Shown here one piece after another: positions 1-64,000 of a stretch of DNA of 64,000 nucleotides. A program made the translations under genes and the position numbers. The DNA is taken from contig NZ_FODT01000010.1 of assembly GCF_900110435.1 (NCBI RefSeq), positions 1 through 64,000 of the forward strand. Reading direction: 5' to 3'. Within the stretch, counting starts at the first letter, position 1. Each line of letters begins with the position of its first letter. Under the pieces are notes generated by a model. That model was not told the origin of the DNA. It made no database searches and saw only the letters and a program-made list of their open reading frames with translations. Source of the DNA: Rhodopseudomonas pseudopalustris (GTDB lineage: Bacteria; Pseudomonadota; Alphaproteobacteria; Rhizobiales; Xanthobacteraceae).

Positions 1-127
1 CTTGAAACAGCGACAGGCGCAGCAACCGGGACAGAGGCAGATCCGGCGTCGCCGCATCCGCGAAAGGCAGAAAGCGAGACCCGAGCGAGGCCCAGGCCTT
101 CATCACTTTCTGACTGACTGTGTTCAT
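1..127 (-). CDS. pucC: PucC-type light-harvesting assembly protein, N-terminal fragment
   Basis: Reading leftward from an ATG at 125-127, the first 42 codons begin MNTVSQKVMKAWASLG and reach the motif LPLSRLLRLSLFQ, which I recognise as the N-terminus of the PucC/LhaA/BCH2 group of the major facilitator superfamily. PucC is an inner-membrane protein needed for assembly of LH2 antenna complexes. The rest of the gene lies beyond the left edge. It sits 190 bp downstream of pucA on the same strand, the usual pucBAC order. No strong ribosome binding site is visible before the ATG. The call rests on a short fragment plus context. Confidence 0.75.
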   Translation of the reverse strand, partial: MNTVSQKVMKAWASLGSRFLPFADAATPDLPLSRLLRLSLFQ

Positions 128-298
128 CGTGGCGGCCCAATGACGACGAGCGAACGGATGAGTAGAGTTCAGATTGAAATTGTCACCTAGCGGCCGAAGA
201 GAGACAAACGACGGGAATTCGTACTCGGATGATCTCCCGCTCCCTTCGGTCCGCCAAGCAACTGGGTCGGGACCCTTGGATCCCGCTCCAACCGCGAC

Positions 299-313
299 AG
301 CTTCAACGAAGCT
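299..313 (-). other. Hairpin just after pucA stop
   Basis: AGCTTC-AAC-GAAGCT forms a 6-bp stem with a 3-nt loop beginning four bases after the pucA stop codon in the transcript direction. No T run follows, so it is not a clear terminator. In related phototrophs, intercistronic hairpins stabilise the abundant antenna mRNA relative to downstream genes, and this could play that part before pucC. Confidence 0.35.
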
Positions 314-316
314 GAA

Positions 317-496
317 TTAGCCGAGCTTGACCGAGCTCTCGATCGCCGCGGTCTTGCCGTTCATGAACTTCGCGACCCAGGTGGTGTGGGTGAGAACGGC
401 GAAGTGAACGAGAACGACCATCACGGCGACGCTGCCGAGCAGCAGCGGGAGACCAACGGTGGGCTTCACGACAGTCCAAATGCGACCTTGATTCAT
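317..496 (-). CDS. pucA: LH2 antenna alpha polypeptide
   Basis: A 59-residue protein starting [20 protein letters not shown]. It has one membrane-spanning helix (about residues 13-38), the bacteriochlorophyll-ligating His in [13 protein letters not shown], and a C-terminal TTW followed by a polar tail. LH2 alpha subunits pair with beta subunits to form the peripheral ring antenna in the intracytoplasmic membrane. An AAGGAG ribosome binding site lies 8 bases before the ATG. Twelve bases separate it from pucB. Next to two bacteriophytochromes, it corresponds to the R. palustris pucBAd (LH4/low-light LH2) locus by context; that spectral assignment is inferred. Confidence 0.93.
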
Positions 497-508
497 CTTC
501 GATACTCC

Positions 509-664
509 TTAGTGCAGCCAGGGCGAGTAAACATACGCCAGGAAGTGCGCAACGATCGCGATCGCGCCGAAAATGCGCGTACCGTCGATGACGTGCTTGT
601 GGAGTTCTTCCGACTCCGCGATCGTCAGGCCAGTCGGCCAGACCTTGTTGGGATCGTCTGCCAT
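509..664 (-). CDS. pucB: LH2 antenna beta polypeptide
   Basis: A 51-residue protein, [14 protein letters not shown] at the N-terminus, with the classic beta-antenna arrangement: an acidic N-terminal region with [12 protein letters not shown], a single membrane helix, and the His ligand of B850 in [15 protein letters not shown]. First gene of a leftward pucBA-pucC operon. AGGAGG precedes the ATG at good spacing. Its promoter must lie in the 475-bp divergent region to the right, which contains a PpsR-like site. Too short for ordinary gene finders, but the pattern is unambiguous. Confidence 0.94.
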
Positions 665-1139
665 AGTAAAAACCTCCTAAGAGACTTTCGATATTGTCGT
701 GCTGAACCTGCACGCAGGTAGTCTCGCTGGGACGCCGAACAGTCGTTCGCCAGATCTCAGCTTTTGCCGTTGTGATTACTTCGCCTGGATGATCGGACCA
801 CCAACAATGGGTGGAGCGCGCCAGATGCGAAGTTCTCACCCGATCGCGCGTTGGTCCCTTACGGGGCGTCTTCACGAACGAGTGATCGTCAACCTAGGCT
901 GACACACGTTTATGTCAATTTGGGCTGACAGAAGTGGAGCGTCCGTGTAACGCTGGAGATGGATGTTTTCTGGTCAGGAAATCCTGACGGAAATAATTGA
1001 TTTGAGCCAAGTCTCACGTTGGGCCGATGGATTATTGAATCCTGATGTCGACACACATCACGGCTCGCCGCCTCTTGGCGCAACACGCGCTATCGACCGG
1101 GACGCTCGTCGCGATGTCGACCTCGAATGCAGGTGACGC
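665..1139. promoter_or_regulatory. Divergent control region between pucBA and the phytochrome operon
   Basis: This 475-bp stretch has no convincing gene. It must hold the leftward puc promoter and the promoter of the rightward LuxR-type regulator gene. The clearest signal is the half-site array at 900-930 (listed separately). A sequence TTGATTTGAGCCAA near 1000 resembles half of an FnrL box (TTGAT-N4-ATCAA) but the right arm is poor. Promoter hexamers could not be assigned with confidence. Confidence 0.5.
900..930. promoter_or_regulatory. PpsR/CrtJ-like operator, three evenly spaced half-sites
   Basis: TGACA at 900-904, TGTCA at 913-917 and TGACA at 926-930 are spaced exactly 13 bp apart (TGACA-N8-TGTCA-N8-TGACA). 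The segment 913-930 fits the PpsR/CrtJ consensus TGT-N12-ACA perfectly. PpsR represses photosystem genes under oxygen or strong light in R. palustris and Rhodobacter. The array is about 240 bp upstream of pucB and 210 bp upstream of the LuxR-type gene, so it could act on either. Confidence 0.65.
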
Positions 1140-1832
1140 ATGGATCAGGTGCTGACTAAACATCCACTCGGACCGCGTCTGCGCGTTTTCCTCGCGGACG
1201 ATCATCCGATCGTGTTGAGCGGGATGAAAATGCTGGTCGCCGAGGCTCCAGAACTCGAATTGGTCGGCGAGGCTAATGACGGACCGAAGGCGCTGCGGCG
1301 CGCCATCGAACTCAGGCCCGACGTTGCGGTGTTCGATTTGTCGATGCCGGGCATGAACGGAATTGACGTCACCGAGAAATACCTCGATGCAATTCCGAAG
1401 GCGCGCGTTCTGGTCTTATCGGTGCATGAGGATGGCGCCTATTTGCGGCGGCTCCTCAAACTCGGCGTCGGCGGTTATATCCTCAAGCGTTCTGCAACTG
1501 ACGAATTGATCCGGGGTATCCACGCCGTTGCAAGCGGCGGCTTGTATCTCGATCCCGCGATCGCGGGTCGCGCGATCGGCCGCGGCGTGCAGAAGGTCTC
1601 CATCGACAGCGAAACGAGTCCGATCTCCGAGCTCAGCACACGGGAGCTCGAAGTCCTGCGCCTGGCTTCGGTCGGCCACAGCAACAAGGTGATCTCGGCC
1701 AAGCTGCAGGTCGGGTCCAAAAGCGTCGAAACCTACAAAGCCCGTGCCATGGACAAGCTCGGCTTCACCAACCGAGTCGAGTTGATCCGCTTCGCTCTGA
1801 GCATGGGCTGGCTGGAAAGCGCCGAGCCGTGA
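1140..1832 (+). CDS. LuxR/NarL-family response regulator of the antenna locus
   Basis: A 230-residue protein with an N-terminal receiver domain (acid pair at 20-21, likely phospho-acceptor Asp66 in VAVFDLSMPGM, Lys in GGYILK) and a C-terminal LuxR-type helix-turn-helix (STRELEVLRLASVGHSNKVISAKL...VETYKARAMDKLG). It likely binds DNA and is phosphorylated by a histidine kinase, plausibly the neighbouring bacteriophytochromes or the receiver-kinase at 7139. Position between pucBA and the phytochrome genes matches the R. palustris arrangement in which a LuxR-type regulator lies beside pucBAd. AGGTGA precedes the ATG. Confidence 0.9.
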   Translation: MDQVLTKHPLGPRLRVFLADDHPIVLSGMKMLVAEAPELELVGEANDGPKALRRAIELRPDVAVFDLSMPGMNGIDVTEKYLDAIPKARVLVLSVHEDGAYLRRLLKLGVGGYILKRSATDELIRGIHAVASGGLYLDPAIAGRAIGRGVQKVSIDSETSPISELSTRELEVLRLASVGHSNKVISAKLQVGSKSVETYKARAMDKLGFTNRVELIRFALSMGWLESAEP

Positions 1833-2062
1833 CCGGCCTCGACCCGTTATTGTTCGATCAGAAGCCTCGTTGACAAACCTTGCTCGTTACTTCGATACGG
1901 CCGATTTGATCTATCGCAACATCGGTTGCGGCGGTCAGCGCAAGGTTCTCTTCAGTCGTATCGACGGCACTGGGGCAATATCGCTGTGCGGCTGGTGGAT
2001 CGCTGATCTTCAAGGCCGGCGGCATCCAACAATAACACTTTCATGAGGTGCGTAAGGTGGCG

Positions 2063-4350
2063 ATGCATGCGGCTGCCGGTGACGTCGATCTGACGAACTG
2101 CGACCGGGAGCCGATCCACATTCCGGGCTGCATCCAGCCTCACGGATTGCTGATCGCGTTCAACGACGAATTGAAGGTTGTCGCCGTCAGTTCGAACATT
2201 GGAAACTTCGTCGACCTCGAACCAGACGAGTTGCTGGGCCAATCGCTCGACAAGGCGCTCGACTCCGACAGCCATATGCGCTTGCGCAAAGCGATGCGAG
2301 AGCCCGTTGATGCGAGCGGATCACCGATCGCCATCCGCCTGCATGGTCACGACGCAGAATTCACCGGCCTTTGGCACCGCCACGGGGGACTAGCTTTCCT
2401 GGAACTCGAAGTCCCGCTGCACGAGGCGGCCGAGTCGCACGCGTTCTTCTGCCGGACCAGCGGCGCAATCAAGCGACTGCAGGCGGCGCAGACCCTGCAG
2501 GGCGCCTGCGCCGCGGCGGCTCGCGAAGTGCGGGAGATCACCGAATTCGATCGCGTCAAAATTTATCGCTTCGCTTCCGACTACAGCGGCGAGGTCATCG
2601 CGGAGGACCGCACCGAAGGGGTCGAGTCGTTCCTCGGTCTGCGTTTTCCGCCGTCGGATATTCCAGTGCAGGCGCGCCGGCTCTACACGATCAATCCGAT
2701 TCGTATCATTCCCGATATCGACTACATCCCGGTGCCGATCGTGCCCGGCACCGATCCGTCGACCGGGCAGGCCATCGATCTGACCTTTTCGGTTCTGCGC
2801 AGCGTGTCGCCGGTTCATCTCGAATACATGCGCAATATTGGAATGCGGGGCACGATGTCGGTCTCGATCCTCCGCGGCGACAGGCTGTGGGGACTGATCG
2901 CCTGTCACAACCGGCAGCCGAGATATGTTGGGCACGACGCCCGGCAGGCCTGTGAGATGGTGGCGCAGGTGCTGGCCTGGCAGGTCGGCGTGATGGAGGA
3001 GCAGGCGGCGACTCGCCAAACCTTGAAGGGCAAGGCGATCCAACGCAGCCTGATCAGCGACATCGAGCAATTGCACGACCATCGTGCCGGCCTGATCCGG
3101 AACAGCGAGGCACTGCTCGACATGATGGGCGCGTCGGGCCTGTGTCTGTTCGGGCGCGAAGGCATCACCGCGATCGGCAGCACCCCGCCTGAATCGGCGA
3201 TCGAGAAGGTTGCCGGCCTGGTCGGGCGCAACGACAGCACCGAGTTGTTCGAAACCGATCAACTGTCGACCCTGTTTCCGGAGGCCAAAGCTTTCGCCGA
3301 CGTCGCGAGCGGGGTGCTGGCGGTGCCGCTGTCGCGGACGACGCCGCGTCGCGTGATGTTGTGGTTTCGGCCAGAAGTCGCGCAGACGGTGCATTGGGCC
3401 GGCAACCCCGACAAATCGGTCACAACCGAGGCTGGCCGGCTGCGGCCACGCACGTCGTTCGCCGCGTGGACCGAGGAAACCAGTGGCCGCGCACTCCCTT
3501 GGCAGCCGCACGAGATCGCCGCGGCCGTTGAAATAAGGGACCTCGTCATCGACGTCATCCTGCGCAACACCGAGAAGCTCGAACGTGTGAATACCAAGCT
3601 CGCGCGCAGTAATGAGGAACTCGAGGCCTTCGCCAATGTCGCCTCGCACGACATCAAGGAGCCGTTGCGCCATATCGAAGCCTTCGCCGGCCTGCTCGGC
3701 GAGTCGATCCGCGAGATGGGCGACGAACGGCTCGGCCTGATGGTCAGCGGAATCGAGAAATCATCTCAGCGGCTGCGAATTCTGATCAACGATCTCGCCG
3801 AATTCTCACAGCTCGGGCGCCGCTCCAAACCGCTCACGCAAACCTCGCTCTTGGAAGTCGCGCAGGAAGTCGTGACCGATCTTCATCAGCGGATCGACGA
3901 GGCATCAGCGATCGTCGAGATCGGTGATCTGCCAGTCGCGCGTTGCGATCGCAACCAGATGCGCCAGGTGCTGCAGAACCTTGTGTCGAACGCCTTGAAG
4001 TACCGACGACCCGGTCGCCCTTGCCGAATCCGCGTGTTCGCAGAATCGCGGACCGAGCCGAGGCCGCGAGGGGAGGTGGGGGATTCAACGATCAGTACCC
4101 GAGTCTGTGTCAGCGACAACGGCATCGGCTTCGATCCCAAATATGCCGAGCAGATCTTCGAACCGTTTCAGCGGCTGCACGGCCCCGACGAATATGAAGG
4201 CAGCGGCATCGGGCTCGCGATCTGCCGCAAGATCGTGCAGCGGCACGGTGGCCGGGTGGGCGTCGACACCATTCCGGGCTCGGGGTCGACGTTCTGGTTC
4301 ACCCTGCCGATCGCGGCCGATCCATCCGCCGAACCGAACAGGGGATCGTG

Positions 4351-4351
<1 letters not shown>
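2063..4351 (+). CDS. Bacteriophytochrome histidine kinase, first of a tandem pair (BphP2 position)
   Basis: A 762-residue red/far-red photoreceptor kinase with PAS, GAF, PHY, HisKA and HATPase domains. Cys13 in LTNCDREPIHIPG is placed as the biliverdin-binding Cys. The GAF domain carries PPSDIP where the usual motif is PASDIP, and the PHY tongue has PRTSF. The kinase core shows the phospho-His in ASHDIKEPLRHIEAF, the N box NLVSNALKY, DNGIGFDPKYAEQIF and GSGIGLAIC. A GTG at 2048 is an alternative start; ATG 2063 has AAGG at better spacing. It sits in the position of R. palustris RpBphP2. It probably phosphorylates the downstream receiver to adjust antenna synthesis to light colour. Confidence 0.93.
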
Positions 4352-6677
<2,326 letters not shown>

Positions 6678-6681
<4 letters not shown>

Positions 6682-7142
6682 ACCGCGATCAGGCGCCACC
6701 GACCATTTTGGTGGCCGAGGATCACGACTACGACAAGCTGATTCTGACGGAGGTCTTCGCGCGCGCCCGGATCGAGGCTGATATTCGATTTGTCGGCGAT
6801 GGCGAGCAGATGCTCGACTACCTCAAGCGCCGCCATCGCTATGCCGACGACGGCTCGGCGCCGACGCCGGCTCTGATTCTTCTCGACCTCAACATGCCCC
6901 GGCTGGACGGCCGTAAGGTGATCCGCATCCTGCGCGCCGACGAGGCGATCCGGCACCTTCCGGTGATCGCGCTGTCGACGTCGGAAAGCCCGAAGCATAT
7001 CACTGAGGCCTATTCGATCGGGATCAACGCCTATCTCGTCAAGCCGGCCAGCATTCCCGACTATGTGTCCGCGATTGAATCGCTCTGGCAGTTCTGGATG
7101 AAGACCGCGTCTCTCCCGATGACCGAGAGCATTCGGTCATGA
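6678..7142 (+). CDS. Single-domain response regulator (Rcp1-like)
   Basis: A 154-residue lone receiver domain: acid pair in LVAEDHDYDK, phospho-acceptor Asp in LILLDLNMPRLDG, Ser/Thr in ALSTSES and Lys in AYLVKP. The insertion between beta2 and beta3 (YLKRRHRYADDGSAP) is typical of the phytochrome-associated Rcp1 group. No output domain, so it acts as a phosphate shuttle or sink. ATGA overlap with both neighbours implies translational coupling with the bacteriophytochromes and the receiver-kinase that follows. Confidence 0.9.
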
Positions 7143-8269
7143 GCAGGCTGGCGACACGGATTCTGCTTATCGATGATGCGCGGATCGAATTTCTCGCCTT
7201 CGAGCGGATCCTGCATAAAATTCCCGACTATCGGCCGACGCTCGACTGGATCTCGACCTATTCGGACGCGCGCGCGGCCCTCGAGCAAGACCAGCACGAC
7301 CTGTATTTCGTCGATTTCCGGCTCGGTCCGGACAACGGTCTCGACCTCGTGCGCCACGCAAGGTCCCGCGGCATGACGAAGCCGATCATCGTCCTGACCG
7401 GTCACGGCAATGCGGCGGTCGATCAGGCGGCGACCGAGGTCGGCGCCAACGACTATCTGGTCAAAGGCGAATTCGACGCCGTTTTGCTGGAGCGCTCGAT
7501 GCGCTACGCCGCTCGCAATGCCGAGGCGCTCGCCGAACTGGATCGCCGCCTTGCCGAAAGCAAGGCGAATGCGCGTGAGCTCAGCGCACAGACCAAACGC
7601 CGCGCGGCCGCGGAGGCCGACGTTCTCCAGGTTCTCCGGCAGACGATGGTGGATCAGGAAGCCGAGCGCCAGCGCATCGCGCGGGAGATGCACGACAATC
7701 TCGGCCAGTCGGTGACGCTGGTGCAGCTCGGGCTCGACTCAATCGCACGCAATGCGCCCGCCCAAAGTGACATCGCCGACAAAGCTACGTCGTTGAAGCG
7801 CATTACGCACGACATGAGCAAGAGCCTGCACCGCATCGCCTGGGAGGTTCGTCCGACGGCGCTGGATGCGCTCGGTCTGGAGGATGCGGTCGGTCAGCTC
7901 GTCGCGGACTGGGAGCCGCATTGCAGCCTGACTTTCGACCTTCATCTCGGCATCGGCGACCTTCGGCTGCCGCCGGATGTCGAAAGCGCTTTGTATCGCA
8001 TCATTCAAGAAGGCATCACCAACGTGGTGCGGCACGCCAACGCGACGCGCGTAGGGGTGATCCTGGAGAAGAGGGGCAGCGATCTGATATGTATCGTCGA
8101 AGACGACGGTTGCGGCGTGCCGGAGACAAAAGCCGGGTCCACGGAAAATGCCTCCCGTCGTCTCGGCCTGCTCGGCATGCGCGAGCGCATGGCTCTCGTC
8201 AACGGCTCGGTGGAATTGGAGTCTCATCCCGAGAAAGGAACAGCGCTGTTCGCACGTGTTCCACTGTAG
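7139..8269 (+). CDS. Receiver-histidine kinase (HisKA_3 type), last gene of the phytochrome operon
   Basis: A 376-residue soluble hybrid: N-terminal receiver (ILLIDDARIEF, Asp in YFVDFRLGPDNG, Lys in DYLVKG), a coiled-coil linker rich in Ala and Arg, then a NarX-like dimerisation domain with phospho-His in AREMHDNLGQSVTLVQLG and a HATPase domain (VEDDGCGVP, GLLGMRERM). HisKA_3 kinases pair with NarL/LuxR-type regulators, so the natural target is the regulator at 1140-1832. That would close a relay from bacteriophytochrome to single receiver to this hybrid to the DNA-binding regulator. The pairing is inference. Confidence 0.9.
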   Translation: MSRLATRILLIDDARIEFLAFERILHKIPDYRPTLDWISTYSDARAALEQDQHDLYFVDFRLGPDNGLDLVRHARSRGMTKPIIVLTGHGNAAVDQAATEVGANDYLVKGEFDAVLLERSMRYAARNAEALAELDRRLAESKANARELSAQTKRRAAAEADVLQVLRQTMVDQEAERQRIAREMHDNLGQSVTLVQLGLDSIARNAPAQSDIADKATSLKRITHDMSKSLHRIAWEVRPTALDALGLEDAVGQLVADWEPHCSLTFDLHLGIGDLRLPPDVESALYRIIQEGITNVVRHANATRVGVILEKRGSDLICIVEDDGCGVPETKAGSTENASRRLGLLGMRERMALVNGSVELESHPEKGTALFARVPL

Positions 8270-8412
8270 GCGAGTAGTACTTGCACCACTCCTCGACACT
8301 CGATCAAATCATCTCTGATTGAGAAACCGTGTTGTCTTTGACCCGCTGACCTGAGACCGCAAAAACTGGACCGTTTTTGGCTAGCATGCTGTTGAAAAAA
8401 ATGGCACTGGTG

Positions 8413-8760
8413 GCAGGCCTCTTGAACCGCCCCGGGGCTGCCGGAGGCTGTTTGGTTTAAGTTACGCGGCCATGGCTTGCTGTTCCAGCATGGCGCAGTA
8501 GCGTCGCTCGGCTTCGGCCGGGGGATGTTGCCGATCGGCTCCAGGAGCCGTCGGTTGTTGAACCAGTCGTCCCATTCCAGGGTGGCGACTCGACGGCATC
8601 GAAGCTGCGCCATGGCCCGCGCCGATGGAAAGCACGAGATCCTTCGGCGTTGTCCGGACGGGGCCCTTATCAAGCCATCGACATAGGCGGCTACGATGGT
8701 GGCGGCTTCGAAATCCGGAGCCGTGCGCAACGTGCTTTCGTGCTTTAGGAGGGCGGTGAA
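8413..8760 (-). pseudogene. IS3-family transposase OrfB remnant
   Basis: Two overlapping leftward frames together restore the C-terminus typical of an IS3-family integrase-type transposase. One frame gives TLEWDDWFNNRRLLEPIGNIP, and the other continues PAEAERRYCAMLEQQAMAA. The switch falls in a run of C residues near 8520-8526, a one-base deletion. Upstream the similarity fades into unrelated residues, so the gene is truncated as well as frameshifted. A sequence beginning TTGAACCGCCCCGG near 8412 resembles the terminal repeat region of such elements. Limits are approximate. Confidence 0.65.
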
Positions 8761-8895
8761 GGTCGTGGTCGATCCGACCGCTCCCGATCAGTGGGCGGCA
8801 TCGAGCTTGGCAAATAGCTGACATCACTTCCGCCGTAAGGTTGTAAAACCCACGTCGCCCGTCAACATATTTTGTAAAATACAATCAACGGTTTA

Positions 8896-8985
8896 TGGCG
8901 GAAGGGGTGGGATTCGAACCCACGGTGGGCTTGCACCCACGCCGGTTTTCAAGACCGGTGCCTTAAACCACTCGGCCACCCTTCC
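8896..8985 (-). tRNA. tRNA-Ser (anticodon UGA)
   Basis: The leftward strand folds as a class II tRNA: acceptor GGAAGGG pairing with CCCTTCC, anticodon stem CCGGT/ACCGG with loop CTTGAAA (anticodon TGA), a long variable arm (GTGGGTGCAAGCCCAC), the T-arm signature GGTTCGAATCC and an encoded CCA end. It is the integration site of the element to its right. The first 39 nt of this tRNA are repeated at the far end of the element. Confidence 0.97.
8947..8985. repeat. Left attachment-site repeat (39 bp)
   Basis: Identical over 39 bp to 25280-25318. In tRNA terms it covers nucleotides 1-39, from the 5' end to the last base of the anticodon loop. The flanks differ at once on both sides (ATCCA here, GCGTT at the other copy). 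Confidence 0.93.
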
Positions 8986-9054
8986 ATCCAATTGAAATTG
9001 TTTAGCTATTGTTGCGGAGCAGAATGGCAAAAATGGCCGTTTGCTACCGCTTTG

Positions 9055-10218
9055 CTACCCAATGCTTTTGGTGCGCTTGTTTATGGCGTCACGCAGCGCA
9101 TCGTCAACCCGCACCACAGCGTCGGCCTGCATTCCGGGCAGAACATGGGAATACAGGTCCAGCGTGATTCCCACCTTGGAGTGACCCAGGCGCTCGCTGG
9201 CGATCTTCGGATGAACGCCGCTTGCCAGCATATGGGTGGCGTGAGCGTGCCGCAGGTCGTGGAATCTGATGCGGGGCAGGGCAGTTTGGCCGAGCAGGCG
9301 TACCCATTCATGGGTGATGCTCGTCGGCTTCAATGGGTGGGCGTCCGCTTGTGCAACCACAAAGGAATCATCGGATAGGCGGACGCCGAGCCTTAAAAGC
9401 TCTTGCGCCTGCCGTGCACGGTGCGCCTTCAATTCATCGATCATTGTTGACGACAGCGCCACGGTGCGCGCCCTGCCGCTCTTGGGTTCCTTGTAGCGGA
9501 CGCCGTCTTTGGTTTCCTCGGCACTCTCGACAACCGCGATCTGACCGGCTGTGACATCGACGTTGCGCCAACGCAGGGCGGCTATTTCGCCGCGGCGCAG
9601 TCCGCATAGCACCGCCAGCAGGGCGGGCACCAACATCCGCGTGTTGCGCAGGGCGTCTATGAGCTCTGCCGTCTGCGGCAAATCAAACGTATGCATCGAG
9701 ACCCGCTCGACCTTGGGAGGGTCGACGGCATCGCAGGGATTCCGATTGAGCAGTTCCCATTTCACAGCCTGCCCAAGAGCCTGTTTAAGAACCCGGTGCA
9801 TGTGATGCACGGTGCGAGGCGAAAGACCGCCCTTGCCGTCCCGGCGCCCGCTGGCGAGGGCGGTTGTGTAGGATGCTGCGATCTGCGCAGGCCGCAGTTT
9901 GCTCAAGACGATACCACCGAGCAGCGGCGCGATGTTCTTGCGTGCCAGGTCGGCGTAGCGTTCATGGGACCGGGGAGAGACGTGCGCCTTGATGTGGTGG
10001 ATCCAGCGATCCAGGAACGCCGCAAGCGTCGTCTTGTCCGGCTCTAGGTAGGTGCCGCCCTTCATCGCCGAGATCAGGCGCGCGCACTCGACTTGTGCCT
10101 GCCGTTTGGTGCCGGTGAAGCTATGCCATTTGCGGCGACGCTTACCAGACGCTGGATCCGGTGTGTCAAGAATGATGGCCCAATGGCCGGGCGAGCGCTC
10201 GCGAATCGAGCCTTTCAT
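9055..10218 (-). CDS. int: Tyrosine recombinase (element integrase)
   Basis: A 387-residue phage-type integrase. It has an N-terminal AP2-like/arm-binding region (GSIRERSPGHWAIILDT), a SAM-like core-binding domain (about 65-165) and a C-terminal catalytic domain. That domain has Arg in CGLRRGEIAALRW, HDLRHAHATHML, GHSKVGITLDLYSHV with the nucleophilic Tyr, all the expected residues. It ends 69 bp from the tRNA 5' end and reads toward it, so read-through could contribute to tRNA expression. No stop or frameshift: likely functional. Confidence 0.95.
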   Translation of the reverse strand: MKGSIRERSPGHWAIILDTPDPASGKRRRKWHSFTGTKRQAQVECARLISAMKGGTYLEPDKTTLAAFLDRWIHHIKAHVSPRSHERYADLARKNIAPLLGGIVLSKLRPAQIAASYTTALASGRRDGKGGLSPRTVHHMHRVLKQALGQAVKWELLNRNPCDAVDPPKVERVSMHTFDLPQTAELIDALRNTRMLVPALLAVLCGLRRGEIAALRWRNVDVTAGQIAVVESAEETKDGVRYKEPKSGRARTVALSSTMIDELKAHRARQAQELLRLGVRLSDDSFVVAQADAHPLKPTSITHEWVRLLGQTALPRIRFHDLRHAHATHMLASGVHPKIASERLGHSKVGITLDLYSHVLPGMQADAVVRVDDALRDAINKRTKSIG

Positions 10219-10292
10219 GTTGTCCTCCCCAATCTAGAACTGGCATGGGGTAGCAAGACCCGATGGCAGGGTGCGCGTGTGGATAGTGGCCA

Positions 10293-10727
10293 TTACTTGC
10301 CCTTCCTCTGCTGCGCGATCTCTCGGTTGGCCCGATCGACCATCTCGGAGAGCTCGTTAAATTCTTCATCCGTCAGCGTCGACTCCTCCGCGGTCGGGAT
10401 CGAATCGATGAAGGCCGTGAGACGTGAGATCATCTGCGCCTTCACCGATGGTGAGATCGCGAAGTACCTACCATGTTCGGGCGGCTCGTAGCGGGGCTCC
10501 TTGCCGATCGTGTGCATGACGAGCGCGCTGATAAGTTTGTCGCTTTCTCGCCGGAACGACCCCGCCAAGCGCTCGGCTGCATCCTCCGACAGTGTAAGTC
10601 TTTTCTCAGCGGCCGACGCCTGCAGCTTTTCGTAAAGGTGATCGTGGATCCGCAGCGCAAGCACAGGCCGCTTCAACCCGCTGCTCGGTCGTCCAGCTTT
10701 TTTCTTCGGCGCAGGTTTGTTTTCCAT
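10293..10727 (-). CDS. Small basic/acidic regulator-like protein, unknown
   Basis: A 144-residue protein with a Lys-rich N-terminus (KPAPKKKAGRPSSG), then VLALRIHDHLYEKLQASAAEKRLTLSEDAAERL, which reads like a ribbon-helix-helix DNA-binding unit, and an acidic C-terminal helix (STLTDEEFNELSEMVDRANREIAQQR). It diverges from the AlpA-like gene across an AT-rich spacer with two matching operators, so a role as the element's repressor or regulator is reasonable. The family is not identified. Confidence 0.6.
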   Translation of the reverse strand: MENKPAPKKKAGRPSSGLKRPVLALRIHDHLYEKLQASAAEKRLTLSEDAAERLAGSFRRESDKLISALVMHTIGKEPRYEPPEHGRYFAISPSVKAQMISRLTAFIDSIPTAEESTLTDEEFNELSEMVDRANREIAQQRKGK

Positions 10728-10845
10728 CGTTATCCCAATCGGTGGTAATTTGTGTTACTTTATCATAACAAAAATTCTTTACAAGAGGTATAAACCGCCA
10801 TATCTAGGTTCTCGTTACGTTTCAATAACGGAAATGGAGAGCGGC
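10728..10845. promoter_or_regulatory. AT-rich divergent spacer with twin GTTA-N8-TAAC operators
   Basis: Two inverted repeats of identical format, GTTA-N8-TAAC, lie at 10754-10769 and 10814-10829, 60 bp apart. They flank an AT-rich stretch with a TATAAA -10 candidate near 10789. The spacer separates the leftward regulator-like gene from the rightward AlpA-like gene and replication module. It is the likely lysogeny/induction switch of the element. Confidence 0.55.
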
Positions 10846-11049
10846 ATGGATTCGGCGGTGCGGGATGCGCTGATTAAAGACCTCACGGTGTCGGTGGAAA
10901 CTGCGGGCAAGGCGTTCGGGATCGGTAGAAACGCGGCTTACGCAGCGTGCGCCAATCTTCAAATTCCCTCGGTCCGCATTGGAGGCCGGATCGTCGTTCC
11001 GACGGCCCCGCTCCGAAAAATGCTCGGCATCGACGTTGGCGCGCAGTGA
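10846..11049 (+). CDS. Excisionase/AlpA-like helix-turn-helix protein
   Basis: A 67-residue protein. Residues 10-60 (LTVSVETAGKAFGIGRNAAYAACANLQIPSV...) read as a MerR/excisionase-type winged helix-turn-helix that ends with RIVVPTAPLRKMLG. The start at 10846 is chosen because GGAGAG lies just upstream; ATG 10834 in the same frame is an alternative. In satellites such as PICIs and P4, a gene in this place (AlpA) turns on excision and replication. That role is inferred from size, fold and position. Confidence 0.65.
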   Translation: MDSAVRDALIKDLTVSVETAGKAFGIGRNAAYAACANLQIPSVRIGGRIVVPTAPLRKMLGIDVGAQ

Positions 11050-11067
11050 CGGTGACGCCCTAGAGCC

Positions 11068-11823
11068 ATGGCCCCCGTCGTCGACATGGATGATGCGCGC
11101 CGCAAGCGCGATCTCGCGAGGGACTTCACCGCGCTGAAGTTGGCCGCGCTTGATCAGGCTGCCATCGACCCGCGGCTAACGCACCTTGATTTCCGGCACT
11201 ACTACTATCTGGCCAGCGCCGCCGACCGGCTCACCCAGGTCGCGCGGAGAAAACAACGGATCATTGCCGACGCGCTCGGCGTGACGCCCCGCGCGGTGCA
11301 GATAAGCGCCGAACGCCTGAGCGAGTTTCAGTACATCACCATCATCACGAAGGACGGCGGCAGCTACACCAAAGGCTATCAGATGGTCCTCGTAAAGGCG
11401 AACGAGGTTTCGCCTTCCGAAAACACAAAGGCGAACCCAGCTTCGCCTTGTGCCGAAAAAAGGCGAACGAGATCGCCAAAAAAGGCGAAGCAAAACGATG
11501 AAAAAGGCGAAGCGCCATTCGCACCAATCTTACCCTTTAATTCCCTTGAAATCCCTTCGCGCGCGCGCGGGCCAAGCAGCCCTGACGGGCTTGGCCTCGC
11601 AGGCGCGCTTCTGCGGCAGCGCCTGGGCGACGACGTATTCCGATCGTGGTTCGGCAAGGTCAGCCTCGTCTCGGTGGTAGACGGCATCGTCACCCTGTCG
11701 GCGCCGACCAGCTTCATACGAGACCGGATCATCAGCGACCATGACCAGTTGCTGCAATCGGTCTGGCAGGCGGTGGACCCCAACATCGTCCGCGTCAACG
11801 TCGTCACCGGGGGTGTCCGATGA
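11068..11823 (+). CDS. Replication initiator with C-terminal DnaA-N-like domain
   Basis: A 251-residue protein. The N-terminal part (about 1-110) has a winged-helix look (LTHLDFRHYYYLASAADRLTQVARRKQRIIADALGVTPRAVQISAERL). The middle (110-155) is a low-complexity KAN/KKAK linker whose DNA is an iteron array. The C-terminus (about 180-251, LRQRLGDDVFRSWFGKVSLVSV...FIRDRIISDHDQLLQSVW) resembles the DnaA N-terminal domain that recruits helicase. This layout recalls lambda O, where origin repeats lie within the gene. It probably starts replication of the excised element. Name withheld because the exact family is not certain. Confidence 0.75.
   Translation: MAPVVDMDDARRKRDLARDFTALKLAALDQAAIDPRLTHLDFRHYYYLASAADRLTQVARRKQRIIADALGVTPRAVQISAERLSEFQYITIITKDGGSYTKGYQMVLVKANEVSPSENTKANPASPCAEKRRTRSPKKAKQNDEKGEAPFAPILPFNSLEIPSRARGPSSPDGLGLAGALLRQRLGDDVFRSWFGKVSLVSVVDGIVTLSAPTSFIRDRIISDHDQLLQSVWQAVDPNIVRVNVVTGGVR
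11394..11511. repeat. Iteron array inside the replication gene (candidate origin)
   Basis: The 9-mer AAAGGCGAA occurs as direct copies at 11394, 11427, 11459, 11481 and 11503, with inverted TTCGCCTT copies at 11409 and 11442, seven sites in 118 bp. The first four copies form two inverted pairs with 5-6 bp spacers. An AT-rich tract (TTACCCTTTAATTCCCTTG) follows at about 11529. Position in a linker of the initiator gene suggests an origin of replication. Confidence 0.7.
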
Positions 11824-12014
11824 AGGGGCAACCAACCATTCACATGCCTGTCGAGGCATTCATCGGCGGCAATGGCGACGTGGTCTTGTTGCAGGAGATC
11901 ACTCAGCCCGATGGCGAGACGTTCATCCGCATCATGGTCGACCCCAAGAATTGCGCGGCGTTGTGCGCCGCCATCACTGCGGCAGCACGCGAGGGAGCAG
12001 AAGCGCATGACTGA
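11820..12014 (+). CDS. Small hypothetical protein
   Basis: A 64-residue protein starting MKGQPTIHMPVEAFIGGNG. Its ATG overlaps the stop of the replication gene, so it is translationally coupled. Predicted beta-rich N-terminus and an Ala-rich C-terminal helix (CAALCAAITAAAREGAEAHD). No family recognised. Confidence 0.6.
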   Translation: MKGQPTIHMPVEAFIGGNGDVVLLQEITQPDGETFIRIMVDPKNCAALCAAITAAAREGAEAHD

Positions 12015-12342
12015 CGGCATAACCTACCCGGACAGCCCGGGATTCAAGGCGCACGGCCCATCGGAAGATGCAGCCGCGAAGATGGCACCGCGCGCGCCGC
12101 GGATTCGCAACACGGTTCTCGACGAGATCGCCAAGCATCCGGCCGGCGTCACCGCCGATGAGATCGCCGCGGCTCTGGGCCTGTCCGTGCTGACGGTCCG
12201 CCCTCGCGTTTCAGAATTGCGCCGGCTCGGAGAGATCAGGGCAACCGGCGATCGCCGTTGCAACGCCAGCGGCATGACCGCCGGCACCTGGCGGATGGCG
12301 CCGCCACTTCCGAATGATCCCAGCGCGAAAGGTGAAGCATGA
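12007..12342 (+). CDS. Winged helix-turn-helix protein
   Basis: A 111-residue protein beginning MTDGITYPDSPGFKAHG and overlapping the previous gene by 8 bp. Residues 35-80 (RNTVLDEIAKHPAGVTADEIAAALGLSVLTVRPRVSELRRLGEI) form a clear MarR/LexA-like winged helix. The N-terminal tail is disordered. Likely a transcription factor or accessory DNA-binding protein of the element's early module. Confidence 0.65.
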   Translation: MTDGITYPDSPGFKAHGPSEDAAAKMAPRAPRIRNTVLDEIAKHPAGVTADEIAAALGLSVLTVRPRVSELRRLGEIRATGDRRCNASGMTAGTWRMAPPLPNDPSAKGEA

Positions 12343-12617
12343 CTAGCGAAATCGAGACCAGCCTCATCGAAATTTGCCTCGGTCCCGTCGATCGCGTGGT
12401 GATCACCGCGGGGCACATCGTCGAAAGACACCTGCCATTCGAGCAATGGCCGTTCCGCTATTTCGTCGACCTGATCGAGGAAGGCCCAGACGGTGGTGAC
12501 GCCATTCTCTGGAATGGAGCGACTCATACGGAGGCGGTGGTCGCGGCGCGTGAGATCAGTCGAGACTGGGGCAACCTTCCGATCATCGACCGCACTGCCG
12601 GAGACGCTACGCAATGA
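12339..12617 (+). CDS. Small hypothetical protein
   Basis: A 92-residue acidic protein (MTSEIETSLIEICLGPVDRVV...) in an ATGA overlap with the winged-helix gene. The pattern of short strands followed by a helix (GATHTEAVVAAREISRDWG) suggests a compact alpha/beta fold. No family recognised. Confidence 0.55.
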   Translation: MTSEIETSLIEICLGPVDRVVITAGHIVERHLPFEQWPFRYFVDLIEEGPDGGDAILWNGATHTEAVVAAREISRDWGNLPIIDRTAGDATQ

Positions 12618-12928
12618 GCAGCACCCGCCAGCTTCCGGACCAGCTCGCGAACTTGTATCCCACCAGCAATGATTGGGTGCGGGCATTCCCCTGGCAATAC
12701 GCCAGCGGGCGCGTTGACCACTACCAAACCGTTTTCCGCCGGCTGGTTTTCCTGGCCGGTGCCGAGCACCCGATCGAGCAGAAGGTGTGCGTCGCCGTTC
12801 CGCGTTCGATTTTCCACAACTCGCACGCGGCGCTCTGGGACATCGCAGGCCAGATCCGGCGGGCGAATAGCAGCAAGGCGCGGTCCAGGGACGGAAAATT
12901 CAAAAGGGCCGGTGGGAGGCCGCGCTGA
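12614..12928 (+). CDS. Small hypothetical protein
   Basis: A 104-residue protein starting MSSTRQLPDQLANLYPTSNDWVRAFPW, with a strongly basic C-terminal tail (RRANSSKARSRDGKFKRAGGRPR) that could bind nucleic acid. ATGA overlaps on both sides place it in the same translationally coupled chain. No family recognised. Confidence 0.55.
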   Translation: MSSTRQLPDQLANLYPTSNDWVRAFPWQYASGRVDHYQTVFRRLVFLAGAEHPIEQKVCVAVPRSIFHNSHAALWDIAGQIRRANSSKARSRDGKFKRAGGRPR

Positions 12929-14088
12929 TGCCGCCGCGCAAAGGAACGCCGCAGCGTCCGAAGGTTCGTCAGCCACCGGTGGCTGACCACTTCGCCACGA
13001 TCGTTGCCTTGTGCGAGGCGGGGTCAACATTGGCCGCGGCGTGCGGGGCGGTGCCGCACGGGCCAAACCTCAACGCGGTTCGGCGGTGGGTGCGCAACAA
13101 CGCGGATGCAGCCGAGCAATTGAGGGCGGCGCGGATGGCTGCAGGCGGCACCACGCGGGCGCCGTCAAGGATTCCACCGGAAGCATGGGAGGCGGGACTG
13201 CAGGCCGTCGCGACCTATGAGGGGGCGCTGACATCGCTGCGCGTTCCAGGCCAGCCCCATATTGACGATCTTCGTCGGCGCGCCGACCGCGATCCCGGCT
13301 TCGCTGCGCGGCTGAAGGCGGCGTTTGAACGGCGCCAAGCGCTAGGACTGCGAAAGGCGCGGTTCAGCCCGGCGGACTATTCGGCGGCAATTGAAAAACT
13401 CAAAGCTGACCGGTCGCGGAACATGACAGAAATCGACGCCGACTTGCGGCGCGAGAACTTGCCGGCGCTGGGAACGATCTATGTCCGGCGCTATCGCGAC
13501 GCAGATCTGGCGAAACAGTACGCGGAGAGCATCACCGCGACGCGTGGCATTTTCCATTTCAGCGAGGAGGCCTACGACGAGGCGCTGGCTATATTGCGAT
13601 CGGACCCGGCGAAAGCGCGCCTCATCATCAAACGCGCGAAGGGAAGGCTTCCCAGCTTCAACGCAATCGTTTCGCGCGCCAAGACCGATCCCGCCGTTGC
13701 CGCGATTTTCGGTGACGCCAGACTGAAGCGCCGCGCCGCGAAGGCCCATGCCAGAACCGACAAGGCGAACAAGCCTGTCTACCAGGACGGCGTTCTGCGC
13801 TCCGGGTTGTTGCTCGATGACCTGTACAGGGAGGCGAGCACGTTGTTTCACCGTGGTCTACCGGATCGTGACGACATGATTTCCGAGGTGGTGCTGGCGG
13901 TTCTGCAGGGCGAATTGAAACGAGAAGAGATCAGTACCAAAGGCGTCAAGCTCGGCTGGGCGCGCGTCAGCCGGTTCAACAAAGGTACCGATTCCCTTGA
14001 CCGGCCGATCGCCAGAGACGGCGGAAGCTCGACAACGGTGCTGGACATGGTGAAGGCCGACCACTGGTCTTTTGAGGACGCGATATGA
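12928..14088 (+). CDS. Composite DNA-binding protein, TerS-like N-terminus and sigma-like C-terminus
   Basis: A 386-residue protein. Residues 20-75 (FATIVALCEAGSTLAAACGA...NLNAVRRWVRNNADAAEQLRAARMA) resemble the helix-turn-helix of small terminase subunits. The middle is helical and rich in Lys/Arg. The last 80 residues (LDDLYREASTLFHRGLPDRDDMISEVVLAVLQGE...TDSLDRPIARDGGSSTTVLDMV) resemble sigma-70 family proteins, including the SLDxPI..DG...TLxD pattern seen before region 4. It stands just before the head module, so it might be a late activator. Both similarities are my reading and need profile searches. Confidence 0.5.
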   Translation: MPPRKGTPQRPKVRQPPVADHFATIVALCEAGSTLAAACGAVPHGPNLNAVRRWVRNNADAAEQLRAARMAAGGTTRAPSRIPPEAWEAGLQAVATYEGALTSLRVPGQPHIDDLRRRADRDPGFAARLKAAFERRQALGLRKARFSPADYSAAIEKLKADRSRNMTEIDADLRRENLPALGTIYVRRYRDADLAKQYAESITATRGIFHFSEEAYDEALAILRSDPAKARLIIKRAKGRLPSFNAIVSRAKTDPAVAAIFGDARLKRRAAKAHARTDKANKPVYQDGVLRSGLLLDDLYREASTLFHRGLPDRDDMISEVVLAVLQGELKREEISTKGVKLGWARVSRFNKGTDSLDRPIARDGGSSTTVLDMVKADHWSFEDAI

Positions 14089-14399
14089 GCTACGTTGGCC
14101 AGATGGTGCGGGCAGGCGGCAGCGCCCCGATGAAGGTCGTTGATATTTCGAACGACATTGCCGAATGCGTCTGGATCGATGGCAACGGCGTAATCCGGCG
14201 GCGCTTCCATGAGGTCGACCACCTCACGCCGTTCTGGATGTCGCTCGGGCCAAAGAGCCTTTGGCCCGACATGACGCAGATCGACCTGATCGAAATCGAG
14301 AAAGAGGAGCGGGTGGCCGCGGCGCAGAAGAAGGCGCAGCGCGAGGTTGCAAAGAAAGCGAAGAAGTCGAACAAGCTCAAGCGCAAGGTGTCGGCATGA
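14085..14399 (+). CDS. DUF2158-like small protein
   Basis: A 104-residue protein. Residues 6-55 (GQMVRAGGSAPMKVVDISNDIAECVWIDGNGVIRRRFHEVDHLTPF) follow the YodC/DUF2158 pattern of a small SH3-like barrel (V.L.SGGP.MTV...V.C.WF). The C-terminus is a charged Lys-rich helix. ATGA overlap with the preceding gene. Function unknown. Confidence 0.6.
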   Translation: MSYVGQMVRAGGSAPMKVVDISNDIAECVWIDGNGVIRRRFHEVDHLTPFWMSLGPKSLWPDMTQIDLIEIEKEERVAAAQKKAQREVAKKAKKSNKLKRKVSA

Positions 14400-14692
14400 A
14401 CGGGGAAAACGGATGGGTTAACCCAACGGTTATGGTCACCGACAAATCGTGGCGCGATCAGAAGCTTTGGGGGGCCAAAGCCATTGCAGATTTTGCCGAG
14501 GTCAGCGTTGATACTGTGTATCGCTGGGAGCAGTTGCCGGACTGTCCGGTCAGCAAGCCAGGCGGGCGTTACTTCGCGCTCCGCACGGCCTTGTCGCGGT
14601 GGATGTTGAGCAAGGCTGCAAGGTCTTGCGAGAATGTGCCAGATAACTCACGATCATGCGGGGTAGACCGTGCCGGTGGTTCGGCCGCATAG
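14396..14692 (+). CDS. Helix-turn-helix DNA-binding protein
   Basis: A 98-residue protein (MNGENGWVNPTVMVTDKSW...) with an excisionase/MerR-like helix-turn-helix at about 25-62 (AIADFAEVSVDTVYRWEQLPDCPVSKPGGRYFALRTALSRWML). The start overlaps the previous stop. Placed directly before the portal gene, where small packaging or regulatory factors occur. The C-terminal 30 residues look unstructured. Confidence 0.6.
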   Translation: MNGENGWVNPTVMVTDKSWRDQKLWGAKAIADFAEVSVDTVYRWEQLPDCPVSKPGGRYFALRTALSRWMLSKAARSCENVPDNSRSCGVDRAGGSAA

Positions 14693-14696
14693 ACTG

Positions 14697-15914
14697 ATGA
14701 TGCGGCTATGGCCAAGGCGAGCAGTCGAGATCAAGGCGTCGCTGGCAAATCCGGATCCCGAGTTGCTCAGCATCTTCGGGGCAGGTTTGCCGGGCGCGAT
14801 TACGCGCGCTCAGGCCCTTGACGTTCCGGTGGTCAGCACCGCGATCCGAACGCTCAGCGAAGCCGCGGCGACGCTCAGTATCAAGGTTGTCCGCATCAAC
14901 GATGACGGCACCGAAACCGACGACGCCAAGCATCCCGTCGCCAAGTTGCTGCAGGATCAGGTCAACGACTGGACCAGCGCCTTCGAACTGGTCCGCGACC
15001 TGGTGGTGCAGGCGCTGACCTGCGACGCGGGCGGCATTGCTTGGATCAACCGCGTCGACGGCAGGCCGCACGAAATCATCATCTACCAGCCGGGCAAGAT
15101 TTCTGTTTCCTATGCCGACACTGGCGAGCCGAGCTATCGCATCGATAGCCGTCTGCTGGACGCTGCCGACGTGATCCATTTGCGGTCGCCGTTCAGCCGC
15201 TGCCCGCTGACGATGGCGATGCGCGCAATCTCGGTGGCGTGGCATTTGGAGAATCACGCGCTCAACCTGTTCAAGAAGGGCGCCCGGCCGGGCGGTGTGA
15301 TCAAGTTCAAGAAAACCCTTGGCGACGAGGGGCTGAAGAAGATGAAGGCCGGCTGGCGCGCGGCGTTCTCCGGTTCGGACAATTCCGGCGAGACGGCCGT
15401 TCTGTGGGACGACGCCGATTTTCAACAACTCACGCTCAACAGCACCGACAGCCAATTTTTGGAGAACAGGAAATTCCAAATCCTGGAGATCTGCCGGGCT
15501 TTCCGCATCCCGCCGGGCATGGCCTATGAGCTGGACCGCGTCACCTACAACAACGGCGAACAGCAGGGCCAAGAGTTCCTGAGCTACAGCCTCGAGCCGT
15601 GGCTGCACGCGCTGGAAAACTGTTTCCGCCGGGCGCTGTTCTCCACCGACGAACGGGCATCCTATCGCGTCGTCTTCGATCGCGACGACCTGACCCGCGC
15701 CAGCCTGACCGAGCGCGCCGCGGCGATCAACAGCTTGCGGGCGTCGAAGGTGCTCAACGCCAACGAGGGCCGGTCATGGATCGGGCTGCAGCCCTATGAA
15801 GGCGGTGACGTTTACGAAAATACGAACATCAGCACCGACACCCCGGCGGCGGACGGTTCGAACCCGCGCGCGGGCAGCACCCCGCCGAAACAGAAACTGC
15901 AGGCGGCAGCATGA
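14697..15914 (+). CDS. HK97-type portal protein
   Basis: A 405-residue protein that forms the dodecameric DNA entry/exit ring at one vertex of the head. Family features include AQALDVPVVSTAIRTLSEAAATL near the N-terminus, ADVIHLRSPF, NLFKKGARPGGVIKFKK, the segment FLENRKFQILEICRAFRIPPGMAYELDRVTYNNGEQQ, and LEPWLHALENCFRRALF. Length is normal for the family. A GTG at 14670 is an alternative start. First gene of an uninterrupted head module; ATGA overlap with the protease. Confidence 0.93.
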   Translation: MMRLWPRRAVEIKASLANPDPELLSIFGAGLPGAITRAQALDVPVVSTAIRTLSEAAATLSIKVVRINDDGTETDDAKHPVAKLLQDQVNDWTSAFELVRDLVVQALTCDAGGIAWINRVDGRPHEIIIYQPGKISVSYADTGEPSYRIDSRLLDAADVIHLRSPFSRCPLTMAMRAISVAWHLENHALNLFKKGARPGGVIKFKKTLGDEGLKKMKAGWRAAFSGSDNSGETAVLWDDADFQQLTLNSTDSQFLENRKFQILEICRAFRIPPGMAYELDRVTYNNGEQQGQEFLSYSLEPWLHALENCFRRALFSTDERASYRVVFDRDDLTRASLTERAAAINSLRASKVLNANEGRSWIGLQPYEGGDVYENTNISTDTPAADGSNPRAGSTPPKQKLQAAA

Positions 15915-16435
15915 GCAACGCTCTGGATCGGGCTTATTTCACGACCAAGATCATTGCCGACGATGCCGGCGTGGTCTCCTGTCTTGCGTGGCCCTACGGC
16001 AAGCCTGACCGTGTCGGCGACGTGATCGAGAAGGGCGCGTTCGGAGACATCGATCTGCCGCTGCCCATGCTGGCCTTCCACGACATGAAAAGCCCGATCG
16101 GCGCGTGGAGCCAGGCGATCGACAAGGCGGACGGCCTGCATCTCTCCGGCAAGATCCTCGTTGGAAAGGTCGCCATGGCAACCGAATGCCATGAGCTGGT
16201 CATGTCCGGTGGCATCCGCGCCGTCTCCGTCGGCTTCATCACCAAGAAAGCGAAACCCCGCAAGGGCGGTGGCCGTACCATCAGCGAAGCCGAGCTGATC
16301 GAGTGCAGCATGGTCCCGGTGGGAATGCATCCCGGCGCGCGCCTTACCAGCGCAAAGTCGGTCATCGAGGCGCTGGCAATCGCCCAGGCCATCAACCGCG
16401 CCACGGCGGCGCTCACGGCAGGAACATCGAAATGA
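15911..16435 (+). CDS. HK97-type prohead protease (U35)
   Basis: A 174-residue protease that trims scaffold and capsid during head maturation. Features include RVGDVIEKGAFG near residue 35, the catalytic His in MLAFHDMKSPIG, GKILVG, VSVGF with the likely Ser nucleophile (about 100), and LIECSMVPVGMHPGAR. Overlaps the portal stop and the capsid start by ATGA, so dosage is coupled. Full length, no lesions. Confidence 0.92.
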   Translation: MSNALDRAYFTTKIIADDAGVVSCLAWPYGKPDRVGDVIEKGAFGDIDLPLPMLAFHDMKSPIGAWSQAIDKADGLHLSGKILVGKVAMATECHELVMSGGIRAVSVGFITKKAKPRKGGGRTISEAELIECSMVPVGMHPGARLTSAKSVIEALAIAQAINRATAALTAGTSK

Positions 16436-17634
16436 AGAACGTTGCTAAGAACGCGCTGCTTGGCAGCGTTGCTCTCGATCTCACCATCAAGGAAGGTGAT
16501 GAATCCGATCCGGCCTCGATCATCACCAAGGCGCTCGGCGACTTTTCGACCGAGTTCGAAAGGAAGTTCGACGATCGGTTCAAGGCGTTGGAGGCCAAGG
16601 CGCCGGCCACCGATCCGAAGCTGACCGAGCGGCTGGACAAGATCGAGGCCAAGGTCAACCGCCCCGGCGCCACGGACAAGACCAAGGACGAACAGGCCGA
16701 ATCCGAAAAGAAGGCCTTCCATTCGTATTTGCGCCAGGGCGATCGGGCCGACCCGGTCGAACTCAAGACCCTGATCGTCTCCAGCGATCCGCAGGGCGGC
16801 TATCTGGCGCCGACCGAATTGTCGACCGAGTTCATCCGCGACCTGGTCGAATATTCGCCGATCCGCGGCCTCGCCACGGTGCGCAGCACCACGTCGCCGG
16901 CTGTGGCGTATCCGAAGCGCATCGGCACCACGAACGGCAAGTGGAAGGGCGAGCTCCAGGCGCAGGAAGGTTCGGAGCCGAGCTTCGGCCAGGTCGAGAT
17001 CCCGGTTCGCGAGATCAACACCTTCGTCGACATCTCGAACCAGCTGCTCGCCGACAGCGCGGGCGTTGCCGAGGCCGAAGTTCGCATGGCGCTCGCCGAA
17101 GACTTCGGACAGAAGGAAGGCGCCGCCTTCGTCAAGGGCTCCGGACCGCTGATGCCCGAGGGCCTGCTGACCAACGGCGACGTCGTCTCGGTCCCGACAG
17201 GCAACGCGGCGACGCTCGGCACCGCGCCCGCCGACCTGCTGATCAGCGTGTTCTACTCGCTGCAGGCGGCATATCGGCAGCGCGGCACCTGGTTGATGGC
17301 GGGATCGACGCTCGCCGCGATCCGCAAGCTGAAGGATGGCCAGGGCAATTTCCTGTGGCAGCCCTCGCTGCAGCTTGGGCAACCGGAAAGCATCTTGGGC
17401 CGCCCGGTGGTCGAAGTACCCGACATGGACGCCATCGGCGCCGGGGCAACGCCGATCGCCTTCGGTGACATCGCGACCGCGTATCGGATCATCGACCGAC
17501 TGGCGCTCAGCATCTTGGTCAACCCCTACCTGCTCGCCACCAACGGCATCACCCGTATTCACGCCACCCGGCGCGTCGGCGGCGCGGTCATTCGGCCCGC
17601 GGCGCTCAAGAAGATCACCTGCGCCGTCAGCTAA
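16432..17634 (+). CDS. HK97-fold major capsid protein
   Basis: A 400-residue capsid precursor. Residues 1-105 form a charged helical delta domain (KFDDRFKALEAKAPATDPKLTERLDKIEAKVN) expected to be removed by the neighbouring protease. The mature part starts around LIVSSDPQGGYLAPTELSTEFI and shows the family pattern IRGLATVRSTTSPAVAYPKR, EINTFVDISNQLLADS, AFVKGSGPLMPEGLL and the C-terminal RIIDRLALSILVNPYL. The start at 16432 overlaps the protease stop. It would let the element build its own head. Confidence 0.94.
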   Translation: MKNVAKNALLGSVALDLTIKEGDESDPASIITKALGDFSTEFERKFDDRFKALEAKAPATDPKLTERLDKIEAKVNRPGATDKTKDEQAESEKKAFHSYLRQGDRADPVELKTLIVSSDPQGGYLAPTELSTEFIRDLVEYSPIRGLATVRSTTSPAVAYPKRIGTTNGKWKGELQAQEGSEPSFGQVEIPVREINTFVDISNQLLADSAGVAEAEVRMALAEDFGQKEGAAFVKGSGPLMPEGLLTNGDVVSVPTGNAATLGTAPADLLISVFYSLQAAYRQRGTWLMAGSTLAAIRKLKDGQGNFLWQPSLQLGQPESILGRPVVEVPDMDAIGAGATPIAFGDIATAYRIIDRLALSILVNPYLLATNGITRIHATRRVGGAVIRPAALKKITCAVS

Positions 17635-17648
17635 GAAGGAACAGCACC

Positions 17649-18035
17649 ATGCGCGATCTTGCTTCAAACATCGGCGTCGTCCTGGCGCTGTCTCCCGCGG
17701 TGCAGGCCGCGACCATCAAGGGCAACGCGGTCGATCTGCAGGACTATGAAGGCGCGGCCCTGATCCTCAACAGCGGTGCCGTCGTCGGAGCCGGAAGCTT
17801 TGCCGCCAAACTGCAGGAGGCCGAGACTACCGCGGACGGCGACTTCACCGACGTTCCGGCCGATCTGTTGGTCGGTGTGTTGCCGGCGGCGCTGGCGGCC
17901 GATGCCACGGTCAAGCAAAGCTACATCGGACATAAGCGCTATGTCCGGGTGGTGGTGACCAAGAACAGCGGAACGTCCGTCGCGCTCGGCGCGGTGTTCG
18001 TGCTGGGCAACGCCCGCAACCGCCCGGTGGCCTGA
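17649..18035 (+). CDS. Probable head decoration or accessory head protein
   Basis: A 128-residue protein 14 bp after the capsid gene, preceded by AAGGAA. Sequence is beta-rich with small residues (AATIKGNAVDLQDYEGAALILNSGAVVGAGSFAAKLQEAET...YVRVVVTKNSGTSVALGAVFVLG). Proteins of this size and place often decorate or cement capsids. The assignment rests on position and composition only. Confidence 0.55.
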   Translation: MRDLASNIGVVLALSPAVQAATIKGNAVDLQDYEGAALILNSGAVVGAGSFAAKLQEAETTADGDFTDVPADLLVGVLPAALAADATVKQSYIGHKRYVRVVVTKNSGTSVALGAVFVLGNARNRPVA

Positions 18036-18048
18036 TCGAGGAACGGCC

Positions 18049-18414
18049 ATGCCGATGCGCGCACCATCCATCCGTGGTTGCTGCGGGCGTCGGCTGCCCA
18101 AGGAGGTCATGTGCCCGTGCCAGCAGGCCAGGAAGCGGGAAGCCGACAAGGCTTATGATGCTGGGCGGCCATCGGCCTCACGGCGTGGCTATGACGCCGA
18201 ATGGCGGACCCTGCGCAAGGCCTATCTCGCAGAGCCTGGTCACCAACTCTGTGCATGTGGAGCGCCAGCCACGCTTGTCGGTCACATCGTCAGCATCAGA
18301 CAGGCACCAGGCCGCAGGCTGGATCGGAGCAATTGGAAGCCATCCTGCACGCCCTGCAACCTGCGTCAGAACATTCGCTGTGAGGGCGGCTTCGGTAAGG
18401 CTACCCGGGGGTAG
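18049..18414 (+). CDS. HNH endonuclease
   Basis: A 121-residue protein with two zinc-binding CxxC-like pairs (CACG and CTPC) around an HNH core: GHIVSIRQAPGRRLDRSNWKPSCTPCNLRQNI. In HK97-like and cos-type packaging systems, a small HNH protein works with the terminase to cut at cos. Presence beside TerS/TerL suggests cos packaging. The residue before the first core His is Gly in place of the common Asp (VDHI), which may be tolerated. Confidence 0.85.
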   Translation: MPMRAPSIRGCCGRRLPKEVMCPCQQARKREADKAYDAGRPSASRRGYDAEWRTLRKAYLAEPGHQLCACGAPATLVGHIVSIRQAPGRRLDRSNWKPSCTPCNLRQNIRCEGGFGKATRG

Positions 18415-18490
18415 TCGACGTCTTCACGAAATCGCGTGGGGACCAGTGGTTCTCAGTCCCGCAAGAGATCCCCGAATTGAGGTTTTTTAG

Positions 18491-18796
18491 ATGGCGATCG
18501 TCACGTTGGAAGAGGTCAAGGCCCAGCTGAATCAGACGCTGGACGTCGACGACGAACTGATCGAGCGCAAGATCTGTGCCGCGCAGTGCCATATCGAACA
18601 GCTGCTCGGCTTCAAGATCTCCGATCAGTACACGCCGACCAAGATTCCGGCGCCGTTGAAGGAATGCGTCTGCCAGCTGGCAGCGCATTGGTACGAAAAC
18701 CGCGAGGCGGTGCTGGTGGGTGTCAATGCGCAGTCGCTGCCGATCGGTGTGGCCGACATCGTGAACGAATTTCGGAACTGGAGCTGGGCGGGCTGA
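18491..18796 (+). CDS. Head-tail connector protein (gp6-like)
   Basis: A 101-residue protein (MAIVTLEEVKAQLNQTLDVDDELIERKICAAQCHIEQLLG) with the helical pattern of the phage connector family that attaches below the portal. The 76 bp upstream have no gene. It marks the end of the head; in a full phage the tail module would follow within a few genes, which does not happen here. Confidence 0.88.
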   Translation: MAIVTLEEVKAQLNQTLDVDDELIERKICAAQCHIEQLLGFKISDQYTPTKIPAPLKECVCQLAAHWYENREAVLVGVNAQSLPIGVADIVNEFRNWSWAG

Positions 18797-18799
18797 GCC

Positions 18800-19126
18800 A
18801 TGCGTTCCGGCAACCTCGACAGTCTGATTGAGATCCAGCGTTTCACCGTCACGGGTGATGACGGCATGGGAAATGAAATCCAGGAATGGGCGCCGCTCGC
18901 CACGCTTCGCGCTCAACTGATTCAGGCCGGGACCGAGGAGTTCATCCGCAACTACGCCACCAGCCAGGACACCGTTATCGTGTTTCGCACGCGCTACCTG
19001 GAGGGCGTCACCAACATCGATCGCGTGGTCTATGACGGCGTCGTCTACGACATCAAGGAGACCAAGGAGATCGGCCGCGCGCGAGGCCTGGAGATCAGGA
19101 CGATTTCGCAAGGGCAGGTGGCCTGA
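18800..19126 (+). CDS. Head-tail adaptor (head closure) protein
   Basis: A 108-residue protein of the Phage_H_T_join family. It begins MRSGNLDSLIEIQRFTVTGDDGMGNEIQEWAPLATLRAQL, and the repeated beta strands and YDGVVYDIKETKEIGRARGLEI near the end are typical. It closes the filled head and gives the docking face for a tail, the surface at which a satellite must match its helper phage. Confidence 0.88.
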   Translation: MRSGNLDSLIEIQRFTVTGDDGMGNEIQEWAPLATLRAQLIQAGTEEFIRNYATSQDTVIVFRTRYLEGVTNIDRVVYDGVVYDIKETKEIGRARGLEIRTISQGQVA

Positions 19127-19527
19127 TGCGCGGCACGAAACCGACGCTGGTGGTCGACAACGGCACGGTGCTGCGGGACATCAAGGCGCCGTCGTGGATG
19201 TCGAAGGACGCCAAGGCCGAATGGCGGCGCGTATTCCCGATCGTCCGCAAGCGGCGCATCCTAACCACGGCCGATCTGGGCTCACTGGAAAATTACTGCA
19301 TCGCGCTCGGCACCGTGCGGGAAATGGAACGGACGCTGCAAGCCGAAGGCCACGTGTTCTCCGGCGACTCCGGTCCGAAGCGGCACCCGGCTGTTGCCAT
19401 CCAATCAGATGCTATGACGCGCGCGCTGCGCCTTGCCTCGGAGCTCGGTCTCACACCTGTAAGCCGATCGCGGCCGGCAGTGCGGAAAGATGATGATGAC
19501 GAAGACGTATCCCCACTGGATTTTTGA
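19126..19527 (+). CDS. Terminase small subunit (P27 family)
   Basis: A 133-residue protein with the P27 pattern APSWMSKDAKAEWRRVFPIVRKRRILTTADLGSLENYCIALGTVREMERTL. It recognises the packaging site and feeds DNA to the large subunit. Its start overlaps the adaptor stop, and the gene overlaps TerL by 38 bp. The order head-completion genes then terminase at the 3' end differs from many phages, where terminase comes first. Confidence 0.9.
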   Translation: MRGTKPTLVVDNGTVLRDIKAPSWMSKDAKAEWRRVFPIVRKRRILTTADLGSLENYCIALGTVREMERTLQAEGHVFSGDSGPKRHPAVAIQSDAMTRALRLASELGLTPVSRSRPAVRKDDDDEDVSPLDF

Positions 19528-21097
19528 CGGCAGCGAAATCGCTGATCCGCTAGGCCACGGTGAAAGAGCCGTGCAGTTCTTGCGCGCGCTACGTCATCCC
19601 AAGAGTACGTTGCCAAAGCGAGCCTTTCGGCTGGATGAATGGCAGGAGCGCATCATCCGCCGCATTTATGGACCCCGCAATGAGGACGGCACCCGTGTCG
19701 TCAAGACAGTTGTATTGGTAATTGCTCGCGGTAATCGCAAGACGTCATTGGCCGGCGCGCTGTCGCTGCTGCACACCATCGGCCCGGAGCGGGTGCCGGG
19801 CGGCGAAAACATCCTCGCGGCATCCGATCGCAAACAGGCCGGCTATGGCTTCCGCGAGGCCGCCGGCATCGTGCGGGAAGACAAGCGCCTGGTCGCGGCG
19901 ACGCGGATTTACGACGCGCACAATTCGGTGAAAACCATCCACTTCATTCGGGACGGGTCTTTCCTCGAGGCGATCAGCGGCGACGCCGGGACGCAGCACG
20001 GCCGGACCCCAGCCTTCGTGTTTGCCGACGAATTGCACATCTGGAGAAACGCCGAACTCTGGAAAGCATTGAAGTCGGCGATGGTGAAGTCGCAGGGTTC
20101 GCTGTTGGTGGTGGCGACGACCAGTGGCCGCGGCCAAGAGAATATCGCCTTCGAGATCGTCGATCGCGCGCGCAAAGTCGCAAGCGGCGAGATTATTGAC
20201 CCAACCATGCTGCCGATCCTGTTCGAGACGGCGGCGGATGCCGACTGGAAGGATGAGGCGCTGTGGTACGCCGCAAATCCCGGTTTGGCTCTCGGATACC
20301 AGGATATCGAAGGCCTGCGCCAGCTTGCGCGTGAGGGCGAAACCAGCATCACGGCTCGCGAGACGTTTCGCCAATACAATTTGAATGTTTGGCTCGATCA
20401 CTCGACCGACCCGTTTGTGGACATGCAGATTTATGACCGGGGCGGCGGCGCGTTGCCGGACGGCCTAGACGGTCTGCCGTGTTGGATCGGGGTGGATATG
20501 TCGACCACGACCGACCTGACCGCGGTGGTGGCCTGCATCCGCAAGGACGACGATTTTGTGGTGTTGCCGCATTTCTTCTGCCCCGGCGACAATTTGCGCG
20601 CGCGCGCCGATCGCGACGGTGTCCCGTACCCCGCTTGGGCTGCGGCCGGCCACCTGGCTCCCACGCCGGGCAACGTGATCGATTACAGCGCCGTTGAGGC
20701 CTGCATTCGTGGTCTCAATGAGCGGTTCGACGTGCGGGAGATCGGTTTCGATCCGGCGTATGCGCAGGCGGTGATGGGGCCGCTGACCGATGACGGGCTG
20801 CCGACCGCGACGATTCGTCAAGGCTGGGTGACGCAGTCGCCGGCGCTCAACGAACTGGAGCGCGTCATCCTGGCCGGAAAGCTGCTGCACGGTGGTCACC
20901 CGGTCTTACGGTGGTGCTTCGACAACGTCGCCATCCACACCGACAGCGCCGGCAACCGCACCATGCACAAGGGCAAGTCGCGGGATAGAGTGGATGGCGC
21001 GGTGGCGACGTGGATGGCGGTGTCGCGCGCTGCGGCTTCGGAGACGCGGTCGTTCTATGATTCCGATGCCTTCACCGAGGATATGGCGAGCTTTTGA
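19490..21097 (+). CDS. Terminase large subunit
   Basis: A 535-residue packaging motor. The ATPase half has an atypical Walker A (VIARGNRKTSLAGALSLL), Walker B and catalytic Glu in FVFADELHIW, and coupling motif VVATTSG. The nuclease half starts about residue 320 with the metal-binding Asp in WIGVDMSTTTDLTAVV and a second acidic site in VREIGFDPAYAQ, with KSRDRVDGAVA near the end. Three in-frame ATGs (19490, 19493, 19496) follow GGAAAG. Full length. It ends the rightward operon. Confidence 0.94.
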   Translation: MMMTKTYPHWIFDGSEIADPLGHGERAVQFLRALRHPKSTLPKRAFRLDEWQERIIRRIYGPRNEDGTRVVKTVVLVIARGNRKTSLAGALSLLHTIGPERVPGGENILAASDRKQAGYGFREAAGIVREDKRLVAATRIYDAHNSVKTIHFIRDGSFLEAISGDAGTQHGRTPAFVFADELHIWRNAELWKALKSAMVKSQGSLLVVATTSGRGQENIAFEIVDRARKVASGEIIDPTMLPILFETAADADWKDEALWYAANPGLALGYQDIEGLRQLAREGETSITARETFRQYNLNVWLDHSTDPFVDMQIYDRGGGALPDGLDGLPCWIGVDMSTTTDLTAVVACIRKDDDFVVLPHFFCPGDNLRARADRDGVPYPAWAAAGHLAPTPGNVIDYSAVEACIRGLNERFDVREIGFDPAYAQAVMGPLTDDGLPTATIRQGWVTQSPALNELERVILAGKLLHGGHPVLRWCFDNVAIHTDSAGNRTMHKGKSRDRVDGAVATWMAVSRAAASETRSFYDSDAFTEDMASF

Positions 21098-21156
21098 ATA
21101 GAAACGAGATGGCAGCACCCCTGCCAAGTGCGCGATTCGCTGTAACGGAGATCGGG

Positions 21157-21399
21157 CTATCGCGGAATGCGGTTTGCCCGCCACATCTTCTCGTAAACCT
21201 GATCGCCTTCCACTGTTCTGCGATAGTGCATGTCGGCTACGAAAGGAGTGTTCGGTGACTTTTCGACAAGGCCAAACTGTATCAGTCTATCGACGGACGG
21301 TTGTCCGACCCCGGGCATATTGCTGAGTGGTTCGTCCATGGAAAGTCTATCGAGGCAGCGACGCTCCGGCACTGTCAAATCCCAGAAGGTGATTGCCAT
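21157..21399 (-). CDS. Small winged-helix-like protein
   Basis: An 80-residue protein (MAITFWDLTVPERRCLDRLSMDE...) whose tail PSVDRLIQFGLVEKSPNTPFVADMHYRRTVEGDQVYEKM follows the winged-helix pattern, helix then two-strand wing. It is last of a leftward set and converges on TerL. The pattern RLxxxGLxEK also occurs in the adjacent upstream protein, so the two may be related. Function unknown. Confidence 0.55.
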   Translation of the reverse strand: MAITFWDLTVPERRCLDRLSMDEPLSNMPGVGQPSVDRLIQFGLVEKSPNTPFVADMHYRRTVEGDQVYEKMWRANRIPR

Positions 21400-21412
21400 C
21401 CTACACGACTCC

Positions 21413-21802
21413 CTATGTGGAGCGCCGACGTCGCGGAAATCGGCCCCGATCCAAAATCTTCCATCCAAGCGGGCTCAGGCGATAACCGACTTTCATGCCG
21501 ATGGCGAAGTACCGATCAGAAGACCGACCCTTTTCGGCCAACCCAAGTGACACGAGTCTATCGGCCACAACCTCGCCAAGGTTGCCGCGTTTCGCCAGGG
21601 GTTCAAAGATATCGATTGCATTGGCGAGTTGGCCTACACCACGCCATTCGTGAGCGTCGAGCGCAGTTTCCGCGAGGAACACCTTCTCCTCTTCGTCGGT
21701 CATTTGTTCCAGTTGCCTTTCGAGTGCTCGCGAAAGAGCGCCAAAGGCCGCCGCCTGTTGTCGGCGGTCAGTAGCGGACCGTAACAATTCCAGATTTGCC
21801 AT
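21413..21802 (-). CDS. Winged-helix-like protein beside gpW homologue
   Basis: A 129-residue protein (MANLELLRSATDRRQQAAAFGALSRALERQLEQMTDEEEKVF...). An N-terminal helical part is followed by VVADRLVSLGLAEKGRSSDRYFAIGMKVGYRLSPLGWKILDRG, the same helix-wing pattern as the next gene. Its start overlaps the gpW-like gene by 35 bp; a start at an internal Met is possible. No family recognised. Confidence 0.55.
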   Translation of the reverse strand: MANLELLRSATDRRQQAAAFGALSRALERQLEQMTDEEEKVFLAETALDAHEWRGVGQLANAIDIFEPLAKRGNLGEVVADRLVSLGLAEKGRSSDRYFAIGMKVGYRLSPLGWKILDRGRFPRRRRST

Positions 21803-22112
21803 CTTCACGGTCGCGGTAATTGACCGTGATTGCTGATAAGAGGCCATCGGAAAACACCGACTGTATTGAATCAACGTCAATGCGTGGCTCATAGATCGAG
21901 AGCGCCTTTTTTGCGGCGGCCTCGATGGCGTCGGAATCATAGCCGTGACGAGGTTTTCCGGATTCGTCCAAGATCTCAAATCCGACGTCTCTCCGCATAA
22001 CTCTTGTTCCCAGCGGCGTTGTCAAAAGAACCTCGATCGATTGGATAATGTGCTGGGTGCGATCTATGACTTTTCCGGTGTTACGGTCGATGCCAACCAT
22101 GTCGGGACTCAC
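21768..22112 (-). CDS. Orphan GPW/gp25-family baseplate protein
   Basis: A 114-residue protein with the signature of P2 gpW/T4 gp25: VGIDRNTGKVIDRTQHIIQSIEVLLTTPLGTRVMRRDVGFEILD. These proteins sit in the baseplate wedge of contractile tails. Here it stands alone, on the strand opposite the head genes, with no gpJ, gpV or sheath gene near. That makes it an odd item in an otherwise tail-less element. It could be cargo that modifies the helper's tail, or a leftover. Confidence 0.8.
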   Translation of the reverse strand: MSPDMVGIDRNTGKVIDRTQHIIQSIEVLLTTPLGTRVMRRDVGFEILDESGKPRHGYDSDAIEAAAKKALSIYEPRIDVDSIQSVFSDGLLSAITVNYRDREDGKSGIVTVRY

Positions 22113-22154
22113 TTATCCTTGAGGATGAATTACTATATATGGGTTTGGATACTG

Positions 22155-23051
22155 CTAACCACTGACCATCGCCATGAAGTCGGTTTCTCCGACGATCTTC
22201 ATTGCATGTCCCCTGGTGATCATCTCCTCCGCCTTACGGTGCTTCGAGCTTTTCTCTTGCCCGCGGGTGAAGCGGAGATCCTGATCGCCGACGACGAGAA
22301 TCGTGACCTTTCTCGATATGCTGTCCACCACGTCGCAACCGGCCCCAGCGGCAGCGCGGGCGGCCTCAGCCCGGGGAATCTGCAGCGCGCCCGTGAAAAG
22401 TATGGTTTCGCCCGCCAGCGGTCCGGTAGCCGCGCCTGATTGAGCGCACTTCGTCGCATAGCTCGGCCTCGTCCGTCGCAACGGTTTGCTGGTTGCGGTC
22501 GATTCATAGCCGAGCTCATCAACCCATTGCTGCAGTGTGACACCACCCTCGCTAATCGCCCTAAGCAACACCAGGCCTGCGGCCCGGGCATCCTCCGCGG
22601 CGTCGTGGTGTTTGAAGTGGATGCCGAATGCGCGGGCCAGATTGGCTAACCCATAGCCGCCGTCGTCTCGAAGCCCGGTCCACGTTCGGCGAGCAACCTG
22701 TAGGCTGTCGAGCCACGTACATGGCAAACCGCCCGTGCCGTATTTGCCAGCTGCGCGGGCAAGTGCAGTCCGATCGAACGGGCTGTGATGGACAATGGCC
22801 GTGTCCTGGAGCGCGGTGCTAATGACGGGAAAAACCCGCGCCATCGTCGGCTTTCCCGCGACGTCTTCAGGGCGGATTCCATGGATGCCGATATTGACCG
22901 GATCGAAATCGTCTTCCGGGTCGACCAGGATCGTAAGCGATTTGAAGACCTCTCCGGCTCGGAAATGCACGAGTCCGATAGAGCATATGCTGCCGAAGTC
23001 GGCATTCGCCGTCTCGACGTCCAGCGCGATGAAGTCCGTAACTTCGGACAT
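22155..23051 (-). CDS. DEDDh exonuclease with C-terminal BRCT domain
   Basis: A 298-residue DnaQ-like 3'-5' exonuclease. Motifs: FIALDVETANADFGSICSIG (Asp/Glu pair), HHSPFDRTAL (second Asp site) and HHDAAEDARAAG (DEDDh His and Asp). About residues 210-298 form a BRCT domain (GPLAGETILFTGALQIPRAEAARAAAGAGCDVVDSISRKVTILVVGD). The start at 23051 has GGGGGA at ideal spacing, so longer forms are rejected. First gene of the leftward accessory block. It may serve repair, or interfere with phage DNA. Confidence 0.85.
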   Translation of the reverse strand: MSEVTDFIALDVETANADFGSICSIGLVHFRAGEVFKSLTILVDPEDDFDPVNIGIHGIRPEDVAGKPTMARVFPVISTALQDTAIVHHSPFDRTALARAAGKYGTGGLPCTWLDSLQVARRTWTGLRDDGGYGLANLARAFGIHFKHHDAAEDARAAGLVLLRAISEGGVTLQQWVDELGYESTATSKPLRRTRPSYATKCAQSGAATGPLAGETILFTGALQIPRAEAARAAAGAGCDVVDSISRKVTILVVGDQDLRFTRGQEKSSKHRKAEEMITRGHAMKIVGETDFMAMVSG

Positions 23052-23290
23052 CCGATGTCCCCCAATGGCACGGCATAGTTTCCGCAACCAGAGCGGGCGC
23101 GCAAGGGGCGCGGCAATCGACTTTCGGCGCGGTGGTGCCGGCGTGTCCTGCCACGCGGCCAACGTCATCCCAATCGGCCGCGGGGCCGACATGGTGCCGC
23201 CAGGCATGGAATCCGAGGCGGTGCATTACCAGTGCGCCGCGGCGGTGGTGCTGCTGAGCTTCGACCAAATCGGGTAGGTGGTGCGAAACT

Positions 23291-23502
23291 GGGGCAACTT
23301 GCCCCACTTTCCGCAGCAAAGGGTGTTCGAGTCTGGAACACCTTGCCGCCGCGAGGTTTCGCGACAAGTTGTCGCGAAAGGTGGGCAACTTGCCCACGTT
23401 TCTGGCGGCAAGGGCAAGGTGTTGCAAGTTGCAACACCTTTGCGTGGTCGGGATTCCGGCCTCGCTGCCGTCACGGGTTTCTGCACAACTTGTGCGGAAA
23501 CC
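23291..23502. repeat. Five palindromes with a common CAA(C/G)TTG centre
   Basis: Palindromes of 15-27 bp lie at 23291-23305, 23357-23379, 23381-23397, 23416-23440 and 23476-23502. Each is centred on CAACTTG or CAAGTTG. The arms differ between copies (GGGG, TTTCGCGA, GTGGG, AAGGTGTTG, GGTTTC-GCA) yet stay complementary inside each copy, with one mismatch in the last. Same loop, different but compensated stems. Confidence 0.75.
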
Positions 23503-23583
23503 AATTGGTGAGGTTAACCCTCGGGTTAAGGTCGGATCGGCTTTCATTCTTCGCAGGTTGCGACGATTGAAAAAGCGCATCCG

Positions 23584-23620
23584 ACCGTAACGGTCACCGT
23601 AACGGTCACCGTAACGGTGG
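23584..23620. repeat. 12-bp tandem repeat, three copies
   Basis: The unit CCGTAACGGTCA recurs three times, the last copy degenerate, followed by a related GACGTAACG. Each unit contains a short inverted repeat (ACCGTAACGGT), so the array could bind a dimeric protein. Confidence 0.6.
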
Positions 23621-23633
23621 ACGTAACGTTTCG

Positions 23634-23816
23634 TCAGCTCGTCACACGTCCGGCGCGGTGGGCTACGCAAAATTCGCGAACGCGCTCATCCAGCAGCGCC
23701 ACAACATGACGAGCGTCGCGATATGCTTGCATCTCGCCGCGAATGAAGTGGTCGTTCGAATCGAAGTGCGTACGAGTTCGGTCGCGGATCAGTTCGGGAA
23801 GTTCCAGAAAAGTCAT
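23634..23816 (-). CDS. Small hypothetical protein
   Basis: A 60-residue protein, MTFLELPELIRDRTRTHFDSNDHFIRGEMQAYRDARHVV... It is charged and mostly helical, ending in a basic tail. AAGGA stands 8 bases before the ATG. First rightmost gene of the leftward accessory group, separated from the exonuclease by the palindrome region. No family recognised. Confidence 0.5.
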   Translation of the reverse strand: MTFLELPELIRDRTRTHFDSNDHFIRGEMQAYRDARHVVALLDERVREFCVAHRAGRVTS

Positions 23817-23944
23817 AAGCCTATTCCTTGTGTGAGAATGCCGTTGCGCGGCTTCAAATTTAACACCGCGCAGGGATCTGAACCTTGGAAAGAGGCAGCC
23901 ATAAGACGCGCCGAAGCGCCCCGAGAAGGGGTGGATTTCGTTTA

Positions 23945-24234
23945 GCAAATCGGCTTATCGTGTCCGTGGGTGTCAGAACCCGGACTTGGACTAAGGCGGC
24001 CCTTGGCGGGGCCTGCCCGAATGCGCGTAGGAGACCTTGGCGGGTTTCCTCAGGCGCTCATCGGTAGCGCTTGGCGGCGCACCAACTCGGCTAATATGCC
24101 GGGGGCGGTGCGCTATGTCCAGAGCTTAGCGGCTTAAAAGCGCTGCCGACCAGTCGTCCAGGCTGGTTCTGACCCCCCGGCTGCCGCCCCGATGGCGGTA
24201 ACGGCTGTCAGAAGCCAAACCCTGGACCATCACC
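23945..24234 (+). ncRNA. Structured leader, c4-like antisense candidate
   Basis: About 290 bp without a gene. TGTCAGAACC at 23971-23980 is complementary to GGTTCTGAC at 24165-24173. The latter can alternatively pair with TGTCAGAAGCC at 24206-24216, just before the next start codon. Between these last two lies a CCGCC-GGCGG hairpin. Three CTTGGCGG copies lie in the first half. Mutually exclusive pairing of repeated segments upstream of a gene is the logic of phage P1/P7 c4 and P4 CI immunity RNAs. The assignment is a hypothesis. Confidence 0.4.
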
Positions 24235-24960
24235 ATGAAAACCCCAGCACGAAAGAACGCCGAGGCGTCATTCCGCGCCCTGACACAATTTTCAAAATTA
24301 CCACCCGGTCACAAGACCCTGCGCGTCCCCGATGATTCGTCGGCGCCACATCTGAACGAGCGCGAGTTCGCGGTGGTGGACACGACCGACTGCGACGTTC
24401 AGCACGGCGAATTGTTCGTGGTCCAGCACGAAACCGGCAACCGTCGACGGGAAATCGTCCAGGTCCGGAGCGGCCATTGCCAGATCACCGAGACCGGGCC
24501 GGAGCAACTGGTCTGGTGGACCGGAGAACTCCGGGGTTGGCGCCAGATCGCTGGCGGCTCAGGCGGGATTCCCGTTTACAGCGGCTTGTCAGACGGCCCC
24601 TTTGAGGCGCAGGGGCTCCAATCCAGATTGCTCGGGCGAGTGGTCGGTTATGCCGCGACCGCGCTTGGCGACCTCCTGGCGCCCGCGGCTGGCTGGGAGA
24701 ACGAGGAAGCGGGTAACGCCGCCTTCGACCCGGGCGAATATCTCGACGCGCTGATCGCCGCGGGCCACCAGCCGTATGTGATCCAGCGCGACGGCAGGAC
24801 GATTTATTACGAGCAGTACCCTGAGCGGCGCCAGACCAACGCAGAACGAGAGCGGGTACTAGCGGCGCGCTGGCGGTGGGTGAAGGCATCCACGGCGCTG
24901 GCGCGGACCAAGGTGGAGTGCCTGCAGCGCGGGCTGGTGTATGAGGGGCGCGCGGCATGA
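24235..24960 (+). CDS. LexA/S24-like domain protein lacking an obvious HTH
   Basis: A 241-residue protein. Residues 25-85 (KTLRVPDDSSAPHLNEREFAVVDTTDCDVQHGELFVVQHETGNRRREIVQVR) follow the S24 peptidase pattern of LexA and phage CI repressors (V.GDSM.P....Gd..vVd......G...v...). The usual Gly and Met around the catalytic Ser are changed (DDSSAP) and no clear catalytic Lys is seen. No helix-turn-helix is evident; the C-terminus is charged and helical (QTNAERERVLAARWRWVKAS). Possibly an SOS-linked switch or anti-repressor of the element. Confidence 0.5.
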   Translation: MKTPARKNAEASFRALTQFSKLPPGHKTLRVPDDSSAPHLNEREFAVVDTTDCDVQHGELFVVQHETGNRRREIVQVRSGHCQITETGPEQLVWWTGELRGWRQIAGGSGGIPVYSGLSDGPFEAQGLQSRLLGRVVGYAATALGDLLAPAAGWENEEAGNAAFDPGEYLDALIAAGHQPYVIQRDGRTIYYEQYPERRQTNAERERVLAARWRWVKASTALARTKVECLQRGLVYEGRAA

Positions 24961-25121
24961 ATGACGATCTTGCCAGAGAAATCATCACCGCATGGCGCGA
25001 AGCTGATCCGCAGACGCAAGCGCAGGTGCTCGACCTCTTGAGGCGGGCATGTTCGCCTGACCCGGCAATCCGAGCAACGGCGATCGTGGAGGCCAAGGCC
25101 GCGGCGGCAAGGTGCGACTGA
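24957..25121 (+). CDS. Small helical protein, 54 residues
   Basis: ATGA overlap with the preceding gene. MNDDLAREIITAWREADPQTQAQVLDLLRRACSPD... ends ...AKAAAARCD. Mostly amphipathic helix, with the overlap and normal codon use supporting translation. No family recognised. Last gene before the right end of the element. Confidence 0.55.
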   Translation: MNDDLAREIITAWREADPQTQAQVLDLLRRACSPDPAIRATAIVEAKAAAARCD

Positions 25122-25181
25122 GAGAACAGCCGGCGAACAGATTGCTACCATTCTGCAACCCAACTCCGTAACAGACGACGA

Positions 25182-25213
25182 CATAGGGCGGGATCAACAG
25201 GTCCCGCCCTATG
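25182..25213. terminator. Intrinsic terminator near the right end
   Basis: A perfect 12-bp stem, CATAGGGCGGGA / TCCCGCCCTATG, with an 8-nt loop and CGTTTT after it on the + strand. It closes the rightward transcript about 70 bp before the right attachment repeat. Confidence 0.85.
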
Positions 25214-25279
25214 CGTTTTCCCTTATGAATTGGGACTTTATGGGAAAGAACGAGACGGGAACGGACGGCCGTTAGCGAA

Positions 25280-25318
25280 TTTCAAGACCGGTGCCTTAAA
25301 CCACTCGGCCACCCTTCC
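25280..25318. repeat. Right attachment-site repeat (5' half of tRNA-Ser)
   Basis: Perfect 39-bp copy of the first 39 nt of tRNA-Ser(UGA), ending at the anticodon loop. There is no 3' half beside it, so this is the displaced tRNA fragment left by integration. Chromosomal sequence follows at 25319; the original tRNA promoter should lie in the first 100 bp to its right. Confidence 0.93.
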
Positions 25319-25641
25319 GCGTTGGAATGACAGCGGCTTAGCAAAGCCCAACCATCGGGGAAAGGGCCATGGTGGTTTACCCGCGACGAGGCTGGTCTCC
25401 GAACCGCCATTCTGAGATTCCCCGCTTGATCCGTGCGCCCGGGGACGGTCCGCGCGAGTTGCTCGAGCAGCACCGCTCCGCTTCGCAATTGCGGCATTTT
25501 TGCATCAGTTTTCCGTAAATTCCTCAGAAGAGCAGTCTTTGGGCGACTGTGTCCGGAATTGAGCGGTCGAAACTGCGTCTAAATACTAGGTTCCCGACGG
25601 AGCTCCTGGCGGGCTGGCCATCACGACGGAGTTTTCACTGC

Positions 25642-26634
25642 ATGTCAGATGTCTCCTCGAGCGCCATTGAGTTGAGCTACCCGCTCAACCGGTCACCGGT
25701 TGTCCACACCCGGAACACCGAAGAGATGCGCCACGCGATGATCAATTTCTACGGTGCGCAGGCGTTTTCCGCCGCGGCCGAGGGATTCGAGGGGTTCGGC
25801 AGCTTCGTGAATCTCGATGCGACGGGATTCGGTTTCTGCCGCTATGCGGCTCCCGCCGTCGCGAGCTTTCCCGAGACGGATTTCGCGCGGCTGCAGATCG
25901 CGCTCGGCGGATCGGCGCGGACATCGTCCGGCGCTTCAGCCGTCGACGTCGACCAGGACTGCATGGGCGTTTCGACGGCCGGGATGCCGTCGCGGCTCGA
26001 GTTCGGCGCCGGCTACGAGCAGATGGTGATCCGTTTTTCCAACGCGAAGCTGATGGCCACGCTCGAAGCGATGCTGGGCGTCAGGCCGCGGGGCACGCTG
26101 GTGTTTGTGCCGTCGACGCGGCTCGACCATCATGGCGCGCGCGCGCTGCGCGATTTCGGTATGTTCCTCGCCCAGAACGTCGATCAGGAGCAGGCGCCGC
26201 TGCCGCCGTTGATGCTGCGTGAGTTGGAGCATGCGCTGATGGTGTCGTTCTTGAGTGTGGTGCGGCACAATTTCAGCAATCAACTCGATCGCGATGCGCC
26301 GGACACCGCGCCGGACTATGTTCGTGTCGCCGAGGAATACGTCGCGGCGAGCTGGAACAGGTCGATCACGATCACCGACCTCGCCGCCGTGACCAATGTC
26401 GGCGTGCGCAGCCTGTTCAAGGCGTTTCAGAAACATCGCGGCTACTCGCCGATGGCGTTCGCCAAGGCGGTGCGGCTAAACAAGGCTCGCGAGATGCTGA
26501 TGCAAGGCGACCCGTCGCGCTCGGTGACCTCAGTGGCTTTCGCATGCGGTTTCAGCAATCTCGGCCATTTCGCCCATGATTATCGCCAGAAGCACGGCGA
26601 GTTGCCGTCTGAGACGCTGGCGCGGGCGCGCTGA
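25642..26634 (+). CDS. AraC-family transcriptional regulator
   Basis: A 330-residue protein with an N-terminal sensor domain of the AraC_binding_2 type (about 20-200) and a C-terminal double helix-turn-helix (SITITDLAAVTNVGVRSLFKAFQKHRGYSPMAFAKAVRLNKAREML...VTSVAFACGFSNLGHFAHDYRQKHG). The ATG at 25642 has GGAG ten bases upstream; a longer in-frame start at 25549 is less likely. First chromosomal gene after the element; its targets are unknown. The 240 bp before it hold no gene. Confidence 0.88.
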   Translation: MSDVSSSAIELSYPLNRSPVVHTRNTEEMRHAMINFYGAQAFSAAAEGFEGFGSFVNLDATGFGFCRYAAPAVASFPETDFARLQIALGGSARTSSGASAVDVDQDCMGVSTAGMPSRLEFGAGYEQMVIRFSNAKLMATLEAMLGVRPRGTLVFVPSTRLDHHGARALRDFGMFLAQNVDQEQAPLPPLMLRELEHALMVSFLSVVRHNFSNQLDRDAPDTAPDYVRVAEEYVAASWNRSITITDLAAVTNVGVRSLFKAFQKHRGYSPMAFAKAVRLNKAREMLMQGDPSRSVTSVAFACGFSNLGHFAHDYRQKHGELPSETLARAR

Positions 26635-26719
26635 CCGCTCCGCCGCGGCCGCAGTTCCGCGCGCCGGTTAGCCGAGTTGAGCATAGGCAGTCGCGGCGGC
26701 CTCCGCTAGACGAGGGGCC

Positions 26720-27577
26720 GTGACTTCGTTGAAGCGCCTGCGGGCGCAAGCGGCAGGGCCGGCGCAATTGACCTCAGCAGGGGGCATCGGTCATTCCACG
26801 AATCTCCTCGGCGTGCCGATGGAGTTTCTCACCGACGTCGCGTTCAACGACCAGCCGGTGCCGCTGCACATCGCCGGGGTGCGCGAGATGAATCCGAGCC
26901 TGTTCGAGATGCTGGACCAGGCCCGCGACCTCGCCGACGCAGGCGAAGCGTTCTCCTGCTACATGGCTGCGTTGTTCGGCATCGATCCGGAACAGCGCCT
27001 GCGCAACGTCAACGGCCGCGGCCGCTTCCGTTCGTCGTTTCTCGATCTGATCAAGGGCTGGGGCTTCGACAGCAACGGCGCAGAAGGCGCCGTTCTGAAG
27101 GGCTGGGTCGAAAGCCGGTTCGGGATCTTCCCGACCTTTCACAAGGAGGCGATCCGGCGGATCGCGAGCCCGGCGTGGACGACCTATGTCGAAGAGAAGA
27201 TGTCCAGCCGCTTCCACAACAACGCGATCTACGTGCAGCTCGATCTGCTGTTCGAGTTCTGCCAATGGGCGCTGGCGCATTTCGCCGCGGCCGGCAGCAC
27301 CCATGTCACTCTGTATCGCGGCGTCAACGCGTTCGACGAACACCAGATCGTGCAGCGGTTCGACAGGCGGCACGTCGTGATGCGGCTCAACAATCTGACT
27401 TCGTTTTCGTCGGACCGCAGCATCGCCGACTGTTTCGGCGACACCATTCTGACAGTGCGGGTCCCGGTGCCGAAGATCCTGTTCTTCAACCGGCTGCTCT
27501 CAGCGCATCCGTTGAAGGGCGAGGGCGAGTATCTGGTGATCGGCGGCGCCTATCGCGTCACCGCGAGCTATTTTTGA
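26720..27577 (+). CDS. draT: Dinitrogenase reductase ADP-ribosyltransferase
   Basis: A 285-residue enzyme that transfers ADP-ribose from NAD to a surface Arg of the nitrogenase Fe protein, switching it off when ammonium appears or energy falls. Family landmarks: STNLLGVPMEFLTDVAFNDQPVPLHIAGVREMN, the NAD-binding region VTLYRGVNAFDEHQIV, LTSFSSDR, and the C-terminal KGEGEYLVIGG with the likely catalytic Glu. The start appears to be GTG. Eight bases before draG, so one operon. The nitrogenase genes are not in this window. Confidence 0.93.
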   Translation: MTSLKRLRAQAAGPAQLTSAGGIGHSTNLLGVPMEFLTDVAFNDQPVPLHIAGVREMNPSLFEMLDQARDLADAGEAFSCYMAALFGIDPEQRLRNVNGRGRFRSSFLDLIKGWGFDSNGAEGAVLKGWVESRFGIFPTFHKEAIRRIASPAWTTYVEEKMSSRFHNNAIYVQLDLLFEFCQWALAHFAAAGSTHVTLYRGVNAFDEHQIVQRFDRRHVVMRLNNLTSFSSDRSIADCFGDTILTVRVPVPKILFFNRLLSAHPLKGEGEYLVIGGAYRVTASYF

Positions 27578-27584
27578 GGGCGCG

Positions 27585-28478
27585 ATGACGATACCCCACA
27601 TCGAGGATCGGGCGCTGGCGGCCTATCTCGGCTTCGCCATCGGGGACGCGCTCGGCGCCACCGTCGAATTCATGACGCCGTCGGAGATCATCGAGCGTCA
27701 CGGGGTCCACAAGGACATCATCGGCGGCGGCTGGCTGCGGCTGAAGCCGGGGCAGGTGACCGACGATACCGACATGGCGCTGGCGCTCGGCCGCTCGCTG
27801 ATCCGCTGCGGTGGCATGGATGTGCGCGATGTCTGCGAGGAGTTCGCCGCCTGGCTGAAGACCGGCCCGGTCGATGTCGGCAGCACCTGCCGGCGCGGCA
27901 TCCGCCGTTACATCACCAATGGCAGTATCGAAGGGCCGTATTTCGAAGGCGACGCCGGCAACGGCGCCGCGATGCGGATCCTGCCGCTGGCGCTCGCGAC
28001 GTTCGGCCGGCCGGCGGAAGCCGAGGCCTGGACGGTGGCGCAAGGCCACATCACGCATCATCATCCGTTGTCGGACGCCGCAGCATTGGCGCTGGTGCGG
28101 ATGCTGCAGGCGCTGCTCGCCGGCGAGGGGCGTGATGCCGCCCGCGCGGTCGCGGACGAGTTGGTCGAGACCCACCGCAGCTTCAAGTTTGCGCCGTATC
28201 GCGGGCAATCGTCGGCCTATGTGGTCGATACCATGCAGACCGTTCTGTATCATTACTTCAGAACGGAATCGTTCGCCGACTGCGTGATCGCTACCGTCAA
28301 CCACGGTGGCGACGCCGACACCACCGGCGCGCTTGCGGCGATGCTCGCGGGTGCGACCTATGGCCTTGCGGCAATCCCGAAGCGTTGGCTCGACCGCCTC
28401 GACCGCAGCATCGCCGCTGCGGTGCGCGAGCAGGCGCCGCGTCTGCTCGCATTGTCGACGCTTGGCCGCAGCGCCTGA
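27585..28478 (+). CDS. draG: ADP-ribosyl-dinitrogenase reductase hydrolase
   Basis: A 297-residue binuclear-manganese hydrolase that removes ADP-ribose from NifH and reactivates nitrogenase. Metal-binding motifs are intact: GFAIGDALGATVEFMTP, VTDDTDMALALGRSL near residue 60, and NHGGDADTTGALAAMLAGATYG in the C-terminal third. Paired with draT, it forms the reversible switch known from Rhodospirillum rubrum and R. palustris. A hairpin terminator follows 8 bp after the stop. Confidence 0.95.
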   Translation: MTIPHIEDRALAAYLGFAIGDALGATVEFMTPSEIIERHGVHKDIIGGGWLRLKPGQVTDDTDMALALGRSLIRCGGMDVRDVCEEFAAWLKTGPVDVGSTCRRGIRRYITNGSIEGPYFEGDAGNGAAMRILPLALATFGRPAEAEAWTVAQGHITHHHPLSDAAALALVRMLQALLAGEGRDAARAVADELVETHRSFKFAPYRGQSSAYVVDTMQTVLYHYFRTESFADCVIATVNHGGDADTTGALAAMLAGATYGLAAIPKRWLDRLDRSIAAAVREQAPRLLALSTLGRSA

Positions 28479-28485
28479 AACAGCA

Positions 28486-28510
28486 AAGGCCTCGCATCGC
28501 GCGAGGCCTT
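28486..28510. terminator. Hairpin after draG
   Basis: AAGGCCTCGC and GCGAGGCCTT pair as a 10-bp stem around ATCGC. There is no long T run, so termination may be Rho-assisted or the hairpin may only protect the mRNA. Confidence 0.65.
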
Positions 28511-28565
28511 CACTGTCCGTCTCATTTGATCGAACGGCTGCTCGATCGACCGCTTATACTGTTCA

Positions 28566-28614
28566 GAGCATGATCCCAAAAAGGGGATGCCGGCTCTTGG
28601 AGAGGATCGTGCTC
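28566..28614. repeat. Bradyrhizobiaceae-type intergenic palindrome
   Basis: GAGCATGATCC at the left pairs imperfectly with GGATCGTGCTC at the right around an AT-poor loop. I recognise this as the dispersed intergenic palindrome common in Bradyrhizobium and Rhodopseudomonas. A half copy (CGGGATCATGCTC) lies near 33820. Confidence 0.6.
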
Positions 28615-28660
28615 AAACAGCAAGCTTAAGCGGAATGACTTGACGGTAATTCATCCTGCT

Positions 28661-28774
28661 TTAGCGGCGATCGATCTCGAGCAGTTCGATGAACTGCACG
28701 AGGAAATTGTACATGCCGCGATAAAGGGCGCTGTGATTGTCGAGTTCAGCCGACACGTGTGCGAGCGATGCCAT
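28661..28774 (-). CDS. Possible 37-residue small protein
   Basis: MASLAHVSAELDNHSALYRG followed by MYNFLVQFIELLEIDRR. A strong AGGAAGG ribosome binding site lies five bases before the ATG. The peptide would make one amphipathic helix. It lies alone in a gap of about 700 bp between draG and 29193, the rest of which shows nothing else. Confidence 0.5.
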   Translation of the reverse strand: MASLAHVSAELDNHSALYRGMYNFLVQFIELLEIDRR

Positions 28775-29192
28775 GACTGCCTTCCTGCCTGTTGAATCTA
28801 TCCGCAAGGGACGTTGTTCGCCCTCGCTGACTGCAGCCTCGCCCAGGAGCCTTAAAAAGTAGTTGGAGATCGGCTTGGCCAGTGGCTTCGCTTACGACAT
28901 CGTTAGTGGAGGCTGAAGGAGATGCGTTCAGTCGTTACGGTGGCGTAGATAATTACAACGTTCGCTGCGTCCGATCGCGTTTGCGCGGTTCAGTTGCGTT
29001 CAATGCACTGCTACGCGGCAGATGATGTTTGTGAAACATCGATCACGCGGATTGATGAAGCGTTCTGCACATTATTGTCATTGGCATTTTGTGCTGGCTT
29101 TGCCATACTGGATGCGTCTTCGCGCCGTCCCGGCATTCACGGGCTGCGAACGCTCACCGCGCTCCGCCAACTCGAATGATACGGAGGAGTTC

Positions 29193-29387
29193 ATGCGCCC
29201 CCGTCCGCCTTGTAGTCCGAAGCCTCTCAATCAACGTCTGACCGAAGAAGCGGGCGTATTTCGTGATCGGGCCGAAGCCGCGCCGGATGCCGAGCGTGAA
29301 CGGCTGATCAAGCTTGCGCGTCAGCTCGACACTGCGGCGAACATCGAAGGATGGTTGTCGTCGCCGGAACTGAAGCCGCCGAGCTGA
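29193..29387 (+). CDS. Small hypothetical protein
   Basis: A 64-residue charged helical protein (MRPRPPCSPKPLNQRLTEEAG...) with GGAGG six bases before the ATG, which decides this start over longer frames. The segment FRDRAEAAPDAERERLIKLARQLDTAANIEGWL is typical of short conserved proteins in Bradyrhizobiaceae. Function unknown. Confidence 0.6.
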   Translation: MRPRPPCSPKPLNQRLTEEAGVFRDRAEAAPDAERERLIKLARQLDTAANIEGWLSSPELKPPS

Positions 29388-29467
29388 ACGATCAGGTCCG
29401 CGATCGCGTGGACGATGCCTGCGCGCTAGATTGGTTGCTATAACACTTGGAGAAGAACGCGCGCTGC

Positions 29468-29743
29468 TCAGCGTTTCATTTGAAGAAATTTGACGCCGAT
29501 CTCGTCGCCATTGATCCACGCCAGCTCGCAGCGCCGATAGGCAAGCCCGGTCGAGGAGAGTAGGAGGAAGAACTCCTTCTCTTTGAGCTTCTCCATTGAC
29601 GCGGGCTTTAGCCGCGCGCCTTGCGCGGATGCGTCGCGCATCTTGCATCTGAGGCGCCAGGTGCCGTCGATTGACATGATCCAAGCATCGACGCCGCGTT
29701 CGAAACCGACCCGCGGGAATTTGCGCTTTTCCGGAATGGCCAT
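29468..29743 (-). CDS. PilZ-domain protein
   Basis: A 91-residue single-domain protein. The N-terminal KRKFPRVGFER fits the RxxxR cyclic-di-GMP motif, and DASAQGARL fits the (D/N)xSxxG motif. The remaining beta strands run to VKFLQMKR. Likely a cyclic-di-GMP receptor or adaptor; the partner is unknown. A longer start at 29767 is possible. Confidence 0.78.
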   Translation of the reverse strand: MAIPEKRKFPRVGFERGVDAWIMSIDGTWRLRCKMRDASAQGARLKPASMEKLKEKEFFLLLSSTGLAYRRCELAWINGDEIGVKFLQMKR

Positions 29744-29813
29744 GCTGATCCCATTGCTGATCTGCATTCGATCGGGCGGCCGACGTGGCCGCTTGGAGCG
29801 GTCGAAGGGCGGC

Positions 29814-30155
29814 TCAATCCCCGATCCGTGTCAGAATGGCGCGAAGCGCCAAGCTTGGCGTCTCCCGTGCGGCGCCTTCGATCGAGACATAGCCGTTCTT
29901 GGCGAAGCCGTCGAAGCTGACCTCGGTCGGGTCGATACCGAACACCGAGGAGTGATCGGGATCATCGGCGTTGGCGTGGCGGACGCCGCGCAGGGTGCCC
30001 GACACGGCGAAGCCGTTCTGGGTGTAGGAGCCGAAATAGGCGAAGGCGGAATCGCCGCCGCGGATCTGTCCGTCATGCAGCACAACGACACCGTGGGCCT
30101 TCTTGCGCGCGGTCTCAAACTCGGCTCGATAAAATCCTTGAAGATTATCTGTCAT
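29814..30155 (-). CDS. GrlR-like small regulatory protein
   Basis: A 113-residue protein. LQGFYRAEFETARKKAHGVVVLHDGQIRGGDSAFAYFGSYTQNG matches the beta-barrel pattern of the GrlR family, named after the negative regulator of enteropathogenic type III secretion. Homologues are widespread in alphaproteobacteria without that system, where the role is unknown. No secretion genes are nearby. From here to 30538 is about 380 bp without a gene; I see only GC-rich sequence. Confidence 0.6.
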   Translation of the reverse strand: MTDNLQGFYRAEFETARKKAHGVVVLHDGQIRGGDSAFAYFGSYTQNGFAVSGTLRGVRHANADDPDHSSVFGIDPTEVSFDGFAKNGYVSIEGAARETPSLALRAILTRIGD

Positions 30156-30538
30156 ATCGTCCTCAAATACGTTCAATCCCGGCGGTCTACCACCTTCAGT
30201 TTACATCTTTGCTAATTGCTGAACCGGTCGGATGTGGGCGCGATTAAGCCGAAAGAAACACTTTCGCCGACGCAGCGAAGTGGGGCTTCGCGCCGGGGCC
30301 AATCGATTGTGACCGGAGCTGAAAACGGCCTCGGCAGGGCTTACAGGCGGCGGGCGAGGGCTCCTTGATGCCGCGACGGTGGAGCCAACTCCTCCGTTCG
30401 GCTGCTGAGCGCGAGAATCATCGTCCGTGGCGGCCAGTCGTCGCGGGCGATAACATCCGGGAATTTGCCTGCCCGGACTCCGGCGAAGTGATGACACCGC
30501 AGGCCGACGCTGCGGTGCAGCCGTCGCGCGCTGACGCG

Positions 30539-30961
30539 TCAGTCGTGGGTGTGCTGCTCGTCATCCATGGTGGGGATGGTCACCAGCCGGCCATAGCGCA
30601 CGCCGCGTTCGGAAAAGATATGGTCGGCAAAGTGCTGCAGCTCGCTAGCCTTGCCGTCGAGGATTGTGACCTCGAGACACTGATCGTGGTCGAGATGCAC
30701 ATGCATGGTCGCGCGCGACAGGTCGTGATGATTGTGGAAGCTCTGCGTCAGCTTGCGCGGCAAATCGCGCTTGGAATGATCGTAGGTGTAGACCATCGCA
30801 CCGACGCAACGTTCGCCGCTGTCGTGCGCGGACGTCTGCTGGATCCCAATCCGCGCCAGATCCCGGATGGCCTCGGAACGATTCTGGTAGCCACGCACCG
30901 CGATGATGGCGTCGAGTCTCTCCATCAGGTCGTCGTCCAAAGTGATCGTCACGCGGTGCAT
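30539..30961 (-). CDS. nikR: Nickel-responsive regulator NikR
   Basis: A 140-residue ribbon-helix-helix repressor. N-terminal MHRVTITLDDDLMERLDAIIAVRGYQNRSEAIRDL is the DNA-binding unit, and the C-terminal ACT-like domain has the square-planar nickel ligands in TMHVHLDHDQCLEV (His, His, Cys) plus an upstream His. A good NikR operator lies 18 bp upstream, so it is autoregulated and shares control of the divergent TonB-dependent receptor. Confidence 0.95.
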   Translation of the reverse strand: MHRVTITLDDDLMERLDAIIAVRGYQNRSEAIRDLARIGIQQTSAHDSGERCVGAMVYTYDHSKRDLPRKLTQSFHNHHDLSRATMHVHLDHDQCLEVTILDGKASELQHFADHIFSERGVRYGRLVTIPTMDDEQHTHD

Positions 30962-30978
30962 CGCTTGGCCTCTTGGTG

Positions 30979-31006
30979 GTATGCAGTTTTGTTGACATCG
31001 TCATAC
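30979..31006. promoter_or_regulatory. NikR operator
   Basis: GTATGC-N16-TCATAC, one mismatch from the consensus GTATGA-N16-TCATAC. It lies in the 145-bp space between nikR and the divergent TonB-dependent receptor gene. Confidence 0.82.
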
Positions 31007-31106
31007 TACGCGTGGCACGCTAAGCGTAGGGGCGTTCTGCCGGGACCGCCAGCGATAGCAGATCAGGGCGGGCGCGTCTTGCAAAGCGAGGCGCGGTGGT
31101 GGCGAT

Positions 31107-33320
31107 GTGGTAAGTCACGTATCTCGGCGAGTGGTAGTAAGATGCGGCGCAGCCGGCTGTGTGATGTTCGGCCTCGGTGCCATGTCGGCAGCGGCGCAGG
31201 CGCCGACGCAGCAGACGCAGGTGCAGTCGCTGCCGGAAATCGCGATTGATGCACCGTCCCGCGGGACGCGTGGCGGCGTGAGTCACTCATCTCGGCGGAC
31301 CGCCTCGCAACAGGCGCGCTTGCCGGCGTCGGCTCCCACCGCTGCTGCGGCGTCGACTTCCGCCGGCGCAGCGTCGACGCCGATGAGCGCGCCTCAAGAT
31401 CAGGCAGCAAGTGCGCGCATCATCAGTGGCGCTGAGCTGAACGCGGTGCCGTTCTCGCGCGTCGGCGAGGTGTTGGAAGCCGTGCCCGGGCTGGTCGTCA
31501 CCCAGCACTCGGGAGAGGGTAAGGCCAACCAGTATTTCCTGCGCGGCTTCAATCTCGATCACGGCACGGATCTGGCGATTACTGTCGACGGGATGCCGGT
31601 CAACATGCCGACGCACGGCCATGGCCAGGGCTACGCCGACATCAATTTCATGATCCCCGAGCTGATCAGCGCGATGACGCTGCGCAAGGGGCCATATTTC
31701 GCCGATATCGGTGACTTCGGCTCGGCCGGGGCGGTCAGCATCGATTACTTACGTGCGATGCCGAAGACTCTCGCCGAGGTCACGCTCGGCAGTTTCGGCT
31801 ATCGCCGGCTGCTCGGCGCGGGCTCGACCAAAGCAGGCGAGGGGACGTTGCTCGCTGCCTTTGAGGCGAACAGCTACAACGGGCCATGGGATGTGCCGGA
31901 CAAAATCCGCAAGCTCAACGGCGTGCTGCGCTACAGCCAGGGCACGCCGACGGATGGCTTCTCGCTGACCGGTATGGCCTATGCAAACCGTTGGACCTCG
32001 ACCGACCAGGTGGCGCAGCGCGCGCTTGATCAAGGCATCATCGGTCGCTACGGCTCGCTCGATCCGACCGATGGCGGCATTGCCAACCGCTTCAGCCTGT
32101 CCGGCCGGTTCGCGCGCTCGAGCGACATCGGCCAGACCGACATCAATGCCTATGTGATCCGCTCGTCGCTGCAGCTCTACAACAATTTCACCTACTTTCT
32201 CGATGATCCGATCAATGGCGATCAGTTCAATCAGTACGACCGTCGAACGGTGGTCGGGCTGTCCGGCGCCCAGCGCTTCGACTATCGCTTTGCCGGGTTG
32301 CCGGTGGAAACCCGCGTCGGCCTGCAGAGCCGCGCCGACGCCATCAGTCTCGGACTTACCAAGACGTTGCAGCGCGACTGGCTGTCGACGGTGCGCGCCG
32401 ACGACGTGCAGGAACAGTCGCTGGGATTATGGACCGACACGACGGTGCGCTGGACCGACTGGCTGCGCACCAGCGCCGGCGTGCGCGAAGATTTCTTCAA
32501 CGGTCGCGTCAGCAGCGATACGCCGGCGAATTCAGGCTCGGCCTCCGCGTCGATGACCAGCCCCAAAGTCGGAATCGTACTCGGCCCGTGGGTCTCGACC
32601 GAGTTCTACGGCAATGCCGGCACCGGCCTGCACAGCAACGATATCCGCGGCGCCACCATCACCGTCGATCCGACCGACAAGACCACGCCGCTGGACCGGG
32701 TGCCGCTGCTGGTGCGGTCGAAGGGGGCCGAACTCGGCGTGCGCAACCGGTCGATCACCGGGCTCACCACCGCGCTCGCGGTGTTCGTACTCGACTTCGA
32801 TTCCGAGTTGCTGTTCGTCGGTGACGCCGGCACCACCGAGCCGAGCCGCCCGAGCCGGCGCGTCGGTGTCGAGTGGACTAATCAGTACAGGCCGCTTCCG
32901 TGGCTGGGCGTCGATCTCGACCTTGCGTACACGCGTGCGCGCTTCACCGATGTCGATCCGGCCGGCAACATGATCCCCGGCGCGCCGGCATGGGTTGCTA
33001 GCGCCGGTCTCACATTCGGGCGCGAGACCGGCTGGTTTGGCGCACTCAAGGGTCGTTATTTCGGCGTGCGACCACTGGTCGAGGACGGCAGCGAGCGCTC
33101 GCTGGCGTCGCTGATCTTCAATGCCCGCGCCGGCTATCGTTTTGACAACGGCCTACGCCTCCAGCTCGACGCGCTGAACCTGTTCAATGCCAAAACCAAC
33201 CAGATCGAGTATTATTATCTGTCCCGGCTACCAGGCGAACCGCTCGGCGGCGTCGGCGATCGTCACGTCCATCCCGCCGAACCCTTGGCCCTGCGGCTGA
33301 CGCTGGCCGGGGCCTTCTGA
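31107..33320 (+). CDS. TonB-dependent receptor, probably for nickel
   Basis: A 737-residue outer-membrane transporter. An N-terminal signal peptide ends near AMSAAAQA, a Ala/Ser-rich stretch follows, then the plug (SRVGEVLEAVPGLVVTQHSGEGKANQYFLRGFNLDHGTDLAITVDGMPVN). The His-rich patch THGHGQGYADIN lies in the plug. The barrel ends with the typical aromatic F. Start is GTG. Sharing a NikR site with nikR points to nickel or a nickel chelate as cargo; the substrate is inferred. Confidence 0.88.
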   Translation: MVSHVSRRVVVRCGAAGCVMFGLGAMSAAAQAPTQQTQVQSLPEIAIDAPSRGTRGGVSHSSRRTASQQARLPASAPTAAAASTSAGAASTPMSAPQDQAASARIISGAELNAVPFSRVGEVLEAVPGLVVTQHSGEGKANQYFLRGFNLDHGTDLAITVDGMPVNMPTHGHGQGYADINFMIPELISAMTLRKGPYFADIGDFGSAGAVSIDYLRAMPKTLAEVTLGSFGYRRLLGAGSTKAGEGTLLAAFEANSYNGPWDVPDKIRKLNGVLRYSQGTPTDGFSLTGMAYANRWTSTDQVAQRALDQGIIGRYGSLDPTDGGIANRFSLSGRFARSSDIGQTDINAYVIRSSLQLYNNFTYFLDDPINGDQFNQYDRRTVVGLSGAQRFDYRFAGLPVETRVGLQSRADAISLGLTKTLQRDWLSTVRADDVQEQSLGLWTDTTVRWTDWLRTSAGVREDFFNGRVSSDTPANSGSASASMTSPKVGIVLGPWVSTEFYGNAGTGLHSNDIRGATITVDPTDKTTPLDRVPLLVRSKGAELGVRNRSITGLTTALAVFVLDFDSELLFVGDAGTTEPSRPSRRVGVEWTNQYRPLPWLGVDLDLAYTRARFTDVDPAGNMIPGAPAWVASAGLTFGRETGWFGALKGRYFGVRPLVEDGSERSLASLIFNARAGYRFDNGLRLQLDALNLFNAKTNQIEYYYLSRLPGEPLGGVGDRHVHPAEPLALRLTLAGAF

Positions 33321-33518
33321 CAGGCGGCGCCCCAACCGGTGAATCCCGTACCGCAAGGCTGCGGTTCAGATGCTGGAGGGGAGAAGCTTGCAGACCATCG
33401 ACAATCCGTTCGGCACGAGATTGTCACCCATGTCTTACATGCGATCATGTCTTAGGTGCGAACCGCCCCCCCAATCTTTGGGCAGGACAGATGTCTTCGG
33501 GCAGGACAGAGGTGGGCC

Positions 33519-33612
33519 TGGCGGAGACGGAGGGATTCGAACCCTCGATAGGGCTTTACAACCCTATAACGGTTTAGCAAACCGCCGCCTTCAGCCACTC
33601 GGCCACGTCTCC
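33519..33612 (-). tRNA. tRNA-Ser (anticodon GCU)
   Basis: Class II tRNA on the minus strand: acceptor GGAGACG/CGTCTCC, anticodon loop TTGCTAA (anticodon GCT), long variable arm, T-arm GGTTCGAATCC and encoded CCA. No integrated element abuts it. Confidence 0.96.
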
Positions 33613-34332
33613 GGCTACGCCCGATATGCCCGACGCGGCAGCAAGCTGCAAGCACGATTGCATGCATGACGACCGCGACTTCCGGCCTGGGCGCCGACCG
33701 CTCGCAATAGTCGCAGGGGAGCGACGCGGATAGGGCGTTCAGCCGGAGCGGAATGACCTATCTTCGGATCGTCATTCCGCTCCGACTCCGTATCTTTATC
33801 TGACACCGACGCGCACTTTTCGGGATCATGCTCTGAGCCGACGCCTGCCGGTTCGTCCTCGGATTCGCCCGGGCAGAGATTCGAATCTCGGCTGAATGCG
33901 GGGATCTCGGCGGAAAACCTGCGTGGAACTCCCATCTCGCGCCATTGCACCGACATTGTGCATTGCGACACAAGCGCGCGTGCGCGTTTGAAAAAAAATC
34001 TTATATTTCAGAGAGTTGTGAGTGTTCCCTCGGTGACCTTCGAGTGCCATTTCTGCAACACCACCCCGAAAACGGCGAGACTCAAGCGCTTCTGAGGCGT
34101 TCCTTTGTTGCGTGTGCATCACGCTTAGGTAATTCTCGTGACTGCGACGGAGGGGGGCATCCCGAGGTCGTCCCGTTATAGGTGGTTCGCTTAAGTCCCT
34201 CGCGTTCAGCGGGTGTGTCCGAAGGCGCGAAGCGGCTAGGCGGGTTTGAATGGGACTAAGGAACCACCCTGCTGGTGCCATGTGCATCCTGCGGTCCGGA
34301 ACCTTCCCTAGAGAGCAAACTTGGAGGTTTAC
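33613..34332. other. Gene-free region before the porin
   Basis: About 720 bp without a convincing gene. It holds a half copy of the dispersed palindrome (near 33810-33835) and an AT-rich segment with AAAAAAAATCTTATATTTC near 33990. The last 100 bp should contain the strong porin promoter and a long mRNA leader. Open frames here lack plausible starts. Confidence 0.5.
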
Positions 34333-35781
34333 ATGAACATGGTTAAGAGCCTTTTCCTAGGCTCGGCGGCGGCTCTCGTCGCCATGAGCGGAGCCCAGGC
34401 GGCTGATCTCCCGTTGAAGGCCAAAGCGGTCGAATACGTGAAGGTCTGCTCGATCTACGGCGCCGGCTTCTATTACATCCCGGGTACGGACACCTGCATC
34501 AAGCTCGGCGGCTACCTGCGCGCCGACGTGACGATGTTCGGTGCTGGCGCCTATAACGCGCCGGCCTGGAACGGCGCTGCTGGCGCCAAGAGCCGCCTCG
34601 CGAACAACACCATCTTCCGTTCGCGTCAGGACATCAACATCGACACCCGCACCGCCACCGAATACGGCGTTGTCCGCACCTACTTCGATGCGACCTTCAG
34701 CTGGACCTCGGGCGACGCTATCGCCGGCGGCACGCTCGGCGTCTACTATGCCTTCATCCAGTTCGCCGGGTTCACCTTCGGTAAGGCCGTGTCGCAATTC
34801 GACACTCCCTGGACCGGCTATCCGGGCAACAACACCTCGTTCCTGATCGGCGGCTACGACAACGTCACCGGCATCAACCAGGTGGCTTACACCGCGCAGT
34901 TCGGCAACGGCGTGTCGGCGGCGATCTCGCTCGAAGACCAGTCGTCCTATCTGCAGTCGGCTCTGTACAACACGTCGAACCTGACCGACGCGGGCTTCGC
35001 TACGGGCGTCTACGGCACGAACTCCTATGCCGGCACCCAGATTCCGGACATCGTCGGTCAGTTGCGCGTCGACCAGGCCTGGGGCCTGTTCCAGTTGTCG
35101 GCCGCCGCTCACCAGGTGCGCGCCAGCTACTACAACACCGCTCTCGAGACCTCGGGTCATCCGAGCGATACTTGGGGCTATGCGGTGCAGGGCGCCTTGT
35201 CGCTTAAGAACCTGCCGACCGGCCCCGGCGACAGCTTCAACATCACGGCGACCTACTCGGACGGTGCGACCCGTTACGTGCTGGGCGGCGTGACGGGCAA
35301 CTCGTTCGCGATCTACGGCAACTCGGGCGGCGCCTATCAGAGCCTTGCTCTGGCCGGTTCGGCTGACGGCGTCTTCGCCGGCACCAACAACATCAACGGC
35401 AGCGGCATCACGAAGACCACTGCCTGGGGCGTCCGTGGCGCGTTCAACCACAATTGGAACCCCTTCTGGTCGACCTCGCTGTTCGGTTCGTACACCGCGC
35501 TCGACTACAAGGGCACTGCCACTGCCCAGATCTGCGCAACGGCTGTCGGATTCACTTGTAATCCGGACTTCCGCATCGCTCAGATCGGCACCGTCACCCG
35601 CTGGACTCCGGTCAAGAACCTGACCTTCTCGGGCGAAGTGATGTACACCTATCTCGACCAGAGCCACGCCGGCAACATTTCCCTTCCGGCGGTCACCGCA
35701 GTTGCCAAGCCGGCGGCGGTCTACGAACTCAAGGACCAGGGCGTCTGGAGCGGCAGCCTCCGCGTTCAGCGCACCTTCTGA
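34333..35781 (+). CDS. Omp2-type outer-membrane porin
   Basis: A 482-residue protein of the alphaproteobacterial porin family (Omp2b/RopA type). Signal peptide MNMVKSLFLGSAAALVAMSGAQA, then ADLPLKAKAVEYVKVCSIYGAGFYYIPGTDTCIKLGGYLRADV, the family hallmark with a conserved Cys pair. The barrel ends SGSLRVQRTF. GGAGG precedes the start; an upstream in-frame ATG at 34321 is less likely. Isolated gene with a strong terminator, as expected for an abundant general porin. Confidence 0.93.
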   Translation: MNMVKSLFLGSAAALVAMSGAQAADLPLKAKAVEYVKVCSIYGAGFYYIPGTDTCIKLGGYLRADVTMFGAGAYNAPAWNGAAGAKSRLANNTIFRSRQDINIDTRTATEYGVVRTYFDATFSWTSGDAIAGGTLGVYYAFIQFAGFTFGKAVSQFDTPWTGYPGNNTSFLIGGYDNVTGINQVAYTAQFGNGVSAAISLEDQSSYLQSALYNTSNLTDAGFATGVYGTNSYAGTQIPDIVGQLRVDQAWGLFQLSAAAHQVRASYYNTALETSGHPSDTWGYAVQGALSLKNLPTGPGDSFNITATYSDGATRYVLGGVTGNSFAIYGNSGGAYQSLALAGSADGVFAGTNNINGSGITKTTAWGVRGAFNHNWNPFWSTSLFGSYTALDYKGTATAQICATAVGFTCNPDFRIAQIGTVTRWTPVKNLTFSGEVMYTYLDQSHAGNISLPAVTAVAKPAAVYELKDQGVWSGSLRVQRTF

Positions 35782-35811
35782 TCCTGATCGTTCCGCAAGG
35801 AGCGGTCTCGG

Positions 35812-35842
35812 AAACCCCGGCGGGCAATCGCCGGGGTTTTTC
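35812..35842 (+). terminator. Porin terminator
   Basis: AAACCCCGGCG pairs with CGCCGGGGTTT around a 6-nt loop and runs into TTTTT. A strong Rho-independent terminator 30 bp after the porin stop. Confidence 0.93.
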
Positions 35843-36073
35843 ATTGTGGATGGTCCGTATGCACGTGCTGCAGCGGGCGATCGGCGTACGCTGCCGATTC
35901 GGGGGCGTCAGATGAGTAACTGTGCGTGCTTCGGCAAGCGAGGCGCGCAGGGATGATCCGAAGCGTCTTCGAGCGATAAGGTTTCGGTCTGCGTGAAAAC
36001 AAAACCCGCCGCCACGACACTCTTCGGTCCAGTCTGATTCGATCGGGATCGAAGTTGCTTTTGGACTGGTCGA

Positions 36074-38362
36074 CTACTCGGTCGCCGCGCCGCGGCGCAG
36101 GTCGGCGTCGATCTGCAGCCGGGTGCCGCCGCCGAATCGCGCGCGATAGACCTGCAGATTCTCGATGATCCGCTGCACGTAATTTCGGGTCTCGGAGAAC
36201 GGGATGAGTTCGACCCAATCCACCGCATCGACCTTCGGATCGCGCGGGTCGCCGTAGCGCTCGACCCACTTGCGCACGCTGCCGCGACCGGCGTTGTAAC
36301 CGGCGAAGGTCATAATATAAGAACCGCGGTAGTCCTCGATCAGCCCGCCGAGCTCGGCGGCGCCGAGCGTTGCGTTGTAGACCGAATCGTTTTTCAGCCG
36401 CTGGACGTCGTAAGTGCAGCCGTGCCGGCGACAGACATACTTCGCTGCATCGGGCGTCACCTGCATCAATCCGTAAGCCTGCGCCGGCGACACCACCGCG
36501 GGATTGAATCCGCTCTCCTGCCGGGCGATCGCATAAACGATGCTGCGCTCGACTTCCGGGCCGATCTGCTTGAACTGCGGAATGCCCACGATGGGATACG
36601 CGTAGTGATCGAACGGCAGGCCGCGATTGAGCGCCGCCTTGCCGACCAGCAGCATGGCACGTGCATCATTGTTGCGGGCGGCGAGTTCGGACAGGCCGAG
36701 CAGGGCGTCGACATCGCCGTTTTCGCCGACATCGGCGAACATCGGGATCGCGACTTCGCCCTCTCCGATGGCGTAAAGCAACTGCACCGCGCGCACGACT
36801 TCGAGCCGCTCGACGCCGCGGCCCTGGCTCGATGGCGCACCGTTCAGATCGAGCTGCGGCAGGCCGAGTTTGGCGCGCGCCAACTGACCATAATAGCTGG
36901 TCGATTGCGCGGCGGCGGCCGAATAGGCGGCGCGGGCGTCCTGCGTGCGGCCGACCGCTTCTGCGGCGCGGCCCTGCCAGTAACCGCCGCGCGCACGCGC
37001 CGTCGGGTTGGTCGTGTCGTTGCCAATCCGCGCGAAGTGTTGCGCGGCGGTCGCCGGGTCCTTCAAGAAGCGAAGCGCGATCCAGCCGGCGGTGAATTCC
37101 TGCTCGGTCTTGTAGACCTCGCGGGTCGGCGTCGCAGCGTTGCGTGCGACCAGATAGGCGAGGCGATAGTCGCCGATATCGATCAGCTTGCGCGCGAGCA
37201 GCCGCCGCTCGATCCACCATTCGTCGAGATTGTAGAGCCGGTTCGGATCGCGCGGCACCGTCAGCATCAGCCGCCCGGCCTCGGCGATCTTCTCTTCACG
37301 GCGCAGCAACTGGATCTTGCTGAACATGTAGCCGGGGTCGCTTTGCAGCTCGTCCGGCACGTCATCGAGCAGCGATTTGCCCTGCGCGGATTTGTTGTCC
37401 ACCGCGAGCCGGGCTTTCGCCAGCGCAAGCTGCGCAGCGCCGAGCCGCCTTGCGGCGCGAAGCCCGGGCTCGTTGTCGTTGCCGTAAAGAAACGCGTCCA
37501 TCCGCGCCTTGTGATCACCGGGGGCGATCAGCGCGCCGAACATCTCGATCGCGGTCGTCTCGGTCGCCGCCGACATCGTATCGCTGCGCCAGGCGTCGCG
37601 GACGAGCTGCTCTGCGGTTCGTCGGTCGCCACGCGCCAAGGTCGCGCGCGCCAGCGCCAGCTTGCCCTTCGCCGACAGCGGCGTCTCACTGTTGAAATAA
37701 GCGAGGACGGCGGAATCGTCGCGATTGTCGTCCCACAGCGCCGCTTCGGCCCTGCGTCGGAGAAAGGTCTGCGACGGCCAACTCGGATTGGCGCGGACGA
37801 AAGCGCGGTAGCGTTCGACGCTGACGCCGTTGTTCTCACCACGCAAAATGATCCATTCGGCGAGCTTTCGCGCCAGCGGATCTGAAATCGTATCCGCGAT
37901 CTGGATCGCGTCGGCTGCCTTGCGCTTGCGAACCTGCTCGATGACGCCCTCCAGCGCCTCGGCGTCGGCCTGCGATGTCTGCGTCGTGGTTGCGACAGCC
38001 GAGCGCGTGGCCTGCTTGCGCGTGACCATCGCCGGCGCCGAATGCGGACGCGTGGGTTCGATGACGGGCGCGGTCGGCGCCGCGGTGGCGAGTTGGGCGG
38101 ATGGTTTGGGAATCGACGCGGTCACGGCCGGTGTCGTCTTCGGCACGATGCTGCGCGAGATCGGTCGAGGTTTCGGCAGTGGAACGTTCTTCGGCGCCGC
38201 CATGGCCTCGATTGCGAACCCGCTGAGTCCGATGCTCAGCGCCAGCGTCGCCGTCGAGGCGCGCAGCACCGATGCGAAGGCGGTCACGGGGGTAATGGGT
38301 CGGATGTCACGCAATCGCGGAGGTCCCCGGTGAGCGGATGATTCGGCCGATTCTGTCAGCAA
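36074..38362 (-). CDS. slt: Soluble lytic murein transglycosylase
   Basis: A 762-residue periplasmic enzyme that cleaves peptidoglycan to 1,6-anhydro-muropeptides. A long N-terminal part ends in a signal segment (ASVLRASTATLALSIGLSGFAIEAMA), then a Pro/Thr-rich linker and an alpha-superhelical ring domain. The C-terminal SLT domain has catalytic Glu in ARQESGFNPAVVSPAQAYGLMQVTP, with AGYNAGRGSVRKWVERYG. The start appears to be TTG; a GTG at 38287 would give a shorter precursor that still has the signal segment. Isolated gene. Confidence 0.92.
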   Translation of the reverse strand: MLTESAESSAHRGPPRLRDIRPITPVTAFASVLRASTATLALSIGLSGFAIEAMAAPKNVPLPKPRPISRSIVPKTTPAVTASIPKPSAQLATAAPTAPVIEPTRPHSAPAMVTRKQATRSAVATTTQTSQADAEALEGVIEQVRKRKAADAIQIADTISDPLARKLAEWIILRGENNGVSVERYRAFVRANPSWPSQTFLRRRAEAALWDDNRDDSAVLAYFNSETPLSAKGKLALARATLARGDRRTAEQLVRDAWRSDTMSAATETTAIEMFGALIAPGDHKARMDAFLYGNDNEPGLRAARRLGAAQLALAKARLAVDNKSAQGKSLLDDVPDELQSDPGYMFSKIQLLRREEKIAEAGRLMLTVPRDPNRLYNLDEWWIERRLLARKLIDIGDYRLAYLVARNAATPTREVYKTEQEFTAGWIALRFLKDPATAAQHFARIGNDTTNPTARARGGYWQGRAAEAVGRTQDARAAYSAAAAQSTSYYGQLARAKLGLPQLDLNGAPSSQGRGVERLEVVRAVQLLYAIGEGEVAIPMFADVGENGDVDALLGLSELAARNNDARAMLLVGKAALNRGLPFDHYAYPIVGIPQFKQIGPEVERSIVYAIARQESGFNPAVVSPAQAYGLMQVTPDAAKYVCRRHGCTYDVQRLKNDSVYNATLGAAELGGLIEDYRGSYIMTFAGYNAGRGSVRKWVERYGDPRDPKVDAVDWVELIPFSETRNYVQRIIENLQVYRARFGGGTRLQIDADLRRGAATE

Positions 38363-38557
38363 CGGTAGCGTAAGTGAAGACGTCGGGGCGTCACGGAACG
38401 TACGCCGCGGGCATCTTGCAGCAAAATGCGGCTAAAAACCCGCAATTCAGGCAAGTCGGCGCGACTCTGCTGCGCTGCGACGAAATCGCCCGGTCGTTGG
38501 CGAACAGTTTCCGGATGGCCGCGGTGTTGAATTTCCGTCATCCTGGATTCAACGAGA

Positions 38558-39478
38558 ATGCCCGGGGGCAACGCCAGAATGACGACGTTTCACGATGCGG
38601 CTGCGCGCGGCCGGATTTCGCCGCTCGGGCTGTTTTTTCTCGGCGTCGCGTCGATCGGCTGGGGCCTGAACTTCCCGATCATGAAGAACCTGATGACCGA
38701 ATGGCCGCCGCTGTCGGCGCGCGGGTTGTCCGGGATCATCGGCGCGCTGGCACTGGCGCTGATCGCGACATCGCGCGGAGAGACACTCAGGGTGCCGCGC
38801 GCGATGTGGTCGCGACTGATCCTGGTGTCGATGCTGACGATCGGCGGCTGGGTGGCTTTCATGGGGCTGGCGTTGTTGTGGCTGCGTGCGAGTGACGCGG
38901 CCGTGCTCGGCATTTCCATCCCGCTCTGGGTGGCATTGGTGGCGTGGCCTGTGCTGGGCGAGCGGGTGTCGCCGGTGCGCGCGATCGCGCTGCTGATCGC
39001 GCTCGCCGGGATCGCTGTGCTGATCGGCGGCAGCGGCTTCGACGCCAGCCTCGACAAGTTGCCGGGCATTCTCTGCGCCTTGGCGGGCGCGGTCTGCGTC
39101 GCGTTCGGCACGGTGTTGACCAAGCACTTTCCGCTGGCGTTGCCGCCGCTGTCGCTTGCCACGTGGCAGATCGGACTCGGCTGCATTCCGGTTGCGGTGG
39201 CGGGACTGGCGTTCGAGGATCCGCATGTCGCAGCTTTGTCGGCGATCGGTTGGGCGTCGATGATCTATATGACGCTGGTGCAGTTCTGCGTCTGCTACGT
39301 CTGCTGGTTCGCCGCACTCGAGCGCTTGCCCGCCGCGACAGCGTCGATCGGCACGCTGCTGGTGCCGGTGGTCGGCGTGCTGGCCTCGGCAGCGATGTTA
39401 CAGGAACCGTTAGGGCTGACCGAAGTGATCGCGCTGACGGTGACGCTGGCGAGCGTGGCATTGGCATTGCGGTCCTGA
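38558..39478 (+). CDS. EamA/DMT-family exporter
   Basis: A 306-residue inner-membrane protein with ten hydrophobic segments in two EamA repeats (LFFLGVASIGWGLNFPIMKNL... and GILCALAGAVCVAFGTVLTKHF). The WGxNF and ALERLPAATASIGTLLVPVVGVL stretches are typical of drug/metabolite transporters. ATG 38579 (MTTFHDAA) is an equally likely start. Substrate cannot be told from sequence. Confidence 0.88.
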   Translation: MPGGNARMTTFHDAAARGRISPLGLFFLGVASIGWGLNFPIMKNLMTEWPPLSARGLSGIIGALALALIATSRGETLRVPRAMWSRLILVSMLTIGGWVAFMGLALLWLRASDAAVLGISIPLWVALVAWPVLGERVSPVRAIALLIALAGIAVLIGGSGFDASLDKLPGILCALAGAVCVAFGTVLTKHFPLALPPLSLATWQIGLGCIPVAVAGLAFEDPHVAALSAIGWASMIYMTLVQFCVCYVCWFAALERLPAATASIGTLLVPVVGVLASAAMLQEPLGLTEVIALTVTLASVALALRS

Positions 39479-39538
39479 ATGCCAACAGCAAAACGGCGCC
39501 ACGCGGGCGCCGTTCGTTTTCAGAGCTAGCTTGATGCC

Positions 39539-40213
39539 TTACGGGCAGGCATGACGGCGGCCGTCATAGCCAAGATACGTTCCTGAACCCGGGTCGTACG
39601 ACTTGAAGCGCCGTGCGCAGTAAGCATCATCGCGACCGCCGCCCGGCACGACTGCAATCATCGGCTCGTCGTAGTTGCCATAGTAATAGGGGTCATTATA
39701 GTAGTATTGCGACGCCAGCGCTCCGCCAACCACTGCTCCCGCATACGCGCCCGGCCAGTAGCCGCCGCCGCGCCATTGCCGACCGCCACCATGCCATCCG
39801 CCACGGTGACCGCGATGGTAACCGCCGCTCGCATAGCCCGGGCCGCGGTAGCCGCCGCCAGCATATCCCGGATTACGGGGGCCGGCTCCGATCATGCCGC
39901 CACCACCCATGCGCGGACCGCCGCCGCCGATCACGGCGCCACCGCCGCCCCGGCCGATGCTACCGCCGCTGATGATGCCACCACCGCCGCCGCCGCCCAT
40001 TGCAGGGCCACCGCCACCGCCACGGCCGATGCTACCGCCACCGATGCTGCCACCGCCACCACCGCCACCACCGCCACCGCCACCGCCACCCCCACCAGCG
40101 GCTCCACCGCCACCGCCACCGATGCTGCCTTGTGCGAAGCTTAAGCTGGTGGTGGCCAGCGGCAGCGCTATCGCCAGCGCAGCCACGGCGGTCAACGTTT
40201 TGAGATTCAACAT
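39539..40213 (-). CDS. Secreted glycine-rich BA14K-family protein
   Basis: A 224-residue protein with a signal peptide (MLNLKTLTAVAALAIALPLATTSLSFA), a very Gly-rich middle with a run of 16 consecutive Gly and repeated GGSIGRGGGG, a His/Arg-rich segment, and a C-terminal BA14K domain (YCARRFKSYDPGSGTYLGYDGRRHACP). BA14K was first named from an immunoreactive Brucella protein with lectin-like activity. Start chosen at 40213 because GGAG is well spaced. The Gly tract is encoded by an ACC/GCC-type repeat prone to slippage. Confidence 0.8.
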   Translation of the reverse strand: MLNLKTLTAVAALAIALPLATTSLSFAQGSIGGGGGGAAGGGGGGGGGGGGGGGGSIGGGSIGRGGGGGPAMGGGGGGGIISGGSIGRGGGGAVIGGGGPRMGGGGMIGAGPRNPGYAGGGYRGPGYASGGYHRGHRGGWHGGGRQWRGGGYWPGAYAGAVVGGALASQYYYNDPYYYGNYDEPMIAVVPGGGRDDAYCARRFKSYDPGSGTYLGYDGRRHACP

Positions 40214-40461
40214 CATGAACTCCATCAAAGGGAAATTGTTTGAAACCGTTCCGCTACCCCAACCCGCTCGACGGATGGTCGTTCCGATTTGTTCCACCCA
40301 ACCGCCGGAAGTTTGGCAAGCCGCCAGTGTATCTGGCCTGAATGAATTGCGTCCAATTTGCGGAACCGGCTTGCGTCGATGTTCGAAACCATTCGCAACG
40401 GCTGGACATTCGGGCCCGCGGGTGGCATCACGGAACGCTGTCGTCGCCGATGGATGCGCCC

Positions 40462-40872
40462 ATGAAACTGTTTCTGCTACGGATTTTCACCTGGTGGTCG
40501 GGTTACACGTTCGGCACCCAATTTTGGACATGGCGGTTCGGCGAGCTTGTCGGCACCGACGAGACCGGAAACCGCTATTTCCGGACCAAGGGCGGCAAGA
40601 TTGATCCGACGCTCGGCTTCGAGCGGCGCTGGGTGCTCTACAACGGCTATGCCGAAGCGACGCGAGTTCCGCCCGACTGGCACGGCTGGCTGCACCACAT
40701 CGTCGACGTGCCGCCGACCGAGGAAAACTATCAGCCGCGCGAATGGCAAAAGCCGCATCAACCGAATTTGACGGGCACGCCTCTGGCGTATCGTCCGGCG
40801 GGCTCGACTCTGTCGGTCGGCCGCAGGCCCAAGGCGACCGGCGACTATCAGCCCTGGACTCCAGGAAGCTGA
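40462..40872 (+). CDS. NADH:ubiquinone oxidoreductase accessory subunit NDUFA12 homologue
   Basis: A 136-residue protein of complex I seen in alphaproteobacteria and mitochondria. Pattern: KLFLLRIFTWWSGYTFGTQFWTWRFGELVGTDETGNRYFRTKGG, ERRWVLYNGYAEATRVPPDWHGWLHHIVDVPPTE, and a basic C-terminus with YQPWTPGS. ATG 40462 fits the family N-terminus; 40450 is possible. Its neighbourhood with DUF2155, aat and accBC is a conserved Rhizobiales block, here split by three carbohydrate/lipid genes. Confidence 0.92.
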   Translation: MKLFLLRIFTWWSGYTFGTQFWTWRFGELVGTDETGNRYFRTKGGKIDPTLGFERRWVLYNGYAEATRVPPDWHGWLHHIVDVPPTEENYQPREWQKPHQPNLTGTPLAYRPAGSTLSVGRRPKATGDYQPWTPGS

Positions 40873-40903
40873 GACGACCGGAAAAGCGGCGCAGCGGCAA
40901 ATA

Positions 40904-41006
40904 GAGCTTTTCCGGTTGTGATAGAATCAGAACCGGAGCTCTAACTTTTTAGTCTGACGCGTTTTCTTCACGCGAACCGGTTTCCACTTCGCTCGAAAAC
41001 GCTCTG
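40904..41006. repeat. Dispersed Bradyrhizobiaceae intergenic repeat
   Basis: GAGCT-CCGGTT...AACCGG-AGCTC forms a hairpin at 40904-40941, followed by the well-known segment GACGCGTTTTCTTCACGCGA then ACCGGTTTCCACTTCGCTCG and AAAACGCTCTGA. Similar units occur in many intergenic gaps of this family of bacteria. It may also end the NDUFA12 transcript. Confidence 0.65.
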
Positions 41007-41029
41007 ACTGGCTCGTTAGGGTTGTCGAT

Positions 41030-42382
41030 CTACCCGACGGCGTGGCGTTCGATCCTTGCAACCATCGTGGCGTTGTCGTGCAGACGCTCGGCGTCGGCGT
41101 TGAGCGCCGTCATCGCCTGCGTCAGTTCGGCATAGACCTCGTCAGCGATGGTGACGACGCCGTAATTCGAGTTCTCGCCGTCCCAGCGGCCTTCGGCGGG
41201 CTGGTCGGCGTGCAGAAACCAGTGATAGCCGATCAGGTTCGGACAGCGCAGCGCCGCGGTCGCGTAGCGCGAGAAGCCCGCGGCGCGCTCGGCTTGTGTG
41301 GCCACGCGCGGACCAGCGCCTTGCGTATTCGGCATTCCGGCATCGTCGCTGCGGAACGAGAATTCGCCGATCAGGCACGGCCGGCCGGCAGCGGCGTAGG
41401 CGTCGATCACCGCATCGGGCAGGGCGTCGTAGCAATTGATGCTGATGACGTCGACGTGGCGGGCGGTCGCGGCGACCACGTCCGGTTGCGGCACGTAGGC
41501 GAAGCGGCTACCGAGCACGAGATGATACGGCGCGGCGGCGCGGATCGCCGCGGCGCTCACCGCCATGTAGCGCTCGGCGAGCAGCCCGGCGAAGGCGTCG
41601 CAATCGGCGAAGTAACGGGCGCGTAGCGGGTGGCGTTCCTGGGCGCGATCGTTCGTGAAGAAATTGCGGGTGAAGGGCGGCGGGGTGACGGGCTCGGTCT
41701 CCAGCGCGTCCCATGACGATGCGGTGTTTCCCCACACCGCATTGAATTCATCGACGCTGCTGTAGCGACCACGCAGCAGCTCGACCGCCACCCTGCGCGA
41801 ACAGGGCGCCGCGCCGTCGCGCAGGATCACCGGCAGCAGTTCGTTCTCGCCGCGCCAGTCCGGTCCCCATTGCAGCTCGTTGTCGATGAACCAGCCGAGC
41901 ACGGTCGGGTCGTCGCGCCGCGGCGCGCAGATCTCGCGGGCGCGTTGCTGCGCAAAGGTCTCGAAGGCGGAATCGAACAGATCGGATTGAGGCCAGCCGC
42001 GGCCGTCGCTGTAGGCGGTGGCGAGATAGACCACGCCGGCGGCAGACGCGAGCGGCGTCGGGCCGGCATGCGCGATCTCGGGCTCCGACCATGCGCCGAG
42101 CGTGTTGAAGCCCCACGACGCAAGGCGCCGGGCGGCCGCGCCGCGCCATGCGTCGCGGCTGCCGTATTTGCGCAGGCAGGCTTCGCGATAGGGATGCCGC
42201 TCGGTGTCCTTGATGTTGTCGTGATCGAAGTTGACTGCGGTGACGCCCTTCGACAGAAAGCGACCGCCGTCGGGATCGACGAACCACCACACGCCGTCGA
42301 TCGGTTCGACGCGGAAGAAGCCGGTGGCTTTGGCCTTGCGATCGGCGAGGCCGCCCCAGCGGGTTCTTGAAATCTCGGTCAT
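41030..42382 (-). CDS. Glycoside hydrolase, GH-A clan (agarase/GH42-like)
   Basis: A 450-residue TIM-barrel hydrolase without a signal peptide. It opens with GFFRVEPIDGVWWFVDPDGGRFLSKGVTAVNF, the usual start of agarase-like enzymes, and carries two plausible catalytic Glu residues in VLGWFIDNELQWGP (acid/base) and PCLIGEFSFRS (nucleophile). FNTLGAWSEPEI and GYHWFLHADQP add to the match. Cytoplasmic and far from polysaccharide loci, so the substrate is unknown. About 100 bp after the downstream esterase reading direction, possibly co-transcribed. Confidence 0.75.
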   Translation of the reverse strand: MTEISRTRWGGLADRKAKATGFFRVEPIDGVWWFVDPDGGRFLSKGVTAVNFDHDNIKDTERHPYREACLRKYGSRDAWRGAAARRLASWGFNTLGAWSEPEIAHAGPTPLASAAGVVYLATAYSDGRGWPQSDLFDSAFETFAQQRAREICAPRRDDPTVLGWFIDNELQWGPDWRGENELLPVILRDGAAPCSRRVAVELLRGRYSSVDEFNAVWGNTASSWDALETEPVTPPPFTRNFFTNDRAQERHPLRARYFADCDAFAGLLAERYMAVSAAAIRAAAPYHLVLGSRFAYVPQPDVVAATARHVDVISINCYDALPDAVIDAYAAAGRPCLIGEFSFRSDDAGMPNTQGAGPRVATQAERAAGFSRYATAALRCPNLIGYHWFLHADQPAEGRWDGENSNYGVVTIADEVYAELTQAMTALNADAERLHDNATMVARIERHAVG

Positions 42383-42479
42383 CGAACGTCGTCGCGCCCC
42401 GGCGCGCTCCTCTCATTGCGGAAGAGAAGCCTCGCCGTTTCGTCGCGCGATCACGTTGACGCCGGTCAATGCTCGGCGG

Positions 42480-43424
42480 CTACAGCGCCTTCAGCCAGCC
42501 GCCGATCTCGGCGACTGCGACGTTCGCCTGCTGCAGCACTTTGCCCATGGTGAAGAAACCATGAAATTGGCCGGGATAGGTGCGATGCGTCACCGGCACG
42601 CCGGCATCCGCCAGGCGTCGCGCGTATTCATCGCCTTCGTCGCGCAGCGGATCCGCGCCGGCGGTCATGACGAAGGCCGGCGGCAGGCCTGCGAGCGTTT
42701 CGACCCGGGCCGGCGAGGCGCGCCAATCCTTTTCGTCATGTGCGCCGGTGAGATAGTGGTCGCGAAACCAGCGGATGACCGAATGCGTCAGCAACACGCT
42801 GGTCTCCGGCTCGTGATGCGACGGATGGTTCATCGCGAAGTCGGTCGCGGGATAGATCAGCACCTGGCCCGCCAGCATCGGACCGCCATGGTCGCGGGCA
42901 TGGATCGTCACCACCGCCGACAGATTGCCGCCGGCGCTGTCGCCGCCGACGCTGAGCTGTTCGGCATCGATCCCGAGCGTGCGGGCGTTGTCGGCGATCC
43001 ATTGGGTCGCGGCGATCGCATCCTCCACTGCGGCGGGAAATTTGTGCTCGGGCGCCAGACGATAGTCGACCGAAACGACGATGAGCTGGCCTTCGTCGGC
43101 GATCGCGCGGCACACCACGTCGTGGGTGTCGAGATTGCCGATCACCCAACCGCCGCCATGAAAGAACACCAGCGCCGGCGACAGCCCGTCGTCCTGTCGC
43201 AGCGTCTTCGGCGTGTAGACGCGGGCAGGGATATCGCCCGCGGGCCCCGGGATCGCGATCGACTGCACCGAGGCGAGTTCGCGCGGATCCGGATTGCTGA
43301 CGACGCGGGCGGCGAGGTAGTACGCGCGCGCTTCGTCCGCCGAGAGGTCTTCATAGGCGGGGCGACCGGCGTCCTGAAACGCCTTGTAGACGGCTGCGGC
43401 ATCTGGATCGAGTTGTGCTGGCAT
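42480..43424 (-). CDS. Alpha/beta-hydrolase esterase (hormone-sensitive lipase family)
   Basis: A 314-residue enzyme with the HSL oxyanion motif FFHGGGWVIGNLDTHD, nucleophile elbow GGDSAGGNLSAVV, catalytic Asp in TAGADPLRDEGDEYA and His in GQFHGFFTMGK. All triad members are present. Family members hydrolyse short-chain esters. It lies 50 bp after the SDR gene on the same strand, suggesting a shared operon. Confidence 0.92.
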   Translation of the reverse strand: MPAQLDPDAAAVYKAFQDAGRPAYEDLSADEARAYYLAARVVSNPDPRELASVQSIAIPGPAGDIPARVYTPKTLRQDDGLSPALVFFHGGGWVIGNLDTHDVVCRAIADEGQLIVVSVDYRLAPEHKFPAAVEDAIAATQWIADNARTLGIDAEQLSVGGDSAGGNLSAVVTIHARDHGGPMLAGQVLIYPATDFAMNHPSHHEPETSVLLTHSVIRWFRDHYLTGAHDEKDWRASPARVETLAGLPPAFVMTAGADPLRDEGDEYARRLADAGVPVTHRTYPGQFHGFFTMGKVLQQANVAVAEIGGWLKAL

Positions 43425-43475
43425 GGTTGACTGAACCTGTTGAATTGGCCGATCGGCCTTTGATCGGAAGAGTAA

Positions 43476-44255
43476 TCAGCTTGCAGTGCGTCCACCGTCG
43501 ACGGTGTAGGCTGAGCCGGACACGTAGCTCGCTTCGTCGGAAGCGAGGAACGCCACAACCGACGCCACCTCGGCGGCATGGCCGAGCCGGCGTACTGGTA
43601 TCCGCTCGACGATCCTTTCGGTCGGCACCGGTGTGGGGCCGGGATTGCGGCCTTCGACGATCGCACTGAGCATCCGGCTGTCGATCATCCCCGGGCAGAC
43701 GCAGTTGACGCGCACCTTGGTGCCGCTGCATTCCAGCGCCGCGGTCTTTGTCATGCCGATCACCGCGTGCTTGCTGGCGGTGTAGGCGATGATGTCGTTG
43801 GAGCCGATCAGTCCGGCGATCGATGCGGTGTTGATGATGCTGCCGGAGTTCTGCTGGTGCATCACCGGCAACACATGCTTCATTCCAAGAAACACGCCGA
43901 TGACGTTGACGTCGAGCACGCGGCGGAAGCCGTCGAGCGAGGTGCTGACGATCGGGGTGATGTCGCCCTCGATTCCGGCATTGTTGTAGAACACGTCGAT
44001 TCGGCCACAACGTTCGACCGCGGTCCGGACATAGCCTGCGACCTGATCTTCCTGGGTGACGTCGGCGGTCAGCGCCAGCGGCTGCGTCGAGGCGGGCAGG
44101 GCTGCAACCACCTGATCGAGCGCTCGCCGATCGCGGTCGATCGCGACGATGCGGGCGCCGCGTTCGGCGAGGAGTTGGATGGTCGCGGCGCCGATGACGC
44201 CCGCGGCGCCGGTGACGAGCGCCACCCTGCCGTCCAGCCGAATTCGGTCGGTCAT
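43476..44255 (-). CDS. Short-chain dehydrogenase/reductase
   Basis: A 259-residue classical SDR: cofactor motif VTGAAGVIGAATIQLL (TGxxxGxG with Val-Ile), DVTQEDQV, NNAG, catalytic Ser in INTASIAGLIG, YTASK, and the C-terminal YVSGSAYTVDGGRT. The acidic residue in IVAIDRDRRAL suggests NAD preference. Likely oxidises or reduces an alcohol/ketone linked to the adjacent esterase product; substrate unknown. Confidence 0.92.
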   Translation of the reverse strand: MTDRIRLDGRVALVTGAAGVIGAATIQLLAERGARIVAIDRDRRALDQVVAALPASTQPLALTADVTQEDQVAGYVRTAVERCGRIDVFYNNAGIEGDITPIVSTSLDGFRRVLDVNVIGVFLGMKHVLPVMHQQNSGSIINTASIAGLIGSNDIIAYTASKHAVIGMTKTAALECSGTKVRVNCVCPGMIDSRMLSAIVEGRNPGPTPVPTERIVERIPVRRLGHAAEVASVVAFLASDEASYVSGSAYTVDGGRTAS

Positions 44256-44489
44256 GCCTGTCGTTTCCCCGGTTCCTTCCGGTTCAATCCGGAATGGTAC
44301 GGCGGCGTCGGGTTCGTCCCGCGCTTGCGCCTTCGCCGATTATTTCAGGTGTGACGGCGGATGGCCAGCGGGCAGGGCCGGGGTGGTCGCCCTTCCCCCG
44401 CCGTATTCGGCGTGTTAACCGGGACCCAATGCAAGCGGCCCGAAGCTGTAGAATGTCGCAAGCCTGATTCGTCATTGAAGCCGCGCGGA

Positions 44490-45434
44490 ATGTCCCGAAG
44501 CCTCTGTTTTGTCGGTCTTGCGGCGCTGATCGCCGCTCCGTTGATCACGCTCGCGCTGCCCGCGCAGGCGCAGATCGGCAATATTTTTTCCGACCCGGCG
44601 CCGCGTCCGCCCGGAGCGATCCCGCGTGGCGGGCTGCCGATGGAAGATGAGGAAGAGGTGCCGGACCTGCCGCCGCAGGGCCGCGTGCTTCCCGCGCCGA
44701 CTCGCCCGCCGCAAGGCTCGGCGTTGCCCGGTCCGGTCCAATCGCAGCCATTGCCGCCGCCGCCGGGCACCACCATCATTCCGCAGAACCCGCCAGCGAC
44801 CGCCAATATGCCGCCGGCCGCCGCTCCGCAGCCGGGTGCGCCGGCCCAGCCCAACAACGGCGTCGCCGCCGCGCCACCGGGCGGCAATCCGCTGCCGGGA
44901 CTGGCTCCCGGCCAGCGTCAGCCCCGCGGCGCGCCGCCCGCGCCCGCGACGCTGCAGCCCGGCGACGAAATCGTCACCGAGCCGCCGGCGCAGAAGATCG
45001 TCAACAAGAAGGCCAGCTTCACCGGCCTCGACAAGATCACCGGCCGCACCATCAGCTTCGATGCCGATATCGGCGAAACCGTGCAATTCGGCGCGCTGCG
45101 GGTGAAGACCGACGCCTGCTATACGCGCCCCTCGACCGAGGCCGCCAACACCGACGCCTTCGTCGAGGTCGACGAGATCACGCTGCAGGGCGAAGTGAAG
45201 CGGATCTATTCAGGCTGGATGTTCGCCGCGAGCCCGGGTCTGCACGCGGTCGAGCACCCGATCTACGATATCTGGCTGACCGACTGTAAGAACCCCGAAA
45301 CGACTGTGGTCAACGCCCAGCCCGAAGCGCCGAAGCCGGCCGCCGCGCCGCCGCAGCGTCGCCGGCAGCCGCCGCCACAGCCGCGCCAGCCAGCCCCGGC
45401 GCCGCCTCCACCGCAGTTTCCGCAGTTCAGGTAG
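44490..45434 (+). CDS. DUF2155 secreted proline-rich protein
   Basis: A 314-residue protein: signal peptide MSRSLCFVGLAALIAAPLITLALPAQA, a long Pro/Ala/Gln-rich region (30-170), then the DUF2155 domain (KASFTGLDKITGRTISFDADIGETVQFGALRVKTDACYTRPSTEAANTDAFVEVDE...SGWMFAASPGLHAVEHPIYDIWLTDCK) with two conserved Cys, and a Pro-rich tail. Function unknown, periplasmic or envelope. Conserved neighbour of NDUFA12 and aat in Rhizobiales. Start chosen to expose the signal peptide. Confidence 0.88.
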   Translation: MSRSLCFVGLAALIAAPLITLALPAQAQIGNIFSDPAPRPPGAIPRGGLPMEDEEEVPDLPPQGRVLPAPTRPPQGSALPGPVQSQPLPPPPGTTIIPQNPPATANMPPAAAPQPGAPAQPNNGVAAAPPGGNPLPGLAPGQRQPRGAPPAPATLQPGDEIVTEPPAQKIVNKKASFTGLDKITGRTISFDADIGETVQFGALRVKTDACYTRPSTEAANTDAFVEVDEITLQGEVKRIYSGWMFAASPGLHAVEHPIYDIWLTDCKNPETTVVNAQPEAPKPAAAPPQRRRQPPPQPRQPAPAPPPPQFPQFR

Positions 45435-45555
45435 CGGGTCCCGAGTCTGAGCGTGCTGTGCTCGCTCGCCGTTCCGTGAGCATGGCTGAGGAAGCCGTGG
45501 TCCGGCTCCCATAGCTGCGACGGGGGCCGTCCGCTGCGGCGATCAAGTCGGCGAG

Positions 45556-46803
45556 CTAATTACAGAGCACCTGGACCGTGAAGGATTTGGCCAGATCGGC
45601 AATCGCTTCCGGCGGGAGTTCGCGCGTGCTCACCGTGCCGCTGGGCAGCACGCCGCTGCTGTCGAGGAAGTTCGTCGCGATGCCGGATTTGATCGCGAAA
45701 TTGACGTTCTGCGGAATGTCTTTGGTCGCGGCGGCGATGTTCAAGGCGTTGAGCTTCGATACGATCACGCCGACAACGTTGCCGTATTTGTCGAGCAACG
45801 GACCGCCGCTGTTGCCCGGTTGAACCGGAGCGGAGATCTGGGCGAGGCGGGTGTCGTCTTCCATGCCGGTGGTCGCGGTGATCGCGCCGGCCGTGAAGTT
45901 TCCTGATGTCGACAGGATGCCAGCCAGGGGAAAGCCGAACACGTACACGGCTTCGCCCAACCGCATCTGGGTTCTGAGTCCAGGAACCGCCGGCGGCGAC
46001 GACGACGTCTTCAGAATCGCGAGATCGTTGGTCTTGTCCTTCGCCACGAGAGTCGCGCGCAACGGCGCCCCGCCGGGGGGAATCACATTGATCGCCGAGC
46101 ATTCGGCGATGACGTGGTTGTTGGTCACGATGTGCCCGTTCCCGGAGACGTAGAATCCCGTGCCTGAACTCCTGGCGTTGCGCTTTGGCTTGGCCCCGGT
46201 CGAACCTTCGTCGCGTGTGTCGCTCTGGGCCGTCATGAATGCCTTCTGGCAAGACAGCACGGCTTCGAGGGCGCGGCGGGAGCCGTCGAGGGAAAGCGCC
46301 GCGATGCGATTTCGATTCAGGAACACACCGACACCGCCGGACTCGGCCAGCTCGACCATGAACTCGGTCTTGAGACCGGCAGAGAAAACGCCCCTCTCGT
46401 TACCGCGCGTGAAGCCGACGAACTGACCGTTCCACCGCGTGCGGCGCATGACCAGTTGCAGATCGTACTGGCCATCGACCTCGACGGACGCCCAGCGCGG
46501 GTTGGTGAAGGCGATGTAGGCGCTCGGCTTGTCTCCGGCAAAGCCGAACCACACCGTCGTCCGGTCGCGATAGGTCGCTGCGGCCAGACAGCCGCCGACG
46601 TTCTTGCTGAACCCCACGTCCCAACCCGAGACCGATCCGAATGATTTGTCGATGTTCAGACCGTCTTCGGAGCGAGCCGCCGGCATCAATGCAAGTGAGA
46701 GGACGGCGATCAGAGCTCCCATCGACCACGACCGCCCTGCGGTCCGCCGGACTGCTGCGGAGAGTCGGCAGACAAATCGGGACGCAAACGGCTTCTGCAT
46801 CAT
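45556..46803 (-). CDS. Secreted trypsin-like serine protease (HtrA-like, no PDZ)
   Basis: A 415-residue protein. A signal segment (SMGALIAVLSLALMPAARS) is followed by an unassigned N-terminal domain with one conserved Cys pair, then a trypsin fold: His in HIVTNNHVIAEC, Asp in KDKTNDLAILKTS, Ser in VQPGNSGGPLLDKYGNVVGVIVSKL. No PDZ domain follows, unlike DegP. Likely a periplasmic quality-control protease. Two adjacent ATGs (46803, 46800) can serve as start. Confidence 0.85.
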   Translation of the reverse strand: MMQKPFASRFVCRLSAAVRRTAGRSWSMGALIAVLSLALMPAARSEDGLNIDKSFGSVSGWDVGFSKNVGGCLAAATYRDRTTVWFGFAGDKPSAYIAFTNPRWASVEVDGQYDLQLVMRRTRWNGQFVGFTRGNERGVFSAGLKTEFMVELAESGGVGVFLNRNRIAALSLDGSRRALEAVLSCQKAFMTAQSDTRDEGSTGAKPKRNARSSGTGFYVSGNGHIVTNNHVIAECSAINVIPPGGAPLRATLVAKDKTNDLAILKTSSSPPAVPGLRTQMRLGEAVYVFGFPLAGILSTSGNFTAGAITATTGMEDDTRLAQISAPVQPGNSGGPLLDKYGNVVGVIVSKLNALNIAAATKDIPQNVNFAIKSGIATNFLDSSGVLPSGTVSTRELPPEAIADLAKSFTVQVLCN

Positions 46804-46867
46804 CGGTCTCGATAGGCAAATTGCGTGCTGCTGGCGCGTTCGGCTTGGCTGCTCGACCGCGCGACGA

Positions 46868-47188
46868 TCAATCCCTCGCCGGGCGGGTCTTCGAGGCGGC
46901 GACGCCAGCGAAGGGATCCGCCATCGACGCCTGCGAGGCGGCCGGGCGCGAGCGATGCGAAACGTGCCGCCGAGGACGCGCGCTCCGATAGGCTCGCGGC
47001 TGCTGCTGTTGCGCGATGCCGTTCGCGATGATCGCGGCGGCGGCGACGCCGGCAATCGCACCGAATACGGCAGCACCATCCCGTGCAACGGAACGAGTCG
47101 GGAAGGAGATCAGCGAGATAGCGAACGCCGCAGCCAACAAGGCTGGTGAGAAGCGCAACGACTTTCGATCGAGTTTGAAATTCAGCAT
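46868..47188 (-). CDS. Small secreted basic protein
   Basis: A 106-residue protein with a signal peptide (LLAAAFAISLISFPTRSVA), a Gly/Ala hydrophobic segment (GAAVFGAIAGVAAAAIIANGIAQQQQP) like a membrane hairpin, and an Arg/Ser-rich tail. It precedes the HtrA-like protease gene by 65 bp on the same strand and may be co-expressed. No family recognised. Confidence 0.6.
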   Translation of the reverse strand: MLNFKLDRKSLRFSPALLAAAFAISLISFPTRSVARDGAAVFGAIAGVAAAAIIANGIAQQQQPRAYRSARPRRHVSHRSRPAASQASMADPFAGVAASKTRPARD

Positions 47189-47309
47189 GAATGCCCCCAG
47201 ATGCCCTGCCTCGATTAGTAGAAAACGAAGTTGCGCCGGTCAAGTAATGACCGTAATGCGAGTGCTGCGCGTTGTCGTCGTCAGAGGCTGTGGGAGCCTG
47301 GATGTGCAG

Positions 47310-47984
47310 CTAGTTCTTCGCGATGATCTCCAGTGCTTGCGCGCCCGAGACCGGCTGATCCACTGGCAGCGCGCCGAAGTCGGCGACGCCGTGGAGGGCG
47401 TCGTCGAGCAGCGCGCGATAGCGTTGCCGCGGCACTTCGATTGCACCGAAGCTGCGCAGATGCTCCGTCACGAACTGGGTGTCGAGCAGCTCGTAGCCGC
47501 CCGCGAGCAGGCGGGCGACGAGATGCACCAGCGCCACCTTCGAGGCGTCGCGGGCGCGGTGAAACATGCTCTCGCCGAAGAAGGCGCGGCCGAGGCTGAC
47601 GCCGTACAGGCCGCCGACGAGGTCGTCGTCCTGCCAGACCTCGACGCTATGACAATGCCCGATGCCGTGCAGGCCGATATAGAGCTCGCGGATGCGGCGG
47701 TTGATCCAGGTGTCGTCGCGGCCAGGCTGCGGCGAGGCGCAGCCGTCGATCACGCCCCTGAAGTCGCGGTTGACGGTGACGGTGAAGACGTCCGAGCGCA
47801 CGGTGCGGGCGAGACGTGAGGCGACGCGGAAGCCGCCGAGCGGGATGATGCCGCGCAGCTCCGGCTCGACCCAGAACAGCGTCGGGTCGTCGATGCTCTC
47901 GGCCATCGGAAAGATGCCGCACGCGTAAGCACGCAGCAGCACTTCGGGCGTGATGTCGGCATTGGCGGAGTCGCGGGAAGCCAT
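47310..47984 (-). CDS. aat: Leucyl/phenylalanyl-tRNA-protein transferase
   Basis: A 224-residue enzyme that adds Leu or Phe to proteins with N-terminal Arg or Lys, marking them for ClpAP. Landmarks: [80 protein letters not shown] and [16 protein letters not shown]. Full length. Part of the conserved Rhizobiales block. Confidence 0.96.
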
Positions 47985-48063
47985 GCCCGAGCATAGCAGG
48001 CCGCGGTGCTGCTCGCGACCTGCGAAGCGACGTTCGGCCGCCCGATCGCCGCGGTGCGCAGCT

Positions 48064-49284
48064 TCAGCGGATCGGATCGGGATGCCAGCCGATCAGCGCC
48101 AGCATCACGAAGAATCCGAGGAAGTAGGCGATGCCGACGTGCCAGCCGAAGCGCAACCACAAATAGACCGATTTGCCCTCGGGAAACATGTTGGTGAGGG
48201 CGACGCCGGCGGACGAGCCGAACCACATCATCGAGCCACCGAAGCCGACCGCATAAGCGAGAAAGCCCCAATCGTAGCCGCCTTGTTTCAGCGCCAGCGC
48301 GGTCAGCGGAATGTTGTCAAATCCCGCAGAGACGAAGCCGAGGCCGAGCGCGGTCTGCCAGCTCGCCGCGGGCAGTTGCTCGACCGGCATCATCGAGGCG
48401 GCGGTGACCAGCGCCAGCAGGAAGACGGTGCCCTTGAGGGTCGAGGGCATCAGCCCCCAATCCGGCTGGCGGATCGGCGCGGTCAGCAGCAGCACCGCCC
48501 AGACGGTGAGGCCGAGCAGCGGCAGTTTGTCGAGCAAGGCGGGATAGTTGGTGTTGGCCGTGATGTTGGCGGCCAGCGCCGCGATCAGGATCGCGGCGAC
48601 GATGCCGACGCGGACCCATTCGATCTTCAGACCACGCGGCGGGTCCTTCATGATCGGCGAGAAGTTCTGCTGCTGGATCGACGCCGGAACGGCGAACAGC
48701 AGCAATGCGGTGCCGGCCGCGACATAGGCCTCTACAACGCTGAGCGGACCGACGCCGGCGATCCACATCATCGTGGTTGTGGTGTCGCCGACCACGCTCC
48801 CGGAGCCTCCGGCATTCGAGGCCGCGACGATCGCCGCGAGATAGCCGATGTGAACCTTGCCGCGAAACACATGCCGCGCCACCATGCCGCCGATCAGCGC
48901 GGCGGCAATGTTGTCGAGAAAGCTCGACAGCGCAAAGACGAGGACCAGCAACACCACCGGGCCCTTCCAGTCGTCGGGCAGCAGCGCTGGCATCTCGTCG
49001 GGAATGCCGCTCTTTTCGAAATGCGCCGAGAGCAGCGCAAAACCCATCAGCAGCAGGAACAGGTTCGCCAGCGTCACCCATTCGTGCTCGAGATGCAGCG
49101 TCAGCCCGAGCAGGCCGGGGCCGGTTTTGAAGCCCGCGAAGATCAGCTTGTACAGAGTGATGGAGGCGAGGCCGGCGAGCGCGATCCCCAGCGTTTGGCG
49201 ATGGAAGATCGCCACCCCGAGTAGTGTTAGCGCGAACAGGACGAAATCGAGCGGAATTCCCAGAACCACCACAGGAGTATTCAC
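48064..49284 (-). CDS. Citrate/anion transporter-like membrane protein (IT superfamily)
   Basis: A 406-residue protein with about 11 hydrophobic segments. [47 protein letters not shown] and the second-half [42 protein letters not shown] show the two inverted repeats with SNxGG-type motifs of the ion transporter superfamily (NhaD/citrate transporter-like). Either a Na/H antiporter or an organic-anion carrier; I cannot separate these. Confidence 0.82.
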
Positions 49285-49513
49285 GAGCCCTTAGCCCCTT
49301 CGCGCGAGCACGCGACCGGAGAGCTGTTCAGCTCAGGCCCGGCGGCGACGCGGCAGCGCCGCTCATGCCGATCCCCAAGGCGATGATCCCCGATGCAATT
49401 GAAAGCGACCGCCGCGCTCCCCCTGAGGCGCCGATCAGTGCGCGCGGAAGCTGCCCGACCTGCGACAAAATGGCAAGGTCGGGGCAGGCGCGGGGCGATA
49501 AGTCTTTCGGCGG

Positions 49514-50185
49514 TCAGCTCCGCACGGCGAGCCAGATCCAGTGCCGGGACCCGCCGCGCTTGCCGACGGCGCGCACCGGCACTTCGTTGACGGCGAAGCC
49601 GCTCCGCCGCAATCGCCGGGTGAAGTCGTCGTCCGGCCCCGAAGACCACAGCGCCAGAACGCCGCCGTCGCGCAACGAGGCGCGGGTCGCGGCGAGGCCG
49701 GCGACATCGTACAAGCGGTCGTTGGCTTTTCGGGAAAGTCCCTCAGGGCCGTTGTCGACGTCGAGCAGAATGGCGTCGTAGCGTCCAGCTCCGTCCCGGA
49801 TCAGTTCGCCGACGTCGCGTGCGACGAGGCTGACGCGCGGATCGCTGAGACTGTCGCCGAACAGGCCGGCCATTTCACCCCGGCCCCAGTCGATCACTTC
49901 GGGGACCAGCTCCGCCACCTCGATGGCGGCGTCGGCGCCGAACACAGCGAGCGCGGCGCGCAGCGTGAAGCCCATGCCAAGCCCGCCGATCAGCACGCGC
50001 GGCCGGCTGCGTCCGTCGAGCTTCTTGCAGGCGAGGGTGGCCAGCGCCTCCTCGGAGCCGCCGAGCCGGCTGTTCATCAGCTCGTTGGCGCCGAGCCTGA
50101 TCGAGAACTCGTCGCCGCGCCGCATCAGCCGCAATTCGTCGCCGCCGGGGATCGGCGCGGTGGCCAGCTTGGTCCAGGGGAGCAT
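49514..50185 (-). CDS. Spermidine-synthase-like methyltransferase-fold protein
   Basis: A 223-residue protein with a Rossmann core: VLIGGLGMGFTLRAAL (cofactor loop), IEVAELVPEVIDWGRGEM, ARDVGELI and YDAILLDVDNGPEGL. It lacks the full aminopropyltransferase domain and is shorter than SpeE, so it is probably a small SpeE-like methyltransferase of unknown substrate. Twelve bp from the phosphorelay genes on the same strand. The 230 bp to its left hold no gene. Confidence 0.75.
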   Translation of the reverse strand: MLPWTKLATAPIPGGDELRLMRRGDEFSIRLGANELMNSRLGGSEEALATLACKKLDGRSRPRVLIGGLGMGFTLRAALAVFGADAAIEVAELVPEVIDWGRGEMAGLFGDSLSDPRVSLVARDVGELIRDGAGRYDAILLDVDNGPEGLSRKANDRLYDVAGLAATRASLRDGGVLALWSSGPDDDFTRRLRRSGFAVNEVPVRAVGKRGGSRHWIWLAVRS

Positions 50186-50197
50186 GGCGGATGACTC

Positions 50198-51280
50198 TCA
50201 GGCCGCCGCCGGGGTCGGCGCGGGCGCGTTGGTGCGGCGGAAGCGCAGGATCATACGGGTCCCCGAATGCGTTGGGTCGCGCTCGACGCTGGCGTCGAGC
50301 TTGGTCGCCATCGCATTGACGATCCGCTGGCCCATCCCGGTCGATTGCGGGTTGGCCTTCACCGCGAGGCCCACGCCATCGTCGGAGATCGCCAGCTCGA
50401 GATCGTCCCCCTTGGCCTTGAGCACGACATGGATCGGACCCTGGCCTTCCGGATAGGCGTATTTCACCGCGTTCATCACCAGCTCGTTGACGACGATTCC
50501 GATCGCCACCGCGCGATCCGGATCGATTTCGACGGCCTCCGAGCTGAGCGTCAGTCGCGACATCCGGTTGCCCTCGGCCGATCGCCGCAGATCCTCGAGC
50601 AGTGCTTCCAGATACTGGTTCAGCATCACGCTCTTGAGGTCGTGCGAGGTGTACAGCCGGCGGTGGACTTGCGCGACCGCGGCGACGCGGCCCATCGCAT
50701 TGGTGAGTGCTGCCTTGACCTCGCTCTCCTTGCTGGAGGAGGCCTGCAGATGCAGCAAGGAGGCGATGATCTGCAAGGAATTGCCGACGCGGTGGTTGAC
50801 CTCGCGCAGCAGCATCTCGCGCTCGGCGGCGAGCGCGGCATAGCGGTCGCGCGAGGCTCGGACTTCGGCCTCGGCGTCGTCGCGCGCCTTGCGGATGACT
50901 GCCTGACGCAGCGCCTGATCGGCCGCGACCTGCAGAAGAAGGACGAAGTCGCCCTGGGTGTCTTTGACCAAGTAGTCCGCGGCGCCGGCCTTGAGCGCGG
51001 TCACCGCAATGCTGGAATCCTGCGAGGCGGTGACGAAAACCACGGGCGGAGCATCGGGGATATTCTGGATCTGCTCCAACGTCTCGAGCCCGTCGAGACC
51101 CGGCATGTACTGATCGAGCGCAACGACGTCGATGCCGCCCTTGCGCAAGCGTTCCAGTCCGACTTCGCCGCTCAGCACATGTTCGACGCAGAACCCCTGC
51201 CGCTTCAAGCCGCGCGAGACCAGGCGCCCGAGCGCCTCGTCGTCGTCGATGTACAAGAGGGTCGGCGTCGCAGCGGTCAT
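50198..51280 (-). CDS. Receiver-HWE/HisKA_2 histidine kinase
   Basis: A 360-residue hybrid. Receiver 1-125 (LLYIDDDEALG, Asp in VVALDQYMPGLDG, Lys in DYLVKD), coiled-coil linker (AEVRASRDRYAALAAEREM), then phospho-His in LLREVNHRVGNSLQIIASLLHLQAS and the HATPase N box VVNELVMNAVKYAYPEG. The start at 51280 overlaps the upstream receiver stop by ATGA. Third gene of a CHASE3 kinase - receiver - receiver-kinase relay. HisKA_2 kinases often feed the PhyR general stress system; none is visible here. Confidence 0.9.
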   Translation of the reverse strand: MTAATPTLLYIDDDEALGRLVSRGLKRQGFCVEHVLSGEVGLERLRKGGIDVVALDQYMPGLDGLETLEQIQNIPDAPPVVFVTASQDSSIAVTALKAGAADYLVKDTQGDFVLLLQVAADQALRQAVIRKARDDAEAEVRASRDRYAALAAEREMLLREVNHRVGNSLQIIASLLHLQASSSKESEVKAALTNAMGRVAAVAQVHRRLYTSHDLKSVMLNQYLEALLEDLRRSAEGNRMSRLTLSSEAVEIDPDRAVAIGIVVNELVMNAVKYAYPEGQGPIHVVLKAKGDDLELAISDDGVGLAVKANPQSTGMGQRIVNAMATKLDASVERDPTHSGTRMILRFRRTNAPAPTPAAA

Positions 51281-51720
51281 GTCGCCTCGGTTTGAGGAAC
51301 CTGGATCACGGAGAAGAACAAGCCGAGCTGGCGGATCGCGTTCGCGAAGCTTTCGTAGTTCACCGGCTTGGTGATGTAGACGTTGCACCCGAGTTCATAG
51401 CAACGCTTGATTTCCTGTGCGTCGTCGGTGGTGGTCAGCACCACGACGGGCGTACATTTGAGATGATCATTCTCCTTGATACGGCGGAGAATATCGATGC
51501 CGCTGGCGTCGGGCAGGTTGAGGTCGAGCAGCACCAGCAGCGCGCGGTTCTGGTGTTCGACACCGGAGCCGTCAGGCCCGAACAGGTAGTTCAGCGCCGT
51601 TGTACCGGAGGTGAACGGGATGATCTCGTTGTTGACGCCGGACCGGCGAATGTTGCGTTCGATCAGGCGCGCGTGGCCCTCATCGTCCTCGATCATGATG
51701 ATGGTGACTGGATTGCTCAT
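51277..51720 (-). CDS. Single-domain response regulator (Rcp1-like)
   Basis: A 147-residue lone receiver: IIMIEDDEGHARLIERNIRR, phospho-acceptor Asp in LVLLDLNLPDASG, Thr in VLTTTDD and Lys in YITKPVNY. Overlaps both neighbours by ATGA. Resembles the receiver at 6678-7142, including the hydrophilic insertion before the phospho-Asp strand. Confidence 0.9.
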   Translation of the reverse strand: MSNPVTIIMIEDDEGHARLIERNIRRSGVNNEIIPFTSGTTALNYLFGPDGSGVEHQNRALLVLLDLNLPDASGIDILRRIKENDHLKCTPVVVLTTTDDAQEIKRCYELGCNVYITKPVNYESFANAIRQLGLFFSVIQVPQTEAT

Positions 51721-53249
51721 GAGCGCGGTTCCCGATTTGTCGCTGCGGTCCATTTCGCTGGCAACGTGATAGTGAAGGTCGACCCCTCGCCGAGCGCCGA
51801 GGACACCGACATGGTTCCGCCCAGCCGCCTGACGAGCGCACGGACATGGGCGAGCCCGATGCCTTGACCGGGCCTGTCCTGTGTACCGGCCCGGCGGAAA
51901 AGATCAAAGATTCTCTGATGGTCCTTCGGGTCGATCCCCCGGCCATTGTCGGCGATCTCGAAGATCACGAAGCCAAGTTTCTGCCGGGCACGGATGCGGA
52001 TGTCGCCCGGAACTCCGCTCCGGAGATATTTCAGAGCATTGTCGATCAGGTTGGAAAAGATCTGTTCGAGTGCAAGGCGGTCGCTGACGATCTCCGGCAG
52101 CGGCTCGATCCGGATTTCGGCGTTGGCCTCGGCAGCCTGATGCGCCACGGTGGAAACGATGTTCTCGATCAATTCCCTCGTGTCGATCGGCACCGGCTGG
52201 AATTGGCGGCGTCCCTCACGGGTGAGGTTGAGGATCGCGCTGATCAGCCGGTCCATCTTTCCGATCGATGACTTGATGAAGCCGAGCGCTTCGGTGAAGT
52301 CCTCCGAGAGTTGCTTGTCGGGAGCCTCCAGCTCCGGTTCGCCGTCGCTGTCGGCCTTCTCCGGCATCTGTTTGTCGGCGACCTCGCGGCTGAGCGTTGC
52401 AATGCGACGGAAGATGTCGCCGCGCAATTCCTCGAGCTCGCTGGTGAAACCCATGATGTTGACCAGCGGCGAGCGCAGGTCGTGACTGACGATATAGGCG
52501 AAACGCTGGATTTCCTCGTTGGCCTCGCGCAGATCCGCCGTCCGTTCCGAAACCGTGGTTTCGAGATTGACGTTGTTGTCGCGCAGCAGCGCTTCGGCTT
52601 CATCGCGGGCGCGCGCCGAACGTCGCACCAGGAAGATCGACAAGCCGGCAAGCACCAACACCAGGCCCGTGCCGGTCGTCGTGACGATTGACGCCAGCGA
52701 CTGGCTACGATCGGCGGCAGCCGTGCGCATTGCGAACAGTTTGTTTTCCTCAGCTCGCATCGCCGCCATATGGCTGGCGAACTGGTTCATCGACTCGCGG
52801 TCGGTCTCATCGCGGACGATCCGCCGGGCTTCTTCGGCGCGGTTGGACTGCGCCAACGCGATCAGCTCTCTGAATCTTGCAATTCGGGCATCGGCGATCA
52901 CGATCGCCTTATCGACCAGCGGGCGCTGCACCGGGTTGTCGGCGACGAGTTGCTGCAACCGCCCCAGCATCAGAGGCACCTGCGCCGAGGAGTTCTGGAA
53001 TTCCGACACGAATTCCGGCTGACCGGTCAACAGAAAGCCTCGCTCGGCGCTTTCCGAGCGGCGCATTTGCAGTTGTGAGAGCGAAATCTGGTTCTCGACT
53101 TCCAGCGTATGCGCAACCCAGGCGCTGTCGTCGCGCGCCTTCTGCAACAAGAACACCGACGCCAAGCTGATCACGACCAGGACGACGAAAGAGAGTGAGA
53201 GCAGAGTGATCTGGATGAATGCGCGTCGGCGCGTCGATTCCGGCGTCAC
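51717..53249 (-). CDS. CHASE3-domain membrane histidine kinase
   Basis: A 510-residue sensor kinase. TM1 (ITLLSLSFVVLVVISLASVFLL), a periplasmic CHASE3 domain with the RRSESAERGFLLTGQPEF motif, TM2 (IVTTTGTGLVLVLAGLSIFLV), a coiled coil, phospho-His in RFAYIVSHDLRSPLVNIMGF, an insert of acidic residues, and HATPase motifs (IFSNLIDNALKYL, IADNGRGIDPKDHQ, GQGIGLAHV). GTG 53249 with GAGGG upstream is chosen; longer frames would overlap accC. First gene of the relay. Confidence 0.9.
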   Translation of the reverse strand: MTPESTRRRAFIQITLLSLSFVVLVVISLASVFLLQKARDDSAWVAHTLEVENQISLSQLQMRRSESAERGFLLTGQPEFVSEFQNSSAQVPLMLGRLQQLVADNPVQRPLVDKAIVIADARIARFRELIALAQSNRAEEARRIVRDETDRESMNQFASHMAAMRAEENKLFAMRTAAADRSQSLASIVTTTGTGLVLVLAGLSIFLVRRSARARDEAEALLRDNNVNLETTVSERTADLREANEEIQRFAYIVSHDLRSPLVNIMGFTSELEELRGDIFRRIATLSREVADKQMPEKADSDGEPELEAPDKQLSEDFTEALGFIKSSIGKMDRLISAILNLTREGRRQFQPVPIDTRELIENIVSTVAHQAAEANAEIRIEPLPEIVSDRLALEQIFSNLIDNALKYLRSGVPGDIRIRARQKLGFVIFEIADNGRGIDPKDHQRIFDLFRRAGTQDRPGQGIGLAHVRALVRRLGGTMSVSSALGEGSTFTITLPAKWTAATNREPRS

Positions 53250-53361
53250 CGCGCGCCCTCGGACAGATCTGAACGAAACAAGAACATCCCCCGCAAGACG
53301 TTCGAATGTGAACCGACTGAACGCGCGAGCATGGAACCGGTTCCGTCCGGCCAGAACTCTT

Positions 53362-54717
53362 TTAGCGGGCGTCCAGCGCTCCGCCGGCCAGATACTGCTC
53401 CAGCCAATGGATGTGATAGTCCCCGTCGATGATCGCCGGTTCCCGCACCAGCGCGCGGAACAGCGGCAAGGTGGTCTCGATGCCATCGACCACCATCTCG
53501 TCCAGCGCCCGACGCAGCCGCATCAGGCATTCGCCGCGGGTCTTGCCGTGGACGATCAGCTTGCCGACCAGAGAGTCGTAATAGGGTGGGATGGTGTAGC
53601 CTTGGAACACGGCGGAATCGATCCGGATGCCGAGCCCGCCGGGTGGGTGGTAGCGGGCGATTTTGCCGGGCGACGGTCGGAAGTTGACCGGGTTCTCGGC
53701 GTTAATGCGGCACTCGATGGCGTGGCCGTTGAGCACGATTTCGTCTTGCGAGACCGGCAGGTCGCCGCCAGCCGCGATCCGGATCTGCTCCAGCACGAGA
53801 TCGATGCCGGTGATCATCTCGGTGACCGGATGCTCGACCTGAATGCGGGTGTTCATCTCGATGAAATAGAACTCGCCGTCCTCGTAGAGGAATTCGATCG
53901 TGCCGACGCCGACATAGTTCATGTCCTGCATCGCCTTGGCGCAGATGCCGCCGATTCGGGCGCGGGCTTCCGCGCTGATCACCGGGGAGGGGCTTTCCTC
54001 CCACACCTTCTGATGCCGGCGCTGCAGCGAGCAGTCGCGTTCGCCGAGATGGATTGCGCCACCGCGGCCGTCACCCAGTATCTGGATTTCGATGTGGCGC
54101 GGCTTCTGCAGATACTTCTCCAGATAGACCGAGGCGTCGCCGAATGCAGCCTTGGCCTCGTTGCCGGCGGTGGAGATCGCCATCGACAGATCTTCGGCGG
54201 TGTGCGCGACCTTCATGCCGCGGCCACCGCCGCCGGCCGCCGCCTTGACCAGCACCGGGAAGCCTATTTCCTTCGCGATCGACATCGCGTCGTCGTCCGG
54301 GCCGACCGCGCCGTCGGAGCCCGGCACCACGGGAATGCCGAGCCGCTTGGCGGTCTTCTTGGCCTCGATCTTGTCGCCCATCAGGCGGATGTGCTCGGCC
54401 TTGGGGCCGATGAATTGCAGATTGTGATCGGCAAGAATCTCGGCGAAACGCGCGTTCTCCGACAGGAAACCGTAGCCGGGATGCACCGCGTCGGCGCCGG
54501 TGATCTCGCAGGCCGCGAGCAGAGAGGGGATATTGAGATAGCTGTCCTTCGACGGCGGCGGGCCGATGCAGACGCTTTCGTCGGCGAGGCGGACATGCAT
54601 CGCGTCAGCGTCGGCGGTGGAATGCACGGCAACGGTGGCGATGCCGAGTTCCTTGCACGCGCGCAGCACCCGCAAGGCGATCTCGCCGCGATTGGCTATC
54701 AGGATCTTGTCGAACAT
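53362..54717 (-). CDS. accC: Acetyl-CoA carboxylase, biotin carboxylase subunit
   Basis: A 451-residue ATP-grasp enzyme that carboxylates biotin on AccB in the first step of fatty acid synthesis. [26 protein letters not shown] at the N-terminus, the Gly-rich loop [33 protein letters not shown], and [20 protein letters not shown] with catalytic residues. Full length. Follows accB by 108 bp on the same strand. Confidence 0.97.
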
Positions 54718-54825
54718 CGGGCTACCGAATTGTGAGGGCCAAGGGGGCGAATGGCGAATAGCAAATGGCGAATGGAGGAAGGCCGCAATCGCCGCGTTTT
54801 CCTACTCGCTACTCTCTCATCGCTC

Positions 54826-55338
54826 TTACTCGATCACCACCATCGGCTCGCCGAACTCGACCGGCTGGCCGTCTTCGACGAGGATCTGCGTGACGGTGCC
54901 TGCGCGCGGCGACGGGATCTGGTTCATCGTCTTCATCGCCTCGATGATGAAGAGCGTCTCGCCGGCTGACACCCGCGAGCCGACCTCAATGAACGGCTTG
55001 GCGCCGGGCTCCGACGCCAAATAAACCGTACCGACCATCGGAGAGGGCACGACGCCGGGGTGCTTGGCGACGTCGATCGCCGCACTATCGGCCGGCGCCG
55101 CAATCGCGGCGCCAACCGGGGCTGCTGCATAGCCGGCCGGAATCGAGGCGGCGATGCTGACATTGCGGGCGACCCGCACGCGGAGGCCGGCGCGCTCGAT
55201 CTCGATCTCGGTAAGATTGGTCTCGTCGAGCAGCAGCGCGAGTTCGCGGATCAGCGCGCTGTCGCCGGTTGCCTTATTGTCAGTCGTCTCGGCGTCCTTC
55301 GGCTTGGCGGCGGTCTTGTTGTCAGGCTGGCGGGCCAT
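54826..55338 (-). CDS. accB: Acetyl-CoA carboxylase biotin carboxyl carrier protein
   Basis: A 170-residue carrier: N-terminal helical region ([31 protein letters not shown]), an Ala/Pro linker, then the biotinyl domain from [16 protein letters not shown] to the end, with the biotinylated Lys in [11 protein letters not shown]. Start ATG 55338 gives the usual MARQPDNK opening. Operon aroQ-accB-accC, 37 bp after aroQ. Confidence 0.97.
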
Positions 55339-55375
55339 GTGTCGATCCAGATGTCTTGAGTGAACGGGGCGCTGG

Positions 55376-55831
55376 TCAGGCCTTGGCGCCGGCGCTGAGT
55401 CTTGCGGCCAGGCCGGTGATGGCCAGCCGATAACCGTCGATGCCGAAGCCGCACAGGCTGGCAAAAGATGCCTTCGCGATGAAGGAATGATGGCGGAAGC
55501 TGTCGCGCGCGAAGATATTCGAAACGTGAACTTCAACCGTCGGGATCTGCACCCCGACCAGGGCGTCGTGCAGCGCGACTGACGTATGAGTGTAGCCGCC
55601 GGCATTGAGCACAATCCCAACCGCCTGTTCGGCGCGGGCCTGGTGGATCCAGTCGATCAGCTCGCCCTCGTGGTTGGACTGCCGGCAAACCGCGGTGAGG
55701 CCGAGGCTCGCCGCGGTCTCGGCGCACAGCCGTTCGACATCAGCCAATGTGGCGTGGCCATAAATTTCCGGCTCCCGGGTCCCGAGCAGATTCAGGTTCG
55801 GACCATTGAGCACGTAAATCGTTTGAGGCAT
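55376..55831 (-). CDS. aroQ: Type II 3-dehydroquinate dehydratase
   Basis: A 151-residue shikimate-pathway enzyme. [25 protein letters not shown] includes the active-site Arg/Tyr loop, with [34 protein letters not shown] and [21 protein letters not shown] completing the site. ATG 55831 with GGAA upstream preferred over a TTG at 55846. Head of the aroQ-accB-accC operon. Confidence 0.96.
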
Positions 55832-56107
55832 CCGAAATTCCGGCAATGTCAGCGAAGGTCTCCGGCGGACGCGCCGTCCGGGCCAAAAATCCAGCTCTGC
55901 AGAAAGCCGGCGTTTCGGGCGAAATTCACTTGATTGCGCGCGTTATAGGTAACCTCGCGGCTGAGGGGAAGCCTGAACACGTTCCAATACCGCATGAATC
56001 GGCTGCTGCTTTGGGCGAGCATCCCGGAGCAAAACTCCGCAATGGTTTGCGATCCGTTCGCATTGGGCGCCCGTCCGGCCATGTCGCGCCGTTCACCGCA
56101 CGAAAAA
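55832..56107. other. Gene-free promoter region of aroQ-accBC
   Basis: About 275 bp between aroQ and the DUF1236 gene terminator. No gene seen. It should contain the promoter for the leftward aroQ-accB-accC operon; no operator was recognised. Confidence 0.4.
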
Positions 56108-56142
56108 GAAAGGGCGGCCCGTCGCGAAGGCCGCCCTTCTTG
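56108..56142. terminator. Terminator after the DUF1236 gene
   Basis: AAGGGCGGCC pairs with GGCCGCCCTT around a 9-nt loop; read leftward the stem is followed by CTTTTTC. Good intrinsic terminator for the leftward gene. Confidence 0.88.
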
Positions 56143-56160
56143 TGTCGCTGCGCGCCGGAC

Positions 56161-56877
56161 CTAGGCGTCGAGAACCGCGACGATCTCGAGCGTGCGCGGG
56201 TTGACCACGATGATCTCGTCCCGGACCAGGAAGAACTCGTAGCCTCGCCAATCCGGATAGATCGTCACGATCTCAGTCGGCAGCGGATGGAACCGGACGT
56301 CGCGCGGAACCCGGGTGCCGACAGAGATTGAGAAGTTGATGTTGGTCTGCGGCTCGATGCGCTGGTTCTTGATCACGGTGGTGATCTTGGTTCGCTGCTC
56401 GGTGGAGAGTTTGCCGCCAGCGCCGGCCTGACCGGTGGTGGCGCGGTCGCGGTCGTTCCCCGCGTTGCGGTTCGCCGGATCGCGATCCTTGTCCGCATTG
56501 CGGTTCATCTGATCGCGATCGTTGCCGGCCTTGCGATCGATATTGCGATCGTCGTCCTTGCCGGCCTTGCCGCTGTCGGAACTCGCGCCGCCCTTCGGCG
56601 TGCCGTCCTGCGCGCGCTGGTCCCTGGCCCCGCCCGGAGCCATTTTGTCGTCGCTCTGGCCCGATTTCATGCCAGAGCCCTGGTTCATGCCGGAGCCCTG
56701 GCCTTCAGAGCGATCCATCTGCGGTGCGGAGCCGCGCTCGGCAGGAGCGGATGAGCCCGCCGATGGCGAGGCGCCGCCAGAACCACCGGTTGCGCCGCCG
56801 GTTCCCTGCGCATTCGCCACAACGCCACTGGCAATCAGGGCGGCTGTGGCCACAGAAACGAACAAGCGATTGGTCAT
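56161..56877 (-). CDS. DUF1236 secreted protein
   Basis: A 238-residue protein: signal peptide (MTNRLFVSVATAALIASGVVANA), a Gly/Ser-rich stretch, a long Asp/Arg/Asn-rich low-complexity region with repeats of (D/N)RDxxNRNA (about 105-145), and a C-terminal DUF1236 domain (GVPRDVRFHPLP-like, ...EIVTIYPDWRGYEFFLVRDEIIVVNPRTLEIVAVL). Typical of Bradyrhizobiaceae envelope proteins of unknown role. Confidence 0.85.
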   Translation of the reverse strand: MTNRLFVSVATAALIASGVVANAQGTGGATGGSGGASPSAGSSAPAERGSAPQMDRSEGQGSGMNQGSGMKSGQSDDKMAPGGARDQRAQDGTPKGGASSDSGKAGKDDDRNIDRKAGNDRDQMNRNADKDRDPANRNAGNDRDRATTGQAGAGGKLSTEQRTKITTVIKNQRIEPQTNINFSISVGTRVPRDVRFHPLPTEIVTIYPDWRGYEFFLVRDEIIVVNPRTLEIVAVLDA

Positions 56878-57138
56878 TGGTGTTTCCTCCCGTTAACTCT
56901 GCCCGGGGCGACAACAAGACCCGCACAGCGCCGTTCCGCCGGTGATGGAGTTCCCGCGGTTTTGTTTTGGCGACTCGGAGGTGCTCGATCCGCAGCGATC
57001 CTTGGAACCAATGATGCGGCGCGGCGCTTAAGCTTAGGTCTGCCCGACCAGGATCTGCGTCCGACGCGCCCTTTGTCAGGCGTGCCGCTTGGGCAGGCAT
57101 GCCGCTTGCATCGCGAAATCGCTCAACCGGGGGGTGCT

Positions 57139-57351
57139 ATGGCTCGATACATCGTGCGATTTATGAAGGACATCCTCGGCGACAATGGTCGGCAGGCCGA
57201 GGTCTGCCAGAGCGCGCTGGAAGTCGAGGCGGCGAACAGCCGCGACGCGACGGAACTCGCCAAGCAGAAGTTCTGCGAGAAAGAACGATTGAAGGAATGG
57301 TCGCTGCACGCCGACCGCGTCCACGTCGCCGAGACCGATTGTCGGTCCTAG
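57139..57351 (+). CDS. Small conserved hypothetical protein
   Basis: A 70-residue protein, MARYIVRFMKDILGDNGRQAEVCQSALEVEAANSRDATELAKQKFCEKERLKEWSLHADRVHVAE. GGGGGG stands just before the ATG. The alternating strand-helix pattern is compact. No family name known to me. Confidence 0.6.
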   Translation: MARYIVRFMKDILGDNGRQAEVCQSALEVEAANSRDATELAKQKFCEKERLKEWSLHADRVHVAETDCRS

Positions 57352-57480
57352 AGCTGCGGTTCCGATTGGGTCAGTGCCCACTTCCCTCGAAAGCGCTTTC
57401 GAGCATGCAGTGCGATCGCCGCTTCGGCGATCGCAGGAGTGAGCTTCTCCCGATAAACGGTTCGGGAGGAGCGGCAGTGC

Positions 57481-58248
57481 TCAGCACTTCTCCTTGCCGC
57501 AGCGGGCGATCGCCACTTTCTGGCGCAAGATGTCGAGGCCGACCGCGCCGACCACCACCTGCTTGCCGATCACGTAGCTCGGCGTGCCGTTCATGCCCAT
57601 CGATTCCGCGAGCTTGAAGCTTTCCTCGATGGTGGCGCGCACTTCCGGGCTCGCCATATCCTTCTCGAGCCGCGCCATGTCGAAGCCGGCGTCCTTGGCG
57701 GCGGCGATCGCACGCGCCTTGTCGGCCTGGCCGCGGCCGCCCATCAGCTTCTGGTGGAAGTCGAGATATTTCTTGCTGCCCGGATCCTGCATCCGCACGG
57801 CGATCGCGACCTGCGCGGCCTCGACCGAAGGCGGCCCAAGAACCGGGAATTCCTTCAGCACGACCTTCAGCTTCGAGTCCTCCTTGAGCAACTCGAGCAT
57901 GTCGGTCATCGCGCGCTTGCAGTAGCCGCAATTGTAATCGAAGAACTCGACGAGGGTGACGTCGCCGTTCTTGTTGCCGATCGCCACACCCCGCGGCGAA
58001 TTGAAGATCGCCTCGGCGTTGTCGCTGATCGCGGCCTGATGTTTCTCCGCGGTGGTTTTCGCCTGCCGCTTGCTCAGCTCGTCGGACGCCTCTTCCAGCA
58101 CTTCGGGGTGGGAGACCAGATACTCCTTGATGATGCGTTCGATCTCGCCGCGCTGTTCGTCGGAGAACTTCTGCGCCGACGCGGCTCCCGGCGCGCTGAT
58201 CAAAGTGAGCGCGAGGAGGGCGGCAGCAAACGGACGGAACGACGGCAT
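57481..58248 (-). CDS. DsbA-family thiol:disulfide oxidoreductase
   Basis: A 255-residue periplasmic protein: signal peptide (MPSFRPFAAALLALTLISAPGAASA), an N-terminal helical segment, thioredoxin fold with redox site FFDYNCGYCKRAM, the inserted helical domain, and cis-Pro loop GMNGTPSYVIG. Close to the BdbD/Com1/ScsC type. AAGGGA is 7 bases before the ATG. It ends with an extra Cys (GKEKC). Probably an oxidase or isomerase of exported proteins. Confidence 0.9.
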   Translation of the reverse strand: MPSFRPFAAALLALTLISAPGAASAQKFSDEQRGEIERIIKEYLVSHPEVLEEASDELSKRQAKTTAEKHQAAISDNAEAIFNSPRGVAIGNKNGDVTLVEFFDYNCGYCKRAMTDMLELLKEDSKLKVVLKEFPVLGPPSVEAAQVAIAVRMQDPGSKKYLDFHQKLMGGRGQADKARAIAAAKDAGFDMARLEKDMASPEVRATIEESFKLAESMGMNGTPSYVIGKQVVVGAVGLDILRQKVAIARCGKEKC

Positions 58249-58467
58249 GGGCAATCCCTTCAAGCAGACAAACGGTCGATGGCGCGCGGATTCGCAGGCT
58301 TCATAGCGCTTTTCCAGCCCAATTACGCGCAATTTGTGAACACGTTTCGGTCAGCCGCGCAGTCGGGCGCGGTGCGAGGAGGGCAGCCTGTGTCGAAGCT
58401 TGTTGTGCCGACGCTCGCATGGAGCGCCGGCACTTTGTCTTGCAGCGCGGCGTGACGCCGCAGCGCA

Positions 58468-59097
58468 CTACTTGACGGTGGTCAGGCGGAGATAGGGACG
58501 CGGCGCGTCCCACCCCTGCGGGAACGCCTTGACGGCAGCGTCGCCGGTGATCGACAGCGGGATGATCACCTTGTCGCCGGCGCGCCAGTCCGCGGGGGTC
58601 GCGACGCTGTACTTGTCTGCGAGTTGCAGGGCGTCGATCACCCGCAGGATCTCGTCGAAGTTCCGACCCACATTCATCGGGTAGGTCATGGTCAGGCGGA
58701 TCTTCTTGTTCGGGTCGATGATGAAGATCGAACGTACCGCGGCCGTGCTGCTCTGGTTGGGATGGATCATGTCGTACATCCGCGCCACCGTCAGCGAGGG
58801 GTCGGCAACGATCGGAAACTGCAGATCAGTATTCTGGGTGTCGTTGACGTCGGCGATCCACTTCAGATGCTCGGCGACAGTATCGGTCGACAGCCCGAGC
58901 GGCTTGACATTGCGCGCGGCGAACTGCTCCGCGAGCTTCGAGGTTCTGCCCATTTCGGTGGTGCAGACCGGCGTGAAATCGGCGGGATGGCTGAAGAAGA
59001 AGACCCACGACGCACCGGCCCACTCATGCAGCGAGATCGCGCCGTTGGTCGTGTCGACGGTGAAATCGGGGGCGGTATCGCCGATATGAAGGGACAT
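58468..59097 (-). CDS. 1-Cys peroxiredoxin (Prx6 type)
   Basis: A 209-residue peroxidase: MSLHIGDTAPDFTVDTTNGAISLHEW, the peroxidatic Cys in SHPADFTPVCTTEMG, and the long C-terminal domain (PADWRAGDKVIIPLSITGDAAVKAFPQGWDAPRPYLRLTTV) of the Prx6 group. No resolving Cys is seen. Reduces peroxides in the cytoplasm. Confidence 0.94.
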   Translation of the reverse strand: MSLHIGDTAPDFTVDTTNGAISLHEWAGASWVFFFSHPADFTPVCTTEMGRTSKLAEQFAARNVKPLGLSTDTVAEHLKWIADVNDTQNTDLQFPIVADPSLTVARMYDMIHPNQSSTAAVRSIFIIDPNKKIRLTMTYPMNVGRNFDEILRVIDALQLADKYSVATPADWRAGDKVIIPLSITGDAAVKAFPQGWDAPRPYLRLTTVK

Positions 59098-59327
59098 TCG
59101 TACTCCTGTTGTGCTGTGAAATAGAGAATGCTCGCCGCGGCAAGGACTCGCCGGGCGGCGGGAGAGGCTCTCTGTAGGGGGAGCGTATCGACAGCGGCTT
59201 GAGCCGTGTCAAGGCAGAGAAGGCGAGAGCGGTGTGCGATCGCCGGTTGTCGAGATGATCGATCGCACAACGCTCCGGTTCAGTTCAGTCTAGTTCGAAC
59301 TTGATCGTTCAAGTTGTGACGGATCGC

Positions 59328-59702
59328 TTACGGGCACGAACGCGCCCGACCGTCCTTGCCGATATAGGTCATCGTCTCCGGATTGAAAGAGCGATAGCGC
59401 TGCGCGCAATAGCCGACCGCATCACGGCGGCGTGCATCTTCCGCGGCGCTCGCGGCGATCGCCCCGCCGATGATCGCGGCGCCGATGCCCAGTCCGATTG
59501 CGGCGCCGGCATCGCCGCCGCCCCAACCACGGCCACGCCCGCGTCCACGCTGGGCGTGAGCGGGCGTAACGCTCGCCGTCATCGCCAATCCGGTCGTTGT
59601 GATCATGCCGAGGCCGTACATCGCCAGCAACACGCCGCTCGCCAATGCACGGGTGATCATCTTGCGCGCAGTGCCGCTGCCTTGCAGTCTGGATTTCATC
59701 AT
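59328..59702 (-). CDS. BA14K-family secreted protein
   Basis: A 124-residue protein with an N-terminal signal (ALASGVLLAMYGLGMITTTGLAMTASVTPAHA), an RGRGRGRGWGGG stretch, a Gly/Ala membrane-like segment (AAIGLGIGAAIIGGAIAASAA) and the BA14K end YCAQRYRSFNPETMTYIGKDGRARSCP. Second member of this family in the window; the other is at 39539-40213. Confidence 0.82.
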   Translation of the reverse strand: MMKSRLQGSGTARKMITRALASGVLLAMYGLGMITTTGLAMTASVTPAHAQRGRGRGRGWGGGDAGAAIGLGIGAAIIGGAIAASAAEDARRRDAVGYCAQRYRSFNPETMTYIGKDGRARSCP

Positions 59703-59858
59703 GGATGTTCTCCTGTCGCCTGTCGCCGCGCGACTCTAGGTGCATGGGCACGGCGAGGCAATCATGGGACACCCCGCGCGGCCATAGCGGATTTGACCTG
59801 CGTCAAACGATGCCGACGTGGGGCGAATCCGGCGCCGAACCTGCGATTCCGGCGTACG

Positions 59859-61286
59859 TTATTTGGCCGGCGGCTTCGCTGCGACGATGTCGTCGGCCTT
59901 CACCCAGCCCGGCGAGCCGACCGGAAAACGGGTTTTGGCGCGTGATGCGAGTTCGCGCGCGGTCTTGTTGTCGCCGCGCAGGAAGGCCGCCTGCGCCGAG
60001 GCGAGATCGGCTTCTGCGTAGTCGCCCTTGCGGCCATAGGCCATCGCGAGCTGGCTGTAGCCGAGCGGCGCCTCGCCCTCGCGCGACAACGCGGCGCGCA
60101 GAATCCGGATCGCTTCTTCGGTAGTGGCGTTGTTGTTGCTGGCCACCAGCGCTTGGCCGAGCAGCATCTCGATCAGCGGCGCGCCGCGCGTCAGCGACAA
60201 CGCCTTGCGCAGCGGCGCGATGGCTTCCTGCGGCCGGCCGCCTTCCAGCAGCGCCTGGCCGCGCAATTCGTAAAAATAGGGATTGTTCGGCTCGGCCTGG
60301 ATCAGGCCATCGATCTGCGCCAACGCCGATCGCGGATCGCCGCGAAGATAGGTGGAGATCGCGCGGGCGTAGCGCGCGGGCAGGCTGGTGTTGGACAGCG
60401 GATAGCGCCGGTACACGGTGTCGGGCCGCTCCATGAAGCCGGAGGTCTTCGCCCGCATCATGTCGTGGCGAAGCTGCAGCGCGGCGTCGTCCTTCTTGTC
60501 CCAATTCGGACTTGAACGGGCCAGCTCCTCGAGTGCGCGGACGCGTTCGGCCGGCATCGGATGCGACTGCGCGTAAGGGTCGGCACCTCGCGCAGCGAAC
60601 AGGCTCTCGTCGGTGAAGCGCCGGAAGGTCTCGTACATGCCCTTCGCCGATTGGCCGGTGGCGTCGAGGAATTTCACCGCGGCGCGGTCGGCGTTCTCTT
60701 CCTGCTGACGCTGATAGGACAGCAGATTGCGCCGGATCAGCTCTTGCGGAGCCGAGATCGCGGCTGCGCCGATATTGGCGGCGCCGCTGTTCGGACCGGC
60801 CTGGGAGCCCGCGACCATCGCGCCGACGCCGAGCAGCATCGCGACGATCATCTGCGTCTGCGCCTGCGCAAGCTGGGTCCGGAGTTTGGACAAATGGCCG
60901 CCGGCGAGGTGGCCGGTCTCGTGCGCCAGCACGCCGATCAGCTGGTTCGGCGTCTGCGACTGCATCAGCGCGCCGTAATTGACGAAGATGCGGCGGCCAT
61001 CGGCGACAAAGGCGTTGAAATTCGGATCGTTGATGATGGCGATCTGGATATTCTGCTTTTCGAGGCCCGCGGCGCGCAGGATCGGCCGGGTATAGTCGCG
61101 CAGCAGATTCTCGATCTCGGTGTCACGCAGCAGCGGCGGGCCCTTCTGCTGCGGCGCCTGCGCCAGGCTCGGGACCGGGGCGAGCGCCAGCGCTGCGGCG
61201 CTCACGATCGCCACCAGCCGCATCACCATCACGCGGGCGATCCGGCGCAAGCGGCCGGGCAGGTCTTCAACCATCACTTTGGGCAT
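59859..61286 (-). CDS. M48-family zinc metalloprotease with TPR repeats (BepA-like)
   Basis: A 475-residue periplasmic protein. Signal segment (MRLVAIVSAAALALAPVPSLAQA), M48 domain with zinc site GVLAHETGHLAGGHL and third ligand in QEENADRAAVKF, then TPR repeats in the last 150 residues (PNNPYFYELRGQALLEGGRPQEAIAPLRKAL). Like E. coli BepA, it probably checks outer-membrane protein assembly. Divergent from the aminotransferase gene. Confidence 0.92.
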   Translation of the reverse strand: MPKVMVEDLPGRLRRIARVMVMRLVAIVSAAALALAPVPSLAQAPQQKGPPLLRDTEIENLLRDYTRPILRAAGLEKQNIQIAIINDPNFNAFVADGRRIFVNYGALMQSQTPNQLIGVLAHETGHLAGGHLSKLRTQLAQAQTQMIVAMLLGVGAMVAGSQAGPNSGAANIGAAAISAPQELIRRNLLSYQRQQEENADRAAVKFLDATGQSAKGMYETFRRFTDESLFAARGADPYAQSHPMPAERVRALEELARSSPNWDKKDDAALQLRHDMMRAKTSGFMERPDTVYRRYPLSNTSLPARYARAISTYLRGDPRSALAQIDGLIQAEPNNPYFYELRGQALLEGGRPQEAIAPLRKALSLTRGAPLIEMLLGQALVASNNNATTEEAIRILRAALSREGEAPLGYSQLAMAYGRKGDYAEADLASAQAAFLRGDNKTARELASRAKTRFPVGSPGWVKADDIVAAKPPAK

Positions 61287-61393
61287 TGGCCGAGGTTCGA
61301 ATACCGGATATTCCCCTGATCAGCCCAGCATTGCGGCAGCAGCGCGACGCCTGCCGGGCTTCGCCGGAATCGCGCGGGAGATAACAGATTTCG

Positions 61394-62593
61394 ATGCTCG
61401 ATGCGACCAAGACAGCGGCGGCGCGCAAATTGTTGACCGCCTCCACCCGGAGCGACGTACCGCCTTTCATGGTGATGGATGTGATGGCGGCAGCCGAGCG
61501 GATCGAAGCCGCCGGCGGTCACGTCATCCATATGGAGGTAGGTCAGCCGGCCGCATCGGCGCCGCGCACGGCGCTCGCCGCCGCACACGCCGCGCTGGAG
61601 CAGGGCCGCATCGATTACACCTCGGCGCTCGGCATTCCGTCGCTGCGCGCGCGGATCGCCCGGCATTATCGCGAGACCTATCGCTGCGAGGTCGATCCGG
61701 ATCGCATTGTCGTCACCACCGGCTCGTCCGGTGCGTTCATTCTGTCGTTCCTGGCCTTGTTCGAACCGGGCGATCGCGTCGCGGTGACGGTGCCCGGCTA
61801 TCCGCCGTATCGCCACATCCTCAATGCGCTGGGTTGCGAACCCGTGTTGATCGAGACCCATAGCGAGACGCGGCACGCATTGACCGGCGAGGCTTTGCTG
61901 GCCGCGCATCGCAAGGCGCCGTTGAAGGGTGTGCTGGTCGGCAGTCCGGCGAATCCGACCGGCACGATGATGACCCGCGAGGCGTTGACCGAACTGATTG
62001 CGGTCGCCGAGAGCGAAGGCATCCGATTCATTTCGGACGAGATCTATCACGGCCTCGACTACGCGTTTCCTGCGGTGACCGCGGCCGAGCTGTCGCCGAA
62101 CGCCGTCGTCATCAACTCGTTTTCGAAGTACTTCTGCATGACCGGCTGGCGGGTCGGCTGGATGGTGTTGCCCGAGCCGCTGGTGCGGCCGGTCGAACGG
62201 CTGCAGCAGAACCTCGCGATCTCGGTGCCGACGCTGTCTCAGATCGCGGCCGAGGCGGCATTTGACGGCCGCGACGAGATGGAGGCGGTGAAGCGAGGTT
62301 ACGAGGAGAACCGCAGGATCCTGATCGAGGGCCTGCCGCGGGCCGGGCTGGTCGATTTCCTGCCGGCCGACGGCGCGTTCTATCTCTACGCCGACGTCTC
62401 GAAATTCACCGCGGACAGCTTCGACTTCACCAAGCGGATGCTGGCAGAAGCCCATGTCGCCGCGACTCCGGGAACCGATTTTGACCCCGCGCGCGGCAAG
62501 CACTTTGTCCGGTTCTCCTACGCCCGCTCGGCCGACGACATGCGCGAGGCGGTGCGCCGCATCACGGCCTGGCTGGGCCAAATATCGCGGTGA
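61394..62593 (+). CDS. PLP-dependent aminotransferase (class I/II)
   Basis: A 399-residue fold-type I enzyme: HMEVGQPAASAP, TGSSGAFILSFLALFEPGDRVAV, SPANPTGTMMT, ISDEIYHGLDY, and the PLP Lys in VINSFSKYFCMTGWRVGWMVLP, with a C-terminal Arg in FVRFSYARS. All cofactor residues are present. Substrate cannot be fixed. Confidence 0.93.
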   Translation: MLDATKTAAARKLLTASTRSDVPPFMVMDVMAAAERIEAAGGHVIHMEVGQPAASAPRTALAAAHAALEQGRIDYTSALGIPSLRARIARHYRETYRCEVDPDRIVVTTGSSGAFILSFLALFEPGDRVAVTVPGYPPYRHILNALGCEPVLIETHSETRHALTGEALLAAHRKAPLKGVLVGSPANPTGTMMTREALTELIAVAESEGIRFISDEIYHGLDYAFPAVTAAELSPNAVVINSFSKYFCMTGWRVGWMVLPEPLVRPVERLQQNLAISVPTLSQIAAEAAFDGRDEMEAVKRGYEENRRILIEGLPRAGLVDFLPADGAFYLYADVSKFTADSFDFTKRMLAEAHVAATPGTDFDPARGKHFVRFSYARSADDMREAVRRITAWLGQISR

Positions 62594-63111
62594 GATGACG
62601 GACTTTCCGAATCGAAGCTTGATCTCAGCGGCATTTCGTCGCTATAGGCACCTGCGAAGAATTCCTTCCGGAAGAATTTCGCTGCCGATCGGTTCGTTGA
62701 TGGCGTGAAATGAGGCAGTGCGACGTTGCTCGCTGATCTCGTCGCGGGCGCTGTCGGCCTGCCTTGTATTCGCCGGCCCGGTGGGCGGCTCGCGCCGCTG
62801 CGGGGCCGGCTGCCGGTTAACATGCCGGCCTCGTCGTCGTCGCCTTCATCGTCGTCAGGCTCGCCTTTGTCATGCAACCCGGCGTTGTGAAAGCGCGGTC
62901 GGCTGGTGTGGCGTCGGTCCTGCCGGATCGCTGATCAAGATCGCGCTCGGCGCGATGATGCTGCCGACGGTTCGACGCGTGCAAGACGGCCGGCGAGGGT
63001 AAGCGCAGGCGCTGCGTCCAGATCTGGATCGACTTGGCCGACCGGTCTGCCTGTGGTCGTCCTGACGTCATCAACAACGACAGGCACATCAAGATCAGTG
63101 GAGTGATGGTC
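62594..63111. other. Gene-free region upstream of dctA
   Basis: About 520 bp with no convincing gene. It has an inverted repeat AATTC-CTTCCGGAAG-AATTT near 62660-62679 that could be an operator. The remainder is GC-rich without a recognised sigma-54 (-24/-12) element, which is the usual dctA promoter in rhizobia. Confidence 0.4.
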
Positions 63112-64000
63112 ATGTCGACGATGACCGATATCGGTGCTTCCGTAGCGTTGCATCGCACCAGATCCAAGCCCTGGTACAAGGTGCTCTATGTCCAGGTTCT
63201 GATCGCGATCGTGCTCGGCGTGCTGCTCGGCTGGGTGTCGCCGCATTTGGCGACCAACCCGTGGATCAAGGCGCTCGGCGATGGTTTCGTCAAGCTGATC
63301 AAGATGGTGATCGCGCCGATCATCTTCTGCACCGTCGTCTCCGGCATCGCGCATATCCAGGACGCGCGAAAGGTCGGGCGGGTCGGCGTCAAGGCGCTGC
63401 TGTATTTCGAAGTGGTGTCGTCCTTCGCGCTGATCCTCGGCCTCATCGTCGGCAATCTGGTGCCGGTCGGGCACGGGCTTGCGGCCAAGCCGGACGCCGG
63501 CGCGGTGGCGAAATACGTCGACCAGGCCAGCCACATGAGCTCGGTCGATTTCTTCCTGAACATCATTCCGGAGAGTGTCGTCGGCGCGTTCGCGAAAGGC
63601 GACATCCTGCAGGTGCTGCTGTTCGCGATCCTGTTCGGCTTCGCACTGATGGCGCTCGGCGAGCGCGGCCACCGACTGCGCGACGTGATCGACGACACCG
63701 CCCACGCGGTGTTCGGCGTGATCGCGATCGTGATGAAGGCCGCCCCGGTCGGTGCATTCGGCGCGATGGCCTTCACCATCGGCAAATACGGCCCCGCCGC
63801 GCTGGGCAATCTGATCGGCCTGGTCGCGTTGTTCTACGCGACCGCGGCGCTGTTCGTGTTCGTGGTGCTGGGGCTGATCGCGAAATTCGTCGGCTTCAAC
63901 ATTTTCAGGTTCGTCGGCTACATCAAGGACGAGCTGCTGATCGTGCTCGGCACCTCGTCGTCCGAAAGCGCGCTGCCGCAACTGATGGAAAAGCTCGAAC
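63112..64000 (+). CDS. dctA: C4-dicarboxylate transporter DctA, N-terminal part
   Basis: The first 296 residues of a DAACS-family proton/sodium symporter: [62 protein letters not shown], and the substrate-binding hairpin [17 protein letters not shown] at the window edge. It imports succinate, fumarate and malate. ATG 63112 has GGAG eight bases upstream; 63106 is too close to it and 63121 is possible. The C-terminus lies outside the window. Confidence 0.93.

Follow-up and report, generated by a model that had tools for sequence, protein, structure and literature searches.

A probable head-building phage satellite of Rhodopseudomonas pseudopalustris and its relatives with and without tail-shaft genes

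The 64,000-nucleotide stretch of Rhodopseudomonas pseudopalustris DNA analysed here (the window) contains a 16.33 kb element, positions 8947-25318, which is very probably an integrated phage satellite: it would assemble and fill an HK97-type head of its own and depend on a helper phage for the remaining parts of the particle. The initial annotation had likewise preferred an alphaproteobacterial lineage of head-building satellites to a decayed prophage, and the dN/dS values, the copies elsewhere, the sizes of related elements and the failure to find a full-phage relative all favour that reading. What is new, judged from the sequences, is that tail-less elements and elements with a tail shaft are interleaved on the TerL tree and are of similar size. 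The literature searched gave no description of such an alphaproteobacterial satellite family; head-building, tail-borrowing satellites are described, in the available text of the papers concerned, from other bacteria (PMC11389934, PMC10448857, PMC13230959, PMC10690885).

The element is bounded by exact 39-bp direct repeats, attL (8947..8985) and attR (25280..25318). The attL repeat lies inside a tRNA-Ser(TGA) gene (8896-8985, minus strand) and corresponds to nt 1-39 of the tRNA, thus spanning its 5' half with the anticodon and not its 3' end. As a control, 91 tRNA regions were examined and none had a match of at least 20 bp in an unrelated locus. Among 15 other genomes of the genus, 2 have the empty site, seen as an alignment unbroken across the joined flanks. 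A tyrosine integrase is encoded at 9055..10218 on the minus strand (PF00589 1e-22, PF14659 7e-8) and is 99% identical in R. rhenobacensis. The perfect repeats at tRNA-Ser, the integrase and the intact, overlapping head and packaging set described below had all been recognised initially and were borne out, every member of the head set being matched by Pfam or PHROGs.

This set lies on the plus strand and comprises a portal (14670..15914; PF04860 4e-80), an S78 prohead protease (15911..16435; PF04586 4e-12), an HK97-type major capsid protein (16432..17634; PF05065 4e-81), a conserved 128-aa head-cluster protein (17649..18035; phrog_5707 3e-30) that is present in 161 of 199 mapped loci, an HNH endonuclease (18049..18414; PF01844 3e-4, phrog_144 1e-15), the head-tail connector Ad1 (18491..18796; PF05135 2e-15, phrog_40 3e-21), the head completion or closure protein Hc1 (18800..19126; PF05521 6e-20, phrog_25 5e-16) and the small and large terminase subunits, TerS (19126..19527; PF05119 2e-26) and TerL (19490..21097; PF20441 5e-33, PF03354 3e-14, phrog_9 2e-122). 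The portal, Ad1 and Hc1 are neck parts that ordinarily take a tail.

No tail tube, tape measure, fibre, holin or lysin was found among the ORFs of the element (30 scanned with Pfam, 20 with PHROGs), and likewise no sheath or hub among the ORFs scanned, in agreement with the initial claim that the element is tail-less. However, the element does have one tail gene, which was overlooked at first: a lone gp25-type baseplate wedge of contractile tails (21768..22112, minus strand; PF04965 1e-12, phrog_43 7e-22). We would guess that this protein, being kin to the gp25s of contractile phages, most likely fits or out-competes the baseplate of a contractile helper. A possibility to be taken seriously is that the element is such a satellite but that its gp25 is carried along and does nothing in tail use: the gene is encoded on the opposite strand, in the company of accessory genes; at E<=1e-8 just 5 genomes of the 296 in the family, counting the host, have a match; and none was found in the second element of R. 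rhenobacensis. Against a passenger, dN/dS between gp25 and its R. rhenobacensis copy is 0.119 (32 synonymous and 16 nonsynonymous differences, no stop), and gp25 lies, as judged by eye, amid contractile-tail-like genes in four relatives, G084, G360, G420 and G538 (five stretches were mapped, with that of G424 left unread, and the gp25-matching stretches of G012 and G074 were outside the set). Tail families were also looked for among 104 accessory ORFs belonging to the window element and 16 relatives, 15 classed as tail-less and one unclear (L133); this set held six ORFs of the window and 98 of 162 listed ORFs, none from L201, while another set held 96 of 102 listed. In the 104 ORFs gp25 (two members) stood alone as a tail family within the 25 most frequent of 55 Pfam families, and gp25 (two) and a tail chaperone (two, best 1e-7) were within the 25 most frequent of 126 PHROGs families. 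Since each scan is represented by its 25 most frequent families, out of 126, 57 and 55, a rare tail match could be hidden.

The early region begins with a 144-aa possible regulator (10293..10727, minus strand), matched by phrog_795 alone at E 7e-4. The remaining genes are on the plus strand. A small HTH protein (10837..11049; phrog_32619 1e-6) had been called AlpA-like; the small HTH ORF is there, but the excisionase or AlpA identity is weak, with HTH_17 at E 0.005 below the cut-off and no NCBIfam match. It is followed by a replication initiator with a C-terminal DnaA_N domain (11068..11823; PF11638 1e-9, phrog_270 3e-5), a winged-HTH regulator (12010..12342; phrog_1123 7e-16, several wHTH families near the cut-off), a 386-aa protein with an Sf6-TerS-like N-terminal HTH (12928..14088; PF20901 1e-5, below the cut-off, phrog_1482 2e-7) and an excisionase/MerR-like HTH protein (14396..14692; phrog_66 8e-6). 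No primase was recognised in the early module with Pfam, PHROGs or NCBIfam profiles.

Beyond the head genes and gp25 are a DnaQ-like exonuclease with a BRCT domain (22155..23207, minus strand; PF00929 6e-14, PF00533 3e-5; NF004844 3e-45, below that model's cut-off), which agrees with its R. rhenobacensis counterpart at 290 of 301 residues in an ORF alignment, and a 241-aa accessory protein (24235..24960, plus strand) with no Pfam, PHROGs or NCBIfam match. Five palindromes with the common core CAASTTG (23290..23497) form a candidate origin or regulatory region, the DNA-fold z being -9.4 for 23270-23510. The 12-bp repeats at 23584..23618, 2.9 tandem copies of ACCGTAACGGTC, had been taken as iterons of the element's own replication protein. 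Both Rep and repeats are present, but their assignment as iterons of this Rep is unsupported because the R. rhenobacensis element has these repeats too but no protein that aligns convincingly to the Rep of the window element.

The same element, in the same tRNA, is found in R. rhenobacensis, which belongs to another genus, with 88-97% nucleotide identity in mosaic blocks; the single aligning stretch of flank (209 bp) is 77.5% identical. For 11 genes shared by the two elements dN/dS is 0.034-0.213, a range that excludes the HNH gene as a diverged allele (0.284). The complete complement of genes for head, cleavage, packaging and neck is under purifying selection. Between the window element and the second element of R. 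rhenobacensis the values are 0.05-0.18 for seven genes, with protease (0.36) and HNH (0.28) standing apart as diverged alleles. A sister with a TerL dS of 0.91 and a different tRNA, integrase and early region is also tail-less. Given the copy in R. rhenobacensis, the element is no fresh wreck.

The head set is present in many Alphaproteobacteria, photosynthetic, plant-associated and marine. Elements bounded by a tRNA average 17.42 kb (sd 0.86, n=25; the size tally counts as tail 2.4 kb of doubtful tape-measure match in G195). Units with repeats of at least 20 bp measure 15.5-18.9 kb and for this reason the relatives are not regarded as ordinary prophages, leaving aside G103, in which a 16-bp tRNA repeat pair, below the 20-bp threshold, lies 28.4 kb apart and a longer element is possible. 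Two architectures interleave on the TerL tree with 14 changes: one tail-less, as in the window element, the other with tail tube, terminator and tape measure in an element of similar size, in which partial scans revealed no fibre, hub or lysis gene. The tail-less class comprises loci with no match to six tail profiles near TerL, so that stretches ending soon after TerL could be misclassed; in the tail-bearing class the TAC_11 and tube Pfam matches lie below the cut-off and one tape-measure candidate (G178, 665 aa), with no Pfam match, was assigned by cluster similarity alone. Of 199 mapped loci, 16 without TerL were left unclassed and 23 of 183 were unclear, as were 17 of 140 tree rows; the G and L sets of loci overlap (for example, G089 is L164 and G046 is L123/L124). 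The nearest relative with tail genes, in R. palustris JSC-3b (G089; TerL 78%), carries a partial tail in an 18.1-kb tRNA-bounded element. The nearest TerL neighbours outside the window element's own clade bear a partial tail and so this lineage may have lost the tail-shaft cassette.

Those neighbours, the phage-like head lineage and a gp25 that could be debris are what might be expected of a decayed prophage, now inert, that has lost its tail and lysis genes. We consider this unlikely, given that the head genes held in common have open reading frames and low dN/dS, that the tail-less state is kept in the diverged sister, that a near-identical copy exists in another genus and that related elements fall within a narrow size range. 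The search for phages with this head adds to the case: the best matches among 50,697 phage records were only 36.6% identical for TerL and 37.9% for the capsid. Within the host's family, capsid identity was 45-98% in 44 other rows, seven of which (at least 45% identity) lie outside the fetched set. In the relatives fetched there were neither broken or relaxed head genes nor a close relative in which these head genes lead on to a complete tail and lysis module, the finding that had been named initially as refuting a satellite. The six longest among 80 IMG/VR contigs showed no recognisable single element combining these heads with a full tail; they were annotated with our own profiles and, for four of them, fetched in part (60 of 65.3 kb of G296, 40 of 56.1 kb of G297, 40 of 64.0 kb of G298 and 40 of 42.1 kb of G299; G300 and G301 whole). 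Three of the six carry a second, separate head set, and in G298 long unannotated genes and a match to a gp10 profile lie beyond the satellite integrase and may belong to another phage. None of the 80 stretches had terminal repeats, which is uninformative as many are incomplete. As to a helper within the host, no Baseplate_J gene was found in its genome, whereas G046, G089 and G084 each have one.

The element's own Rep, head, packaging genes and integrase might also suggest a small but complete virus that lacks a tail and enters cells unaided by that of any helper. This is very unlikely in view of the neck parts, the tail shafts borne by related elements and the fact that no lysis gene or adsorption protein was found. 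Less probable still is a domesticated head cluster serving the host in the manner of a gene transfer agent, which has no integrase or att of its own and occupies a fixed host locus; the host does have one further PF05065 capsid locus, on contig C9, which may be a gene transfer agent, but its capsid is 33% identical to that of the element, and an element that has exact att, its own integrase and replication gene, a patchy distribution and a near-identical copy in another genus is more readily seen as selfish and mobile.

For the satellite preferred here, induction by the SOS response or helper infection would lead to excision, replication from its own Rep and assembly of heads, into which its own TerS, TerL and HNH would package about 16.3 kb. 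The connector and Hc1 would then join the filled heads to ready-made tails of a co-infecting phage, and this phage would also supply lysis. The family is nearly uniform in size while gaining and losing part of the tail and therefore probably borrows tails from other viruses. A cassette of tube, terminator, chaperone and tape measure appears to come and go at a total length of about 17.4 kb, and the members therefore probably differ in the share of the helper tail that they take. It is quite possible, if not yet probable, that this is a widespread alphaproteobacterial family with one head module and a hard limit of about 17.4 kb, in which the tail-shaft cassette is swapped against accessory genes, including defence genes, along a scale from theft of a whole tail to theft of just the tip and fibres, with gp25 serving the window element to take over contractile tails. 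The family would be a natural experiment on which parts a satellite has to encode and which it can take from others: since kindred head modules come both with and without tail-shaft genes in genomes of similar length, docking to foreign tails, head capacity and the lone baseplate gene can all be tested.

Of the known systems, MulchRoom and MiniFlayer of Streptomyces are satellites of 14.8 and 17.4 kb that encode a capsid, portal, terminases and head-to-tail adapter of their own; they differ, as far as their description goes, in having direct terminal repeats (about 1 kb), helpers presumed to be virulent and other hosts, and MiniFlayer has its own tail fibres (PMC10690885). The cf-PISP TG54 of Vibrio crassostreae is also similar, with head and packaging genes and no tail genes reported in 15.8 kb, but is described as episomal, with another tyrosine recombinase in place of an integrase, and is gammaproteobacterial (PMC13230959). 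Putative E. coli satellites with RepA_N are att-bounded and tRNA-associated and have some capsid genes together with a tape measure and one baseplate component in place of a full tail, but reportedly lack the terminase, protease and head-tail adapter, all of which the element has (PMC10448857). The capsid-forming phage-inducible chromosomal islands (cfPICI, e.g. EcCIEDL933; PMC11389934, PMC10448857, PMC13230959), for which three capsid clades are mentioned (PMC11389934), were the comparison made initially. The likeness holds for the complete set of portal, protease, capsid, HNH, adaptors, TerS and TerL, the integrase with att at a chromosomal site, the island size and the lack of a tail shaft. 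The family label itself is less secure: the Pri-Rep initiator given as a cfPICI signature in the available text of PMC10448857 is absent, Rep having DnaA_N and a weak replication-initiator match, AlpA is weak, a lone gp25 is present and sister elements bear a tail tube and tape measure. Judged by its gene content, and leaving strict membership aside, the element would thus work like a cfPICI.

The element occupies 8947–25318 of the window, is bounded by exact 39-bp repeats and has a length of 16.33 kb. The left repeat (8947–8985) is identical to nucleotides 1–39 of a tRNA-Ser(TGA) gene on the minus strand (8896–8985). This repeat takes in the 5′ half of the tRNA gene, anticodon included, so transcription of the rebuilt gene would be expected to depend on a promoter within the element. 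Next to the left att end is the integrase (9055–10218). Beyond it lie a small HTH gene, a DnaA_N-containing Rep and several small genes, and then the head and packaging genes, an overlapping set whose order is portal, S78 protease, HK97 capsid, a conserved 128-aa protein, HNH, the Ad1 connector, Hc1 (head completion), TerS and TerL. Downstream of this set, on the minus strand, lie a gp25 baseplate wedge gene (21768–22112; PF04965, 1e-12; phrog_43, 7e-22) and, near it, a DnaQ-like exonuclease with BRCT; two accessory ORFs on the plus strand occupy the right end. Pfam on 30 element ORFs and PHROGs on 20 yielded no tail tube, sheath, tape measure, fibre, holin or lysin.

The same element was present at the same tRNA in Rhodopseudomonas rhenobacensis DSM 12706, a genome of the same family with another genus code. 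Its att repeats differ from those of the window by two bases and one base. Identity was 97% at the integrase end, 95% from 14055 to the 128-aa gene, 88% from HNH to TerL, 92.5% over gp25 and the exonuclease and 95% at the right end; the early genes are mostly different, and the sole stretch of left flank to align was 77.5% identical over 209 bp. The HNH gene (18049–18414) is a diverged allele (55%) within a block otherwise 88–95% identical, and is likely to be an exchange spot. A second element in the R. rhenobacensis genome has head DNA 83.5–89% identical to that of the window, with another integrase, a tRNA-Arg site and other early genes. The joined flanks of the window element aligned without a break in two of the 15 other congeneric genomes searched (72% over query positions 279–882 in G199 and 69% over 349–887 in G108, the junction being at 439); the other 13 were uninformative, the matches listed covering one side or reaching little past the tRNA.

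Eleven genes compared between the window and the first R. rhenobacensis element gave dN/dS values from 0.034 (protease) to 0.213 (Hc1), with TerL at 0.048, capsid at 0.061 and gp25 at 0.119 (32 synonymous and 16 nonsynonymous changes); this range omits HNH, a diverged allele (0.284 at dS 1.5). Against the second element, TerL gave 0.068 at dS 0.91 and seven genes gave 0.05–0.18, while protease (0.36) and HNH (0.28) are diverged alleles. The tail-less state has thus persisted over a long period of divergence, during which purifying selection has acted on the head genes.

Capsid matches at E≤1e-20 occurred in 179 of 296 genomes of the host's family, though many, near 35% identity, are probably GTA-type capsids. 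At 45% identity or more there were 45 capsids in 36 genomes, window included, and the surroundings of 37 of the 44 others were fetched. Relatives are encoded on 213 stretches of genome contigs and 289 of viral contigs, the best 80 of each being fetched, and their hosts include Rhodopseudomonas, Ancylobacter, Xanthobacter, Azorhizobium, Martelella, Devosia, Bosea, Roseovarius, Salipiger, Paracoccus and Azospirillum. Of the 199 loci mapped, several of them truncated by contig ends, 129 had calls for all of portal, capsid, HNH, TerS and TerL; TerL was present in 183 and the 128-aa protein in 161. A 16.5-kb element at tRNA-Pro (G122:C1, L106–L107) carries portal, protease and capsid, with no TerL detected. 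The best matches among 50,697 phage records were 36.6% identical for TerL and 37.9% for capsid, and Hc1 matched HK022/HK140/mEpX2 head closure proteins at 30% (17 records).

The 183 TerL loci, drawn from overlapping sets, could be divided by tail content. No tail-shaft profile matched in 52, like the window (class A); 108 had such a match, lying either within the head block or beyond TerL (class B), and 23 were unclear. Class B is a large sister class (among L126–L282 and the G loci) whose tRNA-bounded members measure 16.4–18.9 kb. Pfam on eight class-B proteins identified tail completion gp17 (9e-22), TMP_3 tape measure (2e-49), TAC_18 chaperone (9e-14) and HK97-gp10 (3e-5), while the tube (2e-5) and GTA-gp10-type (1e-3) matches did not reach the cut-off. 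Pfam matched neither a second tape-measure candidate nor a 349-aa protein rich in glycine. PHROGs was applied to another 96 ORFs, from 28 class-B loci; the 25 families listed, of 57, include chaperones (17 and 3), five matches to distal tail protein, four weak ones to tape measure, three each to tail tube and minor tail and two to tail protein, and no fibre, hub or lysis family. Class-B elements have head, tail tube and tape measure, with no fibre, hub or lysis gene among the families listed, and are possibly satellites that take the tail tip only. Accessory ORFs from the window and 16 relatives (15 of class A and one unclear), 104 in all, gave gp25 and chaperone as the sole tail families listed, with two members each; accessory ORFs of tail-less relatives (L123–L179) matched the PADLOC models IetAS, RmrA and type IIG restriction. 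In a 140-row TerL tree the two classes require 14 changes, a soft count from a quick tree with several long branches. One clade (99*) holds the window with its IMG/VR copy and the two R. rhenobacensis elements; it is nested in a six-row set (100*) whose remaining rows, R. palustris JSC-3b (G089) and L206, are class B.

Of 119 loci tested, 76 of them with a tRNA, 26 had exact tRNA-anchored repeats of at least 20 bp; the control gave 0 of 91. Element size averaged 17.42 kb (sd 0.86, n=25, counting G089 and its copy L164 as one, omitting G122 and adding the first R. rhenobacensis element). The L loci reach just 10 kb each way and could not reveal much longer units; among the G loci, most of 40 kb, none exceeded 18.9 kb at this threshold, under which falls a 16-bp pair 28.4 kb apart in G103. 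The more base pairs an element devotes to its tail, the fewer are left for other non-head DNA (rho −0.83, n=25), an arithmetic consequence of the near-constant size. Three of the six longest IMG/VR contigs (28.8–65.3 kb, fetched whole or in part) hold a second head set, which is a separate prophage next to the satellite. In G296, G297 and G300 (L286–L290, L295–L296) the adjoining prophage has its own portal, capsid and TerL.

Matches to gp25 at E≤1e-8 occurred in 5 of 296 family genomes and 15 of 397 order genomes, host included in both. Its neighbours in four relatives (G084, G360, G420 and G538) resemble contractile-tail genes: the adjoining J gene in G084 was called by Pfam, and those in the other three, judged by eye, we take to be sheath-, J- and I-like. 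Phage matches, among those listed, were 34–40% identical and mostly annotated as baseplate proteins.

Five odd-length palindromes with the common core CAASTTG lie at 23290–23497 (DNA-fold z −9.4), and the 64-kb window has no others of this kind (arm ≥6). The matching stretch in R. rhenobacensis has three, with some aligned stems retained and some having lost pairs; the 4.59 Mb of fetched loci yielded no further cluster. The array is a candidate origin or regulatory array. The 12-bp tandem repeats ACCGTAACGGTC at 23584–23618 are also kept in the R. rhenobacensis element, which has no clear counterpart of the window Rep.

From these genes a most likely life cycle may be proposed. Int would excise the element, Rep would replicate it, and the element would build its own head and package with its own terminase, steps that are based on gene identity. 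The filled head would dock onto a helper's tail through Ad1 and Hc1, as suggested by the missing tail and the analogy with capsid-forming phage-inducible chromosomal islands (cfPICIs). The helper's lysis would then free the particles, and gp25 might, as a guess, be an adapter for a contractile helper. The available portions of the literature on cfPICI/PICI, SatelliteFinder and alphaproteobacterial or tail-related satellites, including PMC11389934, PMC10448857, PMC13230959, PMC8682789 and PMC10690885, contain no description of this family, and the lists of the two main cfPICI papers may contain members. The cfPICIs themselves are reported with HK106 and HK446 as helpers and with capsids in three clades (PMC11389934).
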